Source: Candidatus Thorarchaeota archaeon
GTDB taxonomy: Archaea; Asgardarchaeota; Thorarchaeia; Thorarchaeales; Thorarchaeaceae
Reading direction: 5' to 3'
Assembly: GCA_021498125.1 (NCBI GenBank)
Contig: JAIZWL010000001.1
Location: forward strand, 899,434-963,433
DNA: 64,000 nucleotides
Shown here: one piece after another, positions 1 through 64,000 of the stretch
How positions within the stretch are numbered: the stretch's first letter is position 1
How the letters are laid out: every line of letters starts with the position of its first letter
The notes under the pieces: generated by a model
Seen by the model: the letters and a program-made list of their open reading frames with translations, nothing else
Told to the model about the DNA's origin: nothing
The model's database searches: none
Program-made: the position numbers and the translations under genes

Positions 1-2
1 TC

Positions 3-1124
3 TTGACAGAAGTAGCTGAAACACCCACTGAAGACCTTGATTTCCTACGCGCGAAGTTACGTGAACTGAAGTCTCAAGCTCGTGATGAGCTAGAGCAATT
101 ACGACGTGACCGCGACAAGATGCGGGAATACAAGGCAATTCGGGATGAACATAATAAAGAGGTCCGTGCTCTCATTGAATCGGTAAAGGCCGAGCGAGAG
201 GAACGTGATCGGATTAACAAAGAAATATCTGAAGCAAAGGCGCGGCGCAGCGCAATTCATGCACAATTGAAGAGTGTGTATGATGAGATTCGCGAACTGC
301 GAAGCAAACTTGTTGGAAGCCCCTCAAATGATCAGCGTCGTATGATTCGACGTGTTGAAGAACTTGAGTGGCGACAGCAGACCGATCCTGATCTGACTTC
401 CGAGGATGAACGTGCTATCGTGGAGCAGATTGCAAAGATCGAAGCCAAGCTTGTAAAGATCGGTCAGGAAAAAGAAAAGCAGGATCGCATTAGTGAACTG
501 CGAAGGCTTGCCCGTCGCCTCAAGGAAGATGCCTCGGAACTACATAAACAGGTCCTTGAGCTCTCTGAACAATCCCAGATTCATCATCAAGAGGTTGTTC
601 GTATTCGCCCACAGCTTGAAGAATACAAGAAGTCCGCAGATACAGCGCACAAGAATTTCGTAGAGTGGTTAAAGAAGGTCAAAGACGGCGAGTCCCGTCT
701 TAAAGAGATTCGGACCAAGATTGAAGAGATCGAAGGAAAGATCCGCAAGCAGTCGGCCGATAGACCCGGCAGACCCGATCGCAGGCTTCAGAGGGAGCAG
801 GAGCGCGAACGTATTGTTGAGGCTGTTGACAAGCTACAGGCTGGTAAACGGCTCACGTTCGATGAGTTTATTCTCGCTCAACGCTCGATCTCAAGTGACG
901 CACGTCGCTCACGGAGAAAGGCTGCTGCTGAAGCAAGGGCTGAAGAGGAAGCCGCAGAGGCCGCTGAAGAAGAAGCAGCTACGGTCACAGACTCTGAGGA
1001 AGAATCTGAAGACGCCGAAGAAAAAGCGGAAGCTGAAGTTGAATCAGTACCGGAATCGGATGATGACGCAGGTACTATAAGTGAAGAAACTGATTCCTCA
1101 ACTGAAGAGACCGATGAGGAATAA
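3..1124 (+). CDS. Archaeal coiled-coil protein (COG1340-like), possibly partial at left edge
   Basis: The product is a 373-residue, highly charged protein. From about residue 5 to 250 it is almost unbroken Lys/Arg/Glu-rich heptad sequence with few helix breakers, so it should form long coiled coils. The last ~70 residues are an acidic Ala/Glu/Ser tail. This matches the archaeal coiled-coil proteins grouped with COG1340, whose role is unknown; a scaffolding or chromosome-related role would be a guess. The first usable start is TTG at position 3. No ribosome site is visible because the window begins there, so the true N-terminus may lie upstream. A hairpin follows the stop, which suggests the gene ends its transcript. 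Confidence 0.75.
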   Translation: MTEVAETPTEDLDFLRAKLRELKSQARDELEQLRRDRDKMREYKAIRDEHNKEVRALIESVKAEREERDRINKEISEAKARRSAIHAQLKSVYDEIRELRSKLVGSPSNDQRRMIRRVEELEWRQQTDPDLTSEDERAIVEQIAKIEAKLVKIGQEKEKQDRISELRRLARRLKEDASELHKQVLELSEQSQIHHQEVVRIRPQLEEYKKSADTAHKNFVEWLKKVKDGESRLKEIRTKIEEIEGKIRKQSADRPGRPDRRLQREQERERIVEAVDKLQAGKRLTFDEFILAQRSISSDARRSRRKAAAEARAEEEAAEAAEEEAATVTDSEEESEDAEEKAEAEVESVPESDDDAGTISEETDSSTEETDEE

Positions 1125-1136
1125 ATACGCTATCCG

Positions 1137-1174
1137 GGAATGTGTAATCATCATCTCACATTCCTTCTATTTTC
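1137..1174 (+). terminator. Terminator hairpin after the coiled-coil gene
   Basis: An 8-bp perfect inverted repeat (GGAATGTG at 1137-1144, CACATTCC at 1157-1164) with a 12-base loop is followed by the pyrimidine-rich TTCTATTTTC. It lies between the coiled-coil stop and the transporter start. Confidence 0.55.
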
Positions 1175-1189
1175 ATTGGAGGCCGCGTA

Positions 1190-2449
1190 ATGAGTAGTCG
1201 AAATCAGAGGCCCGTCAGCAAGCGTCCGAGCAAGTACATCTTCTATAGTCTGGCTCTAGGCGCTGGAGTCTTTAAGACGATTTCTGTGGCCTTCGATATT
1301 GTTGCTATCAATACGGTCTCTATTGATGCTATCACTTTTGGATTCATGTCCCAATGGATCTCCTTTTTTGTCACCTTTGCTATTGTTGCCTTTCTCAGCA
1401 TTCGCCGCAAAATAAATGGTATTTCCCGCCCTCTTGGGTACTCTCTGGATCCCGACTTTGGCCGACTTGGCCTGCTTCCACGAAAGCCTCTCATCTATGT
1501 GATCCTCTCAGGTCTCTTTGCAGGGATTTCTACCACCTCGTATTACATTATGATTGGTGCCGCAGATGCCTCCGCAGTTCTCCCATTTGGTCAGCTTGTG
1601 ATCATCTATCTTCTTGTGGGCGACCTCTTTGCAGACAAGGACACCCCGACAATGGTGGAGATCCAGTGTGTTCTCTCAATACTGTTGGGCGTGCTTCTTG
1701 TGGGTGTGACCCCCGGCGGTTTCGATGTCTGGATGCTGCTGCTTGTTCTTGGGCCACTCAATATCTCATCTGCTCTATTCACTTACTTTCAACGCCAGGC
1801 AAAACGCTACGAAGTCGCTCCTGGGCTACGGGTTGATACGCTCAATATGCGAGTCTGGTCCCTTTTCTTTCTCAATCTCATCTTTTCGATCTATGCCATG
1901 TTTGTGATGCCTGCTGATGCCATTGTTGTGATGACGACTACTATGTCGCCCCTCTTCTGGGCAATGGCCGGCTCATCGATTACAACCTTCTTGTCACTGG
2001 TCCTCTATGTTCGCGCTCTTGCACGTGGGACCATGGCCATTGTCAACTCACTCTCATCGATCTCGGTCGTCCTTGGAATCCCTCTCACGCTCATCGGTAA
2101 CCTGTTTATGCCCGGTGCTTTTGGAACAATCTCAAGTGATGTCTTTCTGTGGACACTTCGGATCTTTGGGGTCATCCTTGTGATGATCGGTGTTGTTGCA
2201 CTGGAAGCCTCCGATGTGCGGTCTATTGTTCTCATCAAAGTCTGTCCGCTGACAGGCGATCTCCTTCCCGACCTCTTCGACATCAAGGGTGTCGAGTCGG
2301 CCTCTGCTCTGGCCGGAAAATATGATTATCTTCTCACTATTAAGAGCCGTTCTCTCTCGAAGACGCGAAAGCTGATTCTAAAAAGGGTGCAGCAAATAGC
2401 CGGAGTCAGAGAGATCGAGACTCTTGTCGTGTTACGTGATTACAGGTGA
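1190..2449 (+). CDS. DMT/EamA-like membrane transporter with C-terminal RAM (Lrp/AsnC-type) domain
   Basis: The 419-residue protein has roughly nine or ten hydrophobic helices between residues 20 and 345, arranged like a drug/metabolite (EamA) transporter, so it probably moves a small metabolite across the cytoplasmic membrane. The last ~75 residues are soluble (beginning VCPLTGDLLPD) and have the alternating beta-alpha pattern of Lrp/AsnC ligand-binding (RAM) domains, including a GKYDYLLTI stretch typical of that fold. That domain could sense an amino acid and gate transport, which is inference. The ATG follows a TTGGAGG ribosome site. The next gene, 6 bases downstream, is a free-standing RAM protein, which strengthens the reading. 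Confidence 0.7.
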   Translation: MSSRNQRPVSKRPSKYIFYSLALGAGVFKTISVAFDIVAINTVSIDAITFGFMSQWISFFVTFAIVAFLSIRRKINGISRPLGYSLDPDFGRLGLLPRKPLIYVILSGLFAGISTTSYYIMIGAADASAVLPFGQLVIIYLLVGDLFADKDTPTMVEIQCVLSILLGVLLVGVTPGGFDVWMLLLVLGPLNISSALFTYFQRQAKRYEVAPGLRVDTLNMRVWSLFFLNLIFSIYAMFVMPADAIVVMTTTMSPLFWAMAGSSITTFLSLVLYVRALARGTMAIVNSLSSISVVLGIPLTLIGNLFMPGAFGTISSDVFLWTLRIFGVILVMIGVVALEASDVRSIVLIKVCPLTGDLLPDLFDIKGVESASALAGKYDYLLTIKSRSLSKTRKLILKRVQQIAGVREIETLVVLRDYR

Positions 2450-2455
2450 TAAACT

Positions 2456-2707
2456 ATGAGCGATCTTGTACAAGCGTATGTGCTAATGGATCTGGAAATC
2501 GGTAGGACTGATGAGGTCCTTGAGGAGCTTCAAAAGATAGACGAGGCCACGGTGATCGCTGTGACTACTGGGGCCTTTGATATCATCGTTCGGCTTCAGG
2601 TGCCTAATCTTGAGGCGTTGTATGATATCACAATCCATCGTATCCATACCATTCCCGGGATTAAAGAGACCAGCACAGCAGTCGTTGAAAAGATGTATTC
2701 GGTCTAA
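2456..2707 (+). CDS. Stand-alone Lrp/AsnC ligand-binding (RAM) domain protein
   Basis: This 83-residue protein is a complete RAM domain without the DNA-binding half of Lrp. It begins with a strand (VQAYVLMDLEIG), has the conserved turn TGAFDIIVRLQVPN at residues 38-51, and ends IHTIPGIKETSTAVV. Stand-alone RAM proteins of this size are common in archaea; they form dimers or octamers and bind amino acids. It starts 6 bases after the transporter that carries a similar domain, so the two are almost certainly co-transcribed and may hetero-oligomerise. The ligand cannot be read from sequence. Confidence 0.85.
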   Translation: MSDLVQAYVLMDLEIGRTDEVLEELQKIDEATVIAVTTGAFDIIVRLQVPNLEALYDITIHRIHTIPGIKETSTAVVEKMYSV

Positions 2708-2796
2708 TTTGGTGACTGCACTATACACGTGCTTTTTATCTCGCCCCTGCCAGCTCTGTGGTGCGTTCATCTTGGGATGGCGCAGAGGTGGTCAAA

Positions 2797-3741
2797 TTGG
2801 ATGACCAAGTAATAACATCACAACTAACAAAGACTTTTGGAAATATTACAGCTGTTGACCATATTGATCTTCGAGTTCCTGAAGGCTCGATATTTGGTCT
2901 ACTTGGCCCTAACGGGGCCGGAAAGAGCACTACTATCCGACTTCTCTGTACGCTACTACGGCCTGTTGAGGGAAGTGCTATAGTGGCCGGTTATGATATT
3001 CTTGAGGCGCCAGTAGAAGTCCGTCAGGTGACTGGGGTCTTGCCTGAAGAGGGGTCTCATACCCTCTATCAACGATTGTCCGTCTATGACAATCTTGACT
3101 ATTTTGCAAAGCTCTATGGTGTTCCCGATGAGGAGATCCCCTCACGTATTGAAGAATTGCTCACGTTCATGGGACTATGGGATCGAAAAGACGATTTGGC
3201 TGGCAAGCTCAGTACTGGTAACCGACAAAAGTTGGCTCTGTGCCGTGCAATGCTTCATCGACCAAAGATTATTCTCTTGGATGAACCCACCGCATCTCTT
3301 GATCCAATTGCGGCCAAACGGGTTCGAGAACTGATCCTGAGTCTTGCTCAGAAATATAGTCAGACCTTTTTCATTAACAGTCATAATTTAGCCGAGGTCC
3401 AACGTATCTGTGACAGAATTGCCATTATTGACGAAGGCAAGATCTTGGTGAGCGGGAAGACCAATGAATTAAGAGAACGCTTCCAGACCCATCAGACCTT
3501 CAAGATCCGTGTCGCGAGTGATCTGGATAAGGCTGTATCACTTGTAGAGAATGCTCCGTTCACAGATGATGTGGTCCTTGAGGCGGATACGATCTCTGCC
3601 AAGATTACCAATCCTTATGCAAACAATTCTGTTCTTATGAGAACGCTATTGGACAACGGAATACAGATCATCGAATTTGCAGAGGAGGAGGCATCTCTTG
3701 AAGACCTCTATCTCTCGATCATAAAGGAGGGTGAGAAATAA
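2797..3741 (+). CDS. ABC transporter ATP-binding protein, NatA/CcmA-like
   Basis: The motor subunit of an ABC-2-type exporter. It contains the Walker A motif GPNGAGKST, Walker B IILLDEPTASLDP and the switch histidine in NSHNL. The signature is LSTGN rather than the canonical LSGGQ, a variation seen in NatA-like ATPases. A ~90-residue C-terminal extension is typical of this subgroup. The reading frame is open from GTG 2758, but I prefer TTG 2797 because GAGGTG lies 6 bases upstream and a TATA-like TTTTTATC at 2734-2741 would start the RNA near 2760. The stop overlaps the permease start (TAATG). Confidence 0.85.
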   Translation: MDDQVITSQLTKTFGNITAVDHIDLRVPEGSIFGLLGPNGAGKSTTIRLLCTLLRPVEGSAIVAGYDILEAPVEVRQVTGVLPEEGSHTLYQRLSVYDNLDYFAKLYGVPDEEIPSRIEELLTFMGLWDRKDDLAGKLSTGNRQKLALCRAMLHRPKIILLDEPTASLDPIAAKRVRELILSLAQKYSQTFFINSHNLAEVQRICDRIAIIDEGKILVSGKTNELRERFQTHQTFKIRVASDLDKAVSLVENAPFTDDVVLEADTISAKITNPYANNSVLMRTLLDNGIQIIEFAEEEASLEDLYLSIIKEGEK

Positions 3742-4507
3742 TGGCTCGTAATAGATTGCTAGTGATTGCACTGACAGATATCCACAGGGCATTTCAGGTT
3801 AATTATGTAAAATATGGCATAGTAGCTGTTGCGGCATGATGGGCCCACTGTTTACTGTTGTTTTGATTGCGGGGCCAGCACTCACGCTTAGCCCTGCCTC
3901 ATCCGACTATACGATTCTCATGAGCGTCATGATGCCTTTTGCCTCTGCAATGCTTGCTTTGATGAGCGTCGTTCCTGCCAGCATCATTGCGGCGAATTCG
4001 TTTGTTGGAGAGAAAGAGCAACGCACTCTAGAACCTCTTCTCTTGACACCATTGACAGACCAGCAGATTATAGTCGGGAAGCTCTTGAGTGCCTTTATCC
4101 CCTGTGTCATTCTGATCTATGGTGGGACGCTAGTGACATCCATTGCTATCAGCGTAATTATGCTAATGGCTGGCCGACCATTGATCATGTTTCCCGATCT
4201 TCCCGGGATGTTTCTCATCTTTGTGGTGGGACCGATTGTAGTATTGGGAACTGTCGCAACAATGATCTTGATTAGTAGTCGCGTGTCGCGAGTCTATGAG
4301 GCATATCAGACTGGTTCTATTACAGCACTCATCTTGCTTATCCCATTCTTTCTTCCATTGATGGGAATGCAAAATAATACCATTAATATCGAATATGTCT
4401 GGATGTCCGATATCATCACGTTTCTCATCGCAGTCACTATAGCCGCAGTCACGTGGCTGCTTGCTCTGAAACAGTTCAACCGTGACCGAATGATCTCAAT
4501 GGTCTGA
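3741..4507 (+). pseudogene. ABC-2 type permease, frameshifted within the first membrane helix
   Basis: Translation clearly starts at ATG 3741, which overlaps the ATPase stop and has AGGAGGGTGA upstream. It meets TGA at 3837 after 32 codons. The rest of the protein continues in another frame from ATG 3836 to 4507 (223 residues). The joined product reads through one hydrophobic helix (YVKYGIVAVAA then MMGPLFTVVLIAG), so the break falls inside the first membrane segment. The second part has the ABC-2 permease features: the GEKEQRTLEPLLLTPL element and about five further helices. One inserted base, or a -1 slip at 3836, would restore the frame. The stop and the internal ATG overlap as ATGA, so coupled reinitiation is also possible. 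It may equally be a sequencing error. Confidence 0.75.
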
Positions 4508-4513
4508 TCGGTG

Positions 4514-4540
4514 GAGGGGATGCTCCCCTCTTTTTATTTA
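4514..4540 (+). terminator. Terminator between convergent genes
   Basis: GAGGGG at 4514-4519 pairs with CCCCTC at 4525-4530 across a 5-base loop and is followed directly by TTTTTATTTA. It ends the ABC transporter transcript and overlaps the stop codon of the convergent carbonic-anhydrase-like gene. Confidence 0.8.
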
Positions 4541-5064
4541 TATTCGACCTTTTTGAGACCAACCGGATACCGTTTTGCGAGGTCCTTGTAGATCTCTTTG
4601 TAATCACCAAGCTCTTTCACGTGGTGTTCTCCAATCTCTCCAATGACCTTTGCAGGAACTCCCACGACGATGGACCTCGGAGGCACCTCGAACTTTGATC
4701 GGACGACCGCTCCCTCTCCGACAACTGCCCATTCGCCAATCACAGCGTAATCCGATACTATTGCTCCCATCCCGATCACGGCCTCATCATGTACGATCGC
4801 GTTGTGTACGATACAGCCATGTCCTAACGTGACATTGTTCCCTATAGTTGTCTTCTCTCCGGGTCTGGCATGGACTACCACATTGTCCTGTACACTGGTG
4901 CCATTTCCAATTACGATCTCTCCGTAATCACCTTTGACAACGGCTCCTGGGGCAACGTAGCACTCTTCTCCCAGAGTGACCAATCCTATGACTGAAGCAG
5001 TTGGACTGATGTACGTATTCTTGCCGATTTTCGGGACGCGTCCTTCGAACTCGTAGACTGTCAT
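4534..5064 (-). CDS. Gamma-carbonic-anhydrase-like hexapeptide-repeat protein
   Basis: A left-handed beta-helix protein of about 176 residues. From YISPTASVIG onward it is built of hexapeptide repeats, as in gamma-class carbonic anhydrases and the related YrdA/PaaY proteins. The three histidines that bind the metal in this family are present: one in VVVHARPG and two in TLGHGCIVHNA. Reversible CO2 hydration is therefore possible, though many relatives lack proven activity. The frame is open to ATG 5127, but the family begins near VYEFEG, matching ATG 5064. A TATA-like CCTTATTAAG (minus strand, 5107-5098) would start RNA near 5077, which also favours 5064. Confidence 0.85.
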   Translation of the reverse strand: MTVYEFEGRVPKIGKNTYISPTASVIGLVTLGEECYVAPGAVVKGDYGEIVIGNGTSVQDNVVVHARPGEKTTIGNNVTLGHGCIVHNAIVHDEAVIGMGAIVSDYAVIGEWAVVGEGAVVRSKFEVPPRSIVVGVPAKVIGEIGEHHVKELGDYKEIYKDLAKRYPVGLKKVEYK

Positions 5065-5097
5065 GACTACCATCGAACGACTATTCCTCAGAATTCT

Positions 5098-5107
5098 CTT
5101 AATAAGG
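5098..5107 (-). promoter_or_regulatory. TATA-like box of the carbonic-anhydrase-like gene
   Basis: The minus strand reads CCTTATTAAG about 34 bases upstream of ATG 5064, the spacing expected for an archaeal BRE/TATA with a short leader. Confidence 0.45.
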
Positions 5108-5165
5108 CTTAAGTGTGATTGCTTCATATCGAATTACAATGTGTAGTGACTAAGGAAGTGTGACA

Positions 5166-5552
5166 ATGTCAAATGCCTCCGAACCCCCACTATTTCCGAT
5201 TCTAAAGGGCGAGTCTGTTGGAGTGAGCGGTGAGTTCAGTGGACGTGTTGTGATTGTCAATTCACCTGACGAGATTCATCGCGAATGGGCCGTTGATGAT
5301 ATTCCCGTGATTAATGACAATCTGGTCTCCCATTTTGAAAGCAATCCGGGTGATCTTGATGAGCTACTAAGTCATGTGTCAGCAGTCATATCCGAGACTG
5401 GTGAATCAGTGGGGAGTATGGCCTCCATTGCATTCATTCGAGAGATCCTCTGTATTGTCAAAGTGCCTGATGCTTGTTTTGTCTTAGAGAATGATATGCG
5501 GATCAGAATTACTGCGCACGAGAGCGATGGAAATATCTTCTTCATAGAGTGA
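5166..5552 (+). CDS. Phosphohistidine-swivelling-like domain protein lacking the catalytic histidine
   Basis: The 128-residue product resembles the mobile (swivelling) domain of PEP-utilising enzymes such as PEP synthase and pyruvate phosphate dikinase. It has the glycine-rich opening (GVSGEFSGRVVIV), a conserved IPVINDN strand, a region equivalent to the GGxxSHAAIVARE active loop, and a C-terminal strand pair. In that loop the sequence is ETGESVGSMASIAFIREI, so the position of the phosphorylated His is Met. A phosphotransfer role is therefore unlikely; it may bind a partner or a ligand. ATG 5166 is 7 bases after AAGGAAG; GTG 5160 is a poorer alternative. It is transcribed divergently from the carbonic-anhydrase-like gene. 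Confidence 0.55.
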   Translation: MSNASEPPLFPILKGESVGVSGEFSGRVVIVNSPDEIHREWAVDDIPVINDNLVSHFESNPGDLDELLSHVSAVISETGESVGSMASIAFIREILCIVKVPDACFVLENDMRIRITAHESDGNIFFIE

Positions 5553-5744
5553 CTCTCATTAGGTGGTCTCCTCACCGTTGTCTGTAAGGTGGGCGGTCTT
5601 GAATTCGCAGTTCGGTATCTTTTCAGTGATTGCACTGCGTCTAGGTGTGAACGGTCTGACAACTTGTGTCCGAATCTTGACATATCCCAAAGACTTTCCT
5701 ATATATGGTCCATGAACAGTCCCAGCATAGAATGCGCACATTCT

Positions 5745-7487
5745 TCAGATACTGCTAGCGACTCTGTCTAATGTGCTCTGCTTATGGAGTTCTTCGCTTC
5801 TTGTGGGAAAGGATATGATGAATTTCGTTCCCGCTTGGGGCTTACATGGGACTCTATCCCGAATGTCCAGGATGCCACCATTTCTCTCGACGATCATCTT
5901 TACGAACGGAAGGGAGAGACTCTCTCCTGGTCTTGCAGCCTCGGATCGCCAATGCAAGAGGCTCTCACGTTGTGATGGGTCCGCTACGTTCTCAAAAGTG
6001 AGGACCTCGATCAAGACCTTATCTGATTGTTCATCCAAATATGCCTGCACATTGATATTGACCTGTTCTCGTTCTTTTGGTGCACAGTATCTCAATAAAT
6101 GAAACAATGACTGTTCAATATACTTGTCAGCATAAATCTCAAGGTTTTTGGGTCTTATCATGACTCCTACTCTGATGTTCTGGTTCTCGTGTTCTCTCTT
6201 GAGTCTGGCTACTGCATTATCTATGATATATGATACATTGATTGGCCGGATTTCCCCTCTCTCTTCTTCTGCCTGTCGAAGATCACGAACCACCCCAATA
6301 AGCTCTATTGCTCTTTTGAGACCTTCTTGGGCGATCCCTATGTCTTCTAAGAGATTGATGTCCTCTTTGATCGACATGGCCACAATATCCACTGCTGCTT
6401 GGATTCCTTGCAGAATATTTGCGGTGTCATGTCTGAGTACGTCGGCAAGGTTCAGCGCTTTATCACGTTCGTTCTCAAGTTTGGCGATCATCTGTTTTAG
6501 TTGCTCTGTCTCGTAATTTTGTAGCGTTGCCGTGACATCCTTTACTATGACAATCACTGACAATATTTTTCCATCAGTTGCCTTGGTATGTGGCACCACA
6601 TCAATTCTGAAAATGGCGTTCTCTTTTATTTCTGGAATCTTGATCTGTGGTATTGATATGACCTGTCCGGTCTTCATGGTCTCTTGAATCTGATCGGTCA
6701 CGGTCTGGAGTATCTTTTCTGCGATCTCAACCCCCTGAGTGCGTTTATAGCCCTCCTCGATCGTGCCTCCAAGATTTGTCATCTCCACTTTGGTTCCGCC
6801 GTACGAGAGGACAAAACCAACATCAAGATGTGCATAGATGCCCGCAAAGGTCACAGTCCTCATGATAAAACAGCCCGCTGCCACAAAGGGGATTCCAAGT
6901 GCGATGGCTACGAAAGCCAGATCAATTAATCGAAAGATTCCTGCTCCTATGACTTCTCCAAATACCATGAACCCATAACCTAACGTGACTAGTTTGGCAC
7001 CCTGACTCAGCTCGGGGCGTTCTATCTTGTACGGGTTGTTTCTAATTAAATTAAAGAAGGCCCCAAATAATAATGTAAATATGACCGAACCATAGATCAC
7101 AAGGGCGAGTCTGGTGGCCTCAATTCCAATAATGTATACGATCAACGCGGCGGCCATGGGAAATAGGAACGAGACCCCATAGAGAATCGTCATTACTGCC
7201 CACTTAAGTCGGTTGAGCCGTGCAAGGATGTTTGCCTTTGTCATTTCCAAGCCTGTTGGAATAAAGAATCCTAAGGCTGCATAATCTAACGATCTGAATA
7301 CCAGATGGGCTGGAGAGCTGAGGGGTGTGTTGAAATATCCATAGAGACATACCCCCCTTGCAATCATCACAAGGGCGAATCCCGCTAGGGCAAAATATAC
7401 TCTGTTTCGATCCTTTTGCAACTGCCCGAGTGCTAAGATAAGGACTATTACTCCAATTCCTGTGAGATATAGTGCGGACTCATACAT
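5745..7487 (-). CDS. Membrane-bound sensor histidine kinase with degenerate ATP lid region
   Basis: A 580-residue protein with about seven hydrophobic helices in residues 1-215, a PAS-like region around 225-320, a short coiled coil and a kinase core. The H-box is LADVLRHDTANIL with the phospho-acceptor His at residue 353, characteristic of archaeal HisKA domains. The ATPase domain is weaker: the expected N-box is represented by EQSLFHLLRYCA without the usual Asn, whereas a G-rich C-terminal motif (LPFVKMIVERNGGILDI) is kept. It may be a poor autokinase or partner-dependent. No response regulator is adjacent. A perfect palindrome 46 bases upstream of the ATG is a likely operator. Confidence 0.75.
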   Translation of the reverse strand: MYESALYLTGIGVIVLILALGQLQKDRNRVYFALAGFALVMIARGVCLYGYFNTPLSSPAHLVFRSLDYAALGFFIPTGLEMTKANILARLNRLKWAVMTILYGVSFLFPMAAALIVYIIGIEATRLALVIYGSVIFTLLFGAFFNLIRNNPYKIERPELSQGAKLVTLGYGFMVFGEVIGAGIFRLIDLAFVAIALGIPFVAAGCFIMRTVTFAGIYAHLDVGFVLSYGGTKVEMTNLGGTIEEGYKRTQGVEIAEKILQTVTDQIQETMKTGQVISIPQIKIPEIKENAIFRIDVVPHTKATDGKILSVIVIVKDVTATLQNYETEQLKQMIAKLENERDKALNLADVLRHDTANILQGIQAAVDIVAMSIKEDINLLEDIGIAQEGLKRAIELIGVVRDLRQAEEERGEIRPINVSYIIDNAVARLKREHENQNIRVGVMIRPKNLEIYADKYIEQSLFHLLRYCAPKEREQVNINVQAYLDEQSDKVLIEVLTFENVADPSQRESLLHWRSEAARPGESLSLPFVKMIVERNGGILDIRDRVPCKPQAGTKFIISFPTRSEELHKQSTLDRVASSI

Positions 7488-7511
7488 ACGATTGCCCCTT
7501 TGGTCCCTGTC

Positions 7512-7590
7512 GTATTATTACTTTCATCTCTGAATAATACGTATTATTTTGAGAGAAATTGCCTTTTTAATAAATCGTTGATGTATTATT
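7512..7590. promoter_or_regulatory. Palindromic operator cluster upstream of the histidine kinase
   Basis: AATAATACGTATTATT at 7533-7548 is a perfect 16-bp palindrome. The half-site GTATTATT recurs at 7512-7519 and 7583-7590. The spacing and symmetry suggest a dimeric repressor or activator site controlling the divergently facing kinase promoter. The regulator is unknown. Confidence 0.45.
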
Positions 7591-7902
7591 TGAGCTTATA
7601 CGTACTATTGGCTCCACGTCAAACAGCCCGCCCAAGAGGATTCCTGTCTCTCAATCTGGGATCTTCTTTTGCGACCGTCGCGGGTGCTATCGCAAGATCG
7701 AACTCAGATGACCTCCAATGATTGGAACTGGGGGAGCAAGTGTGAGAGGGCACTCGAAACGGACTCAGGTCTAAATATCTTGAAGATTTTTAGAACGGCC
7801 AGAAAGTAGTGCAAATCACTCACTGCCCGTGTATCATCGATTTTTCAGAGTACATCTTTTAGTGCAAACCTTTATGGGTTTCCTCTTCATGCATATGGTT
7901 CT
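7591..7902. other. Intergenic stretch, no gene recognised
   Basis: The remainder of the 415-base gap between the kinase and the next gene shows no credible open reading frame, no tRNA-like T-arm and no strong hairpin. The last ~60 bases should hold the promoter for the downstream membrane protein. Confidence 0.4.
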
Positions 7903-8904
7903 GTGACCGAAGAGAATCGCCTTGATTGGTATATTGTTCGAATGGCACTTGTTGATCAGAAAAGAGTAGCGCTCACGTTTCTCTTTGCAATATTTGTACT
8001 GGCTTTGGGTCTTGTTCTTTACTATGTACTTCTGCTCATGCTCACAAGTCAAGTAGGTGAGAGCATTGTTGGAAGTGTTTTGTTCTTGGTAGTCCAAATA
8101 CTGCTTGGCCTTTTTGCAACACGATCAGCATTCCAGTTCGGTTCGCGAATCCGTCAACTTCAGGTGCCTCCTCAGGTCACAGAGACTCCTCATCAGCCTT
8201 TATTCTCGGAATGCGACATTACGGAGGGTGACATTCCAAAAATATTCGAGCAGTTCCAGATCGGGTATGATTGCGATGATCCGCAGAGGGTCGATGATTT
8301 TACGGATCTCGGCTGGTTTTTTGTTACAGTCTTTGCAATACTGTCTATGATGATCATGCTCCTCTTTGGGTCGTCAGTGGTACTGATCTATAGTGTGGTC
8401 ATTGTTCAAGGGGTCATCGTATTTTTTTTGTTGGTTCTTGGGTACAAGTATACAGTCAGTGCGTCTCTTGATGACTCCTTTGTACATCTCGAGTTCGTAG
8501 TTTCAACTCTAATGACCTCTCTCTTGAACGATCTCCGCGAATTTGAACCGCGGCTAGTAGCGCGCTGGGTTCAACAACTTCGAAAGAGCATACTCTATGA
8601 TATTGCAATGGTTGTAGACTATGTGGACTTTGGGCTTCGTATAGGCTCCGATCGTCCTGCCTCTGTTCTTGTGCCTGCTTCGTCTGCTCAGTTAGACTGT
8701 ATCCGACGAGCGATCCCCGAGGAGTGGACTATTCACTCGCACGACAACGTTCTGGAGATTCATATTCCCCGGCTCGCACTAAATCTGTCTGAACCTTCAA
8801 GGTCGCTGTTAGCTCCTGATACAGTAAATGTTCTATCGGCAGAAATTAGTACTGTCATACAAACTCTCTTGTCTGATCCGGATTGTACCAAACATGCTTC
8901 TTAA
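7903..8904 (+). CDS. Hypothetical membrane protein with four helices
   Basis: A 333-residue protein of unknown function. Hydrophobic helices lie at about residues 22-46, 53-73, 136-158 and 160-185, in two pairs separated by a ~60-residue soluble loop. The C-terminal ~150 residues are soluble and mixed alpha/beta. The start is GTG 7903; an ATG does not occur near this position in frame. The following gene starts 36 bases downstream after a purine-rich GGGAGAAACA, so the two are probably one transcript. No family motif is recognised. Confidence 0.6.
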   Translation: MTEENRLDWYIVRMALVDQKRVALTFLFAIFVLALGLVLYYVLLLMLTSQVGESIVGSVLFLVVQILLGLFATRSAFQFGSRIRQLQVPPQVTETPHQPLFSECDITEGDIPKIFEQFQIGYDCDDPQRVDDFTDLGWFFVTVFAILSMMIMLLFGSSVVLIYSVVIVQGVIVFFLLVLGYKYTVSASLDDSFVHLEFVVSTLMTSLLNDLREFEPRLVARWVQQLRKSILYDIAMVVDYVDFGLRIGSDRPASVLVPASSAQLDCIRRAIPEEWTIHSHDNVLEIHIPRLALNLSEPSRSLLAPDTVNVLSAEISTVIQTLLSDPDCTKHAS

Positions 8905-8940
8905 TATGCAAAGCATATAGTATTACAGCAGGGAGAAACA

Positions 8941-10275
8941 ATGAAGATCCGTCTCAAGATCGATCGCCTCTGGCTTGAATTGGAAAAGAAGAGCATGAAG
9001 AAGCTCTTGGACAAATACAAGCTCTGGGAGGCGCACACACTTGAGAAGGCTAAGCGTGCCAAGGACCTTCGATCACTACGAGAGCTCTATTACGAGTTAG
9101 GCGATCGGTGGGAATGGGATCAAGTCACAGGCGAGTGGCTCTCGAAAGGTGCTCCCCTTGATGCGATCGCTCTGTTTCTACGGATGCCGGGTCTTGAGCC
9201 TGATAAGGAACGGTATGTCCTCTATGCCGTCATGGCTTATAGTAAGGGTTTCACAGACCAGTTTGATCATCTAGGGGACAAGGAGCGTGTGATTCTTGAG
9301 CGCGACCTGTCCACCGGAAAAGTTGTCGTGTGGTCAACAACAGGTCATGGCGCTATGGATCTCCAACCTACAGATGTTAGTGAGTATGCCCCTCTTGAGA
9401 ATATTGTCAATACCTGTCACCTTGTTGCTCAGCCCGGCGATCATGCTCTGCGTCTATGCCTGCCTTTAGAGACCAGTTCGCAATGGAATCTCACTCAGCG
9501 GCTCTGGTTAGTGGCAAGTGGAAATACCGAGTTCACATGGCGTACGATTGATGTTGTCCGCTCAGAAGACATAGAGAATGGTCTTGGCTTCAATTTCTAT
9601 AGATATGCCTCTGCTGTCATCAGTCTTGAGAAACTCTGGTCCCGGTTAAAGAAAGACAAGACACTGGTGAGTCGTGATCTCTCACAGCAGGAAATCCGCC
9701 ACAATACTGAACTCCTTCGGGAGATTGAAGGTCTGCTTCATGTTCTGTGGTTTAAGCCCCCGGCCCGCCAGCTCCGTCCAGCAGTATCTCTGTATACTAA
9801 ACTGAAGGAGCGGCTCGAACAAGGTGATCACTACTCACTTGATGATGTTGTCCGTCCATATCTCTCGGAGTTGGCAGAGTCCCTCACTGACTTGATCGAG
9901 CAAGCAAAGTTCCTGAAGTGGAAGAGCGTTGTAGAGCAGAAGGGTTATACCCCCGAGTCGATCTTTGACAAGTTGGGGATCACCGGAATGTCGCGTGAGG
10001 CATTGGTGGTTGCTCTTGATGATATACTCAAGGAACATACACTTGCCTACATTGGATATCCGGAAAAGGCCACTATGACTGGTAAGGTTCTCAGGATCAT
10101 CTTGGGCCTACTGGTTCTACCTGTACGCTTGGTTTCTGCGTTCATTAAATCAATGTTGCAATCATTAGACAAGCTCGTGACGCGCTTTACACATAGGGAA
10201 TCTACGGGAGAATCTGAGGATGCCCCTTCCTCCCCTCAAGAAGACCAGGATGAACTGATTGATAAAGGGGCTTGA
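8941..10275 (+). CDS. Hypothetical protein, mostly helical, with possible C-terminal membrane segment
   Basis: A 444-residue protein that I cannot assign. The N-terminal 60 residues are strongly basic and helical. Residues ~110-215 look beta-rich, and residues ~220-365 look like an alpha-helical array. A hydrophobic stretch near residue 383 (VLRIILGLLVLPVRLVSAFI) could anchor it to the membrane, followed by an acidic Ser/Glu tail. It sits directly downstream of a four-helix membrane protein, so the two may act together. Confidence 0.6.
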   Translation: MKIRLKIDRLWLELEKKSMKKLLDKYKLWEAHTLEKAKRAKDLRSLRELYYELGDRWEWDQVTGEWLSKGAPLDAIALFLRMPGLEPDKERYVLYAVMAYSKGFTDQFDHLGDKERVILERDLSTGKVVVWSTTGHGAMDLQPTDVSEYAPLENIVNTCHLVAQPGDHALRLCLPLETSSQWNLTQRLWLVASGNTEFTWRTIDVVRSEDIENGLGFNFYRYASAVISLEKLWSRLKKDKTLVSRDLSQQEIRHNTELLREIEGLLHVLWFKPPARQLRPAVSLYTKLKERLEQGDHYSLDDVVRPYLSELAESLTDLIEQAKFLKWKSVVEQKGYTPESIFDKLGITGMSREALVVALDDILKEHTLAYIGYPEKATMTGKVLRIILGLLVLPVRLVSAFIKSMLQSLDKLVTRFTHRESTGESEDAPSSPQEDQDELIDKGA

Positions 10276-10349
10276 ATACACTTACTGAGTAATCCCTTCA
10301 AGTTCGGAAAAGGACGCCTCCGATCTTGTCAAGAAATATGGTGATGTAG

Positions 10350-11528
10350 TTGCGTGTTGGAATTATAGGAAATGGAGTCTCTGCGGTCACTGCTGTCCGA
10401 GAACTGCTCAAGATCGATTCGACAATAGAGGTTGAGATCTTCTCGGACGAGCCTCATGGATATTACCTTCGACCCAAGCTCATAGAGTTTCTGGGTGGGC
10501 GTCTCGATAAAGATGCAATTGTCCAATTTGGGAATGACTGGTACGCTCAACGAGGAGTCGCCTTTCACCCATCCACTCATGTAGAAAAAATAGGCAACGA
10601 CCTCACAGTTCATGCCTCCGACGGGTCCGGTGGTCAATTTGATAAGATCTTGCTTGCGACTGGTGCTCGTCCGTTTATCCCACCCATTCCGGGAACTGAC
10701 AAAATGGGTATGTTCGCCCTTCGTACTTTGAATGATGCCACGGCCATAAAGAATGCTGTGAGCCCCTCTAGTCGCGTGCTCATTGTTGGTGGCGGTGTTC
10801 TGGGGATTGAGATCGCCGCAGCCGTCAGCAATCTTGGTGCCTCCCCGACTGTGATCTCCAATGGTGGTGTGCTGCTTCCTGCACAACTCGATGCGCCCGC
10901 CAGTGCACTTCTTGTCAAGCGTCTTGACGGTATGGGAGTCTCAATAGTGTTCGATTACAGGTGTGCTGAGATTCTTGGCTCTGAAAAGGTCACGGGTGTC
11001 ATCTCCACAGAGGGTGAGACCCTTGATGGTGATGTTGTCATTGCAGCCACTGGTGTCCGACCAAATATGGATGTGGCGAAGGCCTCCGGCATCCCCTGCG
11101 GCCGTGGAGTGACCGTTGACGATCACATGCAGACCGGGGTCAAGGGCATCTATGCTTCAGGTGATTGTTCCGAGTGGAATGGGGTCTGTAGTGGGATCAT
11201 TCCCTCTGCAATTGACACGGCAAAAGTGGCTGCGCATAATATGGTCACACCGGGGTCTCGGAGATACAATGGTACCGTTCCCACCAACACGTTGAAGGTC
11301 GCAGGGATCGACCTCTTTTCAATTGGCATCACCTCGCCGACCACTGATGACTATGAGATCCGCGACAAGACCGACACACAACAGGACCGGTACTATAAGA
11401 TCGTCCTGAAGGACAATGTGATCGTTGGGGCGATCGTTCTTGGTGACAGAAAGGCTTCTCAACGCATTCAGCGGCTTGTGCGTTCTGGTGAAGCGGTTTC
11501 AGACCGTGAAGGTCTCATACCCTCCTGA
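10350..11528 (+). CDS. FAD/NAD(P)-dependent pyridine nucleotide-disulfide oxidoreductase (NADH oxidase / rubredoxin reductase-like)
   Basis: The 392-residue protein has the two dinucleotide-binding folds of this superfamily. The FAD motif GIIGNGVSAVTA is at the N-terminus, an ATGARP motif lies near residue 107, the NAD(P) motif VLIVGGGVLGIEIAA near residue 148, and the second FAD motif GIYASGDCSEW near residue 270. The C-terminal ~80 residues match the NirB/rubredoxin-reductase type. It could reduce rubredoxin or a related acceptor, which would fit the rubrerythrin and flavodiiron protein encoded 35 kb away; that link is inference. The start is TTG 10350, fixed by the need for the MRVGIIGNG opening. 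Confidence 0.85.
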   Translation: MRVGIIGNGVSAVTAVRELLKIDSTIEVEIFSDEPHGYYLRPKLIEFLGGRLDKDAIVQFGNDWYAQRGVAFHPSTHVEKIGNDLTVHASDGSGGQFDKILLATGARPFIPPIPGTDKMGMFALRTLNDATAIKNAVSPSSRVLIVGGGVLGIEIAAAVSNLGASPTVISNGGVLLPAQLDAPASALLVKRLDGMGVSIVFDYRCAEILGSEKVTGVISTEGETLDGDVVIAATGVRPNMDVAKASGIPCGRGVTVDDHMQTGVKGIYASGDCSEWNGVCSGIIPSAIDTAKVAAHNMVTPGSRRYNGTVPTNTLKVAGIDLFSIGITSPTTDDYEIRDKTDTQQDRYYKIVLKDNVIVGAIVLGDRKASQRIQRLVRSGEAVSDREGLIPS

Positions 11529-11530
11529 GA

Positions 11531-12832
11531 CTACTCCTCTACGATCACTCTCGGCGGTCTATTCTTTCCTTGTGGTACCAGATTGATCACGATCTCCGCA
11601 GCATCGCGTAATTCTTCCATGTGCGTCACAAGGATGACCTGCTCTACTGATCTGAGACCTCGGATTGCCTCAGGCAGCCAGCGGCGTCTCTGAGAATCAA
11701 GTCCGGCTCCGGGCTCGTCAAGGATCAAGAGACTTGGTGCTCTCATTATGCTCTCATTTCCTTCAGTTGCAAGTTTCTGTAATGCAGTATTGACGGCGAC
11801 ACGCAGGGCGAAGTTGACGCAGACATCTTCACCTCCTGAGGCATCACGTAGAGGCACTGTATGTCCTCTAAGGTTGCAGAGTCTAATATCGTAGTCCTCG
11901 CCAATCTCCAGATTACTATAGCGGTCTCCAAAGATGCTCAGAAAAATCTCGCGTGCCTCTTCTCGTATTCGAGGTTTGAGATTGTCCTCAGCAATCAGTG
12001 GTATCTGTGTCAGCACGTTTTGGAGTGTTGATGCCAGTCCCTGCAGACGCGCGAGTTCTGCTTTGGTTCGACTGATCTCTGGCGATTCGAGTTGTCGTTC
12101 AACTTCCTCAATCGAACTTCTGACCTGCGTGACCATCTCTTTTACTGGCTGGACCAGATCCTCTCGACCGGTCAATCTTGTAAGTTCATCGAGCGCTCTG
12201 TCCGCAGCAGCTATCTCCTCTCTGGAGGGAAGTCGTTTCCGGATCTCCTCTAAATGATTCTGTTCGCTCTGAATCTGTTCGAGTCGTTCTCGATATTTTC
12301 GGATCTTTGTTCTGGTCTTGCCTTCAATGTGTGCATAGATTCCCAGTCCCATCATATCGCGCATTGTCTCTCGTTTTTTCTTTGGAGGAAGTCGTGATAG
12401 TCTATCGATGTCCCCCTGTCTAACATAGGTCAATGCTGCGAAAGCGTCACGGTCCATTCCGAGAAGTTTTATGATCTGTTTATCGACTTGAGTCACCGTC
12501 GATTCGATTACTTTTCCCGAGCCCTCGTCTGTCAATTCCGCCTCGGTTCTATCCACAAAGATTGTCCGTTTTACGGTATATTCTCTTGTATTGGCCGGGG
12601 CGATAAATGTTAGAGTGACCTTTGCCTTATTGGTACCATGGCGAATGACCTCCCTGAGTTTGAGATCCTTCTCTTTTCTCTTTGTCTTCTTGAATAGAGC
12701 GAACTCAATAGCCTCAAGAATTGTCGTCTTCCCTGAACCGTTTGGACCGACGATTGCAGTGATGTCATTTTGAAAATCAATAGTCTGATCCTTAAAGACT
12801 CTGAAGTTTTGAAGTCGTAATCTAACTAGCAT
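11531..12832 (-). CDS. rad50: Rad50/SbcC-family ATPase, short form without zinc hook
   Basis: This is a Rad50-type DNA-repair ATPase encoded next to Mre11. Both ATPase lobes are complete: Walker A GPNGSGKT at residues 29-36, Q-loop YVRQGDID around 136-143, signature SGGED at 332-336, Walker B LLILDEP at 368-374, D-loop GAGLD and the H-loop His at 404. What is odd is the length of 433 residues, about half of a typical archaeal Rad50. The coiled-coil insert is only about residues 165-290, and no CxxC zinc hook exists; the protein has only two cysteines, both outside the insert. The reading frame is continuous, so this is a compact form and not a truncation. Mre11 ends 13 bases upstream. Confidence 0.85.
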   Translation of the reverse strand: MLVRLRLQNFRVFKDQTIDFQNDITAIVGPNGSGKTTILEAIEFALFKKTKRKEKDLKLREVIRHGTNKAKVTLTFIAPANTREYTVKRTIFVDRTEAELTDEGSGKVIESTVTQVDKQIIKLLGMDRDAFAALTYVRQGDIDRLSRLPPKKKRETMRDMMGLGIYAHIEGKTRTKIRKYRERLEQIQSEQNHLEEIRKRLPSREEIAAADRALDELTRLTGREDLVQPVKEMVTQVRSSIEEVERQLESPEISRTKAELARLQGLASTLQNVLTQIPLIAEDNLKPRIREEAREIFLSIFGDRYSNLEIGEDYDIRLCNLRGHTVPLRDASGGEDVCVNFALRVAVNTALQKLATEGNESIMRAPSLLILDEPGAGLDSQRRRWLPEAIRGLRSVEQVILVTHMEELRDAAEIVINLVPQGKNRPPRVIVEE

Positions 12833-12845
12833 AATCGCACCCCCA

Positions 12846-13916
12846 TTACATTATCTCCTCAAGTATTTCGAGAAACTCATCAGGGCTTCCAAGTTGTGAT
12901 TGTTCAACGTATTCTCTTACTGCCCTCTTCACATCGAGTGGTCTTGTGATCTTGATTGGCCGTGTTCCAAGTACTTGCCATTTTGCATCGATGACAATCA
13001 ATAGTGAATTGTGTTCTTGCTCTCCATACTCAACAAGTTCCTCTGGTTTTATTGCGGCACTGGTTTCAGAGTCAATGATACCATTGACCTGCACAACTGC
13101 AATCCCTCCATTGCTTGTAAATCGAATCCTCTTTATTACATCTCTCAGGTACTGATTCGCATCTTCACCAGATCTTCCTGTTATATCTACGCCTGAAATG
13201 AGATTGAACTCACGAACATCTTCAAGTGGTTCAGTAACGTACTTGTTACCATTTGTTGTCACATCCACAACAATGACCCCTCGTGTTCTGCCATAGCCCA
13301 GTTCTCTGCGCCATTCAACTATTGCCGTTGAGCCAGGTCTCCCAATGCCTGCATCCTCGTCAAGTCGGAAATCGTGTTTATGTCCTTCTCCTATATAGTC
13401 AAAATCAATAGGCGCCTCATCCCACTTGATGGGGAGCGTGTGAGTGAATAGCAGATTAATGTCACCTTTAGGCCTTATCCTGTCAATGATCCCTCTGGTC
13501 GTTCTTTCGTATCCCCACGAGACAAGATGAACTTCTATCTGTTCTCCATTAATCTGGAGTCTGAATTCTCTATGCTGATCCTCAATGGTAGTTATTGCGA
13601 GGCCTGCCCGTTCAAGAGCCACAACCGGGCTCACATCCCAGCGTTTCCCTGGAAGATCATGATTCCCTTGAACAATAAATGCGTGGACTCTCGCATCTCT
13701 GACTTTTTTGAACATCTCTATGGCAATTTGCATGTCCTCGGGCGCTGGTTCCGGACTGTCAAAGAGATCGCCAGTATGCACCAAAATATCGGGCTTGTGT
13801 TCTAGTGCCTTCTCGATCGCTTGTTGAAAGCAGGCCCTCATATCCTCTTTTCTCTCTGTTAATTGGAATGCTGCTGCACCAAGATGTGAGTCAGAGATAT
13901 GTGCTATTTTGACCAT
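12846..13916 (-). CDS. mre11: Mre11 DNA double-strand-break repair nuclease
   Basis: A calcineurin-like metallophosphoesterase of 356 residues, the usual length for archaeal Mre11. The metal-binding motifs are in order: HISDSHLG (residues 6-13), HTGDLFD (47-53), GNHDLPG (84-90), the LLFTHT motif near 156, and GEGHKHDF near 177. After the nuclease domain comes a beta-rich capping domain, and the C-terminus has a helical Rad50-binding segment. It forms one transcript with the short Rad50 downstream. HerA and NurA, often in this operon in other archaea, are absent here. Confidence 0.93.
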   Translation of the reverse strand: MVKIAHISDSHLGAAAFQLTERKEDMRACFQQAIEKALEHKPDILVHTGDLFDSPEPAPEDMQIAIEMFKKVRDARVHAFIVQGNHDLPGKRWDVSPVVALERAGLAITTIEDQHREFRLQINGEQIEVHLVSWGYERTTRGIIDRIRPKGDINLLFTHTLPIKWDEAPIDFDYIGEGHKHDFRLDEDAGIGRPGSTAIVEWRRELGYGRTRGVIVVDVTTNGNKYVTEPLEDVREFNLISGVDITGRSGEDANQYLRDVIKRIRFTSNGGIAVVQVNGIIDSETSAAIKPEELVEYGEQEHNSLLIVIDAKWQVLGTRPIKITRPLDVKRAVREYVEQSQLGSPDEFLEILEEIM

Positions 13917-14094
13917 TGCCAGCCCTCGACCGAAATCCGAGATGATTTACCCACCAGTTCATCTTTGGACGATCCTTATAGTGTGATGGCGATATATGAA
14001 TTATTTTCCCATGAATGTCTGTGATATTTTCTTGGCCGCGGAAAATTGTGGTGCTTTTATCTCCCCGACCAGATAGACTTCTGGTGATCGCCCT

Positions 14095-14784
14095 ATGCAA
14101 ATGCCCCCCGACCTGACTCTGACAATTGGAATTCTTGCCGCTCTTATCAGTATACTTTCCGCAGCCTACCTGATCCACATCTGGTATTCATTCCCTAATC
14201 GGCTCTTGACCGATCTGCCACTGATCTTTGGTGTCTCTCTGGCGTTTCAGGGTCTCAACACACTTCTTCAGACCTTGGTGCTTGCAGGAGTCTTTCCAAA
14301 CACTCTTGACTTTCTACGAGTACGGGCTGTTGTCATAGGCTTTCTTGTATTTCCAATTCTTCCGGGCCTCCTGAATATTTGGGCCTTCAAATACAAACAG
14401 TATCATCTGCGGGTCGTTGGCTTGGTTGCTGTCTACTGGTACACGATCTTGCTCTTAGCTCCCACTGCTCAGATATTGATGGCCCTCCTTATCCCTGTGA
14501 TGATCGGCATCATGCTTGGTTTCATTGGTACCTTTGCAGTGACATGGCGAACGGGACGCTTGAAAGAAGTAAGAAGCGATTTCATGCTTGTATCGCTACT
14601 CATTATTTTGGCAAGTCAGATGTTGCGCGTCCCGCTCTATTCAATCGGAATCTCAGTTCTCTCTGATATTATGAATGCCATTGGTACTATTATTGCAGCC
14701 TTGGCCTTCATCATCCCCTCTCTCTCCCGTGCGACCAATCGTCAAGAGGAATCGCCCCCCGTCTCATCTGCGGTCATGGTCTGA
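14095..14784 (+). CDS. Hypothetical seven-helix membrane protein
   Basis: A 229-residue protein with seven hydrophobic segments filling almost its whole length and a short soluble C-terminal tail rich in Ser/Glu/Pro. No charged catalytic motif stands out. The layout resembles the seven-helix sensor modules fused to archaeal histidine kinases, such as the one at 5745-7487, so it may be a stand-alone sensor; this is a guess. It is transcribed divergently from mre11. Confidence 0.6.
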   Translation: MQMPPDLTLTIGILAALISILSAAYLIHIWYSFPNRLLTDLPLIFGVSLAFQGLNTLLQTLVLAGVFPNTLDFLRVRAVVIGFLVFPILPGLLNIWAFKYKQYHLRVVGLVAVYWYTILLLAPTAQILMALLIPVMIGIMLGFIGTFAVTWRTGRLKEVRSDFMLVSLLIILASQMLRVPLYSIGISVLSDIMNAIGTIIAALAFIIPSLSRATNRQEESPPVSSAVMV

Positions 14785-14806
14785 GATCATCAGGGCGATT
14801 CCTTTT
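14747..14806 (+). terminator. Terminator hairpin between convergent genes
   Basis: AGGAATCGCCC at 14747-14757 is perfectly complementary to GGGCGATTCCT at 14793-14803, giving an 11-bp stem with a 35-base loop that includes the stop codon; TTT follows. It separates the seven-helix protein from the convergent GH3 gene. Confidence 0.5.
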
Positions 14807-14809
14807 GGC

Positions 14810-16357
14810 CTAGAGCTCAAGCAGATCGCGCACGTCACTATTGCTTGTGAGTGGTGTGGGCTTGCACTGGTGGTGGCGTTGAGACACGACCCTATCATAA
14901 ATTGAGGTGTCCATGCTCTTGATGGTCGTAGGTGCAAGAGCCCCCGTTTCTCGTACGACGCGAAACTCCTCGTTTATGGTCTTCATGGTCTCCTCAAAGG
15001 CGGCCACGAATTCATCGGACTTTACTTGATCACTATTGCGGAACATGGCAAGGATCTCGTAATGGCCAATTCCGTTCTCAACAGTTCCATAGACTGTATA
15101 GTCCATGACTTCTGCGTCTGTCTTCAGGCAGGCCGCAGTTATTGCAGTAGTTACATGTGCGGCTGTTATCTTCTCGCCTGATAGATTGACCACATTCCCT
15201 CGTCTTGAGATCCCTTTGATACTGACCGGGTCTGTGTCAATGACCGTGATCACATCTCCCATTCGATATCGATAGTACCCTTGGGCATTGGTGACAACGA
15301 TCTCATACGTATACCCCTTCTTGACATCCGTGATCGGGACGGTCTCAGGTTCTACTTCGTCGATCACATTCTCAGGGATAAACTCGATAAAGTTGGTGTT
15401 GGGGAATATCTGAATTCCTTTTCCCTCACCCTGTAATTGTCCGGCGAATACCCCCTCCGATGCACCATAGATCTCTCTTATCTTAACTAAGGGAAATGTC
15501 TCAGAGATCCATTTTTTGTAGGGGCCTGAATCGATTCCTGTTGCTAAGAAGAGTCGAAGGTTTGGCCACAGCTGGGACACGTCTATTCGTCCCTCGTCAT
15601 CGATCACTCGCCTGAGCTTGTCTTCGTATGGTGTCCCTCTGAATCTCTCAAGGAGCCATGGTCCGTATTCGTTCTGCATTCTTCTGACCAGTGCCAGTGA
15701 TAATGTGGTTATTCCCTGAAGCCCTGTCACATCTTCTTTGACCATGAGTTCGGCATATGCTCGCATCTTCTCGTCCATATCAGAGATGTTGAAGACATCC
15801 TCGCCCGGTTTCATGAGTTTCTTGAACAGGGGGTTCATGAATCTTCCATATGTTCCGGTTGCATAACCTACTGGAATGCCATTAATATGATCGAGGACTG
15901 CCGCTGCACCGAACGTGATCAGCGAGCCATCAATGATTCTTGCATTCTCCTCTTCTTCAGCGATGAATGCCATCCATGTCATCATTGTGCTCTTGGCAAC
16001 GTCTTTGACTCCACTTCTCGTGATCGGCATTCTCTTGGGTTTCCCCGTCGTTCCCGAGGTCTGAAGATACCAGACCACCGGATCCTTTGTGAGGATCTGC
16101 CCTCGTGGCTCCTGATAGATCATCTCTAGGTACGGTCGAAGTCTATATGCATCAGTAAGGGGCACCCGATCCATATATTCCTCCGCAGAAGAGATGCTTC
16201 CAAAATCGAACTTGCGTCCATAAAGTGTTTCTTTGTTCTTCTTGATGATTTTCATCAATTTATCTTGGGTCACTTCCCATGAGTGTGTCAAAAGATAGTC
16301 GATCTCTCTGACTTTCTTCTGAGCAACCCGTGATATTATTTTCCTCATGATTGCCAT
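14810..16357 (-). CDS. GH3-family acyl-adenylating enzyme
   Basis: This 515-residue protein belongs to the GH3 branch of adenylate-forming enzymes, which activate a carboxylate with ATP and transfer it to an amine or thiol. Motifs seen are the phosphate-binding loop QTSGTTGKPKRMP, the adenine/carboxylate motif IYGASEGVFAGQ, and YYRYRMGDVITVIDTD preceding the C-terminal domain. GH3 proteins are best known for conjugating plant hormones to amino acids; archaeal substrates are unknown. The frame is open to ATG 16396, but ATG 16357 follows GGAGG by 7 bases and gives the family-like N-terminus. A conserved promoter element points at it from upstream. Confidence 0.85.
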   Translation of the reverse strand: MAIMRKIISRVAQKKVREIDYLLTHSWEVTQDKLMKIIKKNKETLYGRKFDFGSISSAEEYMDRVPLTDAYRLRPYLEMIYQEPRGQILTKDPVVWYLQTSGTTGKPKRMPITRSGVKDVAKSTMMTWMAFIAEEEENARIIDGSLITFGAAAVLDHINGIPVGYATGTYGRFMNPLFKKLMKPGEDVFNISDMDEKMRAYAELMVKEDVTGLQGITTLSLALVRRMQNEYGPWLLERFRGTPYEDKLRRVIDDEGRIDVSQLWPNLRLFLATGIDSGPYKKWISETFPLVKIREIYGASEGVFAGQLQGEGKGIQIFPNTNFIEFIPENVIDEVEPETVPITDVKKGYTYEIVVTNAQGYYRYRMGDVITVIDTDPVSIKGISRRGNVVNLSGEKITAAHVTTAITAACLKTDAEVMDYTVYGTVENGIGHYEILAMFRNSDQVKSDEFVAAFEETMKTINEEFRVVRETGALAPTTIKSMDTSIYDRVVSQRHHQCKPTPLTSNSDVRDLLEL

Positions 16358-16480
16358 CTGCTTGCCTCCGGAATGCGTCATTCCGATGCTTACCATAGTG
16401 GAAATCTAGACCATTGTATGTTATGGCAATAGTTCAATTAGCGTCTAAAGCATTGATTCTTGTTTTACACAACGTATAAA

Positions 16481-16571
16481 AATCTTAATAACGGAAAGGC
16501 CAATAATGATGGCGTATATCTCCATAATTCTTCTATGAAGACTATTTGATGATGCATTCAGTAGCTTTTTT
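16481..16571 (-). promoter_or_regulatory. Conserved two-box promoter element, copy C (toward the GH3 gene)
   Basis: On the minus strand, box 1 AAAAAAGCTAC (16571-16561) is followed at the same spacing as the other two copies by box 2 CCTTTCCGTTATTAAGATT (16499-16481). Box 2 looks like a BRE plus TATA (TTATTAAG). RNA would begin near 16455, about 100 bases upstream of the GH3 start. Confidence 0.6.
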
Positions 16572-16724
16572 ATGGTTTTTGCAGCAACATCCCATAATTT
16601 GAAAAAATAATTGCTTGATTGTTGATCTTGGTCGTGCAAGTTGGATCTTGTGCGGATGCCACATGCATGACGCTGTTATTTTTTTAAAAAGGTGCGTTTG
16701 TTCATCTCTTCCTCGCAGAATCCA

Positions 16725-16815
16725 AAAAAAGCTACTCAACGACAAGGCAATATTGGATATGGTGCTAATTGGTCTGAAATACAATGCTATTCTTGCCCTT
16801 TGCGTTATTACGATT
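16725..16815 (+). promoter_or_regulatory. Conserved two-box promoter element, copy B (toward the 15-gene operon)
   Basis: Box 1 AAAAAAGCTAC is at 16725-16735 and box 2 CCCTTTGCGTTATTACGATT at 16796-16815. Between the boxes the sequence has diverged, but the distance from AAGCTAC to CCCTTTGCG is 67 bases, as in copy A. The inferred RNA start is near 16840, about 75 bases before the first gene of the operon. Confidence 0.6.
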
Positions 16816-16917
16816 GTTTACAATCTTGATTTTTCGATAATATCCCCCATTAGCGACAAATGGCATGTGGGGGTAAACTGAATTCCTTTTGATTTCCCTA
16901 TAGTTCTTGGTGAGCAC

Positions 16918-17667
16918 ATGATAAAGCAACTTGAGGAACAATTTACTGCTGCCGTGAGTTCTCAAGAACTCATTGCAGGGATGACGGATGTAACAAAACA
17001 TCTGCAGATCACATTCAACTCTGCAGATTGTAATATTATTCGTGCACTTCTCCAGGCTGATAGTAAACGTCCGGTACTGGTGTTAGTGATCGGCTTTCGA
17101 AGCGAGATGCTGATCCCATTCACTCAGACGCATTTCCGTGCAGTCGGAGAATATCTCCCATGTGATATCCCGGGTATTGTCCCAGCACTTGCAGCGGTAA
17201 TCAATCATCAAGGCAAAGGGATCGTTGCAAATGCCGTAGTACGTGGAGATGTGACTCGACTTGTCTTGGTCTTTGAGGGAAAGGCAAGTCATAAGGACTC
17301 TCCGATGACTTCGTTAGTGACCAGCCTGTACAGATTCTTCAAGAGTTGGATGGACTGGTCAGCGGTCCTCCTGTCCATCATCAATAATGATCCTGTTATT
17401 GGTGAGTGGTCGCTTGACTGGCGGGAGTTTTTGGCCGGCGAGAGCGGTCTCATGACAATGCCTTGGTTTTCGCCACTGACGTATACCGAGCGATCAATTG
17501 CGCTTGAGCGCATTGTGTTAGCATCCAAGGCACTTCTGTCGTCAGTTCTCTCAGAGGAACAGGCTGATGACCCAATGATCCGGTATCTTGACAGATGGAT
17601 GACCTATCTCAGGCCACTATCCCAGATAACCTATGATATGGATGAGTCCGAGGGGGCGCGTGCCTAA
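16918..17667 (+). CDS. Hypothetical protein, first gene of the 15-gene operon
   Basis: A 249-residue soluble protein with no motif I recognise. The N-terminal half alternates short strands and helices (VLVLVIGFRSEMLIPF, then IVPALAAVI); the C-terminal half is mainly helical. It starts at ATG 16918 after GGTGA, about 75 bases downstream of the promoter element. Its stop overlaps the next start as TAATG, so the two products are probably made in similar amounts. The context suggests an accessory role in the DNA-processing operon. Confidence 0.6.
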   Translation: MIKQLEEQFTAAVSSQELIAGMTDVTKHLQITFNSADCNIIRALLQADSKRPVLVLVIGFRSEMLIPFTQTHFRAVGEYLPCDIPGIVPALAAVINHQGKGIVANAVVRGDVTRLVLVFEGKASHKDSPMTSLVTSLYRFFKSWMDWSAVLLSIINNDPVIGEWSLDWREFLAGESGLMTMPWFSPLTYTERSIALERIVLASKALLSSVLSEEQADDPMIRYLDRWMTYLRPLSQITYDMDESEGARA

Positions 17668-18110
17668 TGTATGTTCAGACATCGATGAATGCTCACCAGT
17701 CATTAATGATCTCTGACCATGACTATCCTTGGCTTGCAGGTGCCGCCTATGGTCTTGGCGCAAGAGTATCCGTCCCCGCCGAGTACGTAAGATATCTGCA
17801 ACGAGATATTCGAGACCTCAATATCGAGCCTGTCAGACCCGGCGAGTCTTACGATCTCGATGATGGCGTATGCAGTTCTGCCTATGATGTCCTTGGGGGA
17901 CATGTGAGTGTCACCGGAGTGATCCATCCAGCAGGCCTCTTGTTTCCAGTGCCTGCACCCCTACAGGAATCGGTCACTGAACTTGTACGGGTGGCTGAGG
18001 TCTTAGATGAGGAATGGATGATCGTTCCCAAAAGTGAGATTGAGCGATTTATGAAATTGGTTCCCTTGAAGGGGCCACATGCTAAACGGTTGATGGAGGT
18101 GGAGTCATGA
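17667..18110 (+). CDS. Hypothetical protein, operon gene 2
   Basis: A 147-residue soluble protein of unknown function. The sequence suggests two subdomains: residues ~30-90 with a helix and acidic loop (SYDLDDGV) and residues ~90-147 with VIHPAGLLFP followed by helices. The start overlaps the preceding stop by one base, and its own stop overlaps the next start as ATGA, so it is translationally coupled on both sides. It directly precedes the RadA-family gene and may be its partner. Confidence 0.55.
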   Translation: MYVQTSMNAHQSLMISDHDYPWLAGAAYGLGARVSVPAEYVRYLQRDIRDLNIEPVRPGESYDLDDGVCSSAYDVLGGHVSVTGVIHPAGLLFPVPAPLQESVTELVRVAEVLDEEWMIVPKSEIERFMKLVPLKGPHAKRLMEVES

Positions 18111-19171
18111 TTTCTTTAGAAGAGGTTCCGGGTGTTGGCCCGACATTAGCAAAGAAGCTACGAGCCGTATTCGTCATAAGTGCAGAACTTCTTGCAGTTC
18201 AGAATCCTGTTGAGCTCCAGGCAAAGGCCAGCATTGGTGAAGGTACTGCTGTGAAGATCGTGCAGAACGCTCGTCGTCTTCTCAATATGGACGATTTTCG
18301 TTCGGGTATTGAAGTCGAGCGTGCTATGCGAGAGGCAACACGTCTGACCACAGGGATCGAGTCGTTAGACGAACACCTGATGGGCGGGATCGAAGAGGGT
18401 TCAATAATTGAGATATATGGGGCTGCACGTGGTGGGAAGACCCAGTGGTGTAGCTACTTTGCCGTGCGTTCACAGCTCCCGCGGGAGGAGGGCGGACTGG
18501 AAGGTAGGGTTCTCTGGCTCGACACCGAATCGAGTTTCAAACCATGGCACATTCGAGGCATAGCATACAGATACAAGATGGACCCTGATGTGGTATTAGG
18601 GAATATTGAGCACATTCCAATTGTTCTGTCGTCACAGATCACAGAGAAATTCCTTACGATCCCTCAACTCTGTGCAAAGGGTGACTACAAGTTAGTCATT
18701 GTGGACTCATTGACCAGTCTGTTCCGTGTCGAATATACTGGACTTGACACTCTTAGAATTAGGCAGCAGGCGATCAACTCTCTTCTAAATGTGATGCGCA
18801 GGACGGCAACGGCAACAAAGACGGTCTTTCTGTACACAAATCAGGTCATGGCCCATATCTCCACCTATGGCGGTAATCCCAACCAACCCATAGGCGGCCA
18901 CATTCTCTCGCACGGATCCGATTACCGTTTTTACACACGGCGAAAGGGAGCGGGCGAGCGTATTTTGACATTGAACGACAATGCCGGAATTCCCGAGTTT
19001 ACAATTAACTTGGTCAATGGCTGGGGCGGCTTCTACGCATCAAAGACGGACATGAAGGCGGTCGAACCCGAAGTGAAGGCGTATCTTGCGAGTCAGGGTT
19101 ACGTCATTGCTGGGACCGAGCCCATGGTGATGAGTGTGCCCGGCGCAGCAGCAGAAAGCGAAGAGGAGTGA
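18107..19171 (+). CDS. RadA-family recombinase paralogue with N-terminal helix-hairpin-helix
   Basis: A 354-residue RecA-fold protein with the domain order of archaeal RadA: an N-terminal helix-hairpin-helix (EVPGVGPTLAKKL, residues 6-18), then the ATPase core. Walker A is GAARGGKT (105-112) where RadA normally has GEFGSGKT; it still fits GxxxxGKT. Walker B is LVIVDSL (196-202), and the L2-region sequence from YTNQVMA through GGHILSHGSDYR is well kept. It should bind ATP and single-stranded DNA. The changed P-loop, the long acidic/alanine tail and the operon context suggest a dedicated paralogue and not the main RadA, though that gene is not in the window for comparison. Confidence 0.85.
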   Translation: MISLEEVPGVGPTLAKKLRAVFVISAELLAVQNPVELQAKASIGEGTAVKIVQNARRLLNMDDFRSGIEVERAMREATRLTTGIESLDEHLMGGIEEGSIIEIYGAARGGKTQWCSYFAVRSQLPREEGGLEGRVLWLDTESSFKPWHIRGIAYRYKMDPDVVLGNIEHIPIVLSSQITEKFLTIPQLCAKGDYKLVIVDSLTSLFRVEYTGLDTLRIRQQAINSLLNVMRRTATATKTVFLYTNQVMAHISTYGGNPNQPIGGHILSHGSDYRFYTRRKGAGERILTLNDNAGIPEFTINLVNGWGGFYASKTDMKAVEPEVKAYLASQGYVIAGTEPMVMSVPGAAAESEEE

Positions 19172-19620
19172 ATGGCATAGTGAGTCGAGAACGCGGTATG
19201 TTCAGAGTCTACGTCTGCCCAAAGTGTCGTAATGTCGATTACGTCTGCGTAGATGGCGAAGGAGAGCCTTCCAAATGTAGCAAGTGCGGTTACATCATCG
19301 TGGACACTCCCGGAATGATCTATGCGGTCACAGTGCAAGAGGCCGAGGAGAATGTCCAAGAGCTTGCTCAGATCATTGAAGTGCAATCTCGTGTGGGACG
19401 CATCTCTCGGGGGCGTGGAATCAAACGGCGGGTCCAGGACATCATCACTACGTTAGTCGAGATGAATCACGGTCGTCCTGTCTTATTCTCTAGTGTATTG
19501 CAGGAATGCATCGATGCTGGTATTGAGGTTTCACGAGCGGTCCACTTCATCACGCTTCTTGAGAGCGAGGGTCGGATTTCGAGTGATGGTATTGTTGTTG
19601 AGATAAAGGAGGATTACTGA
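19168..19620 (+). CDS. Zinc-ribbon plus winged-helix protein (DUF5817-like)
   Basis: The 150-residue protein begins with a four-cysteine zinc ribbon, CPKC and CSKC about 20 residues apart, followed by a helical linker and a C-terminal winged-helix (residues ~85-150). The ribbon and linker resemble archaeal DUF5817 proteins. A DNA- or RNA-binding role is likely, either as regulator of the operon or as an adaptor for its enzymes. Possible starts are GTG 19168 (overlapping the previous stop), GTG 19180 and ATG 19198; the ribbon needs only the last. The next gene starts 2 bases after its stop. Confidence 0.65.
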   Translation: MNGIVSRERGMFRVYVCPKCRNVDYVCVDGEGEPSKCSKCGYIIVDTPGMIYAVTVQEAEENVQELAQIIEVQSRVGRISRGRGIKRRVQDIITTLVEMNHGRPVLFSSVLQECIDAGIEVSRAVHFITLLESEGRISSDGIVVEIKEDY

Positions 19621-19622
19621 GA

Positions 19623-20237
19623 ATGACTGAGGCAATAAAACAGGTCTGGAGTGGTCGGCAAGCATCCGGGATCTCTCAGCGGTCCATGATCAATCTGGTG
19701 AATCTGCTTCTCAGGGACACCGACCACCGAATTACTATCTTACAGAGGGGTGCAGGCCCCGACCCTGAGGTGTATGTAGTTACTACTGTTCAGTGGCGTG
19801 ATCGTGATGCGACCCGCCCCTTGCTGCCTCAATTACCTCGACTTCTCTCATTGTTGGAGACCCTGCGAGGAACTCGTGGCGTGCCAAGTCAGATCTATCT
19901 TGACAGCCTTGATGGTGTGTCAGTATTTCTCCCCACTGGGACGCACCTCTCTCAGATTCCCACGACCTCGAAGGATAGTGTACGGAAGCTGATGGACCTT
20001 GTTGAAGAGTCGGTCAGTCATCTCTATTCAACAATGCAGGAGGTCGAGTCATGGTTCTGGAGAGCGGCACGACGGAAAGGGTTCAGTCCTCAGATTGTTG
20101 AGCGAATGGCACGCAAGGAACGGCACTTTGATTCCATCGGACTCGAACATAACTTTCACGAACTGTTGCGGGCCTACTTCTCCGTTCGATTCAGGATCCA
20201 TCGGAGTGAGTCCGTGCTTCATGTGGAGGGAGAATGA
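19623..20237 (+). CDS. Hypothetical protein, operon gene 5
   Basis: A 204-residue soluble protein without a recognisable motif. The N-terminal half looks alpha/beta (HRITILQRG, YVVTTVQWRD), and the C-terminal half is helical and rich in Arg/Lys (FWRAARRKGFSPQIVERMARK), which could contact nucleic acid. ATG 19623 follows AAAGGAGGA. Its stop overlaps the XPD start as ATGA, so it is a candidate XPD partner. Confidence 0.55.
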   Translation: MTEAIKQVWSGRQASGISQRSMINLVNLLLRDTDHRITILQRGAGPDPEVYVVTTVQWRDRDATRPLLPQLPRLLSLLETLRGTRGVPSQIYLDSLDGVSVFLPTGTHLSQIPTTSKDSVRKLMDLVEESVSHLYSTMQEVESWFWRAARRKGFSPQIVERMARKERHFDSIGLEHNFHELLRAYFSVRFRIHRSESVLHVEGE

Positions 20238-22192
20238 TGACTTCAGCGGCACTGAATCCTATGCGATATTTTCCATATACTCCTAGGCCGCATCAGGACA
20301 GTGCCGTGGAGCTTGCTGCTGATGTCTTCTACAATCGTTCGGTCGGCCTTCTCTCAGCCGATTGTGGTGTTGGAAAGACGATTGCAGTTCTTGCTGGTTA
20401 CCTTGCAGCACGCGCAGATGATCCCACGGCTCGACTGTTTGTAGTCACACGTACCCATTCGCAGACACGGGTATTTGAGTCAGAACTGGAAGTCCTTCGT
20501 CGAGCTGATCCACAGCTCACAGCCACTTCGCTGGTCTCTCGTGCACGAATGTGTCCTCTAAGGTCTCAGATGGACTCGTTGGACAATTCTGGGTTCATGC
20601 ATGCCTGCTCTATGATGATCCGTACTGGTCGCTGTTCGTACTTTTGGAGCATGTACTCAAAGAGCGAAGGCCGCGTCAAGCTTCGAGATAGTGCTAGAGG
20701 AATAATCTATGACCTGCTCTCTCAGGGTGTTGTCACTCGCAAGGTTGCAGAGGATGTCTCCCACTCTGAGGGGTTCTGTCCGTATGAGGTTCTCAAGAAT
20801 GCAGCACGTGATAGCAGAGTCATCATAGGTCCCTATTCTTATCTATTCCAGAGCAAGGTCCGTGATGCAACGCTCGCCTTCATCGGAGTTGAACTTGGCA
20901 ATCTGGATGTTATCGTTGATGAGGCGCACAATCTTACCGATCATGTTCTTGACTCGGAGACCGCACGCCTCACCGGGTCGGATCTGATCTGGCTACGGGA
21001 AAAACGTGACAATATCGTCAAGACCACTGGGGCACAGTGGACTGGAGATGCAATTGATTTTCTCTGGGAGACCCTCCTCTTAGGTCTCGATGGTCTTGGG
21101 AAAAAGTCCGAACGGCAGCTGAACAAGTGGGATGTTGCCCCTCGTTTTGTCAATGAGGCTTCTCTCAAGACCATGATGATGAAATCGCGTGATAGTACCA
21201 ATGACCCTGATATGCTTGCGGCCAGCGAGACCCCTCTTGACCGTATGTTGGAATTCCTCTATGCTGCGACACAGGCTGTCAAGAGTGATGACTGGCATGT
21301 GACACTTCATCTGAGACCGTCACGCTTCGAAGAGCCCGATGTGGCCCGTGCCTCACTGACTGTGCGACCTTTCAACTCTGCCGCATTAGCAGGTCCTGTT
21401 CTCAAGTCTGCACGCTCGGCGATCCTGATGTCCGGTACCCTGCGGCCAACAGAACACTATGCACGCCTGATCGGAGTGACTGGTGCCGCCTCCGCAGAAC
21501 TTGCGAGCCCGTATCCACGTGGCACACGTCTAATTCTGATCGATCGACAGCTCTCAACAAAATACACAGAGCGCAGTCCTTCTCTCTGGAAACATATCGC
21601 AGAGCGGATAAGTACTGCTCTCACAAGCATGCCCGCCAATAAGAGTGCTCTCGTGGCATTTCCCAGTTACGCAATGATGCGTGAAGTGATGAGTTACGAC
21701 ATAGATTTTGGATTCAGAGAGTCGCTCATTGAGGCTCCGGGTTCACGACTGGATGTGCTTGTTGATGCGGTCACGAGTGGTCCTCATGCGATATTCTCGG
21801 TGTACGGCGGAAAGTTCAGTGAAGGGATCGATATTGTTGAGGGTGGGTCAAGCTGTATCGATCTTATCATCGGAGTAGGAATCCCCTTCAGCCCTCCGAC
21901 AACGTATCATCTGGCACTACAGGACTGGCTTGACAATCACTTTGGGAAGGGGATGGGCTACTACTACGCCGCCACCATACCCACACTTCGAAAGGTCGTC
22001 CAGCTTATCGGTCGGCTTCGTCGGTCCCCAAAGGACTGGGGCGTCGTAGTTCTTCTCGATAGACGATTCTTGAGACATCTTCGGATCATGGGTGACGATG
22101 TTGCCTCGGACATGTGGCCCTTTTCCTCTGGTAGCGAGATGCATGACGCTATAACACAATTTCTGAGTTTGAGGGAGGCAGGTCTACTGTGA
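20234..22192 (+). CDS. XPD/Rad3-family iron-sulfur DNA helicase
   Basis: A superfamily 2 helicase of 652 residues that should unwind DNA 5' to 3'. Walker A is ADCGVGKT (residues 42-49) and the DEAH box is VDEAHNL (228-234). Between them are four cysteines at about 107, 125, 134 and 182, in the spacing of the XPD iron-sulfur domain. The C-terminal half has the motor-2 motifs, including LMSGTLRP, FSEGIDIVEGG and QLIGRLRRSPKDWG. Overlaps join it to the genes on both sides. In archaea XPD usually stands alone, so its place inside an operon of recombination proteins is informative. Confidence 0.92.
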   Translation: MMTSAALNPMRYFPYTPRPHQDSAVELAADVFYNRSVGLLSADCGVGKTIAVLAGYLAARADDPTARLFVVTRTHSQTRVFESELEVLRRADPQLTATSLVSRARMCPLRSQMDSLDNSGFMHACSMMIRTGRCSYFWSMYSKSEGRVKLRDSARGIIYDLLSQGVVTRKVAEDVSHSEGFCPYEVLKNAARDSRVIIGPYSYLFQSKVRDATLAFIGVELGNLDVIVDEAHNLTDHVLDSETARLTGSDLIWLREKRDNIVKTTGAQWTGDAIDFLWETLLLGLDGLGKKSERQLNKWDVAPRFVNEASLKTMMMKSRDSTNDPDMLAASETPLDRMLEFLYAATQAVKSDDWHVTLHLRPSRFEEPDVARASLTVRPFNSAALAGPVLKSARSAILMSGTLRPTEHYARLIGVTGAASAELASPYPRGTRLILIDRQLSTKYTERSPSLWKHIAERISTALTSMPANKSALVAFPSYAMMREVMSYDIDFGFRESLIEAPGSRLDVLVDAVTSGPHAIFSVYGGKFSEGIDIVEGGSSCIDLIIGVGIPFSPPTTYHLALQDWLDNHFGKGMGYYYAATIPTLRKVVQLIGRLRRSPKDWGVVVLLDRRFLRHLRIMGDDVASDMWPFSSGSEMHDAITQFLSLREAGLL

Positions 22193-22785
22193 ACTTTCGT
22201 GATCTTATGCTTTACAAATGGTACATCGTGGGAGCGCTTGTTATCGCCTTTGTTGCTCGTTACATCATTATTAGTCAAGACATCGTATCGACTGTGGCTG
22301 TGACTGCTGCTGTTGGTATTGTGATCATCTTGGCTCTCTCATCACGGGCTCTTGCGGGTAGACCGGAGATACTGTGGAACGAACCGATGGGTGTGATGGT
22401 CATCCTTCGGCCATGGATCGTTGAGGTCAGTGCCGCACGCTTGATCACCAGTGTGCCCTTGGGCATTGATCTGGAGCATTCTGCTGTGAAGGCATTACGT
22501 GCTCTTCATCGGGTCACTCGTGAGGCGCAGAATGCGTCCGTGAAGTTCTTCGTGATGCGTCCACTTGGTGATGGCACTACTCGTATTGGAATGATGGTCA
22601 CCCGTCGAGGCTTCCGGTTTCACAATGGTGTTGCAAAGGCCAATGTCTTAGCCAAGGCTGTGTCGGAGTACGCCGCGGTACTGGAGGGATCTCTTCGTGC
22701 AGCCTATCCTCACGTTCCAGTAGTTCGCGCAGGTCTTGCGGAATTGCTTGGTGTCTATTCAGGAGGTGTCTACGGAATTGCATGA
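22189..22785 (+). CDS. Hypothetical membrane protein with two N-terminal helices, operon gene 7
   Basis: The 198-residue protein has two hydrophobic segments at about residues 12-30 and 34-52, then a soluble alpha/beta domain of ~145 residues. The GTG start overlaps the XPD stop. The hairpin-anchor-plus-cytoplasmic-domain layout resembles the N-terminus of the ATPase encoded two genes downstream. It could hold the machinery at the membrane; no family is recognised. Confidence 0.6.
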   Translation: MNFRDLMLYKWYIVGALVIAFVARYIIISQDIVSTVAVTAAVGIVIILALSSRALAGRPEILWNEPMGVMVILRPWIVEVSAARLITSVPLGIDLEHSAVKALRALHRVTREAQNASVKFFVMRPLGDGTTRIGMMVTRRGFRFHNGVAKANVLAKAVSEYAAVLEGSLRAAYPHVPVVRAGLAELLGVYSGGVYGIA

Positions 22786-23053
22786 GCTTCACATACCTCC
22801 TGGGATAAGTCTAGACCGGATCATGCATATGCTTAAGGTGGGCCATGGATATTCTTGGCAGATTCTTTTCAAGCATCCACTCCTCCTCTCCCATGGCACA
22901 CCTCCACCCGGTCCAATGCCTGAGGTCTTAGTCGTTGGTCCGGACCGTCTGATCTTTGAGGATCCTACTGATTCCTCCCTTGAACGGTTCCAACGTCTGA
23001 TCGATCTGTTCTCACGGCAACCAGTACTGGTCATTGAGGGTGATTTGGAGTGA
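22778..23053 (+). CDS. Small hypothetical protein, operon gene 8
   Basis: The frame is open from TTG 22736, but that would overlap the previous gene by 50 bases. TTG 22778 lies 9 bases after AGGAGGTG and gives a 91-residue protein starting MHELHIPPG, which I prefer. The product is soluble, with a proline-rich loop (SHGTPPPGPMPEVLVVGP). Its stop overlaps the GTG start of the large ATPase, so it probably accompanies that protein. Function unknown. Confidence 0.55.
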   Translation: MHELHIPPGISLDRIMHMLKVGHGYSWQILFKHPLLLSHGTPPPGPMPEVLVVGPDRLIFEDPTDSSLERFQRLIDLFSRQPVLVIEGDLE

Positions 23054-25404
23054 CGAAACGAACGATCATGGGTGGCAAGCCCGAGACCGACCCCCTTGCA
23101 GAGCTTGGTGCAAAATTCTCCAAATCGGTTCCAATGGACCATGTCTTCTGGATGAATCGAGCACGACGTATCCCGATGTGGAGAATATTCCTTCTCTCTC
23201 TGACCGTGTTTATTCTTGGTTTCTATCAACCTGTAGTGATGCTCACGGGGGCCATTATCATCTTGGTCATTATCTGGTTGCTTCCGGGGCAAAGACCAGC
23301 TCGTGAGGAGGCAGCAATTGCATCTAATGCATGGACCCATGTTGAGTTTCCTGAGGTGACACTGGCCGTTGAGAATGATGTTCTCTTATGCAAGTCGCAT
23401 CATGGTACTCACTATGTCACAGGAATGGTCCTTCCCGAGGCTTCAGGTCGGTTGGCCGGAGACCTCAGTGCCCTTCTAAGATCACTTCCTATGGACCATG
23501 GTTTCACGCTTGTCGTAGAGCTTGACCCCGAACCTACTGATTGTGTTCGCGAGTCCGGGGTGGTGGAAGATCTTCAGGAGGTCTTCTTTGACGAGATGCC
23601 TGACGCTCAAATTGATAGTTTCTTCCTGAGTCGAGGCTTTATCTGGAGCACACGCACAGCAATTGTCGGGCATGTCGCATCTCCCGGCGACGTTCCGATC
23701 TTTCAGAGTTCTGTTGTTGGTGCACTTCCAGAGACCCATTGGACACCGATCAAGAGCAGGTCTCTGGCCCAATCAATTAACGAGTTTGATGTGAGTGGGT
23801 CACGAGGCTTCTATGCGACTGGGAAAGAACTCTCAGAGTGGTTGGTCCAGCTTGCTGGCGAGCTTGCCTCAGAGATCGGAGGGAATGTTCCCGGGGAATT
23901 TCTTAGTCCACTTCGTCCACCATCCAGTACCTATCCTATCGGGCGAGTGATCAATCCCGAGACCCTTCAGATCGGTTCTCCTGCCGGGCTTGATCATAAT
24001 GACTTTCTGAACGGGCTTCTGATTGGTGGCGGCACAAATGATGATCGACGCCATGTTCTGACCTTGGTGGTACAGCGGCTACTCGCGCAAGGAAAACGTG
24101 TGGTCTACATCGCTACTGATCCCACTGCTCGTAATATTGCGGCTCTTGCACCTGATGGAATATGCCTGACCTTGGGCCGTGATTTTGTGCTCAATCCGAT
24201 GGACCCTGAGGGGATACCTCAGAAGTCCTATGTGAGTCAGTTGATGAAGGCGCTAGAGGTTGTACTATCAACAAAACTCAGGGGTGCAGTGGAACTAGAA
24301 CTTGCTCTAATGAGGGCAATATCAAGTGGAAGTGCTACACTCGCTGATGTCCGGCTTGATGATGTGATCGACGACGATCCCGATTCCGGACTGGCAACAG
24401 CCCCCTCACGTTCCTCTCCTTCCATGAACCAGTCCGAGTATGGCCTTGCTGGAATTCAGAGGCTCTACAAGGGTGAGGGTGCCAATGCATTTTATGGGAC
24501 TCAGAGTGCACCCACTGACCTGATCGCTCAACACGGTCTCACAGTAATTCTTGCAGGAATTGACCGCGCCGAGATCGAAAAGTTCGCTTTGGATCTACTT
24601 GCCATCAAATTTGCAGGACTGCGACCTGATCCCGATCTCGTCATCATCTTCGAGAATGCTCCCAATTTCAAGACACGCACGATGCCGGAGCGAAGTCAGG
24701 AGCCTTGGCGTGTATCATGGGTTGAAGTGATGATCAAGCAGCTTCTACATCGGGGCGGTCTTGTCTTTGCGACTGATGACTTCAACGGTCTTCCCAAGGT
24801 CATTGTCTCACAGTTTTCTGCCGCGATGATGTTTAGGCTTCAGAACACTAGTGACATCTCAATAGCAAGCGATCTGCTTGGCTTGAGTGTCATTCAGCAT
24901 GGTCTCTACAGTTCCTCACGTAGATCGCCGCAGGAGTCATCATATCTGCGCACTATGCCACAGGGAACCGTCCTCTTCAGACCGATCGCGGCAACTACCT
25001 GTTTTCCGGTCAAGCTCGATTCCGCTCCCGAATTAGTACCACTTGACATGGATGCTGTTGAATCACGTCTTGCTGCTCTTGTCTCTCCTAAGGAACCAGA
25101 GAGCGAGGAACGACGTGATAGTCTTCTCTTCAGGGTGGCAGGTCGGGATCATGCTCTCGCTCTTGAGGTACTGCGCCTGCTTGAGAGGTACGAACCCTTA
25201 ACGACTGGGGCCATTCAGCGATTCCTGCGTTCGACACAGGGAGAAGATGTAGACATTGAGGGTGTGCTCTCTCGTCTAGAACGGGCCAGTATGGTCCTCC
25301 GAGGACACGAGGTTCATGGTAATGTCTCGTACATCAACTTCAGGCTTACAATGAAGGGCGCAATGGCATTGAAACAGGCTGAGCAGGAGGCGAAGGACAC
25401 TTGA
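23050..25404 (+). CDS. Membrane-anchored VirB4/HerA/CedB-like ATPase with eroded P-loop
   Basis: A 784-residue protein. Two hydrophobic segments at about residues 45-60 and 62-79 anchor the N-terminus, followed by a ~220-residue beta-rich domain and an ATPase-like core. The core has landmarks of the HerA/VirB4 DNA-pump group: IGRVINPETLQIG leading to a strand-loop-helix, and the downstream FVLNPMDPEG element. The P-loop position is LLIGGGTNDDRRHVL (residues 324-337), lacking the GxGKS/T, and the Walker B strand is LVIIFENAPNF (530-540). The C-terminal ~90 residues look like a winged helix. It resembles CedB/VirB4-type membrane ATPases of DNA transfer, but hydrolysis is doubtful. Confidence 0.6.
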   Translation: MTKRTIMGGKPETDPLAELGAKFSKSVPMDHVFWMNRARRIPMWRIFLLSLTVFILGFYQPVVMLTGAIIILVIIWLLPGQRPAREEAAIASNAWTHVEFPEVTLAVENDVLLCKSHHGTHYVTGMVLPEASGRLAGDLSALLRSLPMDHGFTLVVELDPEPTDCVRESGVVEDLQEVFFDEMPDAQIDSFFLSRGFIWSTRTAIVGHVASPGDVPIFQSSVVGALPETHWTPIKSRSLAQSINEFDVSGSRGFYATGKELSEWLVQLAGELASEIGGNVPGEFLSPLRPPSSTYPIGRVINPETLQIGSPAGLDHNDFLNGLLIGGGTNDDRRHVLTLVVQRLLAQGKRVVYIATDPTARNIAALAPDGICLTLGRDFVLNPMDPEGIPQKSYVSQLMKALEVVLSTKLRGAVELELALMRAISSGSATLADVRLDDVIDDDPDSGLATAPSRSSPSMNQSEYGLAGIQRLYKGEGANAFYGTQSAPTDLIAQHGLTVILAGIDRAEIEKFALDLLAIKFAGLRPDPDLVIIFENAPNFKTRTMPERSQEPWRVSWVEVMIKQLLHRGGLVFATDDFNGLPKVIVSQFSAAMMFRLQNTSDISIASDLLGLSVIQHGLYSSSRRSPQESSYLRTMPQGTVLFRPIAATTCFPVKLDSAPELVPLDMDAVESRLAALVSPKEPESEERRDSLLFRVAGRDHALALEVLRLLERYEPLTTGAIQRFLRSTQGEDVDIEGVLSRLERASMVLRGHEVHGNVSYINFRLTMKGAMALKQAEQEAKDT

Positions 25405-27611
25405 CCGTCATGATTGAAGATATCTCCTCACAGGTGCTACACATCGTTGGCTCTCTGAACATGCAACCACGTGGCGTGCAAGAGAGAGCAATAGAACATG
25501 GTCTTCTTGACGGAAAGAGCATCATGATCAGCTCGCCAACAGGGTCGGGGAAGACCCTTGTCGGAGAGATGGGAGCGCTCCGCGCAGTTCTCTCAGGGAA
25601 GCGTGCAATGTATCTTGTGCCGCTGCGGGCACTTGCTGGTCAGATCCATGATGTTCTTACAACGCACTTTAGCAAGTACAACATCAAAGTTGGTGTCAGT
25701 ACTGGCGATTTTCATCTTGATGCAGAACACCTCGCGCAATGCGATATCGTCGTGACCACCTATGAACGAGCAGACTCCCTTCTCCGTCGAAATGCTGCTT
25801 GGCTTTCCGAGCTGGGTACGGTGGTCATCGATGAGATTCAGACGATCTCAGAGCCCGGGAGGGGCGCACGTCTGGAGTCGCTCATTATACGACTCAGACG
25901 ACTCATTACTGACCTGCAGATCGTTGCCCTGTCTGCAACAATAGGGGAACCCGATGAATTGGCTGAGTGGCTGGGTTGTGACTTGGTGCACTCAGAGGAT
26001 CGTCCGGTTCCCCTTCACTACAGTATTGTTCCGACAAGTGACCGTTTCAAGACCATGCATAATCTTGTCATGACCACAGTCCGAAGTGATGGCCAGGTGA
26101 TCGTCTTTGGACGTACCCGCAAAGATGCTGAGAGATATGCGACACGTCTTGCAATTGATGTTGGGCGACAGATGACCAATGCTGAAAAGACCAATCTGGA
26201 TTCCGAACTGGGATCAGTCGAGAACTTTGATGTCAATCTTCCTCCAGAGCTTAAGGCGTTGTTGCACGACTCGGTGGCTTTCCATCATGCTGGCCTCTCA
26301 TATGCCGCACGTGATCTCGTTGAGCGCCTGTTCAAGAGAGGGCTTGTCCGGGTCATCTGTGCAACTGCCACTCTCTCTGCTGGAATTGATTTTCCTGCAC
26401 GAACGGTCATAGTGGTCAATGCTCGTTCACCTCAGGACCATCGCCGGCTCTTGTCGGCAAATAGGATCCATCAGATGTTGGGACGCGCAGGAAGACCGGG
26501 GAAGGACAAATTTGGTATTGGCATTATTCTTGCAGGTAGTGATGGTGAGGCGAGCCACCTTCGCCAGCGTTACTTTGATGTCTTTCAGGATCCCGAGACC
26601 GATCAAGAGGTTCTCATTCCAAAATATGAACGAGTACGAAGCGTGCTTAATGAGTCAGAGGCTCTCACCGAGCAGCTCTTGGTCGCGCTTGATGCGTTTA
26701 ATGAGGTTTCACTTGACGAGCTTGAGGACACAGTCTTTGGTGAGTCCTATCTGGTCTTTTGTGGCATCCGTGACACACGATCACCGCTTCGCCTGCTCAA
26801 TCTTGGTGAGATATCGGCAACATCTGCGATAGAAAAGCATGCATTAGGCGATACGATCCGTGCAGCGCGTGAGAACGTCATCGGTCGGGTGGTCCTTCGT
26901 GAGAAGAATGACACTACCATTGGGGGGTTGGCTCGTGATTGGGATGGAGCGCAATATACCTGTAGGTTCTCTTCACGGGTCTCTTCAGACGGACTGGTTG
27001 AAGGTCCGATGTGTTCATGCGGGACTCCCATTGACGGATCTGGGATTCTCTGTTCCCACTTGGTCGCGCTGGGGTATGCCGCCTCCAAAGAACTAGGTTC
27101 CCTTGCAGACTATGTGATCCCCCTTGCTCTGGGCGAGACCAGTCCTTTCCGTGTTCTGGTACGCCTCGATCTTGCTGAGGGCGGTTTCGAAGGCAAGGTA
27201 CGACCTACTCCTTTAGGCCGATTGGTGAATCGCCTCTATCTGCGAATCTCGACCATTCGTGAGATGCGTGCACTGTTACCCTCGGTACATGATAGTGCTG
27301 ACCTTCTCTGGCTATTGCGTCATCTCATCTCACTTGAGATGGGCTCGGAGGTCAACGAGTCGTTTGACGAGTTACTGGCGGGTCTGGTATCGACTGATCA
27401 GCCTCTCAGTGTCCTTGCTGCAAATGCGGGGCTGAGCGAGGGTGATGCATACGGTCTCGTAGATACTGCTCGTTGGTTGACGACTGCAATTTCTGTTGTT
27501 GCTGATCATGGTGGTCTTGTTGAGACCGCTACACTGGCTCAATCACTGTTACTGGCTCTTGAGCGAAAGAGCCCGGAGACAAAAGCTACTCAATCTAAGG
27601 AGAGTGAATAA
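25401..27611 (+). CDS. Ski2/Hel308-type helicase with SWIM zinc motif
   Basis: A superfamily 2 helicase of 736 residues. It has Walker A SPTGSGKT (45-52), motif II as DEIQ (144-147, where the family has DExH), motif III SATIGEPDELAEWL and motif VI QMLGRAGRPG, so the Ski2/Hel308 assignment is firm. After the motor and winged helix comes a module with Cys538-x-Cys540 and Cys551-x-His553, the CxC...CxH pattern of SWIM zinc domains, which bind DNA or proteins. Helical sequence after it may be a ratchet-like domain. The start is TTG 25401 (overlapping the previous stop, 10 bases after AGGAGG) or ATG 25410. The SWIM insertion is not part of standard Hel308. Confidence 0.88.
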   Translation: MTVMIEDISSQVLHIVGSLNMQPRGVQERAIEHGLLDGKSIMISSPTGSGKTLVGEMGALRAVLSGKRAMYLVPLRALAGQIHDVLTTHFSKYNIKVGVSTGDFHLDAEHLAQCDIVVTTYERADSLLRRNAAWLSELGTVVIDEIQTISEPGRGARLESLIIRLRRLITDLQIVALSATIGEPDELAEWLGCDLVHSEDRPVPLHYSIVPTSDRFKTMHNLVMTTVRSDGQVIVFGRTRKDAERYATRLAIDVGRQMTNAEKTNLDSELGSVENFDVNLPPELKALLHDSVAFHHAGLSYAARDLVERLFKRGLVRVICATATLSAGIDFPARTVIVVNARSPQDHRRLLSANRIHQMLGRAGRPGKDKFGIGIILAGSDGEASHLRQRYFDVFQDPETDQEVLIPKYERVRSVLNESEALTEQLLVALDAFNEVSLDELEDTVFGESYLVFCGIRDTRSPLRLLNLGEISATSAIEKHALGDTIRAARENVIGRVVLREKNDTTIGGLARDWDGAQYTCRFSSRVSSDGLVEGPMCSCGTPIDGSGILCSHLVALGYAASKELGSLADYVIPLALGETSPFRVLVRLDLAEGGFEGKVRPTPLGRLVNRLYLRISTIREMRALLPSVHDSADLLWLLRHLISLEMGSEVNESFDELLAGLVSTDQPLSVLAANAGLSEGDAYGLVDTARWLTTAISVVADHGGLVETATLAQSLLLALERKSPETKATQSKESE

Positions 27612-27614
27612 TCG

Positions 27615-29081
27615 ATGGCAATACTTGACGAAAAGGGTATCATACCTACTGAGATGCGCGGGACTGCACCTGACACCCCGAATGATATTGAGACCGCGCT
27701 GAATAAGACTGGCTACCATTCGTGTTCGTTTCCAAATGGATTCACTTTTGGTGTCAAATTTGAGGGGCTACATGGAACTCGCGGTGTCCATGTGGATGTT
27801 GTCATTTGCTTGGACTTGCGAGTCGCTCGTTTCGGCGCGAGTGGGCTTGCCATGCGTGCTGCGGTCCTTGAGACCGTGAATCGGACTCTTGATCAAATAC
27901 TGGTCGATGTGGGACTTGGCGGTCTATTTCAGGAGCAGTCTGTCTTGACGCCACGTGGTAAGGTCCGAATGCCTATTCTTCGTAGTCCTGACGGAAGGAG
28001 CTCTTCCTATGTTCATGAGACACGCAATATCTATGTGATCACCGACGGAGTGCGGCCCTCCATTGATCTCTCATGGTTGACGGACTCAAAGCGAATTGTT
28101 CCCGCCGCAGAGTTTGCTCTTCTGAGGAACAGTGATGCGCGTGCTATGTTGCCGGTCCTGACAGAGAAGGTCACTCCCGATAAATGGGTCGCACTAGAGC
28201 ATGCCGTGAAGACGGGTTGGTATAGTGTGATAGCCTTGGTCGGAGTTCTTGTCGGACTGGCGACCTTGGCGAACAGTATCAGTTTCGGTGTGGGTACACC
28301 ACTTCTTCCTCTCCTCCTGACTCTCTCCTCCCTCACAGCCTTTTTGTATCTGTTCAGGCAGAGCTCGGCAGATATTCAGCGCTTTGAGGGGTACTGCGTC
28401 GTGGAGCGTCAGCGCTTGGATGTCATTGGTGATAAGAACCGGATAGATCAAGCCCTTCGTGAGAACAGTTCGATGTTGTCCATCGTTGGAGACCTCAACT
28501 TTATGATCTCGCCTCTTATGGCCTCCGCGGCAGAACAGCTTAGGGCAGCAGACCTTGATGGAGCTGTGTCCTCTGCATGTTCGATCTTGGACGAGTGTGT
28601 ACGAAGTTCTCCCTCTCGCATCTCATCGGATGATGCTCTGAGTAGTGCAGATGAGGGTCTCGCCAAATTCTTGGGGCTCTTTGAGAGTCTTGGTACTCCT
28701 GTAGAACAAGAACGGCTCGCATTGGCCTATGTGGCTTTTACTGGGTATCCTGTGAACACTCTTACTGAGGCAGAGGTTGCAGAGCATATTGGGATTCTCA
28801 ACAACTCTCTCTTTGACGCTGGAATTCTGAGACCTCAGGTCAAGGAGTCGGTGGATGATCTGCTTAATGCATGGGCCATGAAGATGGCAGCAATGGATCT
28901 CACCCGTGAACTTGAGGCCGAGACCGGGTCCGCTGAAGAATCCCCCTCTGAGACCGATGAGGCTGCGACTGGGGATGAGGAGTTAGCCGTGGCAAGTGAG
29001 ATCGTGAGCGCGGGTCTCACAGAGAAGGACGGGCCCGCCATAGATGAAGAGATGCCTGTCATTGAAGCCGAGGATGCGTGA
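27615..29081 (+). CDS. Hypothetical membrane protein, operon gene 11
   Basis: The 488-residue protein has a ~195-residue N-terminal domain of mixed alpha/beta character, two hydrophobic helices at about 203-221 and 228-247, a helical C-terminal region to about 425, and a very acidic Glu/Asp/Ala tail. Such a tail often binds basic partners or mimics DNA, which would be notable beside DNA enzymes. ATG 27615 follows AAGGAGAGTG. Only one base separates its stop from the next start. No family recognised. Confidence 0.6.
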   Translation: MAILDEKGIIPTEMRGTAPDTPNDIETALNKTGYHSCSFPNGFTFGVKFEGLHGTRGVHVDVVICLDLRVARFGASGLAMRAAVLETVNRTLDQILVDVGLGGLFQEQSVLTPRGKVRMPILRSPDGRSSSYVHETRNIYVITDGVRPSIDLSWLTDSKRIVPAAEFALLRNSDARAMLPVLTEKVTPDKWVALEHAVKTGWYSVIALVGVLVGLATLANSISFGVGTPLLPLLLTLSSLTAFLYLFRQSSADIQRFEGYCVVERQRLDVIGDKNRIDQALRENSSMLSIVGDLNFMISPLMASAAEQLRAADLDGAVSSACSILDECVRSSPSRISSDDALSSADEGLAKFLGLFESLGTPVEQERLALAYVAFTGYPVNTLTEAEVAEHIGILNNSLFDAGILRPQVKESVDDLLNAWAMKMAAMDLTRELEAETGSAEESPSETDEAATGDEELAVASEIVSAGLTEKDGPAIDEEMPVIEAEDA

Positions 29082-29082
29082 T

Positions 29083-29757
29083 ATGACGGATAGTAACGGG
29101 ATTCTCTCACAGTTAGGCCTCTCCGGCCTCATTCATGTCTGGGGGCTACCTGCCTCGGGGAAGACCCTTTTTGCGGTGAATGCGGCTGCAACTGCATCTC
29201 GTACTGGGCGGGTGGAGTGGTTCAATTGCGATGGCAAACGAAGTTTTGTTCATTCACTGATGCAGGTCGTAAAACAAAAGCAGGGTGACCCAAGTAACGT
29301 CATGGTCTCTTTTCTCACGGACCGGGAGGATATGCTTCAGACCATTCTGGATCTTCCTAAATCGTTAGATGATGATGTCACTTTGGTAGTCATTGACCCT
29401 CTCACAAGGGTCCTTGATATGGCACGCACAGATCCCATTCTCTGGGGACGGGAACTCGTCGAGGACGTGCTCCCAGTACTTGCCAGTCTTGTGTTAAATC
29501 ATTCAACTGATGTACTCATCATCAGTGAGAGCCGGACGTTGATAGATCGAGGTACTATTGCTGTGCATCACTCAACTATTCGGCGTTGGAGCGATTTCGA
29601 TGTTCTTGTGCAACGCGGGATCTTGAGTGGCCGCTCTGAACTCATCATAGGCAATGATACTCCTACTCCCAGTGTTCTTGGTGATCTTGTCCTGCTCAAG
29701 TCTACGGGTCCTGACGTGATCGTACATGGGTCCACTGATTACTTTCAGGAGGTCTGA
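29083..29757 (+). CDS. RecA-fold ATPase, RadB-like
   Basis: A 225-residue single-domain RecA-fold protein with a good Walker A, GLPASGKT (residues 21-28), and Walker B VTLVVIDPLTRVL. It lacks the N-terminal helix-hairpin-helix, so in layout it resembles RadB, the short archaeal recombinase paralogue that modulates RadA. RadB often binds ATP with little hydrolysis. The open frame extends upstream to 29044, but ATG 29083 just after the previous stop is the natural start. It is the second of three RecA-like genes in the operon. Confidence 0.72.
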   Translation: MTDSNGILSQLGLSGLIHVWGLPASGKTLFAVNAAATASRTGRVEWFNCDGKRSFVHSLMQVVKQKQGDPSNVMVSFLTDREDMLQTILDLPKSLDDDVTLVVIDPLTRVLDMARTDPILWGRELVEDVLPVLASLVLNHSTDVLIISESRTLIDRGTIAVHHSTIRRWSDFDVLVQRGILSGRSELIIGNDTPTPSVLGDLVLLKSTGPDVIVHGSTDYFQEV

Positions 29758-29763
29758 AGAGTA

Positions 29764-30681
29764 TTGCTGCTATTGCCGCTCAAACGGATCATTCGATACC
29801 TCATCATCGGTGTCTTGTTGCTAGTCTTTGGAGGACACGCGCTGTCGCTCATTGTGTCGATAGTGCTTCTCTTTAGGCTGGGTAATCCCTTGCCTGCTAT
29901 TGTAGTGATAGGTCTCATGTTCTTTCTATCGTGGTTTGAGGGGCATGTGCGACTACATCAGATTATCCATCGAGTCGTCCGTATGATCACTCTGGTCGCT
30001 GTAGGATTCACAGCAGTGACGACATTTTTCATCTGTCTGGGATTTGGGTATGCAGTTGCAGTGGCCGCGCCTCTCGTGCTTGTCATACTTGCAGCAGTGA
30101 TGAATGACTGGTCAGGTCTACAATCGTTCTTCTCCTTGAAATTCATGGTCCCACGGAAGACCACCGGCATGGGTCTCTTTGCGTATCTCCTGAATTCCGA
30201 TCCCCCCGCTAATACCGAGATCATGATCACATCGTCTGATAGCTTTGATCTGCTCTTTCGTCTGATTGCCAGTCGCCCCCTGCTTCCAATCTCTCTTGTT
30301 GTCTACAGGGACTTTGTTGCAATTGTCTTTCGAATCGATGACCCCACACTCCTGTCAAAGACCCATGAGCTCTTGCGTTCGTGGAGTATTGATCTGGCGC
30401 CCCCCTCCACTCTTCTAGCAAGAGCGATCATAGCAGGTCCTGCCCTCATAGGCCTGTCCGAGTCAACAGAGTATATGCTCTCCTCCGATCCCGATACAAT
30501 TGCAGCTCTTGTAGAACGACAAATTCCAGGTATGATCGTGACCAGTAGTTCTGGTGCTATTGCTGTTGCTGTTCCAAGTGAGAATGCAATTGGAATGACT
30601 GGTGTCCCCGTTTCCTCGTCTATTGTTGCAACCGCTTTCCGAAATCAAATGATTGCCTCCTTGGTGATGAACGATGTCTGA
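29764..30681 (+). CDS. Hypothetical membrane protein with about four helices, operon gene 13
   Basis: A 305-residue protein with about four hydrophobic segments in residues 9-110 and a ~190-residue soluble domain. The start is TTG 29764, 10 bases after AGGAGG. Its stop overlaps the next start by 8 bases. It is the most membrane-embedded member of the operon and could form a channel or platform; this is inference and no family is recognised. Confidence 0.6.
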   Translation: MLLLPLKRIIRYLIIGVLLLVFGGHALSLIVSIVLLFRLGNPLPAIVVIGLMFFLSWFEGHVRLHQIIHRVVRMITLVAVGFTAVTTFFICLGFGYAVAVAAPLVLVILAAVMNDWSGLQSFFSLKFMVPRKTTGMGLFAYLLNSDPPANTEIMITSSDSFDLLFRLIASRPLLPISLVVYRDFVAIVFRIDDPTLLSKTHELLRSWSIDLAPPSTLLARAIIAGPALIGLSESTEYMLSSDPDTIAALVERQIPGMIVTSSSGAIAVAVPSENAIGMTGVPVSSSIVATAFRNQMIASLVMNDV

Positions 30682-31405
30682 TACTACCCGTTTCTCTCTC
30701 GACTCTCTGGCAATTGAGACCCGCCCTGTTCTGAGGCTCCCACCACGTGTGCTTCATAATTTCCTTGGCCGATTGTTGCGCCCAGGGGAGATCTCTCTCC
30801 TTCATGGTCCTGAGAGGGCACCGCTATCGCTTCTAGCTCATTGGATCTCCATCCATGCCACTTCTAGAAAGCATCCGGTTGCCTATCTTGACTCAGCCAA
30901 TAATTTCTCCCCCGTGACGGTACGTTCGATGTTGGCTGATGAAAAGAAAGTCAATGCTGTCTTGAAGTTGGTCGGTGTTGGTCATCCTCTTACTCTCTCT
31001 GACCTTGAGCGACTGGTCAAGCGAGCAGCCTCTATGGAGGGGCTTCGTCTTATTGTTGTAGACAGTCTCACAGGGTTACTGAATCTCTCAGGTACTCCCG
31101 GAACAGCCGAGCGCCAGCGGATGCTCTTTCGAAGCATGGACTCCGTACGCCAGCTGCTCGTCTCATCTGACACCCATCTGATGATGACCGATCACTCTTC
31201 TGCATGGTCTTCCCAATCGGCACCACTTGGTGGTCTTGTCTTGGCGCACGCAGTCGATTCCATTGTTCGAGTCATTCGTCTGCCTGAGACTAAGGAGATC
31301 TTTCGGCTCGTTATCGAGCGTTCTTCTGCACCCTCTGACTTTGGCGGAATTGTTATTCGTATCAATCATCGAGGTGTGATGTCCGTCAAGCGTGGAGGGG
31401 TCTGA
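30674..31405 (+). CDS. RecA-fold protein without a P-loop (RadB/KaiC-like paralogue)
   Basis: The 243-residue protein has the outline of RadB/KaiC-like RecA domains: a strand and loop SLLHGPERAPLSLLAHW where Walker A should be, a good Walker B LRLIVVDSLTGLLN, and a late strand LMMTDHSSAW. In the first loop GxxxxGKT has become GPERAPLS, so the invariant Lys is missing and nucleotide binding is unlikely. It probably serves as a structural partner of the two P-loop-containing RecA proteins. Overlap with the upstream gene and the 2-base gap downstream show coupling. Confidence 0.6.
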   Translation: MSDTTRFSLDSLAIETRPVLRLPPRVLHNFLGRLLRPGEISLLHGPERAPLSLLAHWISIHATSRKHPVAYLDSANNFSPVTVRSMLADEKKVNAVLKLVGVGHPLTLSDLERLVKRAASMEGLRLIVVDSLTGLLNLSGTPGTAERQRMLFRSMDSVRQLLVSSDTHLMMTDHSSAWSSQSAPLGGLVLAHAVDSIVRVIRLPETKEIFRLVIERSSAPSDFGGIVIRINHRGVMSVKRGGV

Positions 31406-31407
31406 GG

Positions 31408-32397
31408 GTGGGTGTTAGGAACTTTGACTTCATACCTTGGATCTGGTCTTCAGCATCAGAGATCGAGGGGGCGATCGCAGTTGACATGCCCAATTACCTC
31501 TCGCGTCGAATGGCTGTGATGCGTACACATGGTGGTCATCAGTCGGAGCGCATCCCTTTTGCGCACGTCACGGTGGCACTGAGTCTGATCAAGGCCACAC
31601 TCTCTGCCTCTCTCCTTCCAATCCTCATATTTGATGGTTCACCGGAGGCATTGAAGCGGCCGTGTAATCCTGAACTCCTGCATCAGGCACGAGACCTCTA
31701 TGATCGGTTTATTCGAGATGAGGACCCCTATGATGAGGAGATCGCGGAGCGTCTTACTCGAAGTCCCGCCCTGCTCAGTTACTTTGCACAGTCCCATGTT
31801 GCGGACATTGCCCGAGCTCTTGGCGTGCCCACTGTAGTCGCGCCCTCCGAGGCCGAGATGTATGCTGCGGTCTTATCGCGCGACTCGATAGTGACCACTG
31901 TGGTCTCGAATGATGTTGACGCTCTCTTGTTTGGTGCGAAGCATGTGACCAAGCAGTTGATCCTCTCACGTAACGAGCTTCTCAGAGTCACGATGGATGA
32001 TGTCCTTAGGTTGACCGGTCTCTCTCTCAGCCAGCTTCGTGACCTTGCCATCATCTGCGGGTGTGATTTTCATAAGGAGGGTCTGAAAGGGATCGGTCCG
32101 CGTAAAGGGATCGCTCTGTTATTGCGCCATCATGATCTTGAGCATGTCCTCAAGGCGAGAGGTCTGAGTAGTTCTCAAATTGAGCCGTTTATTATTGCTC
32201 GTGAGACCTTTGATGAGGCAGAAGGTATCATAGTAGAAGAGCAGATGCCGCGTCTGAGTCCTCCCATTGCCTCACGGGTTGAACGGTTTCTTCGGCCAAT
32301 CTTTGGTAGCCAGAAGGCTGAGCAGATTTCAGAGGATGCGCGGCGACGCTGGAAAGATTTTGGTATTGAACAGGCCTCTCTAGAGATGTGGTTCTGA
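31408..32397 (+). CDS. FEN1/XPG-family nuclease with C-terminal PIP box
   Basis: A flap-endonuclease-like protein of 329 residues, last gene of the operon. All seven catalytic acids of FEN1 have counterparts: Asp26 (AVDMPNYL), Asp76 (LIFDGSPE), Glu148 and Glu150 (APSEAEMYAA), Asp169 and Asp171 (SNDVDALLFG) and Asp220 (CGCDFHKEGLKGIG). The helix-hairpin-helix GIGPRKG follows. The C-terminus QASLEMWF (322-329) is an excellent PCNA-interacting peptide. The GTG start, 8 bases after GGAGGGG, gives the MGV N-terminus that FEN1 requires. Overall sequence is divergent, so this may be a paralogue of the housekeeping FEN1. Confidence 0.85.
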   Translation: MGVRNFDFIPWIWSSASEIEGAIAVDMPNYLSRRMAVMRTHGGHQSERIPFAHVTVALSLIKATLSASLLPILIFDGSPEALKRPCNPELLHQARDLYDRFIRDEDPYDEEIAERLTRSPALLSYFAQSHVADIARALGVPTVVAPSEAEMYAAVLSRDSIVTTVVSNDVDALLFGAKHVTKQLILSRNELLRVTMDDVLRLTGLSLSQLRDLAIICGCDFHKEGLKGIGPRKGIALLLRHHDLEHVLKARGLSSSQIEPFIIARETFDEAEGIIVEEQMPRLSPPIASRVERFLRPIFGSQKAEQISEDARRRWKDFGIEQASLEMWF

Positions 32398-32402
32398 ACT
32401 CA

Positions 32403-34268
32403 TCAGGCCCACGGATCGATCCATCTCCGTTTCTTGTAATCAAAGGCATTGAATAGAGCAGTGAGATGGAATGATCTTTTCCGGATGATCGGTTCGACTA
32501 TATGATGTTCAGCAATGTCTGCAAGATGCTCTGACAGAATTCCCCTGACGATCGCCTTTGAGAATCGGGGGAGCCGAATCTCTGCTATCACATTTCCCAG
32601 TTCTCTACGTTTTACATCTGAGTAGAGCACTCGGACCATTGGAAAGAGTTTCGTTATCCAGTCTATGAATTTCTTAATGGCCGACGCTTTGATTCCCTCA
32701 GCAGCTAGGAAGAGTGTCTCTGGCAGACCAATGTATTCCAACGCAGGATGATAAAGCATGTTCAGTATTCTCTTTTGAAGAAGTGTTCCCGAAATATTCA
32801 GCATCGATCTCTGTAGGTCGATCTGCTTCAAGAAACGTTGTCTATTGCGTTTGGTTGTAATAATGCCCCATAGTACGCTAATCAAGTCGACTCCGCGAGG
32901 TGTGATCCTCTCTCTGCTCTCGGCCGATGGGGTTGTTGCTATAGCCCGTGTCCTGATGCGGGGTGGTCTTCTATCGATCCATGGTGCAGTCCACTCGCCA
33001 GTGCCACGATCGAACAGGTCAATACGTGCTGAGATCGTCTCTAGTTCAACAGTGAATTGGTCGATCTCGCTAGAGAGTGACGGCGGACCACGTGATTCAA
33101 TTGGTTCAATATGCAATGTTACTTGGCTGCGTTTTTGTCCGATAAGCATACTCGTGATTATTCCATTATTCGGGGGTCTTCCTCTCTTTAGCGGACTGTT
33201 GAGATATCTGTATCTCAGACCCAATACTGAGAGCGATGGAAATGCGCATTCGATGATGAGATCTGCGACCCCATGACTGAGGAACTGGACCGCCATGGAA
33301 CTTGAAAGCCCCGTAATCTCTCTCACTTTTTCAATAGTGGGTTCGTTAAATCCGTGTCTTGAGCTCAGATATTCAAAGATGTCATAGATCTCTCGGCGTT
33401 GTAGAATATTGATCGGTTCCAAGAATGATTGGATCAATGGAAGATGTTCTCTCCGCCCGATGTTGTCTGCGTGTAACGTGATTGGGTGGGCTCCTAATAC
33501 GATGCTATATTTTCCAAGTTCGTTCCGTAGTGATTTCCGTAAAGAATTCAGAATGGTCGGTTCCATTAATCGAGTTGTATCTTGGCTCGTCACAGATACC
33601 AGCCATTCCGGAAATCGCTCTTGAAGAAGTGGGTCCTGTGGGGATACTATCGATAGGCTCTCTCGTGCGTTTTCAAAATGCCTCTTGTATTCCTCTGCTG
33701 TGATCTCGCTATACGATTGATCAATAAGGTGTTGTAGTATCTTTTTCTTTGTCATCTCAGTATGCCATTGCCAGATCTTTTCCAGCCACGGAATCCGTTG
33801 TCCTGTCAATTTTGCAGTAAGGCTGATTTTCAGAACCCCTGCTGCAAGAAGATTCAATCCCTTGGGAACCGTATGTTGATGGATACGATGGCTTATGTCG
33901 TTGAGCAAGATATGTCCTAGCGCTACTACGAGAGAGTCGCGTATTGAATGTTGCAAGGTTGGAGGTAATATTGACTCGAGCTTTTCCCTGACAGTATTCC
34001 CAGTTATCATAAGAGGTCGGTCGATCCCTCTGAACCTTTTGCTCACCTCATTGACTCGAAGAATTCTTTGTATCTCTACATTACTCAGTGAATTGCTCTC
34101 GATGCTTCTCTCGCAATATTCTCTCTCAAACACTGCTGTGTCCAGACGGAATTCTAATTGATCTATCTGAGTTGCGGCAACGCTTTGTAATGCGATGATG
34201 TCATCTATGATCCCATATTTACGAAGTCGATCCGTGGTCAATTTGAAGAACGTCAGAGGGGCAGGCAT
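32403..34268 (-). CDS. Large hypothetical protein convergent with the operon
   Basis: A 621-residue protein of unknown function. Residues ~300-350 (RREIYDIFEYLSSRHG through ITGLSSSMAVQFL) look like a winged-helix or helix-turn-helix, and the C-terminal ~150 residues are alpha/beta. Base composition is more AT-rich than the operon. It ends 5 bases from the operon's last stop on the opposite strand. The overall plan, a long helical protein with a basic tail, is loosely like the 690-residue protein at 43.2-45.3 kb, but I cannot prove relationship by eye. Confidence 0.6.
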   Translation of the reverse strand: MPAPLTFFKLTTDRLRKYGIIDDIIALQSVAATQIDQLEFRLDTAVFEREYCERSIESNSLSNVEIQRILRVNEVSKRFRGIDRPLMITGNTVREKLESILPPTLQHSIRDSLVVALGHILLNDISHRIHQHTVPKGLNLLAAGVLKISLTAKLTGQRIPWLEKIWQWHTEMTKKKILQHLIDQSYSEITAEEYKRHFENARESLSIVSPQDPLLQERFPEWLVSVTSQDTTRLMEPTILNSLRKSLRNELGKYSIVLGAHPITLHADNIGRREHLPLIQSFLEPINILQRREIYDIFEYLSSRHGFNEPTIEKVREITGLSSSMAVQFLSHGVADLIIECAFPSLSVLGLRYRYLNSPLKRGRPPNNGIITSMLIGQKRSQVTLHIEPIESRGPPSLSSEIDQFTVELETISARIDLFDRGTGEWTAPWIDRRPPRIRTRAIATTPSAESRERITPRGVDLISVLWGIITTKRNRQRFLKQIDLQRSMLNISGTLLQKRILNMLYHPALEYIGLPETLFLAAEGIKASAIKKFIDWITKLFPMVRVLYSDVKRRELGNVIAEIRLPRFSKAIVRGILSEHLADIAEHHIVEPIIRKRSFHLTALFNAFDYKKRRWIDPWA

Positions 34269-34294
34269 TTTCTCGTTTAACTTCCCCTAAACCT

Positions 34295-34385
34295 AAAAAA
34301 GCTACGCATCGCAACATCAAATCGTTGTCATATCGCGCCTAATTAACTACTTGTACCTATTATACCCCTTTGCGTTATTAAGATT
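34295..34385 (+). promoter_or_regulatory. Conserved two-box promoter element, copy A
   Basis: Box 1 AAAAAAGCTAC at 34295-34305 and box 2 CCCTTTGCGTTATTAAGATT at 34366-34385, with the spacing found in the two copies at 16.5-16.8 kb. The implied RNA start is near 34412. A second TATA-like TTTTTTATAC follows at about 34407-34416. Confidence 0.6.
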
Positions 34386-34522
34386 CTTATTATCCGGTCA
34401 TTCCATTTTTTATACGCTATAAATCGAGAACCGCATTAGGCAATAATGCTATGTTTCTTTGTATTCAGTCTATTAACAGCCTACTATATTCAGGCTACAG
34501 ATGTCTACAGAGGCAAGGAACG

Positions 34523-35119
34523 ATGCAGATCGATATGATGACTTTACTAATAGGAAACTTCTCTCTCACATTGAGAGTGCTCCCTATTGTCATCTTTTTG
34601 GCCACTGGCTTCCGTTCAATACTATTGCTCTCTGGCTTGAAACGCTCCCTGAGAACATGGACACGTAATAGAGGTCTCTCGCTGTTCACCATCTTGACCG
34701 CCCCTGGAATGATGGTCACGATCGGTATTCGCTATATGATCTCGACGCTACTTGGTGTTGACCTAGATGGAGTTGGCGTTGATACGACATTTGGCGAATT
34801 CACACCTTATATTGTCACACGAAGGACCCCACGAGTGTTTGTTGTTGTTCTCTCTCTCTTCTTGACCATGCTTCTCTCGGTATACATCGGTCTGCTCTTT
34901 CTCATACTTCCCGCGCTCTATCCAGTAGATCTTCTACTGGCAATTTTTTGTTGGTATATGGCGATTGCCATTCTGAGCAATAGTGCGATTCGCGGGGGCG
35001 ATATGGTCCTCTTTAGTTCATCACTGCGCCAGAGTCCTCGGTCCGGAGTGGCCGAGCTTGTGATCTTTGTCACGATAGTCTGTGTGATTTACTTTCGAGT
35101 AGTGGGGGTGCTAATTTGA
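34523..35119 (+). CDS. Hypothetical membrane protein, possibly an M50-like fold without catalytic residues
   Basis: The protein has about five hydrophobic segments. The stretch LTAPGMMVTIGIRYMISTLLGVDL sits where M50-type metalloproteases have PGVxxHExxHxxxAxLLG, so the fold may be related, but the His-Glu-His residues are absent. That comparison is tentative. The frame is open from ATG 34451; I prefer ATG 34523 because AAGGA precedes it by a few bases and the upstream 24 residues look non-coding. The gene is preceded by promoter element A. Confidence 0.55.
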   Translation: MQIDMMTLLIGNFSLTLRVLPIVIFLATGFRSILLLSGLKRSLRTWTRNRGLSLFTILTAPGMMVTIGIRYMISTLLGVDLDGVGVDTTFGEFTPYIVTRRTPRVFVVVLSLFLTMLLSVYIGLLFLILPALYPVDLLLAIFCWYMAIAILSNSAIRGGDMVLFSSSLRQSPRSGVAELVIFVTIVCVIYFRVVGVLI

Positions 35120-35263
35120 ACTCCAAAATAATTGATTTAGAAATGATCGGGATCCGTTGCTTACAGAGCCACCCCACACACCACACCCCAACTATCGTCC
35201 TTTCTCTTTCCCTTGGAGTCGGCTCGGATCCCGGTCCATCCCATATTCAAAGAGGTGTTGATC

Positions 35264-38200
35264 TTGCATAAGGCACGATTTATTATTATTACTGTTGTAT
35301 TTATCATGCTGTCACTATCGACATTGACGACACAGCCTCAAGTCATGTCTGATGTCGCTCGATCATCAGTAGTTGAGAATATCTCTCCTCTTAAACAGCC
35401 AGGATCTTTTGCATCTGATTCTCCTACTCGGTCAACATCTCAGGGTTATTTAATAATTGATTTTCCTGCTGCAAATATCTCCTCACATGCTCTTGATTGG
35501 TCCACGCTCTTGAATGAGTCGGGACTCGTTAGTCGTGTGGTGTCTGTTTCTCAGGTACTTGCTACTCCCGCTATCGTCAGGAATGCATCTGCTATTATCC
35601 TTGACGCGAGTGTTGGGTCAGGAAATGGGACCGTAGTGACCAAGGATTTGATTGATCTCTTGGTCCGAGAGGATAGACCACTCATTATTACTGGGCGGGC
35701 TGCATGGATTAGTCATCGTTTCCGGGGTTCCGGGTCGCCTCTACAGACAGCCCCTGCAAGTGCCCATCTTCATACCGCGTCAGGATTTGAGAGTGCAGTC
35801 TTTCTCACATCTCCCATCCCCCTGACGATTCCCAGTCTTCTCACCACCGAGACCGGGATCTTCTTACCGCGAGAAGCCACACAGACCGAGACCTCCCGGC
35901 TCATTAATCTCACTGCTGCGGACGACTCTTCTGAGATTTCTCCCCTTCGTTATGACTCGTACCCTTTGGATATGTTTCTCTTCGCTCCCGAAGACCCGAC
36001 CGCACTCACTGATGATGGTAAGGGTCTGATGCTCAATATTATTGCATACTCTACCTCACTTCGCGAGTCGGCCACAACTCATGCAATTGCTTTACACCAG
36101 GACCAGACGGGGTCTCCGACCAATGGTGGCTTCTTCTATCCACACGAGCCAACTCTCAAGGCAGCCTATTATGCAGTGCACTCGGTCCACGATCTACTCA
36201 ACACATCGGCATGGGTCTTGTGGCGTGATGGTCATCAGACATTGATTGGTGACCTGCTCAATTCCACAGTAGTGGATCTTGGTACAGCGATCGGCTTCAA
36301 GAATGCGGCGAGCTCCTCATCAGATACTATTGTGAACACAGCACAGGGCCTCTGGCTGATCTCCGTCATGGACCTCTCTTCCTTCTTTAACACGAGCAAG
36401 GTCGTGGCCTACCTTTCGTCGCGTCAAGATACCGATGGCGGATTTGATTCCGATATCGTGGTCACTCATGTCGTGACAGAGGCACTTGCCTCAGTGGGGC
36501 AATTGAACACGATCGACAAGTCCTCTCTCGAATCATGGCTTCGTGCGTGTGTGATTGACGGCTCAGACACATCGGACACCACCTTGTGGGGTGGGATCGC
36601 TCGCTATCCATCAAGTACCAGCCCTACTAACTCATACTCTCGTGCATATGTCCTGAGTCTTGAGATCTTGGGAACAACACATAATGACCCACAGAAGCTG
36701 ACCAATTGGATTCTACAATATACAGCAAATGGCGACGGTTCTTATAGCAATACGCTCAGTTCGGGAGTGGATGTCTCGATCGGTACTGGTGCAGCTCTCA
36801 CTACCATGCAAATTCTTGGAACGTTGAGTCCGCAGAATCGAACTACTGGTCTCTCCTGGCTGGCAGATAATCAGGTGCCGAGTGGCGGGTTTGGATTCGG
36901 CTATGTCGATGATGATCTGGTGGGAAAGACACTGGACACCTCATACGTGTCTTATTGCCTCTCCCGACTTGGCGAGTCCTCAGGTCAGATCGCAACAGGA
37001 ATTATTGAATATATTAATAACATTGAGACCCCACTTGGGTTTGAGCGAATGGATCCTGTTCCTTCACTCATGTGGACGAACTGGTTGATGCAAGAGGCAC
37101 GTTACTCTCACTCTTCAAATTATGTGGTCTATCAGGATGCAGGGTCGTTTCTGTCCCTGCTCGATGGCTGGAAGCAGTATCCTTCCTTTTCCAACATGTC
37201 GTTCCTGATCCCTCTGGAATATGGACCGACACAGTATCGACTTCAGAGCGTCTGGACTCATTATCTTGGGCTTGGGCTCTCCTCAGCTGCCGACCATGTC
37301 TTGACGACTGCGGAGATTGACGAGACCACGACTTTTATTGTCAACTCACAGGACTCCAGTGGTCATTTTAGGCCGACCATGTTCATGGGCACTCCGTCAA
37401 TGCAACATAGCACTGTGGCAGTTGAGACCCTCTATCAACTTGGAAAGCTCGATCAAATCAAGTACAGGTCAGCACTTGAGACCGCAATTCTCTCGGCGTA
37501 TGACGGTGGGACGTGGTCAACTGCTGGTTGGGATCTGCGTCCGTTCAACAAGCTCCCCTCTGCTATTGACTGGCTGAGCACTCGTGCAGCACTTCGACTG
37601 GGTATTCTAAACAATAGTCTCGCGAGTGAGATCGCTGCAACAATTCAGGCACGAATTCAGTATCAGGATCTTCTTGCTCTCTCATTTGATGCGGCTACCC
37701 TGTCCCTCTTGGAAGCGAATGGGTTCAATACTTCTACGGACCTTATTGATGCAGAGCAGGTGCTGGCAGCCCTTGGTCCTCATCCGTTCTCCTCAGGCTG
37801 GTTGAACACGACCATTCTCTGGCAGCCTCTCTATTCAGCAAGTGTCCTACGAATGGTCTCAATACTTGGGCTTCGACCTAGAATATTCGAGGGGCATTCA
37901 TGTTCACTCAGTGTATCGAGTGCCGTGGCGACAGAGCTTGGGAGTACCCTCTCAGTAGATGTGTCAGTCACTTCAGGTACTGCTGATCATTCCATTGCGG
38001 TCTACTCATTTGGTTCATGGACGCTCTACAGTGGTCTGTCAGATAACGACACGCTCACAGTTCCTGTTCCGCGAGATGCTGATGCTCTTGGGGTGAATGC
38101 TCTCTACTTCATCTCCTCTGACTATGGTTCTATTCGTGCAGCACAGCGCCTGATCATTGAAGTGGATGGTCATATGAATGGCACTCTGGACGTTGATGAT

Positions 38201-41200
38201 CATGATGTTCGAATTGGTGAACCCATTACTGGTGTCGTCGATTGGCAATTGACAACGGGGATGCCAGCAGGCCTGACAAATGTCACAGTTCGTCTTGAAG
38301 GTCCCCCCACGTATCACGAGTGGCAATATCAAAGCGAGTCCCCCTTCAATCTCTCTATACCCACCGATGGCCTTGATTCTGGCCAACACAATCTCACGAT
38401 CACGCTCTCACGAGCCTATTGTCCGAATCTGATCCTGCATGATGTGGTCCAACTATATGCACCAGTCTCCACCTATATTGACACGGTCACTGCGCTTGAG
38501 ACAAATATTAGCAACCCTGTCTTGATCGATTGGACGCTACGGTACTCAGAGAATGACACTGCAATCTCTGGGAAGCCGGTCACGTTGAAGATCGTCGATA
38601 GCAATGGTGCTGTGGTATATACTGCTACTGAGAATGACGGCCAGTTTGAATGGACTCCCACAGTGCGAGGGAGTTATTCGTTCAATTTGACCTTTGACGG
38701 GGAAAAGGCTCTTGTCCCATCAAATCGTACTGGCACTATTGACGTATATGAGATCACCATCATAGACATGTTGACGCCCTCCCAGTACGATCAGTATAGC
38801 AATGCCACACTCTCGATCGCTCTTCATAACGATGCAGGTGGTCCACTGGCAAATCAGAGTGTGACCCTTGTTCTCAAATCACCCTCTTCTGTCACGGTCA
38901 CGCAGACAACAGTGATCACTGATTCATCCGGTCATGCTTCGATAACCGTCCATCTCTCAGAGAATGGTTGGTACACTCTGACTGCAACATTCAACTCCGC
39001 CGACCATCTCCGATCAGCTACAAACTCCTCCCAGTTTCTCTCCTTCTCCTCCACTACACTCGCGCTAGGAGGGATCTCCTCCGATGGTCATGTTGGCACA
39101 GACAACAGCTATTTCGTATCTCTCACCGATTCCGCAAACTCTCCCGTTGCTGGTGTTTCTGTCACCGTGACCATCACCTATCTCCCCTCAACAACTGTGG
39201 CGACCTATCACCTGACCACGAACTCCAGTGGAATTGCGACCTTCTCGTGGACTGCGACCTCCGCGGGCTCGTACATGATCCATGCGGAATTTGCAGGCAC
39301 GGTCTCATACGGTGCCTCTGACGCCTCGCAGACGACTGACATGTGGATCCCTGTCACTCTCACCATTATCGTCAATAATGATCCCGAGGTCAATGTGACT
39401 GGTTGGATCTCTATCACAGCCGAGGATCATCTCGGCGATGCAATATCCGGACTTGATGTATCACTCATAGTGACCGCTCCAAGTTCTCTTGTCACGCTTC
39501 AGTCAAGTGGTACTACCGGAACAGATGGTGTCTGGACATGTTCATGGACTCCCACTGAGAGAGGGCTCAACAATGTGACAGTGAGCAGTGATCGACAGAA
39601 CTGGTATGAGGCCGCGCTTACTATTCGCATGATCGATGTCTATGAAACCCCTGATCTCTCTATCAGTCTCCCCGATGATCCCGTTGCTCCTACAACTGCA
39701 TTACTTCTGATTCACGTTGTAGATGGTCACTCTAATGCGGTCGCGTCCTGTGCAGTTCACACAACGATCACCCTAGATGGTGTTACCATTCTTGATGTCA
39801 CAAATACCACTGATGCCTCAGGTCAGGTGGTCCTTGAGTTCCACGTGAATGAGCCGGGTGTTCTTAGAATCACAACCACTTTTCCGAAACAGGGCTGGTT
39901 TCTCTCCACATCGGATTCTTTGACCACTACCGTTGCAGGTGTGACCACCCTCTCTCTCACTACACCCGGCCAGCCCGTGTCTCAGGGGACGGCAATCGGG
40001 ATACTTGTCTCTCTCACCGATTGGGCTGGTACTCCTCTGAGCGGCGCTCAAATCCTCTACACGATCTCTTGGGCTAATGGTACAATACTGCATTCTGAGA
40101 ATAAGACAACAGGTGCTGATGGTACCTGTCTTCTTGCGTATCCCATGAACTTTGTCGGTGATTTTCTCATCAACGCATCATACTTGGGTTCGAATCACAA
40201 TGCTCCCTCTTCCAAGTACAACCCGCAGAGAGTATATGTGATTCCCGATGTCATATCGCAATTTGATCCAGTCTGCTATCTAAACGAGACCGCAGAGATC
40301 CTTGTTGGTGTGCGAGATGCAATGGGCCTATTGATATCAGGCAGAACCCTGCAAATTTCCATTCAACAGGATGGTAGTACGGTCTTTGATACCCAGGTGA
40401 CCTCACAGGCAACTCTAGTGAATGTGACATGGCATCCAGAAAAACGCGGGCTGGTGACTATTCGGATGCTTCATGTTGGAGACCTTCACTATTACACGAA
40501 TGAGACCTCTTCTACTTCTTCAGTGATGGAAGTTGTCAGTGGAGTCTTGGATCTGTCCAGTTCAAAGGTCGAGTTTGAGGGAAGGGTGAACATGACCTAC
40601 ACGCTCTCTTCATCAAACTCTTCTGGCGTCACAATATTATTCCAAGTCTTAGGAGTCGATCTGGTTCCCATATGGAATACAACAGCTCTGACTAATGGTT
40701 CCGGCACTGCGGTTGTTGAGTATAATGCTGTGGATGCAACTGGCCTCCTGACTCTTCGGGTAGGCCCTGTTGAGGACCAATACATGCTTGGTGGCGATGT
40801 TCAGGCACAGATGACTGTCATGACTGACGCGCAGACCACTACTACGCTTACCCCCGACCCGCCCTGTGCTGGTGAGGCGATCAACATCACGGTCATGGTC
40901 GTTGATGAACTGGGAGTGCCTATTGATGGTCTGTCTCTTGTCATTACTGCTCGTGATCCATACGGTGAACTCATCAAACTTGGTTCGTGGTCATACTCGG
41001 TGACAGTTCAGACCGTTAATGGCCTTGCGATTGTACCACTGGTCACCACTGTTCCAGGTCTTCATACCATCGAGGTCCAGTCCTCGGGTTCGACTTGGGT
41101 TCATGCCTTCGATAACTCCTCTCAGCACATTGTCTTTTCACGGACTGTGATCGATGTTGTGTCTGCTACGAACGACCTTGAGGTAGGTCAGAGTTTTCTT

Positions 41201-43096
41201 GGCATGGCTCTTCTCAAAAATCACAACGGTGCCGGAATGAGCGGCCGGGATGTGCTACTGGTTCTTGATGGGCCAGGAAGTACGGTCATAGGTCCAATCA
41301 CGCTCACAACAAACGCAACAGGCTATGTGGAGTGGAATGTCACACTGGACCAGGAAGGAGTGTGGCAGGCAACTCTGACTTTTGAGGGTCTTGGTGTCTA
41401 TCTGGCCAGTAGCTCCACCGTTTCAATCGACGTTCGTTTTCATGTCATGCTCTCTGCTGAGGTGATCTCCTCTGACTCTCCAGTTGCCGGGCGAGTTCCT
41501 GTTGCGTTCTCTCTTAGATTGGCCGATGCTGGAGACACAGTCCTCGAAGGGTTTACCATCTTCTATTCGATCTATCACGAATCCGTTGGTCTAATAATTC
41601 AGGAGAGCGTGATTCAAGAGAGCGAATTGCCAGTCAATGTGAGTGTTCTCTTACCCTTAGGCGGTCACTATTCTATTCTCATTGAATTTGAAGGGACTTC
41701 TCATTATTTCCCTGCTTCTATCGCTCTTGCCACATTTGTCTATGGAACTACTCAGGTAGAGTTCTCTTGTCCCGCAATTATTGAGATCTCACAATCGGCC
41801 GCTATCAATGTGTCCGTCGTCAATGAAGTCAATGCATTATTGCCTCTCTCAGCGGTTGATATGTCCATCACATTGCATAATGAAAATGGCAATATCTCCC
41901 TTGATGACCGCTCAGTCGTGAACGGCACCCGTCTGAGTATTGATCTACAGGGTCTCTCCGTGGGCCGATATAATCTTACGATCATCATTCCTGCAACAAA
42001 TGAGTATATTGGTTATACGGGTCATTGCCTGTTCAATGTCACAGCACAGACACATTTTGTGAATCTTACTCAAGACTTGTCTGGAATAATCGGTATCGAA
42101 CATTCACTGACTTTTGTTCTTCAAGATTCTTTGGAAACGAACTTAACAGGTATTTCAGTGATGGCCTATGTCTATGATCCGAATGGCAAGGAAATTCTTG
42201 GGGGGATCTTTCATAGTGGTTCTGATATCTCCCTTACTGACACGGGCGCTACTATCTCTTGGCTTCCTGCAATTGTTGGCGTCTATACTCTTCATCTGTT
42301 CTACACCGGCAATGGCTATCTGCTGTCCGCATCGTTCGAAGTAACGGTTCTCACAAGAAAGGCTTCTACACTTCATGTTGATTTGCCGGATACCGTTCCA
42401 TATGGTGACGACATTCTCATGATCGCTACGCTTCGAGACTCCTCTGGGCCTTTGCGAAATGTCCCCGTTGAATGCCACCTCTTTCTGCGTGATACACAGG
42501 TCCTATCGTTGAACTCTACTACCGATTGGACTGGTATTGCTAAATTCGGTATTGTCGATCTCTTGGCCGGTAATTATACTGTGATTATTTTTTATCAGGG
42601 GTCTAGTACTCATGTTCCTGTGCAGGACCGTTCAGTAATAGCAATCACCCCCAATCTTGCTCTCCACCTTCTTGGAGCCACAGATACATATGAGGGCGCA
42701 AACGTTACTGCGAATGTTTCTATTCGTGTATTTGGTGTGGATTCCTCATGGATCGGTTCAATTGAGATCTCTATTGCCAGCCCCTCTGGCCGTATTGTGT
42801 CGCGTACTAGTCATACAATAGCTCCCACGGATACTGTTGTAGTGAAATTTATTGCACCCGATGTGGGGCAGTATATGCTTCGTTTTATGGTGAAGGGACT
42901 ACCTGTCGTTGGCCAAACAAATAGCACACTACAAGTTGGGATATCTGCTGCTCCCTCTCAGATCATGCTCGACTCCAGTGCCAGCTCACTTGCACTAGGG
43001 TTGCCAATACTTGCTGTGATTGGGTTGCTTGTACGAAAGAAAATTGCACGTGCAATTGATCTCTTACCGACCGAATGGCGATACAGTAGTGAGTGA
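35264..43096 (+). CDS. Giant secreted, C-terminally anchored surface protein with toroid and Ig-like repeats
   Basis: About 2,610 residues. It begins with a signal peptide (residues ~3-24), then a ~230-residue Rossmann-like domain resembling GATase-like/DUF4350 modules. A ~550-residue region of repeats (SSRQDTDGGFDSD, NQVPSGGFGFGYVDDD) follows, typical of the alpha/alpha toroid of prenyltransferase, terpene-cyclase and macroglobulin-like proteins. From about residue 950 to 2570 it is a run of ~100-residue beta-sandwich domains (Big/invasin-like), with repeated themes such as TTDASGQVVLEF. A helix (LALGLPILAVIGLLV) and basic tail anchor the end. Many NxS/T sites suggest glycosylation. TTG 35264, 6 bases after GAGGTG, suits the signal peptide; the frame is open to TTG 35213. 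Confidence 0.8.
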   Translation: MHKARFIIITVVFIMLSLSTLTTQPQVMSDVARSSVVENISPLKQPGSFASDSPTRSTSQGYLIIDFPAANISSHALDWSTLLNESGLVSRVVSVSQVLATPAIVRNASAIILDASVGSGNGTVVTKDLIDLLVREDRPLIITGRAAWISHRFRGSGSPLQTAPASAHLHTASGFESAVFLTSPIPLTIPSLLTTETGIFLPREATQTETSRLINLTAADDSSEISPLRYDSYPLDMFLFAPEDPTALTDDGKGLMLNIIAYSTSLRESATTHAIALHQDQTGSPTNGGFFYPHEPTLKAAYYAVHSVHDLLNTSAWVLWRDGHQTLIGDLLNSTVVDLGTAIGFKNAASSSSDTIVNTAQGLWLISVMDLSSFFNTSKVVAYLSSRQDTDGGFDSDIVVTHVVTEALASVGQLNTIDKSSLESWLRACVIDGSDTSDTTLWGGIARYPSSTSPTNSYSRAYVLSLEILGTTHNDPQKLTNWILQYTANGDGSYSNTLSSGVDVSIGTGAALTTMQILGTLSPQNRTTGLSWLADNQVPSGGFGFGYVDDDLVGKTLDTSYVSYCLSRLGESSGQIATGIIEYINNIETPLGFERMDPVPSLMWTNWLMQEARYSHSSNYVVYQDAGSFLSLLDGWKQYPSFSNMSFLIPLEYGPTQYRLQSVWTHYLGLGLSSAADHVLTTAEIDETTTFIVNSQDSSGHFRPTMFMGTPSMQHSTVAVETLYQLGKLDQIKYRSALETAILSAYDGGTWSTAGWDLRPFNKLPSAIDWLSTRAALRLGILNNSLASEIAATIQARIQYQDLLALSFDAATLSLLEANGFNTSTDLIDAEQVLAALGPHPFSSGWLNTTILWQPLYSASVLRMVSILGLRPRIFEGHSCSLSVSSAVATELGSTLSVDVSVTSGTADHSIAVYSFGSWTLYSGLSDNDTLTVPVPRDADALGVNALYFISSDYGSIRAAQRLIIEVDGHMNGTLDVDDHDVRIGEPITGVVDWQLTTGMPAGLTNVTVRLEGPPTYHEWQYQSESPFNLSIPTDGLDSGQHNLTITLSRAYCPNLILHDVVQLYAPVSTYIDTVTALETNISNPVLIDWTLRYSENDTAISGKPVTLKIVDSNGAVVYTATENDGQFEWTPTVRGSYSFNLTFDGEKALVPSNRTGTIDVYEITIIDMLTPSQYDQYSNATLSIALHNDAGGPLANQSVTLVLKSPSSVTVTQTTVITDSSGHASITVHLSENGWYTLTATFNSADHLRSATNSSQFLSFSSTTLALGGISSDGHVGTDNSYFVSLTDSANSPVAGVSVTVTITYLPSTTVATYHLTTNSSGIATFSWTATSAGSYMIHAEFAGTVSYGASDASQTTDMWIPVTLTIIVNNDPEVNVTGWISITAEDHLGDAISGLDVSLIVTAPSSLVTLQSSGTTGTDGVWTCSWTPTERGLNNVTVSSDRQNWYEAALTIRMIDVYETPDLSISLPDDPVAPTTALLLIHVVDGHSNAVASCAVHTTITLDGVTILDVTNTTDASGQVVLEFHVNEPGVLRITTTFPKQGWFLSTSDSLTTTVAGVTTLSLTTPGQPVSQGTAIGILVSLTDWAGTPLSGAQILYTISWANGTILHSENKTTGADGTCLLAYPMNFVGDFLINASYLGSNHNAPSSKYNPQRVYVIPDVISQFDPVCYLNETAEILVGVRDAMGLLISGRTLQISIQQDGSTVFDTQVTSQATLVNVTWHPEKRGLVTIRMLHVGDLHYYTNETSSTSSVMEVVSGVLDLSSSKVEFEGRVNMTYTLSSSNSSGVTILFQVLGVDLVPIWNTTALTNGSGTAVVEYNAVDATGLLTLRVGPVEDQYMLGGDVQAQMTVMTDAQTTTTLTPDPPCAGEAINITVMVVDELGVPIDGLSLVITARDPYGELIKLGSWSYSVTVQTVNGLAIVPLVTTVPGLHTIEVQSSGSTWVHAFDNSSQHIVFSRTVIDVVSATNDLEVGQSFLGMALLKNHNGAGMSGRDVLLVLDGPGSTVIGPITLTTNATGYVEWNVTLDQEGVWQATLTFEGLGVYLASSSTVSIDVRFHVMLSAEVISSDSPVAGRVPVAFSLRLADAGDTVLEGFTIFYSIYHESVGLIIQESVIQESELPVNVSVLLPLGGHYSILIEFEGTSHYFPASIALATFVYGTTQVEFSCPAIIEISQSAAINVSVVNEVNALLPLSAVDMSITLHNENGNISLDDRSVVNGTRLSIDLQGLSVGRYNLTIIIPATNEYIGYTGHCLFNVTAQTHFVNLTQDLSGIIGIEHSLTFVLQDSLETNLTGISVMAYVYDPNGKEILGGIFHSGSDISLTDTGATISWLPAIVGVYTLHLFYTGNGYLLSASFEVTVLTRKASTLHVDLPDTVPYGDDILMIATLRDSSGPLRNVPVECHLFLRDTQVLSLNSTTDWTGIAKFGIVDLLAGNYTVIIFYQGSSTHVPVQDRSVIAITPNLALHLLGATDTYEGANVTANVSIRVFGVDSSWIGSIEISIASPSGRIVSRTSHTIAPTDTVVVKFIAPDVGQYMLRFMVKGLPVVGQTNSTLQVGISAAPSQIMLDSSASSLALGLPILAVIGLLVRKKIARAIDLLPTEWRYSSE

Positions 43097-43107
43097 CTCT
43101 ATCTAGA

Positions 43108-43146
43108 ATACTATTATGTTAAAGATAGCGAGTCGATTAATAGTAT
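43108..43146. terminator. Possible terminator hairpin between convergent genes
   Basis: ATACTATTA (43108-43116) and TAATAGTAT (43138-43146) form a 9-bp AT-rich stem a few bases after the surface-protein stop. It is weak, with a 21-base loop, but is placed where a terminator is expected. Confidence 0.35.
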
Positions 43147-43212
43147 ATCACAGTCCAACCGCGTCCATAAATAATATTGATGTTGCTGTCCTTTGATCCG
43201 GCTCTACATTTG

Positions 43213-45285
43213 TTAAGATTGTCTATATTGATAGCTTTGCCGCAATAGCATTGAAACATCTTTATTCCATGAGCCATCTGGTAGTAAGAGTCTCTGCAAT
43301 AATGTGCTCTGATAGGAGCGATATGTAATTACACGTGCCGTTCTCAAGGTCAAGCCCTCATTTAATGTTATATCAGGGAACTGATGAAGAAAGAAGTGTA
43401 ATTCATCTACTGGTATCTTTGCAATGATGATTGCCCGTCCGCCATCTTTTTTGGTCATTCCTAGAGCAGTTGGGGTATGTTTCAAGATCCCTCTTGTCAA
43501 TGAGTATACCTTTTCAGGGGGCCCTGTAATATCAAACACTATCGAAGCTAACTGCCACAACATGCATCTATACACAATTCCGATTACGTTTCTTTTGTGG
43601 AGATCATTTAGTATTTCTTCAAGCCGTTCTTTAGTAATCCCTACTACATGTTGAAAATTGTCAAGTTCTGTCAGAAATTGAAAGAAGTTTGATGCAGTCA
43701 TATCGATTACTTTTGCTTCTTCTCTGGTCAAATTACTGATTGATCGTTCATTCCACCCTCCAAATTCTCGACGCAGCTGTGATAGCGAACTACTTTCATG
43801 GAGTGATTTTTCTATTCGTGCATGTCTAATAGCCCACTTGCCACTTTTAGTTCGGAACAAGTTCTTGTTGACTCTCTTTGCATTCCATTCTATTTCTACA
43901 ATATTCCCTATTGCCCTATTAACAGTCTCAACTATTGACGGAGGTACCAACATGTATTGGATATGCCGAAGATTTCTGACATTTCCTTCAACAGTAGCGG
44001 ACCACGCCATATGATTGTGGGGCCATCGATATGCTGGGCTCAATGATACTATTGCTGTCAGTCCTATTGCCTGGGGATTAATTGTGGTCTTTAGACTGAA
44101 CCCCTTGTATAATAGGGCAAGTCTATCTCTTCGGAGGGCTCTAGACGTTCTAGCGTCAGCACTGGAAATTGGTGGTGCTACTCTGACTCTCTCGCGTCGA
44201 CCTTGATTTCGCATGTATTTGAATGCGTACTCTCGATAGTCCGGAATATACTGTTCGGTCTTATCAAGAATCAGCAGTTCTATTTTGTTACGTAGTGAAT
44301 GGTCGCGAGTCAGGTACGAAAATGTTGAGATGAGCTGTTCAGCATCTTGCAATATTTTCACATATGGCGGTGGTGGTTTGTTTTCAAGTAGACATTTTAG
44401 ATGCATGATCCCTAGACTTCGAAACCATTGAGCACTTGCCAATTCGTAAAAGAATTTTACAGGGTCCTTTTCTAGTACTTTTCCTCTCAGGATCCATGCG
44501 AGGAATGCCATTAGTTCTACCCTTGTTTCCTCGGGGAATGATTTTGGTACGAGTTGATCAAGTGTATCTCGCATATTTTCTCGAATCTCAATATTGTCAA
44601 TATTTGCTCCACGTAATAGCATACCCAGTTCTTTCCAGCTTGGGGGCGAACTGTCAAGGATTTTCGCGAGGTTATGATATTCTTGTTGCGGGTTTGTCTC
44701 TAGTAATCTTTGCCAATACTGTAGTGCGCTCTCCCAGTCTTCCTTCAGCATTATTACTGGGATCTCATAAGGCTCGATTTTGTGGGACTCGTGAATACGA
44801 GCCTGTTTATCAAGAATTGTCAGCCAGTACCCATGGGAGTCTTTTATTTTCTGAACTGCATATGCCCCCATCAGGGTTCTATCGACCATGCGTCTGGCCC
44901 ACCCATCAGTACTCGGTGGATACATCGTATCAGGTTTATTGCTCTGTTTAACATATGGTTTCCATTCTATAAATTCGGGTTTCAGGTAAACATGAACTGG
45001 TTCATCTAGAGGAATTCTCTGTGATTCCCCTCCATGGACTGGAACTATCTTTTCTTTCATAAGGTAGTACGTGTCTTCTGATAGTTCCCGAGTCTTCTGT
45101 AGTATAGGTCCTTTTAATGACCATCGAATTTCATCAACAACCGGAAGCCCCTTGATATACACTGTCGTTAAAATTGATGAAATTCCCGAATGCATCCTTT
45201 CTCGCTTCAGAGAAGGGGTCAATACTATATCAAAATGTTGATTCGTAACATGATGAGAAGGTGGAAAAAAAAATTGGCAAACCAC
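43213..45285 (-). CDS. Large hypothetical protein, probably missing its N-terminus through a frameshift
   Basis: The frame encodes 690 residues with no recognised family. The middle is helical; residues ~350-400 are basic (NQGRRERVRVAPP), and the C-terminal third resembles a winged-helix followed by an alpha/beta domain (EEILNDLHKRNVIGIVY). Starts are GTG 45285 or ATG 45195. At the 5' end the minus strand has a run of nine T's, and the frame at 45230-45589 reads into this run from upstream. Joining the two there would extend the protein by ~107 residues. This suggests one gene with a homopolymer indel. AT-rich relative to the neighbouring operons. Confidence 0.55.
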   Translation of the reverse strand: MVCQFFFPPSHHVTNQHFDIVLTPSLKRERMHSGISSILTTVYIKGLPVVDEIRWSLKGPILQKTRELSEDTYYLMKEKIVPVHGGESQRIPLDEPVHVYLKPEFIEWKPYVKQSNKPDTMYPPSTDGWARRMVDRTLMGAYAVQKIKDSHGYWLTILDKQARIHESHKIEPYEIPVIMLKEDWESALQYWQRLLETNPQQEYHNLAKILDSSPPSWKELGMLLRGANIDNIEIRENMRDTLDQLVPKSFPEETRVELMAFLAWILRGKVLEKDPVKFFYELASAQWFRSLGIMHLKCLLENKPPPPYVKILQDAEQLISTFSYLTRDHSLRNKIELLILDKTEQYIPDYREYAFKYMRNQGRRERVRVAPPISSADARTSRALRRDRLALLYKGFSLKTTINPQAIGLTAIVSLSPAYRWPHNHMAWSATVEGNVRNLRHIQYMLVPPSIVETVNRAIGNIVEIEWNAKRVNKNLFRTKSGKWAIRHARIEKSLHESSSLSQLRREFGGWNERSISNLTREEAKVIDMTASNFFQFLTELDNFQHVVGITKERLEEILNDLHKRNVIGIVYRCMLWQLASIVFDITGPPEKVYSLTRGILKHTPTALGMTKKDGGRAIIIAKIPVDELHFFLHQFPDITLNEGLTLRTARVITYRSYQSTLLQRLLLPDGSWNKDVSMLLRQSYQYRQS

Positions 45286-45589
45286 TGAAGGCTCTGAATA
45301 AATCAGTGGTCACCATTAGTTTGGCTATCACCAGATACTGGTAGATTCGGTTCAGATCACCACGGAGTGTCTGGCTCAGGTCGGCCTGGCATCTGAGATC
45401 GAACCTCCTGTAGTGGATTAGTAGGACAGATTCTCCATTGTACCGAATTGGAATCATGGTCTTGGTTTCTGGAGATGACTTTGTCACTGTGCATATTAGT
45501 TCACGAATATTGATACGGCACATAGTATCATCTTCGTCCCCAAAATTTTCTATCACACTTGGCCCGAGTATATCAAAAAATAGCTTCAT
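45230..45589 (-). pseudogene. Probable N-terminal part of the 43.2-45.3 kb gene, split at a poly-T run
   Basis: A 119-codon frame starting at ATG 45589 (MKLFFDILGPSVIENFG). It contains a plausible folded sequence up to about residue 107 and then enters TTTTTTTTT at 45273-45265. After that its residues (STFSSCYESTF) look random, whereas the other frame continues sensibly. It may instead be a separate small gene overlapping the next; I favour the split-gene reading. Confidence 0.4.
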
Positions 45590-45707
45590 TTCCGATGAGT
45601 TTCTAATACAAAAAAAATCGTTCTTTATTAGGAGTACGTCTAGTATTTATCAGGAATTAAAAATTATTAGTGGCATAGGTGCAATAAACACCTATGCTGA
45701 TTATAGA

Positions 45708-46292
45708 CTAGAAATTGGCATTATGTACCATAAAGTAGCTCTTAGGGTGATCACATGCAGGGCATCTCTCAGGTGGTTGTTCCCCAACATGGATATACCC
45801 ACAGTTTTGACAGCGCCACTTGATCTTGTTTTTGCGCTTGAAGACACGATCTTGTTCAACATTATCTGCGAGAATCGTATATCTTTCGTTGTGCCATTTT
45901 TCGGCGACAGAAATTGAACGGAAGATGACCGCTATCTTCTTGAACCCTTCTTCTTCTGCGATCTTTGCGAATTCGGGATACATCTCCTCATACTCGTAGC
46001 GTTCGCCCTCGGCGGCGGCTCGGAGATTTTCGAGAGTGGATCCCATAGGACCAGTTGGAAACGCTGCTGTGATCTCGACTTCTGGACTGGCGTTGCCCTC
46101 TCGTAAGAGTTTGAAGAATCTCTCTGCGTGTTCTTTTTCTTGGGCTGCGGTCTCCTCAAATACTTTTGATATCTGAACATAACCTTCCTTCTTGGCAATA
46201 CTTGCCCAGTACGTATAGCGGTTTCTTGCTTGGCTCTCACCTGCAAATGATGCTAGCAGGTTTTTTTCAGTCTTGGTTCCTTTGAGTTCCAT
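45708..46292 (-). CDS. rbr: Rubrerythrin
   Basis: A 194-residue peroxide-scavenging protein that reduces H2O2 with electrons from rubredoxin-type donors. The ferritin-like four-helix domain has the diiron ligands in ExxxR/ExxH form (SFAGESQARNRY, EETAAQEKEHAERFF, EGERYEYEEMYP, VAEKWHNERY). The C-terminus is a rubredoxin domain with CQNCGY and CPACDH pairs. ATG 46292 lies 7 bases after AAGGAGG; ATG 46295 is adjacent. An inverted repeat sits just upstream of its TATA-like box. The flavodiiron protein gene lies upstream on the same strand, forming an oxidative-stress pair. Confidence 0.95.
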   Translation of the reverse strand: MELKGTKTEKNLLASFAGESQARNRYTYWASIAKKEGYVQISKVFEETAAQEKEHAERFFKLLREGNASPEVEITAAFPTGPMGSTLENLRAAAEGERYEYEEMYPEFAKIAEEEGFKKIAVIFRSISVAEKWHNERYTILADNVEQDRVFKRKNKIKWRCQNCGYIHVGEQPPERCPACDHPKSYFMVHNANF

Positions 46293-46339
46293 CATTAGAC
46301 CTCCTTATTTAATGCGTTTAGCATTCATGGTCCTCAGTC

Positions 46340-46364
46340 TTAAGCTTTCGTCTAGACCAGTCTA
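46340..46364 (-). promoter_or_regulatory. Promoter and candidate operator of rubrerythrin
   Basis: On the minus strand CGAAAGCTTAAG (about 46351-46340) looks like BRE plus TATA. Immediately upstream is the inverted repeat TAGACtgGTCTA (46364-46353). Its position next to the BRE suits a redox-responsive regulator; the regulator is unknown. Confidence 0.45.
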
Positions 46365-46439
46365 ACTATTTACCACGAGCAGAACCGCGCATCTTCTGAG
46401 CTGGCTCATCGAGCAGCCTGCAAGAATCGATACTCAAGG

Positions 46440-46471
46440 ATGGTATGGCCTCTTGTGAAGTGCCATACCAT
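46440..46471 (-). terminator. Hairpin downstream of the flavodiiron gene
   Basis: ATGGTATGGC (46440-46449) pairs perfectly with GCCATACCAT (46462-46471), a 10-bp stem with a 12-base loop, 18 bases past the flavodiiron stop. There is no T-tract after it in the transcript direction, so it could be an RNA-stability element instead. Confidence 0.45.
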
Positions 46472-46488
46472 TTCAGGCTGAGTATATT

Positions 46489-47673
46489 TTATTTTAGGTG
46501 TTCTGCAATTGTCTTGGCGAGTGTCTTCACTTCTTTGATCTCGTCCTCATTTAGACGGCCACGAACACGAACGACAGGCTCGAGGATCTCGAACCCCATC
46601 TCTCCAATCCATTTCTGGAGCTTTTTGACACCGCCGCCGCCCCATCCAAAGGTTCCAAAGAGGGCAATTGGTCGCTTGATGAATCTCTTACATTGCATCT
46701 CATTGATGAAGTGCCAGACCTTGGGGAAGGGATAGGCATCATAGGTGGGTGTGCCAAGAACAATCACTCCTGCTCGTACAGCATCTGTGAGCACTCTGCT
46801 GGTCTCGGAGTACGAAACATTGTGGACGATCGTTTCCACGCCAAGAGCCTCCAGTTCTTTCTTGAGGAGCATGGCCGTGCGTTTAGTGAAGCCGTACATG
46901 GTCCCATAGATGATGATCGCATATTTTGCAAGTTCTGGCGACGACCACTCGGCATATTTCTGAACGATCCACATCGGGTCTTTTCTGTATATTGGGCCGT
47001 GACTGGGGGCGATCATCTTGATTCCAATGCCCAAGTCCTTGACCTTCTGGATTCCGCGCTGCACGAACTTGAAGTAACTCGTAATGATAGTTGACACGTA
47101 TCGCTGGCTTTCAGACTCTATGAGTCTCATATCGATCTCGTCGTCGAAGAGTTTGCCGTTGAGCGCACCATAGGATCCAAATGCATCACACGGGAAGAGG
47201 ATCTGGTCCTCTACAAGGTATGTCATCATGGTCTCGGGCCAGTGCAAGAACTGTGCATGCACGAATTTTAGCGTCTTCGATCCAAGTGACAGCTCTTCGA
47301 GGTCATCGACGATCTTCTCTTTTAGTGGTACATCATAGAACGATTTCTGAATGGCTGATGCCTTCTGTGTATAGACAAGAGTTGCATTCTTTGCTATCTT
47401 TGCAAGATGTGGGAGCGCCCCTGTATGATCGGGTTCCATGTGATTCAATATGATGTAGTCTAATTTCTCCGGCTCGACGACTTCTCGAATATTGTCAAGT
47501 AGTTCATCGGTCCACGGTTCTTTTGTTCCCTCGATCAGGGCTATCTTTTCATCAACTATCAGGTAGCTGTTGTAGCTCACGCCAAAAGGCAAGGCCCATT
47601 GGCCCTCAAAAAATTCAGTGTGGTGGTCATCGACCCCAACATAGTATACGCCATCTGCTAATTCTCTGTGCAT
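46489..47673 (-). CDS. fprA: A-type flavoprotein / flavodiiron protein (FprA family)
   Basis: A 394-residue enzyme that reduces O2 (or NO) to water in anaerobes. The N-terminal metallo-beta-lactamase-like domain has the diiron ligands HMEPDH, the His of FLHWPETM, the Asp of FPCDAFGSYG and the His of APSHGPIY. From about residue 250 a flavodoxin domain follows, with the FMN loop IIYGTMYGFTKRTA and the GTPTYDAYPFPKV loop. Electrons usually come from rubredoxin or F420H2. It is followed by rubrerythrin, its common functional partner. Confidence 0.95.
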   Translation of the reverse strand: MHRELADGVYYVGVDDHHTEFFEGQWALPFGVSYNSYLIVDEKIALIEGTKEPWTDELLDNIREVVEPEKLDYIILNHMEPDHTGALPHLAKIAKNATLVYTQKASAIQKSFYDVPLKEKIVDDLEELSLGSKTLKFVHAQFLHWPETMMTYLVEDQILFPCDAFGSYGALNGKLFDDEIDMRLIESESQRYVSTIITSYFKFVQRGIQKVKDLGIGIKMIAPSHGPIYRKDPMWIVQKYAEWSSPELAKYAIIIYGTMYGFTKRTAMLLKKELEALGVETIVHNVSYSETSRVLTDAVRAGVIVLGTPTYDAYPFPKVWHFINEMQCKRFIKRPIALFGTFGWGGGGVKKLQKWIGEMGFEILEPVVRVRGRLNEDEIKEVKTLAKTIAEHLK

Positions 47674-47678
47674 TTGTC

Positions 47679-47777
47679 ATACTCCCTGTTTTTATGGTCT
47701 TAATTATACTCCCTGTGTTATAAGCACTATTCTGTGACCACAGGACTCATTGTGGTTTCGTATTGTATGTCCTGTGG
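47679..47777 (-). promoter_or_regulatory. Repeats in the flavodiiron upstream region
   Basis: ATACTCCCTGT occurs twice (47679-47689 and 47706-47716), 27 bases apart, covering the ribosome site and the likely RNA start. A TATA-like CTTATAAC on the minus strand lies near 47725-47718. Further upstream CCACAGGAC (47738-47746) and GTCCTGTGG (47769-47777) form a 9-bp inverted repeat, and CTGTG/CACAG at 47732-47743 a smaller one. These are operator candidates; the 9-bp repeat may also terminate the upstream amidase transcript. Confidence 0.4.
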
Positions 47778-47803
47778 CCATCGAGTATACCAATCGGGCG
47801 AGT

Positions 47804-48670
47804 CTAGAGGTCTAATATCTCGTCGTACGTTTCGGGTCTACGATCCCTAAAGAACGGCCAATAGTTCTTGACCTCTCTCGTCAAGTCTAGATCAACATCT
47901 GCCACTACCAGTTCATCGCCCTTGTCTGAGCCTTGTACCACTATCTCTCCCTTTGGATTGACGATGTAGGAGGAACCATAGAAATATCCAATGCCCCAAG
48001 GCTCATCTCCAACTCGATTGATCGCCGCAACAAAATATCCATTGGCTACCGCATGTGCTGACTGCTCAAGGGTCCAGAGATGGTCTGAATGCCCACGAGT
48101 AGTTGCTGATGGGTTGAACACGATCTCTGCACCGTTGAGACCTAATATTCTTGCGCCCTCTGGAAAGTGTCTGTCATAGCAGGTATAGATTCCTACAAGT
48201 CCGTATGCGGTTTCAAAGACCGGGTATCCAAGGTTGCCGGGTCTAAAGTAGAATTTTTCCCAGTAGCCAGGGGGCTGATGTGGAATGTGGCTCTTGCGGT
48301 ACATCCCCACAAGCTCGCCATCTGCGTCAATGATCACGGTGGTATTGTAATAGAATCCGGGAGCCTCTTCCTCAAAGATGGGAAGGATGATGACCATCTT
48401 GTGTTTCGCGGCCAATTCTGAGAAACGTTCAGTGATTGGTCCGGGGATCTCTTCAGCGAACTTGAACCAGCGTCTGTTCTGCTCGGCTGCAAAATACGGT
48501 CCAAAGAATAGCTCCTGAAAACAGATCATCTGTACCCCTTTGGCAGCAGCCTCTTCCACGAAGCGTTCATGTTTTGCAAGCATTGCCTCAATACCGTTCT
48601 CTATGTCTTCTTCTGTTTCGACATTGTCTTCCCATTTTGCCTGAACAAGTCCGATCCTTACATTACGCAT
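47804..48670 (-). CDS. Carbon-nitrogen hydrolase (N-carbamoylputrescine amidase / beta-ureidopropionase-like)
   Basis: A 288-residue nitrilase-superfamily amidase. The catalytic triad is present: Glu in CFQELFFGPYF, Lys in MYRKSHIPH and Cys in YTCYDRHFPEGAR. The YCYDRHFPE-type motif and the length best match N-carbamoylputrescine amidase (AguB) and beta-ureidopropionase, which split carbamoylated amines into amine, CO2 and ammonia. The divergent neighbour is a carbamoyltransferase, so the pair may handle carbamoylated amino acids or polyamines; that link is inference. Confidence 0.88.
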   Translation of the reverse strand: MRNVRIGLVQAKWEDNVETEEDIENGIEAMLAKHERFVEEAAAKGVQMICFQELFFGPYFAAEQNRRWFKFAEEIPGPITERFSELAAKHKMVIILPIFEEEAPGFYYNTTVIIDADGELVGMYRKSHIPHQPPGYWEKFYFRPGNLGYPVFETAYGLVGIYTCYDRHFPEGARILGLNGAEIVFNPSATTRGHSDHLWTLEQSAHAVANGYFVAAINRVGDEPWGIGYFYGSSYIVNPKGEIVVQGSDKGDELVVADVDLDLTREVKNYWPFFRDRRPETYDEILDL

Positions 48671-48787
48671 CTAATACACCTTCTAATTGCCTGTCGTAAC
48701 CGACAGATGTTGAAGATATAGCTTTGGGCATGGCATCAGTCACATCTATTAACTAGCAGCTACCACTCTATTTGATGTGATGAACTG

Positions 48788-49819
48788 ATGAATTCTCTCT
48801 ACGGTAAAGATCTGATCACAACGCAAGAGTGGAGTGTTGAAGAACTCGAACGGGCACTTGATCTGGCCTTTGAGTTCAAAGAACATCGATTTGATCATCC
48901 ACTACGGAATTGTCTGGACAGACGGACCTTCTTCATGTTCTTTTATAATCCCAGTGTGCGTACACGGCAATCTTTTGAGGCAGCCGCAACAGAACTTGGT
49001 GGCCATGCTCAGTTCTTGGAACCAAAATCAATGAGGCTCAAATCAGCCAAGACCGCTGGTGAGACCGTTCAAGATGCGGCTAATGTCATGAGTCGGTATG
49101 CCGTTGGAATTGGTATTAGAATTCTTGAGACCGCTATCGAAGAGTACGGTCAGGGTGATGCTCTTCTGAGAGAGTATGCAAAATATGCCAGTGTTCCGAT
49201 TGTCAGTATGGCACATGATAGATTCCATCCCTGTCAAGGACTTGCCGATGTAATGGGGATGAGGATGCATGCAGGCAAGGATCTCAAGGGAAAGAAGCTG
49301 CTGCAGGTCTGGGGTAAGGGAGGACTTGTCCGTTCTTGGAGTTCTGTTCAGGAGAGTATCCTGATTAACACGAGGCTCGGGATGGATGTCACACTTGCCT
49401 ATCCTGAGGGTTATGATCTTGACCCAGAGGTCATTCAGTGGGCAGAGGACAATGCCACTGTTGCAGGTGGCAATTTCGAGATCGTTCATGACCTTGAAGA
49501 AGCATATGATGGTGCAGACTTTGTCTACTCGCGCAATTGGATGACCTCCGGATTCTATCCCTACGCCAAGAAGCATGGAGTCGATAAGGCAAAGCAGAAG
49601 GAGATTGAGATGGCCATGAAGCATGATGATTGGATCACAACAAAGGAATGGATGGCAAAGACCAATGATGCCTACTTTATCCACTGTGGTCCTGTTGACC
49701 GTGGTTCTGAGGTCACAGATGAGGTCTGCGATGGACCAAGATCAATTGTCTATGACATTGCTGAGAATAGACTTCATGTGCAGAAGGCAATTATGGCACT
49801 GACCATGGCGAAAATCTAA
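48788..49819 (+). CDS. Carbamoyltransferase of the N-acetylornithine carbamoyltransferase type
   Basis: A 343-residue member of the aspartate/ornithine carbamoyltransferase family. It has the carbamoyl-phosphate loop FYNPSVRTRQSFE, the HPCQGLAD motif, and TRLGMDVTLAYPEGYDLDP. The opening TTQEWSVEEL, SRYAVGIGIR and the ending ENRLHVQKAIM closely follow N-acetylornithine carbamoyltransferases, a knotted subgroup. The substrate-binding HCLP motif reads HCGPVDRG here, so the acceptor amine may differ from both ornithine and acetylornithine. The adjacent carbon-nitrogen hydrolase is divergently transcribed. Confidence 0.82.
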   Translation: MNSLYGKDLITTQEWSVEELERALDLAFEFKEHRFDHPLRNCLDRRTFFMFFYNPSVRTRQSFEAAATELGGHAQFLEPKSMRLKSAKTAGETVQDAANVMSRYAVGIGIRILETAIEEYGQGDALLREYAKYASVPIVSMAHDRFHPCQGLADVMGMRMHAGKDLKGKKLLQVWGKGGLVRSWSSVQESILINTRLGMDVTLAYPEGYDLDPEVIQWAEDNATVAGGNFEIVHDLEEAYDGADFVYSRNWMTSGFYPYAKKHGVDKAKQKEIEMAMKHDDWITTKEWMAKTNDAYFIHCGPVDRGSEVTDEVCDGPRSIVYDIAENRLHVQKAIMALTMAKI

Positions 49820-49832
49820 GTCGGATAATTCG

Positions 49833-49908
49833 TGTTACAGTACTGTGCAGATACCACATTTGTCGTTCCAGAGCTGTAACAGTGGTTCTGCACATCCCCT
49901 CCTCTTTT
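49833..49908 (+). terminator. Terminator region with two mutually exclusive stems
   Basis: TGTTACAG (49833-49840) matches CTGTAACA (49874-49881), and the segment 49844-49857 pairs over 13 bp with 49882-49894 with one bulged T at 49852. The second stem is followed by CCCCTCCTCTTTTT. The arms interleave (A, B, A', B'), so both cannot form as simple hairpins. It lies between the carbamoyltransferase and the convergent methyltransferase gene. Confidence 0.55.
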
Positions 49909-49978
49909 TCGTGAAGTTTCATAGGTCATCTGGCAATAAGCATGATCAAACTCTCGACCGATAACAATTATTTGCAAA

Positions 49979-51208
49979 TTACTTTTTCAGTATCACTAGT
50001 CGTTCTGATGCAGCACGCGCATCTTTGTTTCCCGTAGCCGGATTTACTTGATATCTGAACATACGGCGAGCAACGATTGTATCAATCAGTGTTGCTTCAT
50101 GGGTCCAGCCGATCTGAGAGAAGTGTTCTATCAATATTTTATCGATTGGCACCTGTCGCCCTCGCAAGCTTGCGCGTCCCACAAAGATGCACATCATACG
50201 TTTCACTTGGGATTCCAGTCGCTCAAGCGTGCCAAGTACAGCATGAAAGTAAGTGTCATAGATCTTACGCATATGGTCCTCATGAATTCCCTCTCGAAAT
50301 GCCTCGAAGGTTGGCGAGTATATTGTAATGGGATCTACTCGTCTATAGGGCACTTCCAGTCGAGAAAGACGACTGATCTCTTTCTCCGAGTATCCTAACC
50401 AAAAGAGATCCATTTTTGCGTATCGAATATATTCTTGAGATTGGAGGTATGGTGGCGACGTGATAAGTAGATCCACCTCATTATCAAGGCGTTCGTGAAG
50501 TGTGTCTACTCCTGCCCGAATCTTTGCTCTCACCTGACGAGATGTTGAGAGGTCTGCATTCTCTCTCAACCTACGCATCATTGTATTAATCTCTTTTTCA
50601 AGCATGATGTAGAACTTTCTTTTCCAATCAGATTCGAGAAGGATGGATATTCTCATACGTGATTGTGGTGAACTTGAAAGCTTCATTCGTCCCCTATCAT
50701 CAAATGAATACTGCCTGCTGACCTTGAGCAGTGGGATTGTGAGAAGAAGTTGTTCGTATTCGGATTCAATTGCATAATAACCCCCCCATGCTCGCATCAG
50801 CAGAGGGCGAAATTCACTTGGAAACCAATAGTCAAACTTGGACCAGTCCGGAACAAATGTCTTAGTCGATCGTTTCAGATGTGTTATGATGTCTGATACA
50901 TTGATTTCTCTTGGCCTCAATTGCATTATTCTGTGAACGAAGTCAAGAATCGGGTTCAAGTCCCAGAGTTCGTAATCGTATCCATAGATTCGTGCGACAG
51001 CGCCTACTGTTCCATAACCTGCAAACGGATCAAAGACTGTGTCACCATTATTGGCATATCTGTCTAGAATGTAAGCGACAACGTGAGGTATGAATTTTGC
51101 CGGATATCTGTAGAGTGCAAAAATACCGTACGTGGTTGATGGCAAGTCTACTGATTGACGGAACGAGATTCTATGTTCTCTATTAGACTGCACATCGCTT
51201 CGATCCAT
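49979..51208 (-). CDS. DNA methyltransferase (N4-cytosine/N6-adenine type), orphan
   Basis: The 409-residue protein has an S-adenosylmethionine site FDPFAGYGTVGA near residue 60 and the catalytic motif LLITSPPYLQSQEY near residue 250, the TSPPY variant typical of N4-cytosine and some N6-adenine enzymes. The FxGxG motif precedes the catalytic motif. The region between is mainly helical and probably recognises DNA. No restriction endonuclease gene is adjacent, so it is either an orphan regulatory methylase or has a distant partner. It is more AT-rich than its neighbours, which may indicate transfer. Confidence 0.85.
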   Translation of the reverse strand: MDRSDVQSNREHRISFRQSVDLPSTTYGIFALYRYPAKFIPHVVAYILDRYANNGDTVFDPFAGYGTVGAVARIYGYDYELWDLNPILDFVHRIMQLRPREINVSDIITHLKRSTKTFVPDWSKFDYWFPSEFRPLLMRAWGGYYAIESEYEQLLLTIPLLKVSRQYSFDDRGRMKLSSSPQSRMRISILLESDWKRKFYIMLEKEINTMMRRLRENADLSTSRQVRAKIRAGVDTLHERLDNEVDLLITSPPYLQSQEYIRYAKMDLFWLGYSEKEISRLSRLEVPYRRVDPITIYSPTFEAFREGIHEDHMRKIYDTYFHAVLGTLERLESQVKRMMCIFVGRASLRGRQVPIDKILIEHFSQIGWTHEATLIDTIVARRMFRYQVNPATGNKDARAASERLVILKK

Positions 51209-51444
51209 TTTGTGGCCTCACAGCTACTTTGTATATCTCTATGCTATCATTGTTATGTGTTGTTGGAGAGGTATATGGAGTGAGGCCCTATCAAAAATCC
51301 GCTGTATGATTGCGATTGGCTTCCCCATATTCTACTGCTTCGATCATAGAGATGTTTTAATTCGTTATTTTATTGGTCTGCGGTATATCCAATGTTGTCT
51401 TCGCGAGGGTCGTTCTGCGGATGGGCCTGAGACCCTGTCTCCTT

Positions 51445-52347
51445 TTACCATGCGCCCTCTGTTTCGTCAAAGGCATTCATAAGGAATAACATGACCACTC
51501 CAAAGATGATCAGCGTGACGAAAAAGCCAATGACGAAGGTTATTCCTGAGAGCTGGTTCCAGTAGAAGAAGTTACCATAGATGCTATTCCATGAGATACC
51601 CCCGGTGAGGATCCCTATTCCGATTAGTATGAACGGTGCGAGGAAGAACATCGATATGGCCCCTATGATCCATGCTATTCGTTTCAGCCATACCCTCTGT
51701 TTACTCCGTTTTTGAGGTGCTTCTGTTGATTGTTCTTGTAACACAACACCGGAATCGCTCTTCATCATTGTCATCTCCATGATTCGGATTGGTGCAGCTA
51801 TCTTTCTTGTTGCAAGAAAGATCAGAAGACTCGTTCTCTTATTCTGTACGTATCTTCGTATCGCATCCAGCGAGATAGTACTCTCTCTTGAAAGTAACCG
51901 TTTCAGCATTAGATATGTGCTCAGGCTCAATAGAGAGGCCCACATCACTGTATCAGGTTGACTGAGCAAAATAAGCGTATTGTAACTGACACCAAAGATC
52001 CTGATAGCCACCAATATGCTTGCAACCCTGATGACATTGAGAGATATGCCCTTTCTCGTGTGAACATAGTATGTGCCAACGATCATCAAAAAGAGCGGAA
52101 ATGATATTGCATCTATGATGAACCAGATCGGCCATAGATTTATGCTTAGCATTAAGCGGACCACCGGGTTGAACTCGTATTCATGACCATGTGTCTGAAA
52201 GAGGATCATGGTACTAAGTGCATCAATGATCCCGATCGGTGAGAGAATGAATACCAGCCCTTTGATTCCTCTATCGCTCCACCATAATGTGAATAGGTCT
52301 CTTGTCCGCACGGTACTTCGTTCTGGCTCTTGATAGACTCCGCACAT
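51445..52347 (-). CDS. Hypothetical membrane protein with DUF5658-like N-terminal half
   Basis: A 300-residue protein with about six hydrophobic helices. The first part, GIIDALSTMILFQTHGHEYEFNPVV read in two pieces, has the D...T...E-NP pattern of DUF5658 membrane proteins. A soluble linker (residues ~175-215) leads to two or more C-terminal helices. Function is unknown. The 236 bases between this gene and the methyltransferase start contain no credible gene. Confidence 0.6.
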   Translation of the reverse strand: MCGVYQEPERSTVRTRDLFTLWWSDRGIKGLVFILSPIGIIDALSTMILFQTHGHEYEFNPVVRLMLSINLWPIWFIIDAISFPLFLMIVGTYYVHTRKGISLNVIRVASILVAIRIFGVSYNTLILLSQPDTVMWASLLSLSTYLMLKRLLSRESTISLDAIRRYVQNKRTSLLIFLATRKIAAPIRIMEMTMMKSDSGVVLQEQSTEAPQKRSKQRVWLKRIAWIIGAISMFFLAPFILIGIGILTGGISWNSIYGNFFYWNQLSGITFVIGFFVTLIIFGVVMLFLMNAFDETEGAW

Positions 52348-52693
52348 TGTTATCAGTCTTCAATTTAAAATGGTCGAGCGTTAGGGTTTCTATCCTCCTG
52401 ACTTTTGTCTACTCACCATTTTTATCGCAAGTATCTGTGTAGCTATATTAGTAGAAATTCCCTAATATGGCTAATGATTGACGAGCGTGCTATTCTGTGC
52501 AGGCGGTATTTTTTACGTCCGCTTGATTTATGCAGTCGTATGGATGACCGCTGTACTGAGGTCTCTTCTGTGCCGTCATTTGTCGGACACGTGAGAGTCA
52601 CTCTATTGCCTCGACTATCCCCTTGCAAATTAGTGTGCTAGGAGAAAGAACTTGATGGCAGATTTGGAGGGAAAAAAAGAATTAGGAGGCAAG
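52348..52693. other. Intergenic region, no gene recognised
   Basis: Apart from the promoter of the DUF5658-like gene at its left end and the terminator at its right end, this stretch shows no reading frame with a ribosome site and no RNA gene I can identify. Confidence 0.4.
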
Positions 52694-52711
52694 AGCAGAG
52701 AAGACTCTGCT
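52672..52711 (-). terminator. Terminator of the peptide-binding protein gene
   Basis: AGCAGAG (52694-52700) and CTCTGCT (52705-52711) make a perfect 7-bp stem with a 4-base loop. On the minus strand it is followed within ~13 bases by TTCTTTTTTTCC, a good termination tract. Confidence 0.7.
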
Positions 52712-52731
52712 AATGCCTTTTACTTGATCTA

Positions 52732-54609
52732 TTACTCTGTTAACCACATGTCGTAGAAGTATGCACCATGCATTGGGTTGGCGGCATATTGCCCACCGTT
52801 GACCGATGCACTGTATACTAACAATGTGGTTGCCTGATACACCCAGATGTATGCAGCGTGATCCACGATTGCCTCCTGGATCTCCTTGTAGAGCTGCTTG
52901 CGCTGAGTAGCATCTTGGCTCTGTGCTGCCTGAGTGATCTTTGCATCAATGGAAGCTGCATCCCAACCAGTTGAGTCAGCAAGGCGTGACCAGTGGCCGT
53001 AGGTGCCAGTGCTCTTGACGTACGGACCGACATAGTTGTCAGGGTCTGCGTAGTCTGGAGCCCAACCGATCATCCAACAGCCGACTTGACCTGCAATTGC
53101 TGCATGGATGTAGTCAGACCATTCCAGTGGCTGAGTGTTGATTGTGAGAGTGTGACCTGGCTGGGTCGTTCCGCTGAGAGCAAGCATCTTGTTGATACCG
53201 TCCTTCAGCAGGAGCATTGCGTTCTCACGAACAGTGTTACCACTGTTGTAGTAGAGGTTGATGGTCCATGATGCATTCTCAAGAATTGTGTTAAGGCCAT
53301 CATCAGCCATTGCCTTGTTCCAGTACTCCTGAGCCTTGGTCAGGCTGTAGTTATACTGATAGAGGCTATCATCGTGACCGAACATTCCGATTGGAATGGG
53401 GCCCTGACCCTGAACACCAAAACCGTTGGTGATCTTGTCAATGAACGTCTGATAGTTGAAGGCGTGACTGAATGCCTTTCGCACGTTCTTCAATGCGAAC
53501 ATGTTCTTTATGGTCTTACCACTGGCCTTGTCATCGACTGTCGGGCTCATGGTAAAGTGGATTGATGCAATTGTGTAGCTTGGATACTTTGCCCAGACAT
53601 GCAATGTCTCCGGAGTCAAGCTCTGAACAGTTCCATCATTCGCATCGAATGCTGGAGCTGATACGTTGTTGTAGACACTGAATGCGTGGGTTGTTGGCCA
53701 ATATGTGGCCTGCGATTCGCCTGCCTTGATGTTCATGATACGGCTGTTGACATCATCGTTTGTCTTGATGATGACGCGGTCAATAGCGCCAGCGTATGCG
53801 AACCTGCTCTTGGCATCGGCTTCACGCCAGTAGTGTGGATTCCTAACGAGTGTGATTGCTTCATCCTTCTTCCAGGAATCGAGCATATACGGACCAGTAC
53901 CACAGGTCTTTACATCAAGCACATCATTGTGCTCGCCAATAGTGATGCCACCGTTCTTCTCAATGAAGGTGGGGCTGATCATTGCTGCAACTTCGTATGT
54001 GATAGCTGCAAGGAATGGTGTGTATGGATAGGCCAAACGGATTCTGACAGTGTAATCATCAAGGACGATGATTGCGCCAGTACCTGCATCATTCTGTGCC
54101 TTCCATGCAGTGTAGTTGCCTATATGTGATGCGGAGCCGGGACCGTCTCCAAAGACAGCATCTTCAATGGCCTGACCGCCAAGGATTGGCTCTGCAACCA
54201 TCCATGCCGGACCACCAGGATCAAAGACAGCAAGGATGCGCTCAAAGTTGTACTTCACACAAGAGGCATTGAATGGGGTTCCATCTTGGAATGTAACGCC
54301 TTGTCTCAGTGTGAATGTATAGTTCAGACCATCTGCTGATACCGTTAGACCAGAAGCAAGCAACGGTACCGTGGGCTCGGTGCTCAGACTATCCCACTCA
54401 TAGGTATATAGCGTTTCATAGACGTTGTACGCGATCCATGAGCCAAATGACTCATAGTTGACATGGGGGTCCATATAGTCGGGGTTACCAATGGTTTCCC
54501 AGACCAATGTCTGCCCATGTGGGGCTGGCGGTGTCATAAGAAGATATCCGCCTGCTGCCGCTACTATGACGACAACGACTACAACCGCTATTAGCTGGTT
54601 CTTTTCCAT
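52732..54609 (-). CDS. Peptide ABC transporter substrate-binding protein (family 5, DppA/OppA-like)
   Basis: A 625-residue extracellular binding protein. It starts with an N-terminal membrane anchor (LIAVVVVVVIVAAAGGYLL) without a lipobox cysteine, then the SBP family 5 fold. Recognisable elements are NPDYMDPHVNYESF, YETLYTYEW, LRQGVTFQDGTPFNASCVKYNFER, whose middle is the family signature region, and CGTGPYMLDSWKKDE. It should capture oligopeptides outside the cell and hand them to the permeases encoded divergently at 54976-57370. ATG 54609 follows AAGGAGAAAAA. Confidence 0.93.
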   Translation of the reverse strand: MEKNQLIAVVVVVVIVAAAGGYLLMTPPAPHGQTLVWETIGNPDYMDPHVNYESFGSWIAYNVYETLYTYEWDSLSTEPTVPLLASGLTVSADGLNYTFTLRQGVTFQDGTPFNASCVKYNFERILAVFDPGGPAWMVAEPILGGQAIEDAVFGDGPGSASHIGNYTAWKAQNDAGTGAIIVLDDYTVRIRLAYPYTPFLAAITYEVAAMISPTFIEKNGGITIGEHNDVLDVKTCGTGPYMLDSWKKDEAITLVRNPHYWREADAKSRFAYAGAIDRVIIKTNDDVNSRIMNIKAGESQATYWPTTHAFSVYNNVSAPAFDANDGTVQSLTPETLHVWAKYPSYTIASIHFTMSPTVDDKASGKTIKNMFALKNVRKAFSHAFNYQTFIDKITNGFGVQGQGPIPIGMFGHDDSLYQYNYSLTKAQEYWNKAMADDGLNTILENASWTINLYYNSGNTVRENAMLLLKDGINKMLALSGTTQPGHTLTINTQPLEWSDYIHAAIAGQVGCWMIGWAPDYADPDNYVGPYVKSTGTYGHWSRLADSTGWDAASIDAKITQAAQSQDATQRKQLYKEIQEAIVDHAAYIWVYQATTLLVYSASVNGGQYAANPMHGAYFYDMWLTE

Positions 54610-54975
54610 TTTTTCTCCTTCCTTTGTCGGGATGGAACCGAAATACGTTAAGATTCAGACTCCTCAGAATCATTTTCTCAACATAATTCGGTATTTCCGC
54701 TAATCGCGACTTGATATGGGTAGAGATAAACACGTTCTAATATAACTTGTGTTTAACAAAGACGGCTATTTGATTTCTCCACTTAGATTTTTGAGGTTCT
54801 GCTCACGCAGACACATGTTATTCGATGATTCCACCTAGTGATCTTTGAAGTTGTTTTATTGTTCTTTTACGTTTGGTAACGTTGACCCAAATCCTTAAGT
54901 ATTTCACAGCGAGCGCTACTGTCGCTTTATCAACGATGCCGTAGTAGTACAAATTTCGGAATCTGTGGTGGTCAG
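54610..54975. promoter_or_regulatory. Divergent promoter region of the peptide transporter
   Basis: This ~366-base gap separates binding protein and permease genes. Rightward, AAATCCTTAAGTATTT (54889-54904) is a plausible BRE/TATA about 75 bases before the permease start. Leftward, TATA-like GTTATATTA on the minus strand lies near 54746-54738. No gene is seen inside. Confidence 0.4.
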
Positions 54976-56010
54976 ATGCGATTACGTGACTTTATATTAA
55001 GACGCCTTATATTGGCCATTCCTGTAATCTTCGGTGTACTGACAATTACATGGTTTCTTTCACATGTGGTTGGTAATCCTGAGGTTATGTATATCAATGA
55101 AAATACTCCAGCCAGTGCTGTTGATGCTATTATCAAAGCACACGGGCTTGATCAACCTGCTTATGTTCAATATTTTATTTATCTCTCCAACCTTTTCAAG
55201 GGCGATTGGGGAATTAGCACTTCCGCGAGTTTTACTCCTGTCACACAAGTGATTGCGGATAAATTCCCAGCAACAATTGAACTCTCGATTGTTGCGATGA
55301 TTTTTGCAATCGTCTTGGGAATTCCACTTGGGATAATTTCTGCGACAAGGAAAAACCAGCCGATTGACCATTTCACACGAGTGTTCTCGCTTGCTGGCGT
55401 TTCGATGCCCATTTTTTGGTTTGCATTGATGCTCAAGTATGTGCTATACTATCAGCTTGCGATAATGGGGATGTGGCATTTTCCAAGTGGCTACAGGTAT
55501 AATGACAAGGTATTCTGGCAATTCAATTATACTACCAGGTTCTTGCTCATTGACTCGTTACTAATAGACCACAATTTCCCCTTGTTCGTTGATGCATTAT
55601 TCCATTTGGCCTTACCTGGATTTTGTCTTGGATATATGACTATGGCAATTATTACTCGAATGATGCGTTCTAGCATGTTGGAAGTACTCAAAGAAGACTA
55701 TATCACACTGGCCCGGTCAAAGGGACTGAGCGAAAAAGTGGTCATTTACAGACACGCATTACGTAATGCGCTCATTCCTACAGTGACGGTTATTGGTCTG
55801 GCCTTTGGAGGACTCATCACTGGTGCAGTGCTCACAGAGACGATCTTTCAATGGCCCGGGCTCGGTCGCTGGGCGGTACATGCTATTCTCAGTGCAGATA
55901 TGGCTGCGATCAACGGGTTCACGCTGATTGTTGCAATAATATTTGTCACTGCTAATCTCATTGTAGACCTTGTCTACGGGACGTTAGATCCACGAATTCG
56001 CTTTGGATAG
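54976..56010 (+). CDS. Peptide ABC transporter permease, DppB/OppB-like
   Basis: A 344-residue inner permease with six membrane helices. The N-terminal helix FILRRLILAIPVIFGVLTITWFL, given here only in part as RLILAIPVIFGVLTIT, and the EAA loop (DYITLARSKGLSEKVV followed by RHALRNALIPTVT) are hallmarks of DppB. Slightly longer than average owing to an insert at residues ~170-200. It forms the translocation pore with the following permease. Confidence 0.93.
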   Translation: MRLRDFILRRLILAIPVIFGVLTITWFLSHVVGNPEVMYINENTPASAVDAIIKAHGLDQPAYVQYFIYLSNLFKGDWGISTSASFTPVTQVIADKFPATIELSIVAMIFAIVLGIPLGIISATRKNQPIDHFTRVFSLAGVSMPIFWFALMLKYVLYYQLAIMGMWHFPSGYRYNDKVFWQFNYTTRFLLIDSLLIDHNFPLFVDALFHLALPGFCLGYMTMAIITRMMRSSMLEVLKEDYITLARSKGLSEKVVIYRHALRNALIPTVTVIGLAFGGLITGAVLTETIFQWPGLGRWAVHAILSADMAAINGFTLIVAIIFVTANLIVDLVYGTLDPRIRFG

Positions 56011-56026
56011 GGAGGTGCCACGATAA

Positions 56027-57370
56027 ATGACATTAGACGATGCACGTGCTGCAATTGAAGAAATTGAACTTGATGAGGACCAAAAGCAACAGTTCGCCAT
56101 TCTCAAACACATCGAGATGATCGTTGCATTCCTCGCAATTGGGACTGGTGTGGTAATCGTACTTGGTGGGATTGGCTACAACATTCTCCGATTCGTTGGT
56201 CTGATCCCAGCTGATATCCCGGCTGCCATGGCTCTGACCAATCTGCTCTTCTTGGGAATGCTCATCTTTGGAATGGGCTATGGGGCATTCAAGATCTGGG
56301 GCGCCTTGAGGAACTATGAGATGTGGGCCTATTCTGGTCTTCTCTATCTCAATCTCTTGATTGCTTTGCTGTACTTACTGACCTTTACCACACTGGGTCT
56401 TATTCTCTCAGTGTTCACTCTAGTTCCAGTTCTTCTGCTATTCATGCCCTACATTCGACGTTACTGGTACCCGACCTTCCGTGAGGATCTGACTCCCCGA
56501 TTGAAGGAGATTCGTTATAGTCTCTATCTCATTCGGAAGAGCCCCCTTGTTGTTACTGGGATTGTCATTATGGTCGTGTTCATACTGCTGGCCATCTTCG
56601 CACCTTTCTTGGCACCGTATGGGCCTGAGCAGCGAATTTGGGATGATGTTAATCTTCCACCCGGTTCTCCAAGCAATGTTCCTGGTAACCCTGTCCACTT
56701 CTGGGGAACTGATAATTCCGGTGGTGACACCTACAGCCGAATCCTCTACGGTGCACAGATTGATCTCCGTGTGTCTATAACTGTAGTACTCGTCGCCGTG
56801 ACTGTGGGAACTATACTTGGTGCCGTTTCTGGCTACTATGGTGGTAAAATCGACGAGCTGATGATGCGCATCACCGATGTGTTCTTTGCATTTCCCGGAC
56901 TGATTCTTGCAATGGCAATCGTCATGGCACTCGGGTCGCGGAGCCTAGATAATATCTCTCTATCCCTGATGGTGACGTGGTGGCCCGCATATGCCCGATT
57001 GGTCCGAGGGCAGGTCTTGGCCGAGCGTGAGAAACTCTATGTTGAGGCCGCACGATCGGTTGGTGCTAGTGATGGGCGGATTCTCTTGAATCACATAATT
57101 CCCAACACTATCCAGCCACTCATCGTTCAGGCAACCATGGACACTGGTGCCGTCCTCTTGGTTGCAGCAGGTCTTTCCTTTATTGGCTTTGGACCGCCTG
57201 CTGGTGTTGCAGAATGGGGCCTCATGATCGCCAAAGGTCAAGATGTCTTTGGAATCAATCCATGGGCTATGTTCTTCCCGGGAATGGCGATTCTCTTTGT
57301 ATCACTGGCTCTGAACTTGGTTGGTGATGGAATCCGTGATATTATGGATCCCAAACTGAGGAGGAGATAG
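56027..57370 (+). CDS. Peptide ABC transporter permease, DppC/OppC-like, with N-terminal membrane extension
   Basis: The C-terminal ~280 residues are a standard DppC permease: the HFWGTDNSGGDTYSRILYG signature near residue 226, and the EAA loop YVEAARSVGASDGRILLNHIIPN split across residues ~343-365. Unlike typical DppC (about 300 residues), this protein is 447 residues long. The extra ~150 N-terminal residues hold a charged segment and about four extra hydrophobic helices. The extension could regulate the transporter or interact with the lipid layer. It starts 16 bases after the DppB stop. Confidence 0.9.
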   Translation: MTLDDARAAIEEIELDEDQKQQFAILKHIEMIVAFLAIGTGVVIVLGGIGYNILRFVGLIPADIPAAMALTNLLFLGMLIFGMGYGAFKIWGALRNYEMWAYSGLLYLNLLIALLYLLTFTTLGLILSVFTLVPVLLLFMPYIRRYWYPTFREDLTPRLKEIRYSLYLIRKSPLVVTGIVIMVVFILLAIFAPFLAPYGPEQRIWDDVNLPPGSPSNVPGNPVHFWGTDNSGGDTYSRILYGAQIDLRVSITVVLVAVTVGTILGAVSGYYGGKIDELMMRITDVFFAFPGLILAMAIVMALGSRSLDNISLSLMVTWWPAYARLVRGQVLAEREKLYVEAARSVGASDGRILLNHIIPNTIQPLIVQATMDTGAVLLVAAGLSFIGFGPPAGVAEWGLMIAKGQDVFGINPWAMFFPGMAILFVSLALNLVGDGIRDIMDPKLRRR

Positions 57371-57374
57371 ATCG

Positions 57375-58547
57375 ATGTCCAATGATGAACTTGTACTCAA
57401 AGTTAAGAATCTCTATACAAACTTCTATACCTACGAGGGAGTAGTAAAGGCTCTTGACGGTGTTAATCTCTTCTTGCGTAAGGGATCCACGATGGGTCTT
57501 GTTGGTGAGACCGGCTGTGGGAAATCTGTCACGGCTCGCTCTATCCTTCGATTGGTTGAACCGCCTGGCCGAATTGAGGGCGGAGAAGTGATATTCTACA
57601 AGCCGAATGAGGAGACTGGCGAAGTCGAACCGATAGATCTCCTGCAATTGCCTGATGAGGAAATGTTGCACATTCGAGGGAAGTACATATCCATTGTCTT
57701 CCAAGATCCTGCGACCTTTCCAAACCCTGTCTTCACAATAGGCAATCAGATTGCTGAGGTCGTCATGCTTCATCAAGATCTTCGCCGTGAAGCGGTTGAG
57801 ACTAAGATTGATGAGATCAAGGCTGCCTTAGAGCAGATAAAAGATGACCAATCTGAGAAGGCGCATGACCGCAGAGAATCGCTTACGAGGCAACTGAAAC
57901 ATTTTGAATCACTTCTTGATAACCCTCCCGAGCCTGATTCTAAGTATAAGAAGAAGGCGGCTTTGCGAATTGCTGAACGGACCTTGCGTCTTGTTAAGAT
58001 GCCCGCTCCGGACAAAATTATGACCCAATACCCCCACGAATTGTCTGGAGGGATGCGCCAGCGAGCTCTGATAGCAATGGCACTTGCATGTAATCCTGTC
58101 ATTATGATTGCCGATGAGGCGACGACTGCACTGGATGTGACTGTGCAGGCTCAAGTTCTCAAACTCTTGAATGATCTCAAGGCCGAGATTGGTTCTTCGA
58201 TTATCCTGATCACCCACGATATGGGCGTTGTCGCAGAAACCTGTGATTGGGTCACTGTAATGTATGCTGGGACTTCTGTCGAGAGCTGTGCAACTGCTGA
58301 GCTGTTTGCTAAGCCCAGACATCCGTACACGGCAGGATTATTATACGCGGTACCTAAACTGCATGAGCGTCGTGAGAGATTCCCACAGATTCGAGGTAGT
58401 GTGCCAAATCTGATATCCCCACCTACTGGCTGTAGGTTCCATCCACGATGCGACTATGCTACGGAAGAATGTAAACAGAAGAAGCCCGAATTACGGGAGA
58501 TCAGCCCTGGCCACTGGGTTGCTTGCCATCATCCTTTGGAGGAATAA
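57375..58547 (+). CDS. Peptide ABC transporter ATPase, DppD/OppD-like, with helical insertion
   Basis: The first ATPase subunit, 390 residues. Walker A is GETGCGKS, the Q-loop IVFQDPATFPNP, signature LSGGMRQRALIAMAL, Walker B VIMIADEATTALDV, and the C-terminal OppD extension contains the CRFHPRCDYA cysteine motif. Between Q-loop and signature there is a ~60-residue charged helical insertion (residues ~140-195) not found in ordinary DppD. It overlaps no gene but begins 4 bases after dppC and abuts the next ATPase. Confidence 0.93.
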   Translation: MSNDELVLKVKNLYTNFYTYEGVVKALDGVNLFLRKGSTMGLVGETGCGKSVTARSILRLVEPPGRIEGGEVIFYKPNEETGEVEPIDLLQLPDEEMLHIRGKYISIVFQDPATFPNPVFTIGNQIAEVVMLHQDLRREAVETKIDEIKAALEQIKDDQSEKAHDRRESLTRQLKHFESLLDNPPEPDSKYKKKAALRIAERTLRLVKMPAPDKIMTQYPHELSGGMRQRALIAMALACNPVIMIADEATTALDVTVQAQVLKLLNDLKAEIGSSIILITHDMGVVAETCDWVTVMYAGTSVESCATAELFAKPRHPYTAGLLYAVPKLHERRERFPQIRGSVPNLISPPTGCRFHPRCDYATEECKQKKPELREISPGHWVACHHPLEE

Positions 58548-59579
58548 ATGATGCCCGAAACACTTGTTGAAGTACAGAATCTGAAAAAGTACTTTCCACT
58601 GACTGGTGGAGTATTCCGCAAAGTCGTGGGAAAGGTTCATGCCGTTGACGATGTGTCATTTGAGATCTACCGCGGTGAAACACTTGGTGTAGTTGGTGAA
58701 TCAGGGTGTGGTAAGACCACTCTTGGACGAACCATTCTTCGGCTCCTTGAGCCGACTGATGGAAAGATCTTTTTTGAAGGGCAAGATATCACCCATCTGA
58801 AAGGACGCGACTTGCGACTTTTGCGCAGGCAAATGCAGATCGTATTTCAGGACCCGATGGCCTCACTAGACCCCCGAATCACAATCAAGAATTCTGTCGG
58901 AGAGCCCCTATTGGTCAATGGTATTGCCCGTGGCCCCAAGATGCGAGATATGGTCCTCGGCCTCTTGGAAAAAGTTGGTCTGACGGAAGATCATCTCAAT
59001 CGGTTCCCCCATGAATTTAGTGGCGGGCAGCGTCAGAGAATTTGTATTGCGCGAGCACTTGCTCTCAATCCAAAGTTTGTTGTGATGGACGAGCCTACGA
59101 GCAGTACTGATGTGTCGGTACAGGCTCAGACTCTCAATCTGATGAAGGATCTACAGGACGAATTCGGGCTCACGTACATGTTCATCTCTCATAATCTCAG
59201 TGTTGTAAAGCACATGAGTGATCGAGTTGCAGTCATGTATTTGGGAAAACTTGTCGAGCTTAATCCGATTGACATTTTTGCAAAGCCGCTCCATCCGTAT
59301 TCCTTTGCACTAGTGTCTGCTGTACCAGTTCCAGATCCACGCTATGCCGGGCGAGCTCAGATTCTCAAGGGCGAGGTGCCAAGTCCAATTAATCCGCCTA
59401 AAGGTTGCAGGTTCCATCCACGCTGTATCTATGCACAGGACATTTGTAGGACTGAAGAACCCCCATTGAAAGACACTGGCGATGGACACCTTGTGGCTTG
59501 TCACTTTGCTGGAGATCTCGATTTCGGTAGAAGTGCTCAGCAAGAATATGCTGATGCAGTAGAGAGCATGGTTGGGTAA
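58548..59579 (+). CDS. Peptide ABC transporter ATPase, DppF/OppF-like
   Basis: The second ATPase, 343 residues, of normal length. Walker A is GESGCGKT, Q-loop [13 protein letters not shown], signature [15 protein letters not shown], Walker [15 protein letters not shown], followed by the OppF tail with [14 protein letters not shown]. That cysteine cluster is shared by many OppD/OppF proteins and can carry an iron-sulfur cluster. The ATG directly follows the dppD stop. With the preceding three genes it completes one transporter. Confidence 0.94.
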
Positions 59580-59625
59580 TCCCCACCATGTTCCATTACC
59601 TTTATTTTCTTTTACATCCTTTTTA
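59567..59625 (+). terminator. Terminator of the peptide-transporter operon
   Basis: CATGGTTGGG (59567-59576) pairs with CCCCACCATG (59582-59591) with one mismatch, spanning the stop codon. It is followed by CTTTATTTTCTTTTAC and CCTTTTT tracts. Confidence 0.6.
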
Positions 59626-59640
59626 GCATGAGGAATAGAA

Positions 59641-59907
59641 ATGAGTTTTGAGCCTGATTCTGATGATTCTTTTGCATATCCTGATGGTGTTTCTGAAGTA
59701 GATGCTGCAGAATCTATCTCGGATAGTACCGATCCGAGTTGGGAAGATATCATGTACCATGAACCGATTGACGATACCAATGTTTCACTTACAGGATCAG
59801 ATGTTGTTGCTCTCAGCATAGCTGCTGTTCAGACAGTCTTTCTCCCTCTTGTTATCCTTATGATCTTCTTATTGGCAATGGGTCTTTTTCTCTCCATTTT
59901 CTTCTGA
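59641..59907 (+). CDS. Small acidic membrane protein
   Basis: An 88-residue protein. The first ~50 residues are acidic and Ser-rich, and residues ~54-87 form one long or two short hydrophobic helices (VVALSIAAVQTVFLPLVILM). ATG 59641 follows GAGGAATAGAA. It is 9 bases upstream of another small membrane protein and probably forms a complex with it. Function unknown. Confidence 0.6.
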   Translation: MSFEPDSDDSFAYPDGVSEVDAAESISDSTDPSWEDIMYHEPIDDTNVSLTGSDVVALSIAAVQTVFLPLVILMIFLLAMGLFLSIFF

Positions 59908-59916
59908 GGTGCTTCT

Positions 59917-60261
59917 GTGACGCGGACACGATTCGAAGTGTATATTCTTCGTCCCGCGGCCTATGCCTCTGTTTTATTGACAGTGAACATCATTGTTGCC
60001 TCATTTCTTTTCTTGTTTGATGTTATCCTAAACTTGTTTACAGCCGTAGCAAATCTGACGGTCTTTGAGTTCGCTCTCTTTCTCATTCTTGGAAGTTGTC
60101 TAATGAGTCGTCAGCCACTTGATGATTCAAAAAGGTATGACTCATCAGGAGCCCCCTCTAAATCATGGGCCATGTATCTTCTTGGCCGTGACACCTTGCT
60201 CACTGGTGTCTTCATTTTGATGTTTGGCGGCGTTGCGTATGCCCTATCATTAGTGATCTGA
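59917..60261 (+). CDS. Small hypothetical membrane protein
   Basis: A 114-residue protein with about three hydrophobic helices (residues ~14-34, 44-62 and 93-112), started by GTG 59917 after TTCTGAGGTGC. A short hydrophilic loop (SRQPLDDSKRYDSS) lies before the last helix. Paired with the preceding small gene; no family recognised. Confidence 0.55.
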   Translation: MTRTRFEVYILRPAAYASVLLTVNIIVASFLFLFDVILNLFTAVANLTVFEFALFLILGSCLMSRQPLDDSKRYDSSGAPSKSWAMYLLGRDTLLTGVFILMFGGVAYALSLVI

Positions 60262-60267
60262 GACTGT

Positions 60268-61062
60268 TCACCAATGAGCCATAGCATCCGATGTTGTTTT
60301 CTCTTTTGTAGTATGGCGAATGCGTCTGATTATAGTTCTTGGAATAAAATAGAACAAGAGTACCGCCATCATGGTCATGTACAGAAATGCAAGTGGGAAA
60401 TTCACGGCTGCGATGGCTAATGCTGGATTGAAGATCATTGTTGTCACTACAAACGTGAGGGATCCTGCCAGAATTGTGGGGACCATCTCCGCCCACGGTG
60501 AGATGATGATGAAGACTGCACCTATGATAGCGGTGATCTTCAACCACTCAGTGATGCTATTGACGGCCAAATGGACATACACATAGTCTTCTTTGCAGAG
60601 ATTTTGCATATCGGTCTTCATAAGGTCATCAAGAAATGTCGATGACACTTTCGGGTCTCCTGGTCCTATGAGGACAACTATGCCGATGAGGATTACTCCT
60701 AATGAGGCGCCTAGTACACTTGATCCCTCCACGAACGAGAGGCCTATCAAGATTGAAGAGGTGCCTGCAAAGATGCCCACTAGCATTGCGCCGAAGAGCG
60801 TATTGTCCGTCATCAGTTCGTGAAACTTTTTGGAAAATTTGCCATATTTTCTTCGTGAGATGTTATCCATTGCCCATTCGTGAGAGATGCATCTGACATA
60901 TGCGGTCTCTCCCGTGAGGTCCAAGTCTGTCGTGTCAAAAGCATCAGCCAATTTGGTCTCGAATTCGGAATATTGCCTCAGCTTCATTATGTTGTGAGCC
61001 GTATATACTATGATCAGCAGGCCCATTGCGAAAAAAGTAATTGCAAGTTCTACGAGAACCAT
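60268..61062 (-). CDS. Hypothetical membrane protein
   Basis: A 264-residue protein with an N-terminal helix (residues 4-24), a soluble region to ~85, two helices at ~90-133, a soluble segment (DLMKTDMQNLCKEDYVYVH) and two or three C-terminal helices, ending in a basic tail. It starts 10 bases after the gene at 61073-61924, so the two form one transcript. The single N-terminal helix followed by a cytosolic domain is reminiscent of secretion-scaffold proteins, but I cannot assign it. Confidence 0.6.
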   Translation of the reverse strand: MVLVELAITFFAMGLLIIVYTAHNIMKLRQYSEFETKLADAFDTTDLDLTGETAYVRCISHEWAMDNISRRKYGKFSKKFHELMTDNTLFGAMLVGIFAGTSSILIGLSFVEGSSVLGASLGVILIGIVVLIGPGDPKVSSTFLDDLMKTDMQNLCKEDYVYVHLAVNSITEWLKITAIIGAVFIIISPWAEMVPTILAGSLTFVVTTMIFNPALAIAAVNFPLAFLYMTMMAVLLFYFIPRTIIRRIRHTTKEKTTSDAMAHW

Positions 61063-61072
61063 GATTTTTCAC

Positions 61073-61924
61073 CTACTTGGACGAAAGTACTTTGGCCAGA
61101 GAATTGAGCCAGATATAGTATCCCAGTTGCAGATCTCTCGGGGTCCACTCTGTAAACACTTTTCCCAAGTGAAAAAGTACCTCTCCCCTCAGAGGTGACT
61201 CCTTATCAAATCCGATCTTGAGCTGCACTGTCTGGTCAAGTGATCTCACCTCAAGCCCATACTTGTGGATGAACTTCGGGCTCTCCGAGAAGCGATAATC
61301 CAGCTCTTTCCGCGGTGGTGGACATACCTTCACCTCTGGCTGTGCTTGATCGATAATCACTCTGATTCTCCGTTTTTTGTAGACTGGTACCAGTTCCGCT
61401 CCCATAAGATTCCCGGGGAAGAACAACGGTCTCGCCCGCTGTGTTTGCTCGGCTATACGTTCCTCGAGAAGCCCATAGAAATCGCCTCCCGACCCATCAA
61501 AGAAGACTCGTTTGCCATCATAACTGATTTTGACTCCATCATTGTGAGAGTGAGTTATACCCAATGGATTCTTCTTGGTCTTCAGGGTATTTCTTGCGTA
61601 GATCCACGGAATTGTGACCATTGGCAGCATCCTATCTGTATGGTCAGGCTTCCGTTTCATGATTTCCCATGTGGACGGATTGACAACATAGAGCGAAAGG
61701 AATAGTGGTTGGAACCGTTCAACATATTCTAATACGAATTCAATGCATTCCTGAGTATCAGTATGGACCTGATCTGTGATCTCGGAAATCTGTTTCAGGT
61801 CAAGTGTGATCTTTCCGTTTCGTGTTAGATTATGTTTCTGAAATGATGTGAGATTTATTGTGATGTTGAATGTTTCCTCACATTTGTGTATGGACTCGTA
61901 ATCTATTTCAAGCTCGATTGGCAC
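61073..61924 (-). CDS. Hypothetical cytosolic protein
   Basis: A 283-residue soluble alpha/beta protein with no recognised motif. Features seen: an N-terminal strand-rich part, the turn GITHSHNDGVKISYDGKRV with two histidines, a Phe/Gly-rich stretch FFDGSGGDFYG, and a proline/cysteine segment VCPPPRKE. It is the first gene of a two-gene minus-strand operon with a membrane protein and is divergent from the gene at 61974. Confidence 0.55.
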   Translation of the reverse strand: MPIELEIDYESIHKCEETFNITINLTSFQKHNLTRNGKITLDLKQISEITDQVHTDTQECIEFVLEYVERFQPLFLSLYVVNPSTWEIMKRKPDHTDRMLPMVTIPWIYARNTLKTKKNPLGITHSHNDGVKISYDGKRVFFDGSGGDFYGLLEERIAEQTQRARPLFFPGNLMGAELVPVYKKRRIRVIIDQAQPEVKVCPPPRKELDYRFSESPKFIHKYGLEVRSLDQTVQLKIGFDKESPLRGEVLFHLGKVFTEWTPRDLQLGYYIWLNSLAKVLSSK

Positions 61925-61973
61925 AATTTGAGGTCTTTCAGAATACGGATAGGTCTTACGGTCACAGCCAAAA

Positions 61974-62900
61974 TTGAGATACCTTCAAAAAGTCAATGGC
62001 ATCGGGATAATTGTGGCATCTCTATCTGGTCGTGTGTACGATCTTACAAAAGCCCCCCTCCGAGACTGGGTGCGCGTCTTCAATGAGGGAAGTGATTACG
62101 ACTCCCTCCCCTTCACCGAACATGATCTTCATACTCTTGTAAAGAAGGGAGTCATTAGACGTGATCATCTTCTTGTAGGATATGATGGTCCTGTGCCAAC
62201 CTCTGTCGCGCGTATCATCGATGACCCTGTGAGAAACTCTCTTGGTATCGGTGACTTTGTTGTCTCTCATGGACGGGACTCTGCTGGTCATAATTTGGTA
62301 TATTCCATTCTACGATGTGCACGTCGGAGAGGGTATCATCATGTTATTGCCTGGCCACGTTCGGGTGAGACCCGTGCTTCCGATGTCTTGGGCCGCTTCA
62401 TCTTCGAGCTGCGACAGGTTCGCATTAATCTTGGACTGAGCATCTCCCGTCGAGACGGACGATTCCGTAAGGTCACCGGATTGAGCAAGGTCCTACTCTC
62501 TTCGAAATCAAAACTACCCTCCTTTGGATCTCTAGTTCATGAGGGATATCTCTCTGTCACAGAGGTACGCGACATACTCTCACAACGCTGGTATCCCTGT
62601 GCTGGCCTCAAGTTATCTTCACACACGGATGCCTCTCTGATCGGATACTGTTCTAAGACTTCACGAAATGTTGGGTGGATTCTGGTAGGCTCCCCTTTGG
62701 CCTTTGGGCCTCTCTCTCCTACAGTCACGGCTGATGAATTGCGTACAATTATCAGTGCGCTCTATTCTAAGGGTGTGCGATCTGTTTTTGCTGAGATCCC
62801 AGCAGACCGCGACATCCGTGAGACCTTTGAAACTTCCGGGTTTATCGTGGATCATACACTCTATCGTCTCGAATTTAATCTGGCATATCCTGAAAAATGA
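61974..62900 (+). CDS. Possible GNAT-type acetyltransferase-like protein
   Basis: A 308-residue protein. The C-terminal ~90 residues (IGYCSKTSRNVGWIL, then a helix with ELRTIISALYSKGVRSVFAEIP and ETFETSGFIVDHTLYRLEF, each seen in pieces under the length limit) have the strand-helix-strand plan of the second half of a GCN5-type acetyltransferase, but the acetyl-CoA loop is not obvious. The N-terminal ~200 residues are unassigned, with a basic central part. Start could be TTG 61974 or GTG 62013; neither has a strong ribosome site, and the latter leaves more room for a divergent promoter. Confidence 0.5.
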   Translation: MRYLQKVNGIGIIVASLSGRVYDLTKAPLRDWVRVFNEGSDYDSLPFTEHDLHTLVKKGVIRRDHLLVGYDGPVPTSVARIIDDPVRNSLGIGDFVVSHGRDSAGHNLVYSILRCARRRGYHHVIAWPRSGETRASDVLGRFIFELRQVRINLGLSISRRDGRFRKVTGLSKVLLSSKSKLPSFGSLVHEGYLSVTEVRDILSQRWYPCAGLKLSSHTDASLIGYCSKTSRNVGWILVGSPLAFGPLSPTVTADELRTIISALYSKGVRSVFAEIPADRDIRETFETSGFIVDHTLYRLEFNLAYPEK

Positions 62901-63104
62901 AATTTGGCGCGTTATGAAATATGCATAGGCATTTTCTAGAATCAATATATACTAGTTTTCCCCGTAATTATACGTTATTCAAGCCGGGAGGACTGAACTT
63001 TTCAAGTGCGGGAATTGGGAAAGTTGCAGTTGAGGCAAACCTTTGATTCCATCCGTCCTTCTGATGCGGGTGTTGGAAACGTAGTTCGGCGACAGAAATT
63101 CCCC

Positions 63105-63126
63105 GTGGGCGCCACTGGGCGCTCAC
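63105..63126 (-). terminator. Hairpin after the right-edge ATPase gene
   Basis: GTGGGCGCC (63105-63113) and GGCGCTCAC (63118-63126) form a 9-bp stem with one G-T pair and a 4-base loop, just past the stop codon at 63130. No strong T-tract follows, so its termination role is uncertain. Confidence 0.45.
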
Positions 63127-63129
63127 ACC

Positions 63130-63999
63130 TTATTTTGTTGGGAACTCTCCATAGTGATGACATCTGATCCAGTGGTCGGTCTCGACCTCTCTATACTCTG
63201 GGATCTCTTGCTTGCAGATGTCAGTCGCAAATTGGCAACGCGGATGGAACGGGCAGCCTGATGGTACATTAGTCAGGTCTGGAGGATCTCCAGGAATTCC
63301 CCTCAGGACAGGACGCTTTCCACCTGCCCGCATTCGCATCATTGCAATGGTTGGGAACGAGCTCATGAGACCCATTGTGTATGGATGGCTGGGGTCTAGA
63401 AAGATCTGTTTTGCATCACCATATTCCATGATCTTGCCTGCATACATGACTGCAACTCTGTCGGCAAGCTCTGCGATGACCCCCGCGTCATGGCTGATGA
63501 GCAGAAGCGACACTTCGAACTCATCTCTGATCATGGCAAGCACATTCAGGATCTGCCGCTGGATGGTCACATCTAATGCCGTTGTGGGCTCGTCGGCTAT
63601 GACCAGATCTGGCCCCTGAATGAGTGACATTGCAATGAGAATTCGCTGTGCTTCTCCACCACTGAAGCTGTTAGGGTCAAGCACAAAACGTTGATCGGCA
63701 TCGGCGAGACTCACGAGACCTAAATACTCAAGCACCTTACGACGCAGTTCTATAAGCCGCACATTCTCCGAGTGTATTTCCACTGTTTCCCCGGTCTGAT
63801 AGCCAACGCTATATTGTGGGTTAAGCGAACGTTGCAGTCCCTGAGGGATCATTGATATCTGATCGCCTCGAATCTTTACCAGTTCTTCTTCTGGCAACTG
63901 TGTGAGGTCCATTCCCTTGAAGATGATCTGTCCCTGTACTCCCGGGCGCTCTTCGGCAGCTACGCCGTCCCCATAATATTTTTTCATTATACCCGGTTC
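63130..63999 (-). CDS. Second oligopeptide ABC transporter ATPase, DppD/OppD-like (partial)
   Basis: The C-terminal ~290 residues of an OppD-type ATPase. The Q-loop region [13 protein letters not shown], signature [15 protein letters not shown], Walker [14 protein letters not shown], switch ISHDAGV and the cysteine tail [14 protein letters not shown] are present. The Walker A part must lie beyond the right edge, because the frame stays open to the last base ([10 protein letters not shown]); the ATG at 63987 is internal. The Q-loop has QGLQRS where QDPMTS is usual. It belongs to a different transporter from that at 52.7-59.6 kb. Confidence 0.9.
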
Positions 64000-64000
64000 G

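Follow-up and report, generated by a model that had tools for sequence, protein, structure and literature searches.

Thorarchaeota belong to the Asgard archaea, which are related to the ancestor of complex cells. In the 64,000-nucleotide stretch of a thorarchaeote genome analysed here (the window), fifteen genes that combine recombinase-like proteins, helicases and a nuclease with membrane proteins follow each other on the plus strand (16918-32397), which raises the question if they form one system and, if so, what this system does with DNA.

Layout and gene content of the operon

ORF calling confirmed all fifteen frames and their junctions, and thereby the tightly spaced single-strand unit described in an earlier, sequence-only reading of this locus. 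Neighbouring genes overlap by at most 8 bases or are separated by at most 6: g1/g2 share one base (TAATG), g2/g3, g3/g4, g5/g6, g6/g7, g8/g9 and g9/g10 overlap by four, g13/g14 by eight, and the junctions outside the overlapping pairs are gaps of 1-6 bases. The start of g8 is most likely the TTG at 22778 behind AGGAGGTG, giving an 8-base overlap with g7, and for g12 a start at 29083 is the most likely. A long intergenic space (~520 bases) is seen only 5' of g1. No conserved promoter motif was found upstream of the operon, and an Rfam search gave no match. The genes are:

g1, 16918..17667, +: 249 aa, soluble, family without known relatives, found in the thorarchaeal family (Thor family) only, with orthologues at the same position in Thor loci
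g2, 17667..18110, +: 147 aa, without known relatives
g3, 18107..19171, +: RadA paralogue; HHH domain and RecA core, Walker A/B intact, FxxA degenerate (FRSG)
g4, 19168..19620, +: zinc ribbon (CxxC...CxxC) and C-terminal region, possibly a winged helix
g5, 19623..20237, +: 204 aa, best conserved of the proteins without relatives
g6, 20234..22192, +: XPD-family helicase with Walker A/DEAH motifs and all four Fe-S cysteines
g7, 22189..22785, +: 198 aa; N-terminal membrane segments and a domain distantly related to the VirB4-like N domain of g9
g8, 22778..23053, +: ~91 aa, without known relatives
g9, 23050..25404, +: 784 aa; TM hairpin, N domain of VirB4 type, P-loop-less VirB4/HerA core, winged-helix-like C-terminal region
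g10, 25401..27611, +: Hel308/Ski2-type helicase core with SWIM motif CxC...CxHxxA
g11, 27615..29081, +: 488 aa, ~2 membrane segments, acidic C-terminal tail, without known relatives
g12, 29083..29757, +: RadB/Rad51-paralogue-like ATPase, Walker A/B intact
g13, 29764..30681, +: 305 aa; several N-terminal membrane segments and a domain without known relatives
g14, 30674..31405, +: RecA fold like that of RadA/RadB, with Walker B but no P-loop
g15, 31408..32397, +: nuclease paralogue of the FEN1/XPG family, with its catalytic acidic residues and a PIP-like C-terminus

For seven proteins (g1, g2, g5, g7, g8, g11 and g13) no convincing relative was found in Pfam, NCBIfam (all but g8) or PDB (all but g2 and g8). 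Hydropathy places membrane segments in three of them (g7, g11 and g13) and in g9; the earlier count was seven such proteins, three with membrane helices. The predicted structure of g5, a confident AlphaFold model (pLDDT 86), shows no known fold and had no PDB match at E<=0.001. The zinc ribbon recognised in g4 is borne out by the conservation of its cysteines in relatives.

Recombinase paralogues, helicases and nuclease

As had been proposed, g3 is a RadA paralogue, with an HHH N-domain, Walker A/B motifs and a Pfam Rad51 match at E 1.5e-53. It misses the NCBIfam RadA equivalog cut-offs (252.7 versus 259 bits and 238.7 versus 361 bits), and a canonical RadA is encoded elsewhere in the same genome, g3 being a divergent second copy. 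All 29 canonical RadA copies keep the pattern F/Y-x-[ST]-A at the FxxA polymerisation motif, but no cluster copy does: the motif reads FRSG in the window and FxSG in the Thor family, and is lost in two other Asgard families, f11 and f4. In a tree weakened by long branches, the cluster paralogues are set apart from the 29 canonical RadAs at 96/91. Loss of FxxA together with this separation is as expected of a mediator, not of the main recombinase. Polymerisation of g3 through another contact would be compatible with the loss of FxxA. A second RadA clade has been reported (PMC12722695), with which the cluster paralogues might be identical.

The two further RecA-family assignments were also correct. 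By domain search, g12 is a RecA-type, RadB-like protein with intact Walker A/B, and the profile of g14 matches RadA/Rad51 structures in PDB at 6.8e-17, although its P-loop is absent and only Walker B is kept. The set thus resembles archaeal RadA and RadB in the RadA architecture of g3 and the RadB-likeness of g12, but differs in that g3 has no canonical FxxA and branches apart from canonical RadA, and g14 has no P-loop.

The XPD assignment of g6 rests on matches to Pfam DEAD_2 and Helicase_C_2, on its Walker A/B motifs and on all four Fe-S cysteines; it is the second XPD of the genome, the canonical copy lying elsewhere. In g10, a DEAD/Ski2 domain match and the SWIM motif agree with the predicted Ski2 helicase with SWIM. 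Its helicase core aligns to Hel308 over ~390 residues and is in this respect like Hel308/HELQ, whereas the SWIM-bearing C-terminal half does not align with Hel308. The motif itself, CSCG...CSHLVA, fits the Shu2/SWS1 consensus CxC...CxHxxA (PMC6316741), and 11 of 12 distant homologues of g10 share the pattern. g15 has an XPG_I domain and keeps the catalytic acidic residues of FEN1; its score against the NCBIfam FEN1 equivalog (110.6 versus a cut-off of 352 bits) makes it a FEN1 paralogue, a divergent second copy beside the canonical FEN1 encoded elsewhere. Of the FEN1-like nuclease with PIP box described before, the nuclease stands; the PIP-like stretch reads QASLEMWF here, with an aromatic end that is not conserved among relatives.

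The membrane protein g9 and the conservation of the cluster

The AlphaFold model of g9 (pLDDT 80) matches VirB4 TrwK best in Foldseek (1.9e-14), followed by HerA (4.2e-14), with a TM-score of 0.69 normalised by VirB4 4ag5. The P-loop (Walker A) is missing from all 38 g9 homologues examined, which argues for a membrane pseudo-ATPase and against a DNA pump; an active VirB4/HerA motor was therefore rejected. What had been called a VirB4/HerA/CedB-like membrane ATPase thus keeps its predicted fold and membrane location, but not its ATPase. We conclude that the g9 relatives are a conserved family of membrane proteins with a modelled VirB4/HerA fold and no P-loop.

Within the Thor family, the order of the fifteen genes is kept in ~10 genera at ~25-60% protein identity. 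Most if not all genomes of the family carry a single copy of the locus, with its surroundings unchanged, and g11 was found in 13 of 13 good genomes. A patchy presence was rejected, as apparent absences checked in several genomes were contig breaks or scaffold gaps. Outside the family, where g10, g12 and g4 were searched near g9 only, g3, g10, g12 and g15 lie within ~25 kb of g9 in families f9, f11, f22 and f23. The cluster of f4 comprises g3, g12 and g15 and that of f2 g3, g10 and g15; g12 is linked to the cluster in f9, f23, f22, f11 and f4, and g4 relatives lie beside g12 in f9 and f11. By a rough estimate, such clustering of the core would arise by chance at 1e-6 to 1e-11 per genome. The core recombination-type genes are clustered in differing order and on differing strands. 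Accessory proteins such as g11 and g13 were not recognisable outside the Thor family, and comparison of accessory proteins of other families with Thor accessory profiles gave no firm match except for the g9N proteins of f9 and f11, which match g9 as well as g7.

The scattering that would have spoken against a single system was thus not seen in this Asgard survey. Order kept within the family and a clustered core in six other families point to one ancient system and not to scattered housekeeping genes; probably the core is an old system acting as one working unit. XPD is a different matter: according to the tree, its linkage in other families does not descend from the same copy, so that XPD was rejected as a phylum-wide core member, its linkage being shown for Thorarchaeota only. 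The view of all fifteen genes as one machine is limited by the seven proteins without known relatives and by an XPD linkage that varies by family. A mobile element was rejected, since g5 has no viral relative, g9 has no phage or plasmid relative and the flanks are conserved. No published description of this operon was found in the open-access literature searched, in line with the earlier reading, whose author knew of no archaeal operon with this set. The evidence supports an undescribed, tightly coupled DNA-processing unit with membrane components.

Two neighbours outside the operon, upstream of it, may bear on its function:

Mre11-like phosphoesterase, 12846..13916, -: assigned by Pfam/NCBIfam; ~3 kb upstream, divergent
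mini Rad50-like ATPase, 11531..12832, -: 433 aa

The latter is half-length (433 versus 872-895 aa in family models), and no CxxC hook was seen in it. Mre11-like relatives occur upstream in further Thor loci (L095, L099, L100, L101 and L108), the shortened pair being a conserved neighbour of the operon. This lends substance to the suggested parallel with the HerA-NurA-Mre11-Rad50 operon, which likewise places a HerA-superfamily protein near recombination genes. In contrast to that operon, no NurA was matched among the proteins searched, the HerA-like g9 is membrane-bound and P-loop-less, Rad50 is half-length, and RadA paralogues, FEN1, XPD and a Hel308-type helicase are added.

Proposed function and alternatives

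We propose, at a probability of roughly 0.45, that the products of the operon form a complex anchored in the membrane, which prepares DNA for homologous recombination and mediates it. The proposal builds on gene content, motifs, conservation, clustering and the predicted fold of g9, from which we infer the physical complex, its ring, DNA holding, partner docking, the mediator role and the link to Mre11-Rad50. g9 would form a membrane platform with g7, g11 and g13; this VirB4/HerA-fold protein, perhaps assembled into a ring, would no longer hydrolyse ATP but would hold DNA, with its C-terminal region as the likely contact. Energy would be supplied by XPD (g6) and by the Hel308-like helicase with SWIM (g10), which, to judge from their families, should have opposite unwinding polarities. 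Flaps would be trimmed by g15, perhaps on ends opened by mini Mre11-Rad50. For g3, g12 and the P-loop-less g14 we envisage a mediator role like that of Rad51 paralogues, namely loading the filament of canonical RadA or remodelling it, and the SWIM part of g10 could dock on g3, g12 or g14, as Shu2/SWS1 does on Rad51 paralogues. The likeness to the Shu complex, Rad51-like proteins with a SWIM CxC...CxHxxA protein, is one of motif, kinship apart; unlike there, SWIM sits on a Hel308-type helicase, and membrane parts and a nuclease are added.

The main rival, which we regard as rather doubtful, is DNA import or cell-to-cell exchange: the VirB4/CedB-type and membrane proteins would form a channel, the helicases would replace the dead ATPase, and RadA paralogues and FEN1 would help to integrate the incoming strand. 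The best match of g9 to TrwK and the several membrane segments of g13 fit this, and the VirB4/HerA fold shared by g9 and Ced sustains the parallel with Ced drawn before. The VirB4/HerA proteins CedB and CedD of a DNA-import system make up a single VirB4 N domain between them (PMC11868833), an arrangement that g7 and g9 resemble to some extent, and Ted loci (TedB) likewise carry HerA and Rad50 genes (PMC9905601), a similar link to recombination genes. However, CedB is believed to drive translocation (PMC9905601), whereas every g9 homologue examined has lost the P-loop. Neither a VirB2-like pilin nor a VirB6-like channel was recognised by sequence among the proteins without relatives, and many DNA enzymes share one operon, unlike in Ced/Ted. 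ComEC was found in 0 of 15 genomes searched (controls positive in 10 of 14), so that ComEC-type uptake was rejected, and a near-universal, single-copy core locus is not a patchy mobile pattern. Of the membrane-linked machine for uptake, exchange, recombination or repair imagined earlier, the clustered DNA-processing unit with membrane parts therefore stands, while uptake and exchange are conjecture.

Less probable is a motorless, FtsK-like membrane tether for chromosome or fork maintenance and segregation, at which repair enzymes are stationed. The way g9 combines a TM hairpin, a HerA-superfamily core and a winged-helix-like region at its C-terminus is reminiscent of FtsK, and the XPD, Hel308 and FEN1 families work at forks or lesions. 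But FtsK-type segregation requires ATP-driven translocation, and three RadA relatives point to recombination. That the genes are co-transcribed yet functionally unrelated housekeeping genes is very improbable and already largely refuted: mixed functions occur in archaeal operons and XPD linkage differs among families, but the same recombination-type genes cluster elsewhere in differing order and strand, and canonical RadA, XPD and FEN1 copies exist elsewhere in the genome. Least probable, and rejected, is that the helicases, the nuclease and the HerA-like protein make up an antiviral defence system: HerA-containing defence complexes exist (PDB structures among the Foldseek matches of g9) and both g6 and g10 are hit by helicase models of PADLOC, but only by generic helicase similarity, with no match for g1, g3, g5, g7, g9, g11, g13 and g15, and the locus is single-copy in constant surroundings in most or all Thor-family genomes, g9 not being found on plasmids or phages nor g5 on viral contigs.

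Returning to the recombination complex, the system appears to be previously undescribed: an uncharacterised DNA system, near-universal and single-copy in the Thor family, with a core in several families of the phylum nearest to eukaryotes. The operon gives a genomic context to the divergent Asgard RadA paralogues. On a more far-reaching and unlikely account, it encodes an ancestral Asgard apparatus that exchanges DNA or recombines it at the membrane, and in which a transfer protein of VirB4 type gave up its ATPase and came to serve as scaffold for a module of Rad51-paralogue, SWIM and HELQ-like proteins; if true, a eukaryotic-type combination of Rad51 paralogues, SWIM protein and HELQ-type helicase would have been present in one ancient Asgard cluster. 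The locus makes it testable whether recombination or DNA exchange takes place at the membrane in Asgard archaea, and whether mediation by Rad51 paralogues and SWIM proteins is older than eukaryotes.

Layout and conservation of the operon in Thorarchaeota

The fifteen-gene operon proposed by the sequence-only reading (window positions 16918-32397, plus strand) was confirmed: its genes, here g1 to g15, share one strand, and neighbours either overlap by 1, 4 or 8 bases or are separated by no more than 6. In this genome of 3.1 Mb, about 520 bases ahead of g1 are gene-free, and a convergent gene on the opposite strand ends 5 bases past g15. The following neighbours are considered here:

11531-13916, minus strand: Mre11-like gene, then a half-length Rad50-like gene, about 3 kb upstream of the operon and on the opposite strand to it
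14810-16396, minus strand: GH3-type adenylating enzyme, conserved ahead of g1 in many Thorarchaeota loci
32403-34268, minus strand: 621-aa protein with no Pfam match, encoded convergently to the operon and conserved after g15 in many Thorarchaeota loci

The genes flanking the operon upstream (u1) and downstream (d1) are conserved in many loci of the family. In five other Thorarchaeota loci, a relative of the Mre11-like gene lies ahead of the operon, and three of these also have a relative of the Rad50-like gene there. The Rad50-like gene encodes 433 aa, versus 872-895 aa in the family models, and no CxxC hook was seen in its sequence. Further downstream, positions 35213-43096 (plus strand) encode a 2627-aa protein with macroglobulin MG2/MG4, Big_1 and alpha-alpha toroid domains, resembling archaeal alpha-2-macroglobulin; at 45708-47673 (minus strand), rubrerythrin adjoins a flavodiiron-type protein, an oxygen-detoxification pair.

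The operon is part of the chromosomal core rather than a mobile island. In 15 further genomes of this family, the surroundings of g9 show the identical order g1-g15, interrupted where contigs end and at a few broken reading frames, with protein identities across loci from about 25% (g13) up to about 60% (g3, g6 and g10). For g13, BLAST missed two loci, both of which were recovered by a profile. We found g9 in 28 of 46 family genomes, several apparent absences being assembly breaks: in genomes without g9, either g10-g15 with d1 or u1 with g1-g6 is present at the end of a contig or next to an N run, and one further genome has a g3 fragment. Among the 13 family genomes with completeness of at least 90% and contamination of at most 5%, all 13 have g11 and 11 have g5. 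Relatives of g5 in named public loci are nearly all labelled Thorarchaeota (two Lokiarchaeota and two only 'archaeon'), which identifies the family of this genome (f1) as that of the Thorarchaeota.

A VirB4/HerA-fold membrane protein and the other operon products

By sequence alone, g9 gave a weak HerA match (1.9e-4). Its AlphaFold model (pLDDT 80, pTM 0.59) matched VirB4 TrwK at 1.9e-14 over some 700 columns and Sulfolobus HerA at 4.2e-14, and reached a TM-score of 0.69 by target length against the VirB4 core 4ag5; over the full length, TM-scores stayed low, near 0.3, as differing domain angles would lead one to expect. The place of Walker A is taken by GGxxxxR or similar. We regard g9 as a predicted conserved pseudo-ATPase because the consensus GxxxxGK[ST] is absent at this place in all 38 homologues from all families examined. 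Hydropathy places membrane segments near residues 40-82. A separate gene encodes the N-terminal part of g9 in several other Asgard families, among them f9, f11 and f23, and in f9 and f11 its product matches g9 and g7 alike. In the Ced system, too, the VirB4 N domain is divided, CedB covering one part and CedD another (PMC11868833).

The helicase g10 has a Hel308-type core, and its residues 534-557 (CSCG...CSHLVA) conform to the SWIM consensus CxC...CxHxxA described for Shu2/SWS1 (PMC6316741), the C-C-C-H pattern being present in 11 of 12 far homologues. Among PDB recombination proteins, fused RecA constructs aside, g12 is nearest to RadB and RAD51D. The RadA-like g14 has Walker B and lacks a P-loop, the XPD g6 retains helicase motifs and Fe-S cysteines, and g15 retains the FEN1 acidic residues. 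A confident model (pLDDT 86) of g5 had no solved relative by fold; the PDB search returned no sequence relatives for g1, g7 and g11, and for g13 just a weak match in the membrane part.

Divergent paralogues and a core cluster in other Asgard families

Further RadA (E 2.9e-95), XPD and FEN1 genes lie outside the operon in this genome. In the RadA tree, 20 cluster copies (those near g9) are split from 29 canonical ones by one branch (support 96/91, 95% of bootstraps), with the caveat of long branches. Every canonical RadA sequence has the motif F/Y-x-[ST]-A. In its place, Thorarchaeota cluster copies read FxSG, and those of f11 and f4 are without such a motif. For FEN1, the canonical copies are united in one clade (99/97), with every cluster copy outside. 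The strongly divergent XPD of the Thorarchaeota operon groups with none of the cluster-linked XPDs of f23, f22, f2 and f13, so that XPD is best read as a member of this operon and not demonstrably of a phylum-wide core.

With a g9 profile, relatives were detected in numerous further families of the phylum. The searches for RadA and FEN1 covered whole genomes, those for g10, g12 and g4 just the surroundings of g9. Relatives of g3, g10, g12 and g15 surround g9 in f9, f11, f22 and f23 (with g4 in f9 and f11), g3, g10 and g15 in f2 (g12 match weak), and g3, g12 and g15 in f4. In these six families their distance to g9 is at most about 25 kb, with order and strand varying; under random placement, the chance of such nearness is roughly 1e-6 to 1e-11 per genome. 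Wherever a genome has both a canonical and a divergent RadA or FEN1, the divergent copy is the one near g9; in an incomplete f9 genome, the near-g9 copies are the sole FEN1 and sole full RadA found. The cluster is not universal, since g9 and g10 occur side by side in the f2 genome G153 without such a RadA in their vicinity, and the gene sets of f13, f6 and f12 are smaller.

Several family-specific features were seen. In f2 (genomes G153, G187 and G128; loci L091, L084 and L087), g9 homologues of 1285-1303 aa are far longer than Thorarchaeota g9, and the RadA paralogues of f2 have 397-421 aa. Large M28-peptidase-domain proteins (L074:4987-7635 and L077:11915-15001) lie between the RadA paralogue and the separate g9 N-part gene in f11 and beside that gene in f9. 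At L161:13730-14941 (f11), a Ras/Arf-like GTPase gene and an adjacent roadblock-domain gene sit next to the cluster's FEN1 paralogue.

Predicted function and novelty

We favour, with a probability of roughly 0.45, a predicted membrane-anchored recombination-mediator and DNA-processing complex. A mediator or scaffold would fit better than a pump because g9 and g14 lack a P-loop, g3 lacks FxxA and g10 carries a SWIM motif. DNA import is a less likely role, which we consider because g9 is closest in fold to VirB4 and Ted loci also join VirB4-type proteins and recombination genes (PMC9905601).

We found no described system joining a P-loop-less VirB4/HerA-fold membrane protein, a RadA paralogue set, a SWIM helicase and a FEN1 paralogue, and no description of the locus in the open-access literature on Asgard with VirB4, CedB, HerA, RadA, XPD or FEN1. 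Two RadA clades are reported for some Asgard archaea in PMC12722695, in which the terms searched gave no mention of an operon. All recognised proteins can be assigned to known superfamilies; were the proteins to import DNA, the novelty of the system would be smaller. The novelty is that of the whole system, not of its parts.

Follow-up and report, generated by a model that had tools for sequence, protein, structure and literature searches.

Human HelQ, a relative of Hel308, is stimulated by Rad51 and needs its winged helix for DNA binding (PMC9976902). Among other Ski2-like helicases, the KOW arch of Mtr4 and FRH is an accessory domain that projects from the winged helix (PMC5931499). SWIM proteins of the Shu2/SWS1 type carry the motif CXC...CXHXXA, which includes an alanine (PMC6316741). 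Here we describe a helicase from a Thorarchaeota genome that shares features with each of these systems. Its gene lies in a 64,000-nucleotide stretch of DNA, referred to below as the window, which was the subject of this analysis.

The helicase gene occupies positions 25401-27611 of the plus strand and encodes 736 amino acids, so the open reading frame, strand, and coordinates given by an earlier sequence-only reading of this DNA are borne out. Translation is assigned to a TTG codon at 25401 that overlaps the stop codon of the preceding gene, and an in-frame ATG is available at 25410. Alignment shows that the SF2/Ski2-like motor motifs are complete. The RecA1 domain (residues ~20-200; 25458-26000) carries Walker A (SPTGSGKT), motif II (DEIQ), and SAT, and the RecA2 domain (residues ~205-395; 26013-26585) carries motif VI (QMLGRAGRPG). 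The motor is very likely to be active.

The same reading had called this a Ski2/Hel308-type motor, and both sequence and structure comparisons agree. The best solved relatives found by sequence search are Hel308 structures (E ~4e-73), and an AlphaFold2 model of the whole protein (pLDDT 89) aligns with Hel308 structure 2va8 at Z 38 over 573 residues that span positions 4-736 of the protein. The NCBIfam model PRK02362 yields 352.2 bits, which is under its curated cut-off of 887, and the Hel308 equivalog model NF040935 yields 277.9 bits, which is far under its cut-off of 1200. A separate, canonical Hel308 is encoded in the same genome. Motif II had also been singled out because it reads DEIQ instead of DExH. 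The tetrapeptide is indeed present (residues 144-147), but it was over-read as a family trait, since 15 of 22 aligned family members have Q at its last position and 7 have H (DEIH). Given this alternation, DEIQ marks mainly Thorarchaeia and carries no wider weight, and we ruled it out as a special feature.

What sets the protein apart is an insert of ~120 residues within the winged helix, which an alignment with the canonical Hel308 of the same genome places between the second helix and the one that follows it. The first part of the winged helix (residues ~410-457; 26628-26771) is followed by the insert with its SWIM module (residues ~458-578; 26772-27134), in which beta strands cover residues 496-538 and a helix covers 552-565. 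The remainder of the winged helix (RPTPLGRLVNRLYL) then resumes (residues ~580-616; 27138-27248) and leads into the equivalent of domain 4, the ratchet (residues ~617-724; 27249-27572). By sequence, the signal for a winged helix followed by domain 4 is weak (PF21280 13.9 versus a cut-off of 27), and the model nonetheless aligns with Hel308 through this region. The proposal that the SWIM signature substitutes for the usual Hel308 continuation is thus wrong, and is ruled out by both the canonical Hel308 alignment and the 2va8 model alignment. The sole Hel308 domain missing from the window helicase is domain 5 (helix-hairpin-helix, RAR motif), which is kept in two relatives (L034 and L035).

Several lines of evidence identify the insert. 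The CxC (538/540) and CxH (551/553) pairs noted previously are present (CSC-x10-CSH; 27012-27059, plus strand), and the resulting quartet C538, C540, C551, and H553 is invariant in all 33 aligned homologues, which come from many Asgard families. When the isolated domain is aligned across these homologues, the four positions are the only invariant columns, with identity as low as 15%. AlphaFold2 folds the isolated insert with a pLDDT of 93 into four strands, with CxC after the last strand and CxH at the start of the helix. Re-alignment of this model against the 1000 best solved chains from Foldseek gave a single stand-out match, residues 114-214 of human ZSWIM8 (Z 6.2, versus 3.3 for the next chain). 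Without re-alignment, a Foldseek search with the SWIM fragment reached a best E of 0.05, which is below significance, and a sequence profile of the domain found no match among solved structures. Shu2 does not appear in the Foldseek matches listed, which counts neither for nor against a relationship.

A domain search gave a divided answer. Pfam SWIM (PF04434) does not match the window helicase even at E 5, so the protein itself lies below detection, but the model passes its gathering cut-off (19.6) in the relative L035 (27.7 bits) and in a paralogue with a degenerate motor that is described below (20.9 bits). Taking these results together with the invariant quartet and the fold, we conclude that the insert is a SWIM domain, as had been suggested from the sequence alone. 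We are highly confident that the module binds zinc through the four predicted ligands.

The distribution of the motif among related proteins is also sharply divided. Among the matches listed, every one of the 18 complete top-ranked Asgard loci (Thor, Jord, Frey, Loki, and Borr) has the SWIM motif, and a scan of genome contigs found it in none of the ~60 other Hel308 loci. This clean split and the conservation of the quartet exclude a chance motif; SWIM-Hel308 is a new variation on a known repair motor. A profile of the winged-helix/SWIM region detects members in 137 of the 227 genomes of the Asgard phylum, and in 49 of its 61 genera, at E 1e-5. Matches at E 1e-8 all fall within the Asgard phylum in a search of 392 relatives that included many genera outside it, and viral contigs provided only distant or SWIM-less helicases. 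Thus, in the genomes sampled, the subfamily is found only in Asgard archaea. Our literature search, which covered papers outside subscription, returned none in which SWIM occurs alongside both Hel308 and archaea, and none in which the SWIM zinc finger occurs alongside Asgard.

A quick motor tree places 18 of 19 rows labelled canonical Hel308, including that of the window's own genome, in a group apart from the SWIM forms (SH-aLRT 99). The deep branches of this tree lack resolution, and it is therefore silent on whether SWIM-Hel308 had a single origin. The 19th row is a SWIM-less Lokiarchaeota paralogue (L077:494-2773) that is nested among the SWIM forms and has cleanly lost the insert. Separately, one genome carries a SWIM-Hel308 gene that is split by a TAA codon after ~114 residues (L062:9962-12151), possibly a pseudogene or an assembly error.

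Most Thorarchaeia genomes (~42 of 47 by score with the winged-helix/SWIM profile) also encode a paralogue of SWIM-Hel308 that we call the pseudo-helicase. In the window's own genome, this 811-amino-acid protein is encoded on the minus strand (L158:8563-10998; ~214.6-217.0 kb of C1). Five pseudo-helicases aligned in full have lost Walker A (DYDEAYD for GSGKT), motif II (VERLD for IDEIQ), and motif VI, and all five keep the CCCH quartet. SWIM is the only domain that Pfam finds in the protein. Retention of the quartet in a catalytically dead paralogue indicates that the winged-helix/SWIM part has a role without ATP hydrolysis. The pseudo-helicase gene does not adjoin repair or recombination genes.

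The active-type helicase, in contrast to its dead paralogue, belongs to a block of 13 open reading frames on the plus strand (18107-32397), many of whose products resemble recombination proteins. The sequence-only reading counted three RecA-fold neighbors, and all three are confirmed. The first (18107-19171) is a RadA paralogue with a helix-hairpin-helix and Walker A (Rad51 Pfam, E 1.5e-53), and a canonical RadA (473 bits) is found elsewhere in the genome. The second (29083-29757) is RadB-like with Walker A intact (E 2e-7), and the third (30674-31405) is a RadA/RadB-like protein (E 5e-12) whose Walker A is lost in 12 of 12 aligned orthologues. Upstream of the helicase lies a HerA-like protein with a transmembrane segment (23050-25404), which a profile search links weakly to HerA (E 0.009). 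All 10 aligned orthologues have lost the P-loop, so the protein is likely an inactive ATPase. The block further encodes an XPD/DinG-like helicase (20234-22192), a FEN1/XPG-like flap endonuclease (31408-32397), a zinc protein, and small or membrane proteins; transmembrane-like segments occur in several of the products. The XPD-like helicase matches a model for the type IV CRISPR-associated DinG at 272.8 bits.

The gene order of the block is kept in the Thorarchaeia loci examined, and the block is retained or lost as a whole. One genome (G224), whose genus elsewhere carries the block, is missing all of 18107-32397 and retains both flanks. At this exact empty site (L186:5679-9503), a GH3-like gene and homologues of the genes at 16918 and 17667 are followed by ~21 bases and then by the homologue of 32403, which identifies the block as an optional unit. 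Of 14 chosen Thorarchaeia genomes that lack the helicase, 12 also lack the HerA-like protein and the RecA protein of the block. Many of these genomes are fragmentary, with contigs that end nearby, and we therefore discounted such absences and counted only G224, in which both flanks are seen.

The neighborhood recurs in other Asgard lineages. At four loci, two in Jordarchaeia (L064, L053), one in Freyarchaeota (L065), and one in f9 (L054), a SWIM-Hel308 only ~33% identical to the window protein sits beside RecA-like, zinc, RadA-like, and HerA-like genes, with the assignments at L064 backed by Pfam. FEN-like genes adjoin the helicase gene in the Jordarchaeia and Freyarchaeota loci. The conserved neighborhood, its loss as a block, and its recurrence elsewhere uphold the gene link between the helicase and RecA-fold proteins. 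Most Lokiarchaeota SWIM-Hel308 loci have no RecA-fold neighbor, and weak HerA-like matches are seen there. RadA-profile matches upstream of the Lokiarchaeota genes were considered and rejected as RecA-fold neighbors, as in L072 they comprise the helix-hairpin-helix only.

Two further observations concern the regions around the block. A 20-bp element, CCCTTTGCGTTATTANGATT, occurs at 16481-16500 (minus strand), 16796-16815 (plus), and 34366-34385 (plus) of the window. These are its only three occurrences in the genome when up to 3 mismatches are allowed, and they lie upstream of the GH3-like gene, the 16918 operon, and the 34451/35213 unit. In 3 of 5 other genomes, different 20-mers are common to the same regions above the level in shuffles, which suggests co-regulation of these regions. 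The product of the gene at 35213-43096, which is 2627 amino acids long, has a region resembling prenyltransferases, a large number of Ig-like repeats, and a transmembrane segment at its C terminus, and it is probably a surface protein.

Our preferred reading, to which we give a probability of roughly 45%, is that the window protein is a Hel308-type 3'-5' translocase whose SWIM domain forms a docking arm in the winged helix for other proteins of the block. By analogy with Hel308, the core would move along DNA at forks or at recombination intermediates. Much as the KOW arch does in Mtr4, the SWIM domain would protrude from the winged helix and dock proteins. It would bind other products of the block, the likeliest partners being one, two, or all three of the RecA-fold proteins. 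Such contacts could load the helicase on recombinase-coated intermediates or restrict it to them, and the FEN-like nuclease and the XPD-like helicase may then act downstream. Loss of domain 5 from the Thorarchaeia forms might have made regulation by partners more important.

Conservation and charge are informative regarding what the module does. Among Thorarchaeia members, mean identity is 56% for SWIM, 56% for RecA2, and 40% for domain 4, and the net charge of the insert in the window helicase and other Thorarchaeia members is near neutral (-5 to +3). A domain that is conserved like RecA2 and is close to neutral fits docking better than a basic grip on DNA, and we lean toward the view that SWIM is chiefly a protein-docking module. 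The competing idea that it gives the winged helix a larger surface for binding DNA and helps the helicase hold on to duplexes or forks in front of the motor, with the RecA-fold neighbors simply acting in the same pathway, is rather unlikely given this near-neutral charge. That idea does draw on the location of the insert, on the dependence of HelQ on its winged helix for binding DNA, and on relatives with a positive insert, such as L064 (net +9). We consider it improbable that the module is a structural stiffener or an inherited ornament without a partner, which would make the protein an ordinary Hel308 paralogue. The clean loss of the module by the Lokiarchaeota paralogue L077 speaks for this explanation, which accommodates poorly the invariance of the quartet in 33 homologues, its persistence in dead-motor paralogues, and conservation of the module on a par with RecA2.

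If SWIM docks proteins, the identity of the partner is a separate matter. The gene association and the stimulation of HelQ by Rad51 (PMC9976902) make the RecA-fold proteins the leading candidates, and docking onto them is a plausible contact; naming a RecA-fold protein of the block as the partner is nevertheless a tentative proposal, which we hold at somewhat less than even odds. Counting against it are the missing RecA-fold neighbors at most Lokiarchaeota loci, the location of the pseudo-helicase gene away from recombination genes, and the variability of the alanine found in SWS1-type motifs. This position is A556 in the window helicase and is A, T, C, S, L, K, or Q across the family. Alternatively, SWIM could dock a protein without a RecA fold, such as the membrane-anchored HerA-like protein or the dead paralogue, and thereby form a membrane tether or a heterodimer. 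HerA-like genes accompany SWIM-Hel308 in Jordarchaeia, Freyarchaeota, and f9 and perhaps in Lokiarchaeota, several block proteins have transmembrane-like segments, and the dead paralogue is widespread in Thorarchaeia; the paralogue, however, persists also in genomes without the block, and we judge this alternative to be doubtful, slightly more so than the DNA grip.

These findings define an Asgard-wide Hel308-like subfamily with a putative zinc docking module in the winged helix and a conserved dead-motor version, and they tie this subfamily to a discrete recombination gene block. Another question is what purpose an optional recombination module serves in archaea already equipped with canonical RadA and Hel308. 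A more far-reaching proposal, which we regard as speculative and unlikely in its entirety, is that the block encodes an undescribed Asgard recombination complex in which a HelQ-like helicase with SWIM would work with Rad51-like paralogues (RadA-type, RadB-type, and Walker A-less) and a HerA-like membrane tether. It would be an archaeal equivalent of the HelQ/Rad51-paralogue/Shu axis of eukaryotes, perhaps for DNA uptake or exchange. If true, such a complex stands in the phylum closest to eukaryotes. The locus offers a testable system for asking how a link between SWIM modules, Rad51-like paralogues, and Hel308/HelQ helicases arose before eukaryotes.

Among known systems, Hachiman HamB and other defense helicases resemble the window protein in their Ski2-like motor, to which the PADLOC matches are confined; the window helicase lacks a full-length HamB match, and HamA models found no counterpart among the ten proteins of the block that were scanned. 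We ruled out a defense-system reading since the matches are generic to the helicase family. The likeness to Shu2/SWS1 of the Shu complex consists of the SWIM quartet and the gene association with RadA/Rad51-like paralogues, whereas the nearest solved structure to the window SWIM is ZSWIM8. Because the alanine of CXHXXA varies across the family, we keep the protein out of the Shu2/SWS1 class. To our knowledge, Shu2 and SWS1 are not helicases. With PF04434 domains such as that of ZSWIM8, the window domain shares the CxC...CxH pattern, beta strands followed by a helix, and the fold match, but it lies under Pfam detection and is embedded in a helicase winged helix. The arch of Mtr4/Ski2 is likewise an accessory domain that a Ski2-like helicase bears on its winged helix (PMC5931499), yet this arch, with its KOW module, takes the form of a long stalk and serves RNA decay, whereas the zinc SWIM of the window helicase is compact and belongs to a DNA-recombination context. 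The closest counterparts by both sequence and fold are archaeal Hel308/Hjm and human HelQ, with which the window helicase shares the Ski2-like core of RecA1, RecA2, winged helix, and ratchet. It differs from them in its SWIM insert, in its lack of domain 5, and in falling under the Hel308 equivalog cut-off and outside the canonical Hel308 clade.
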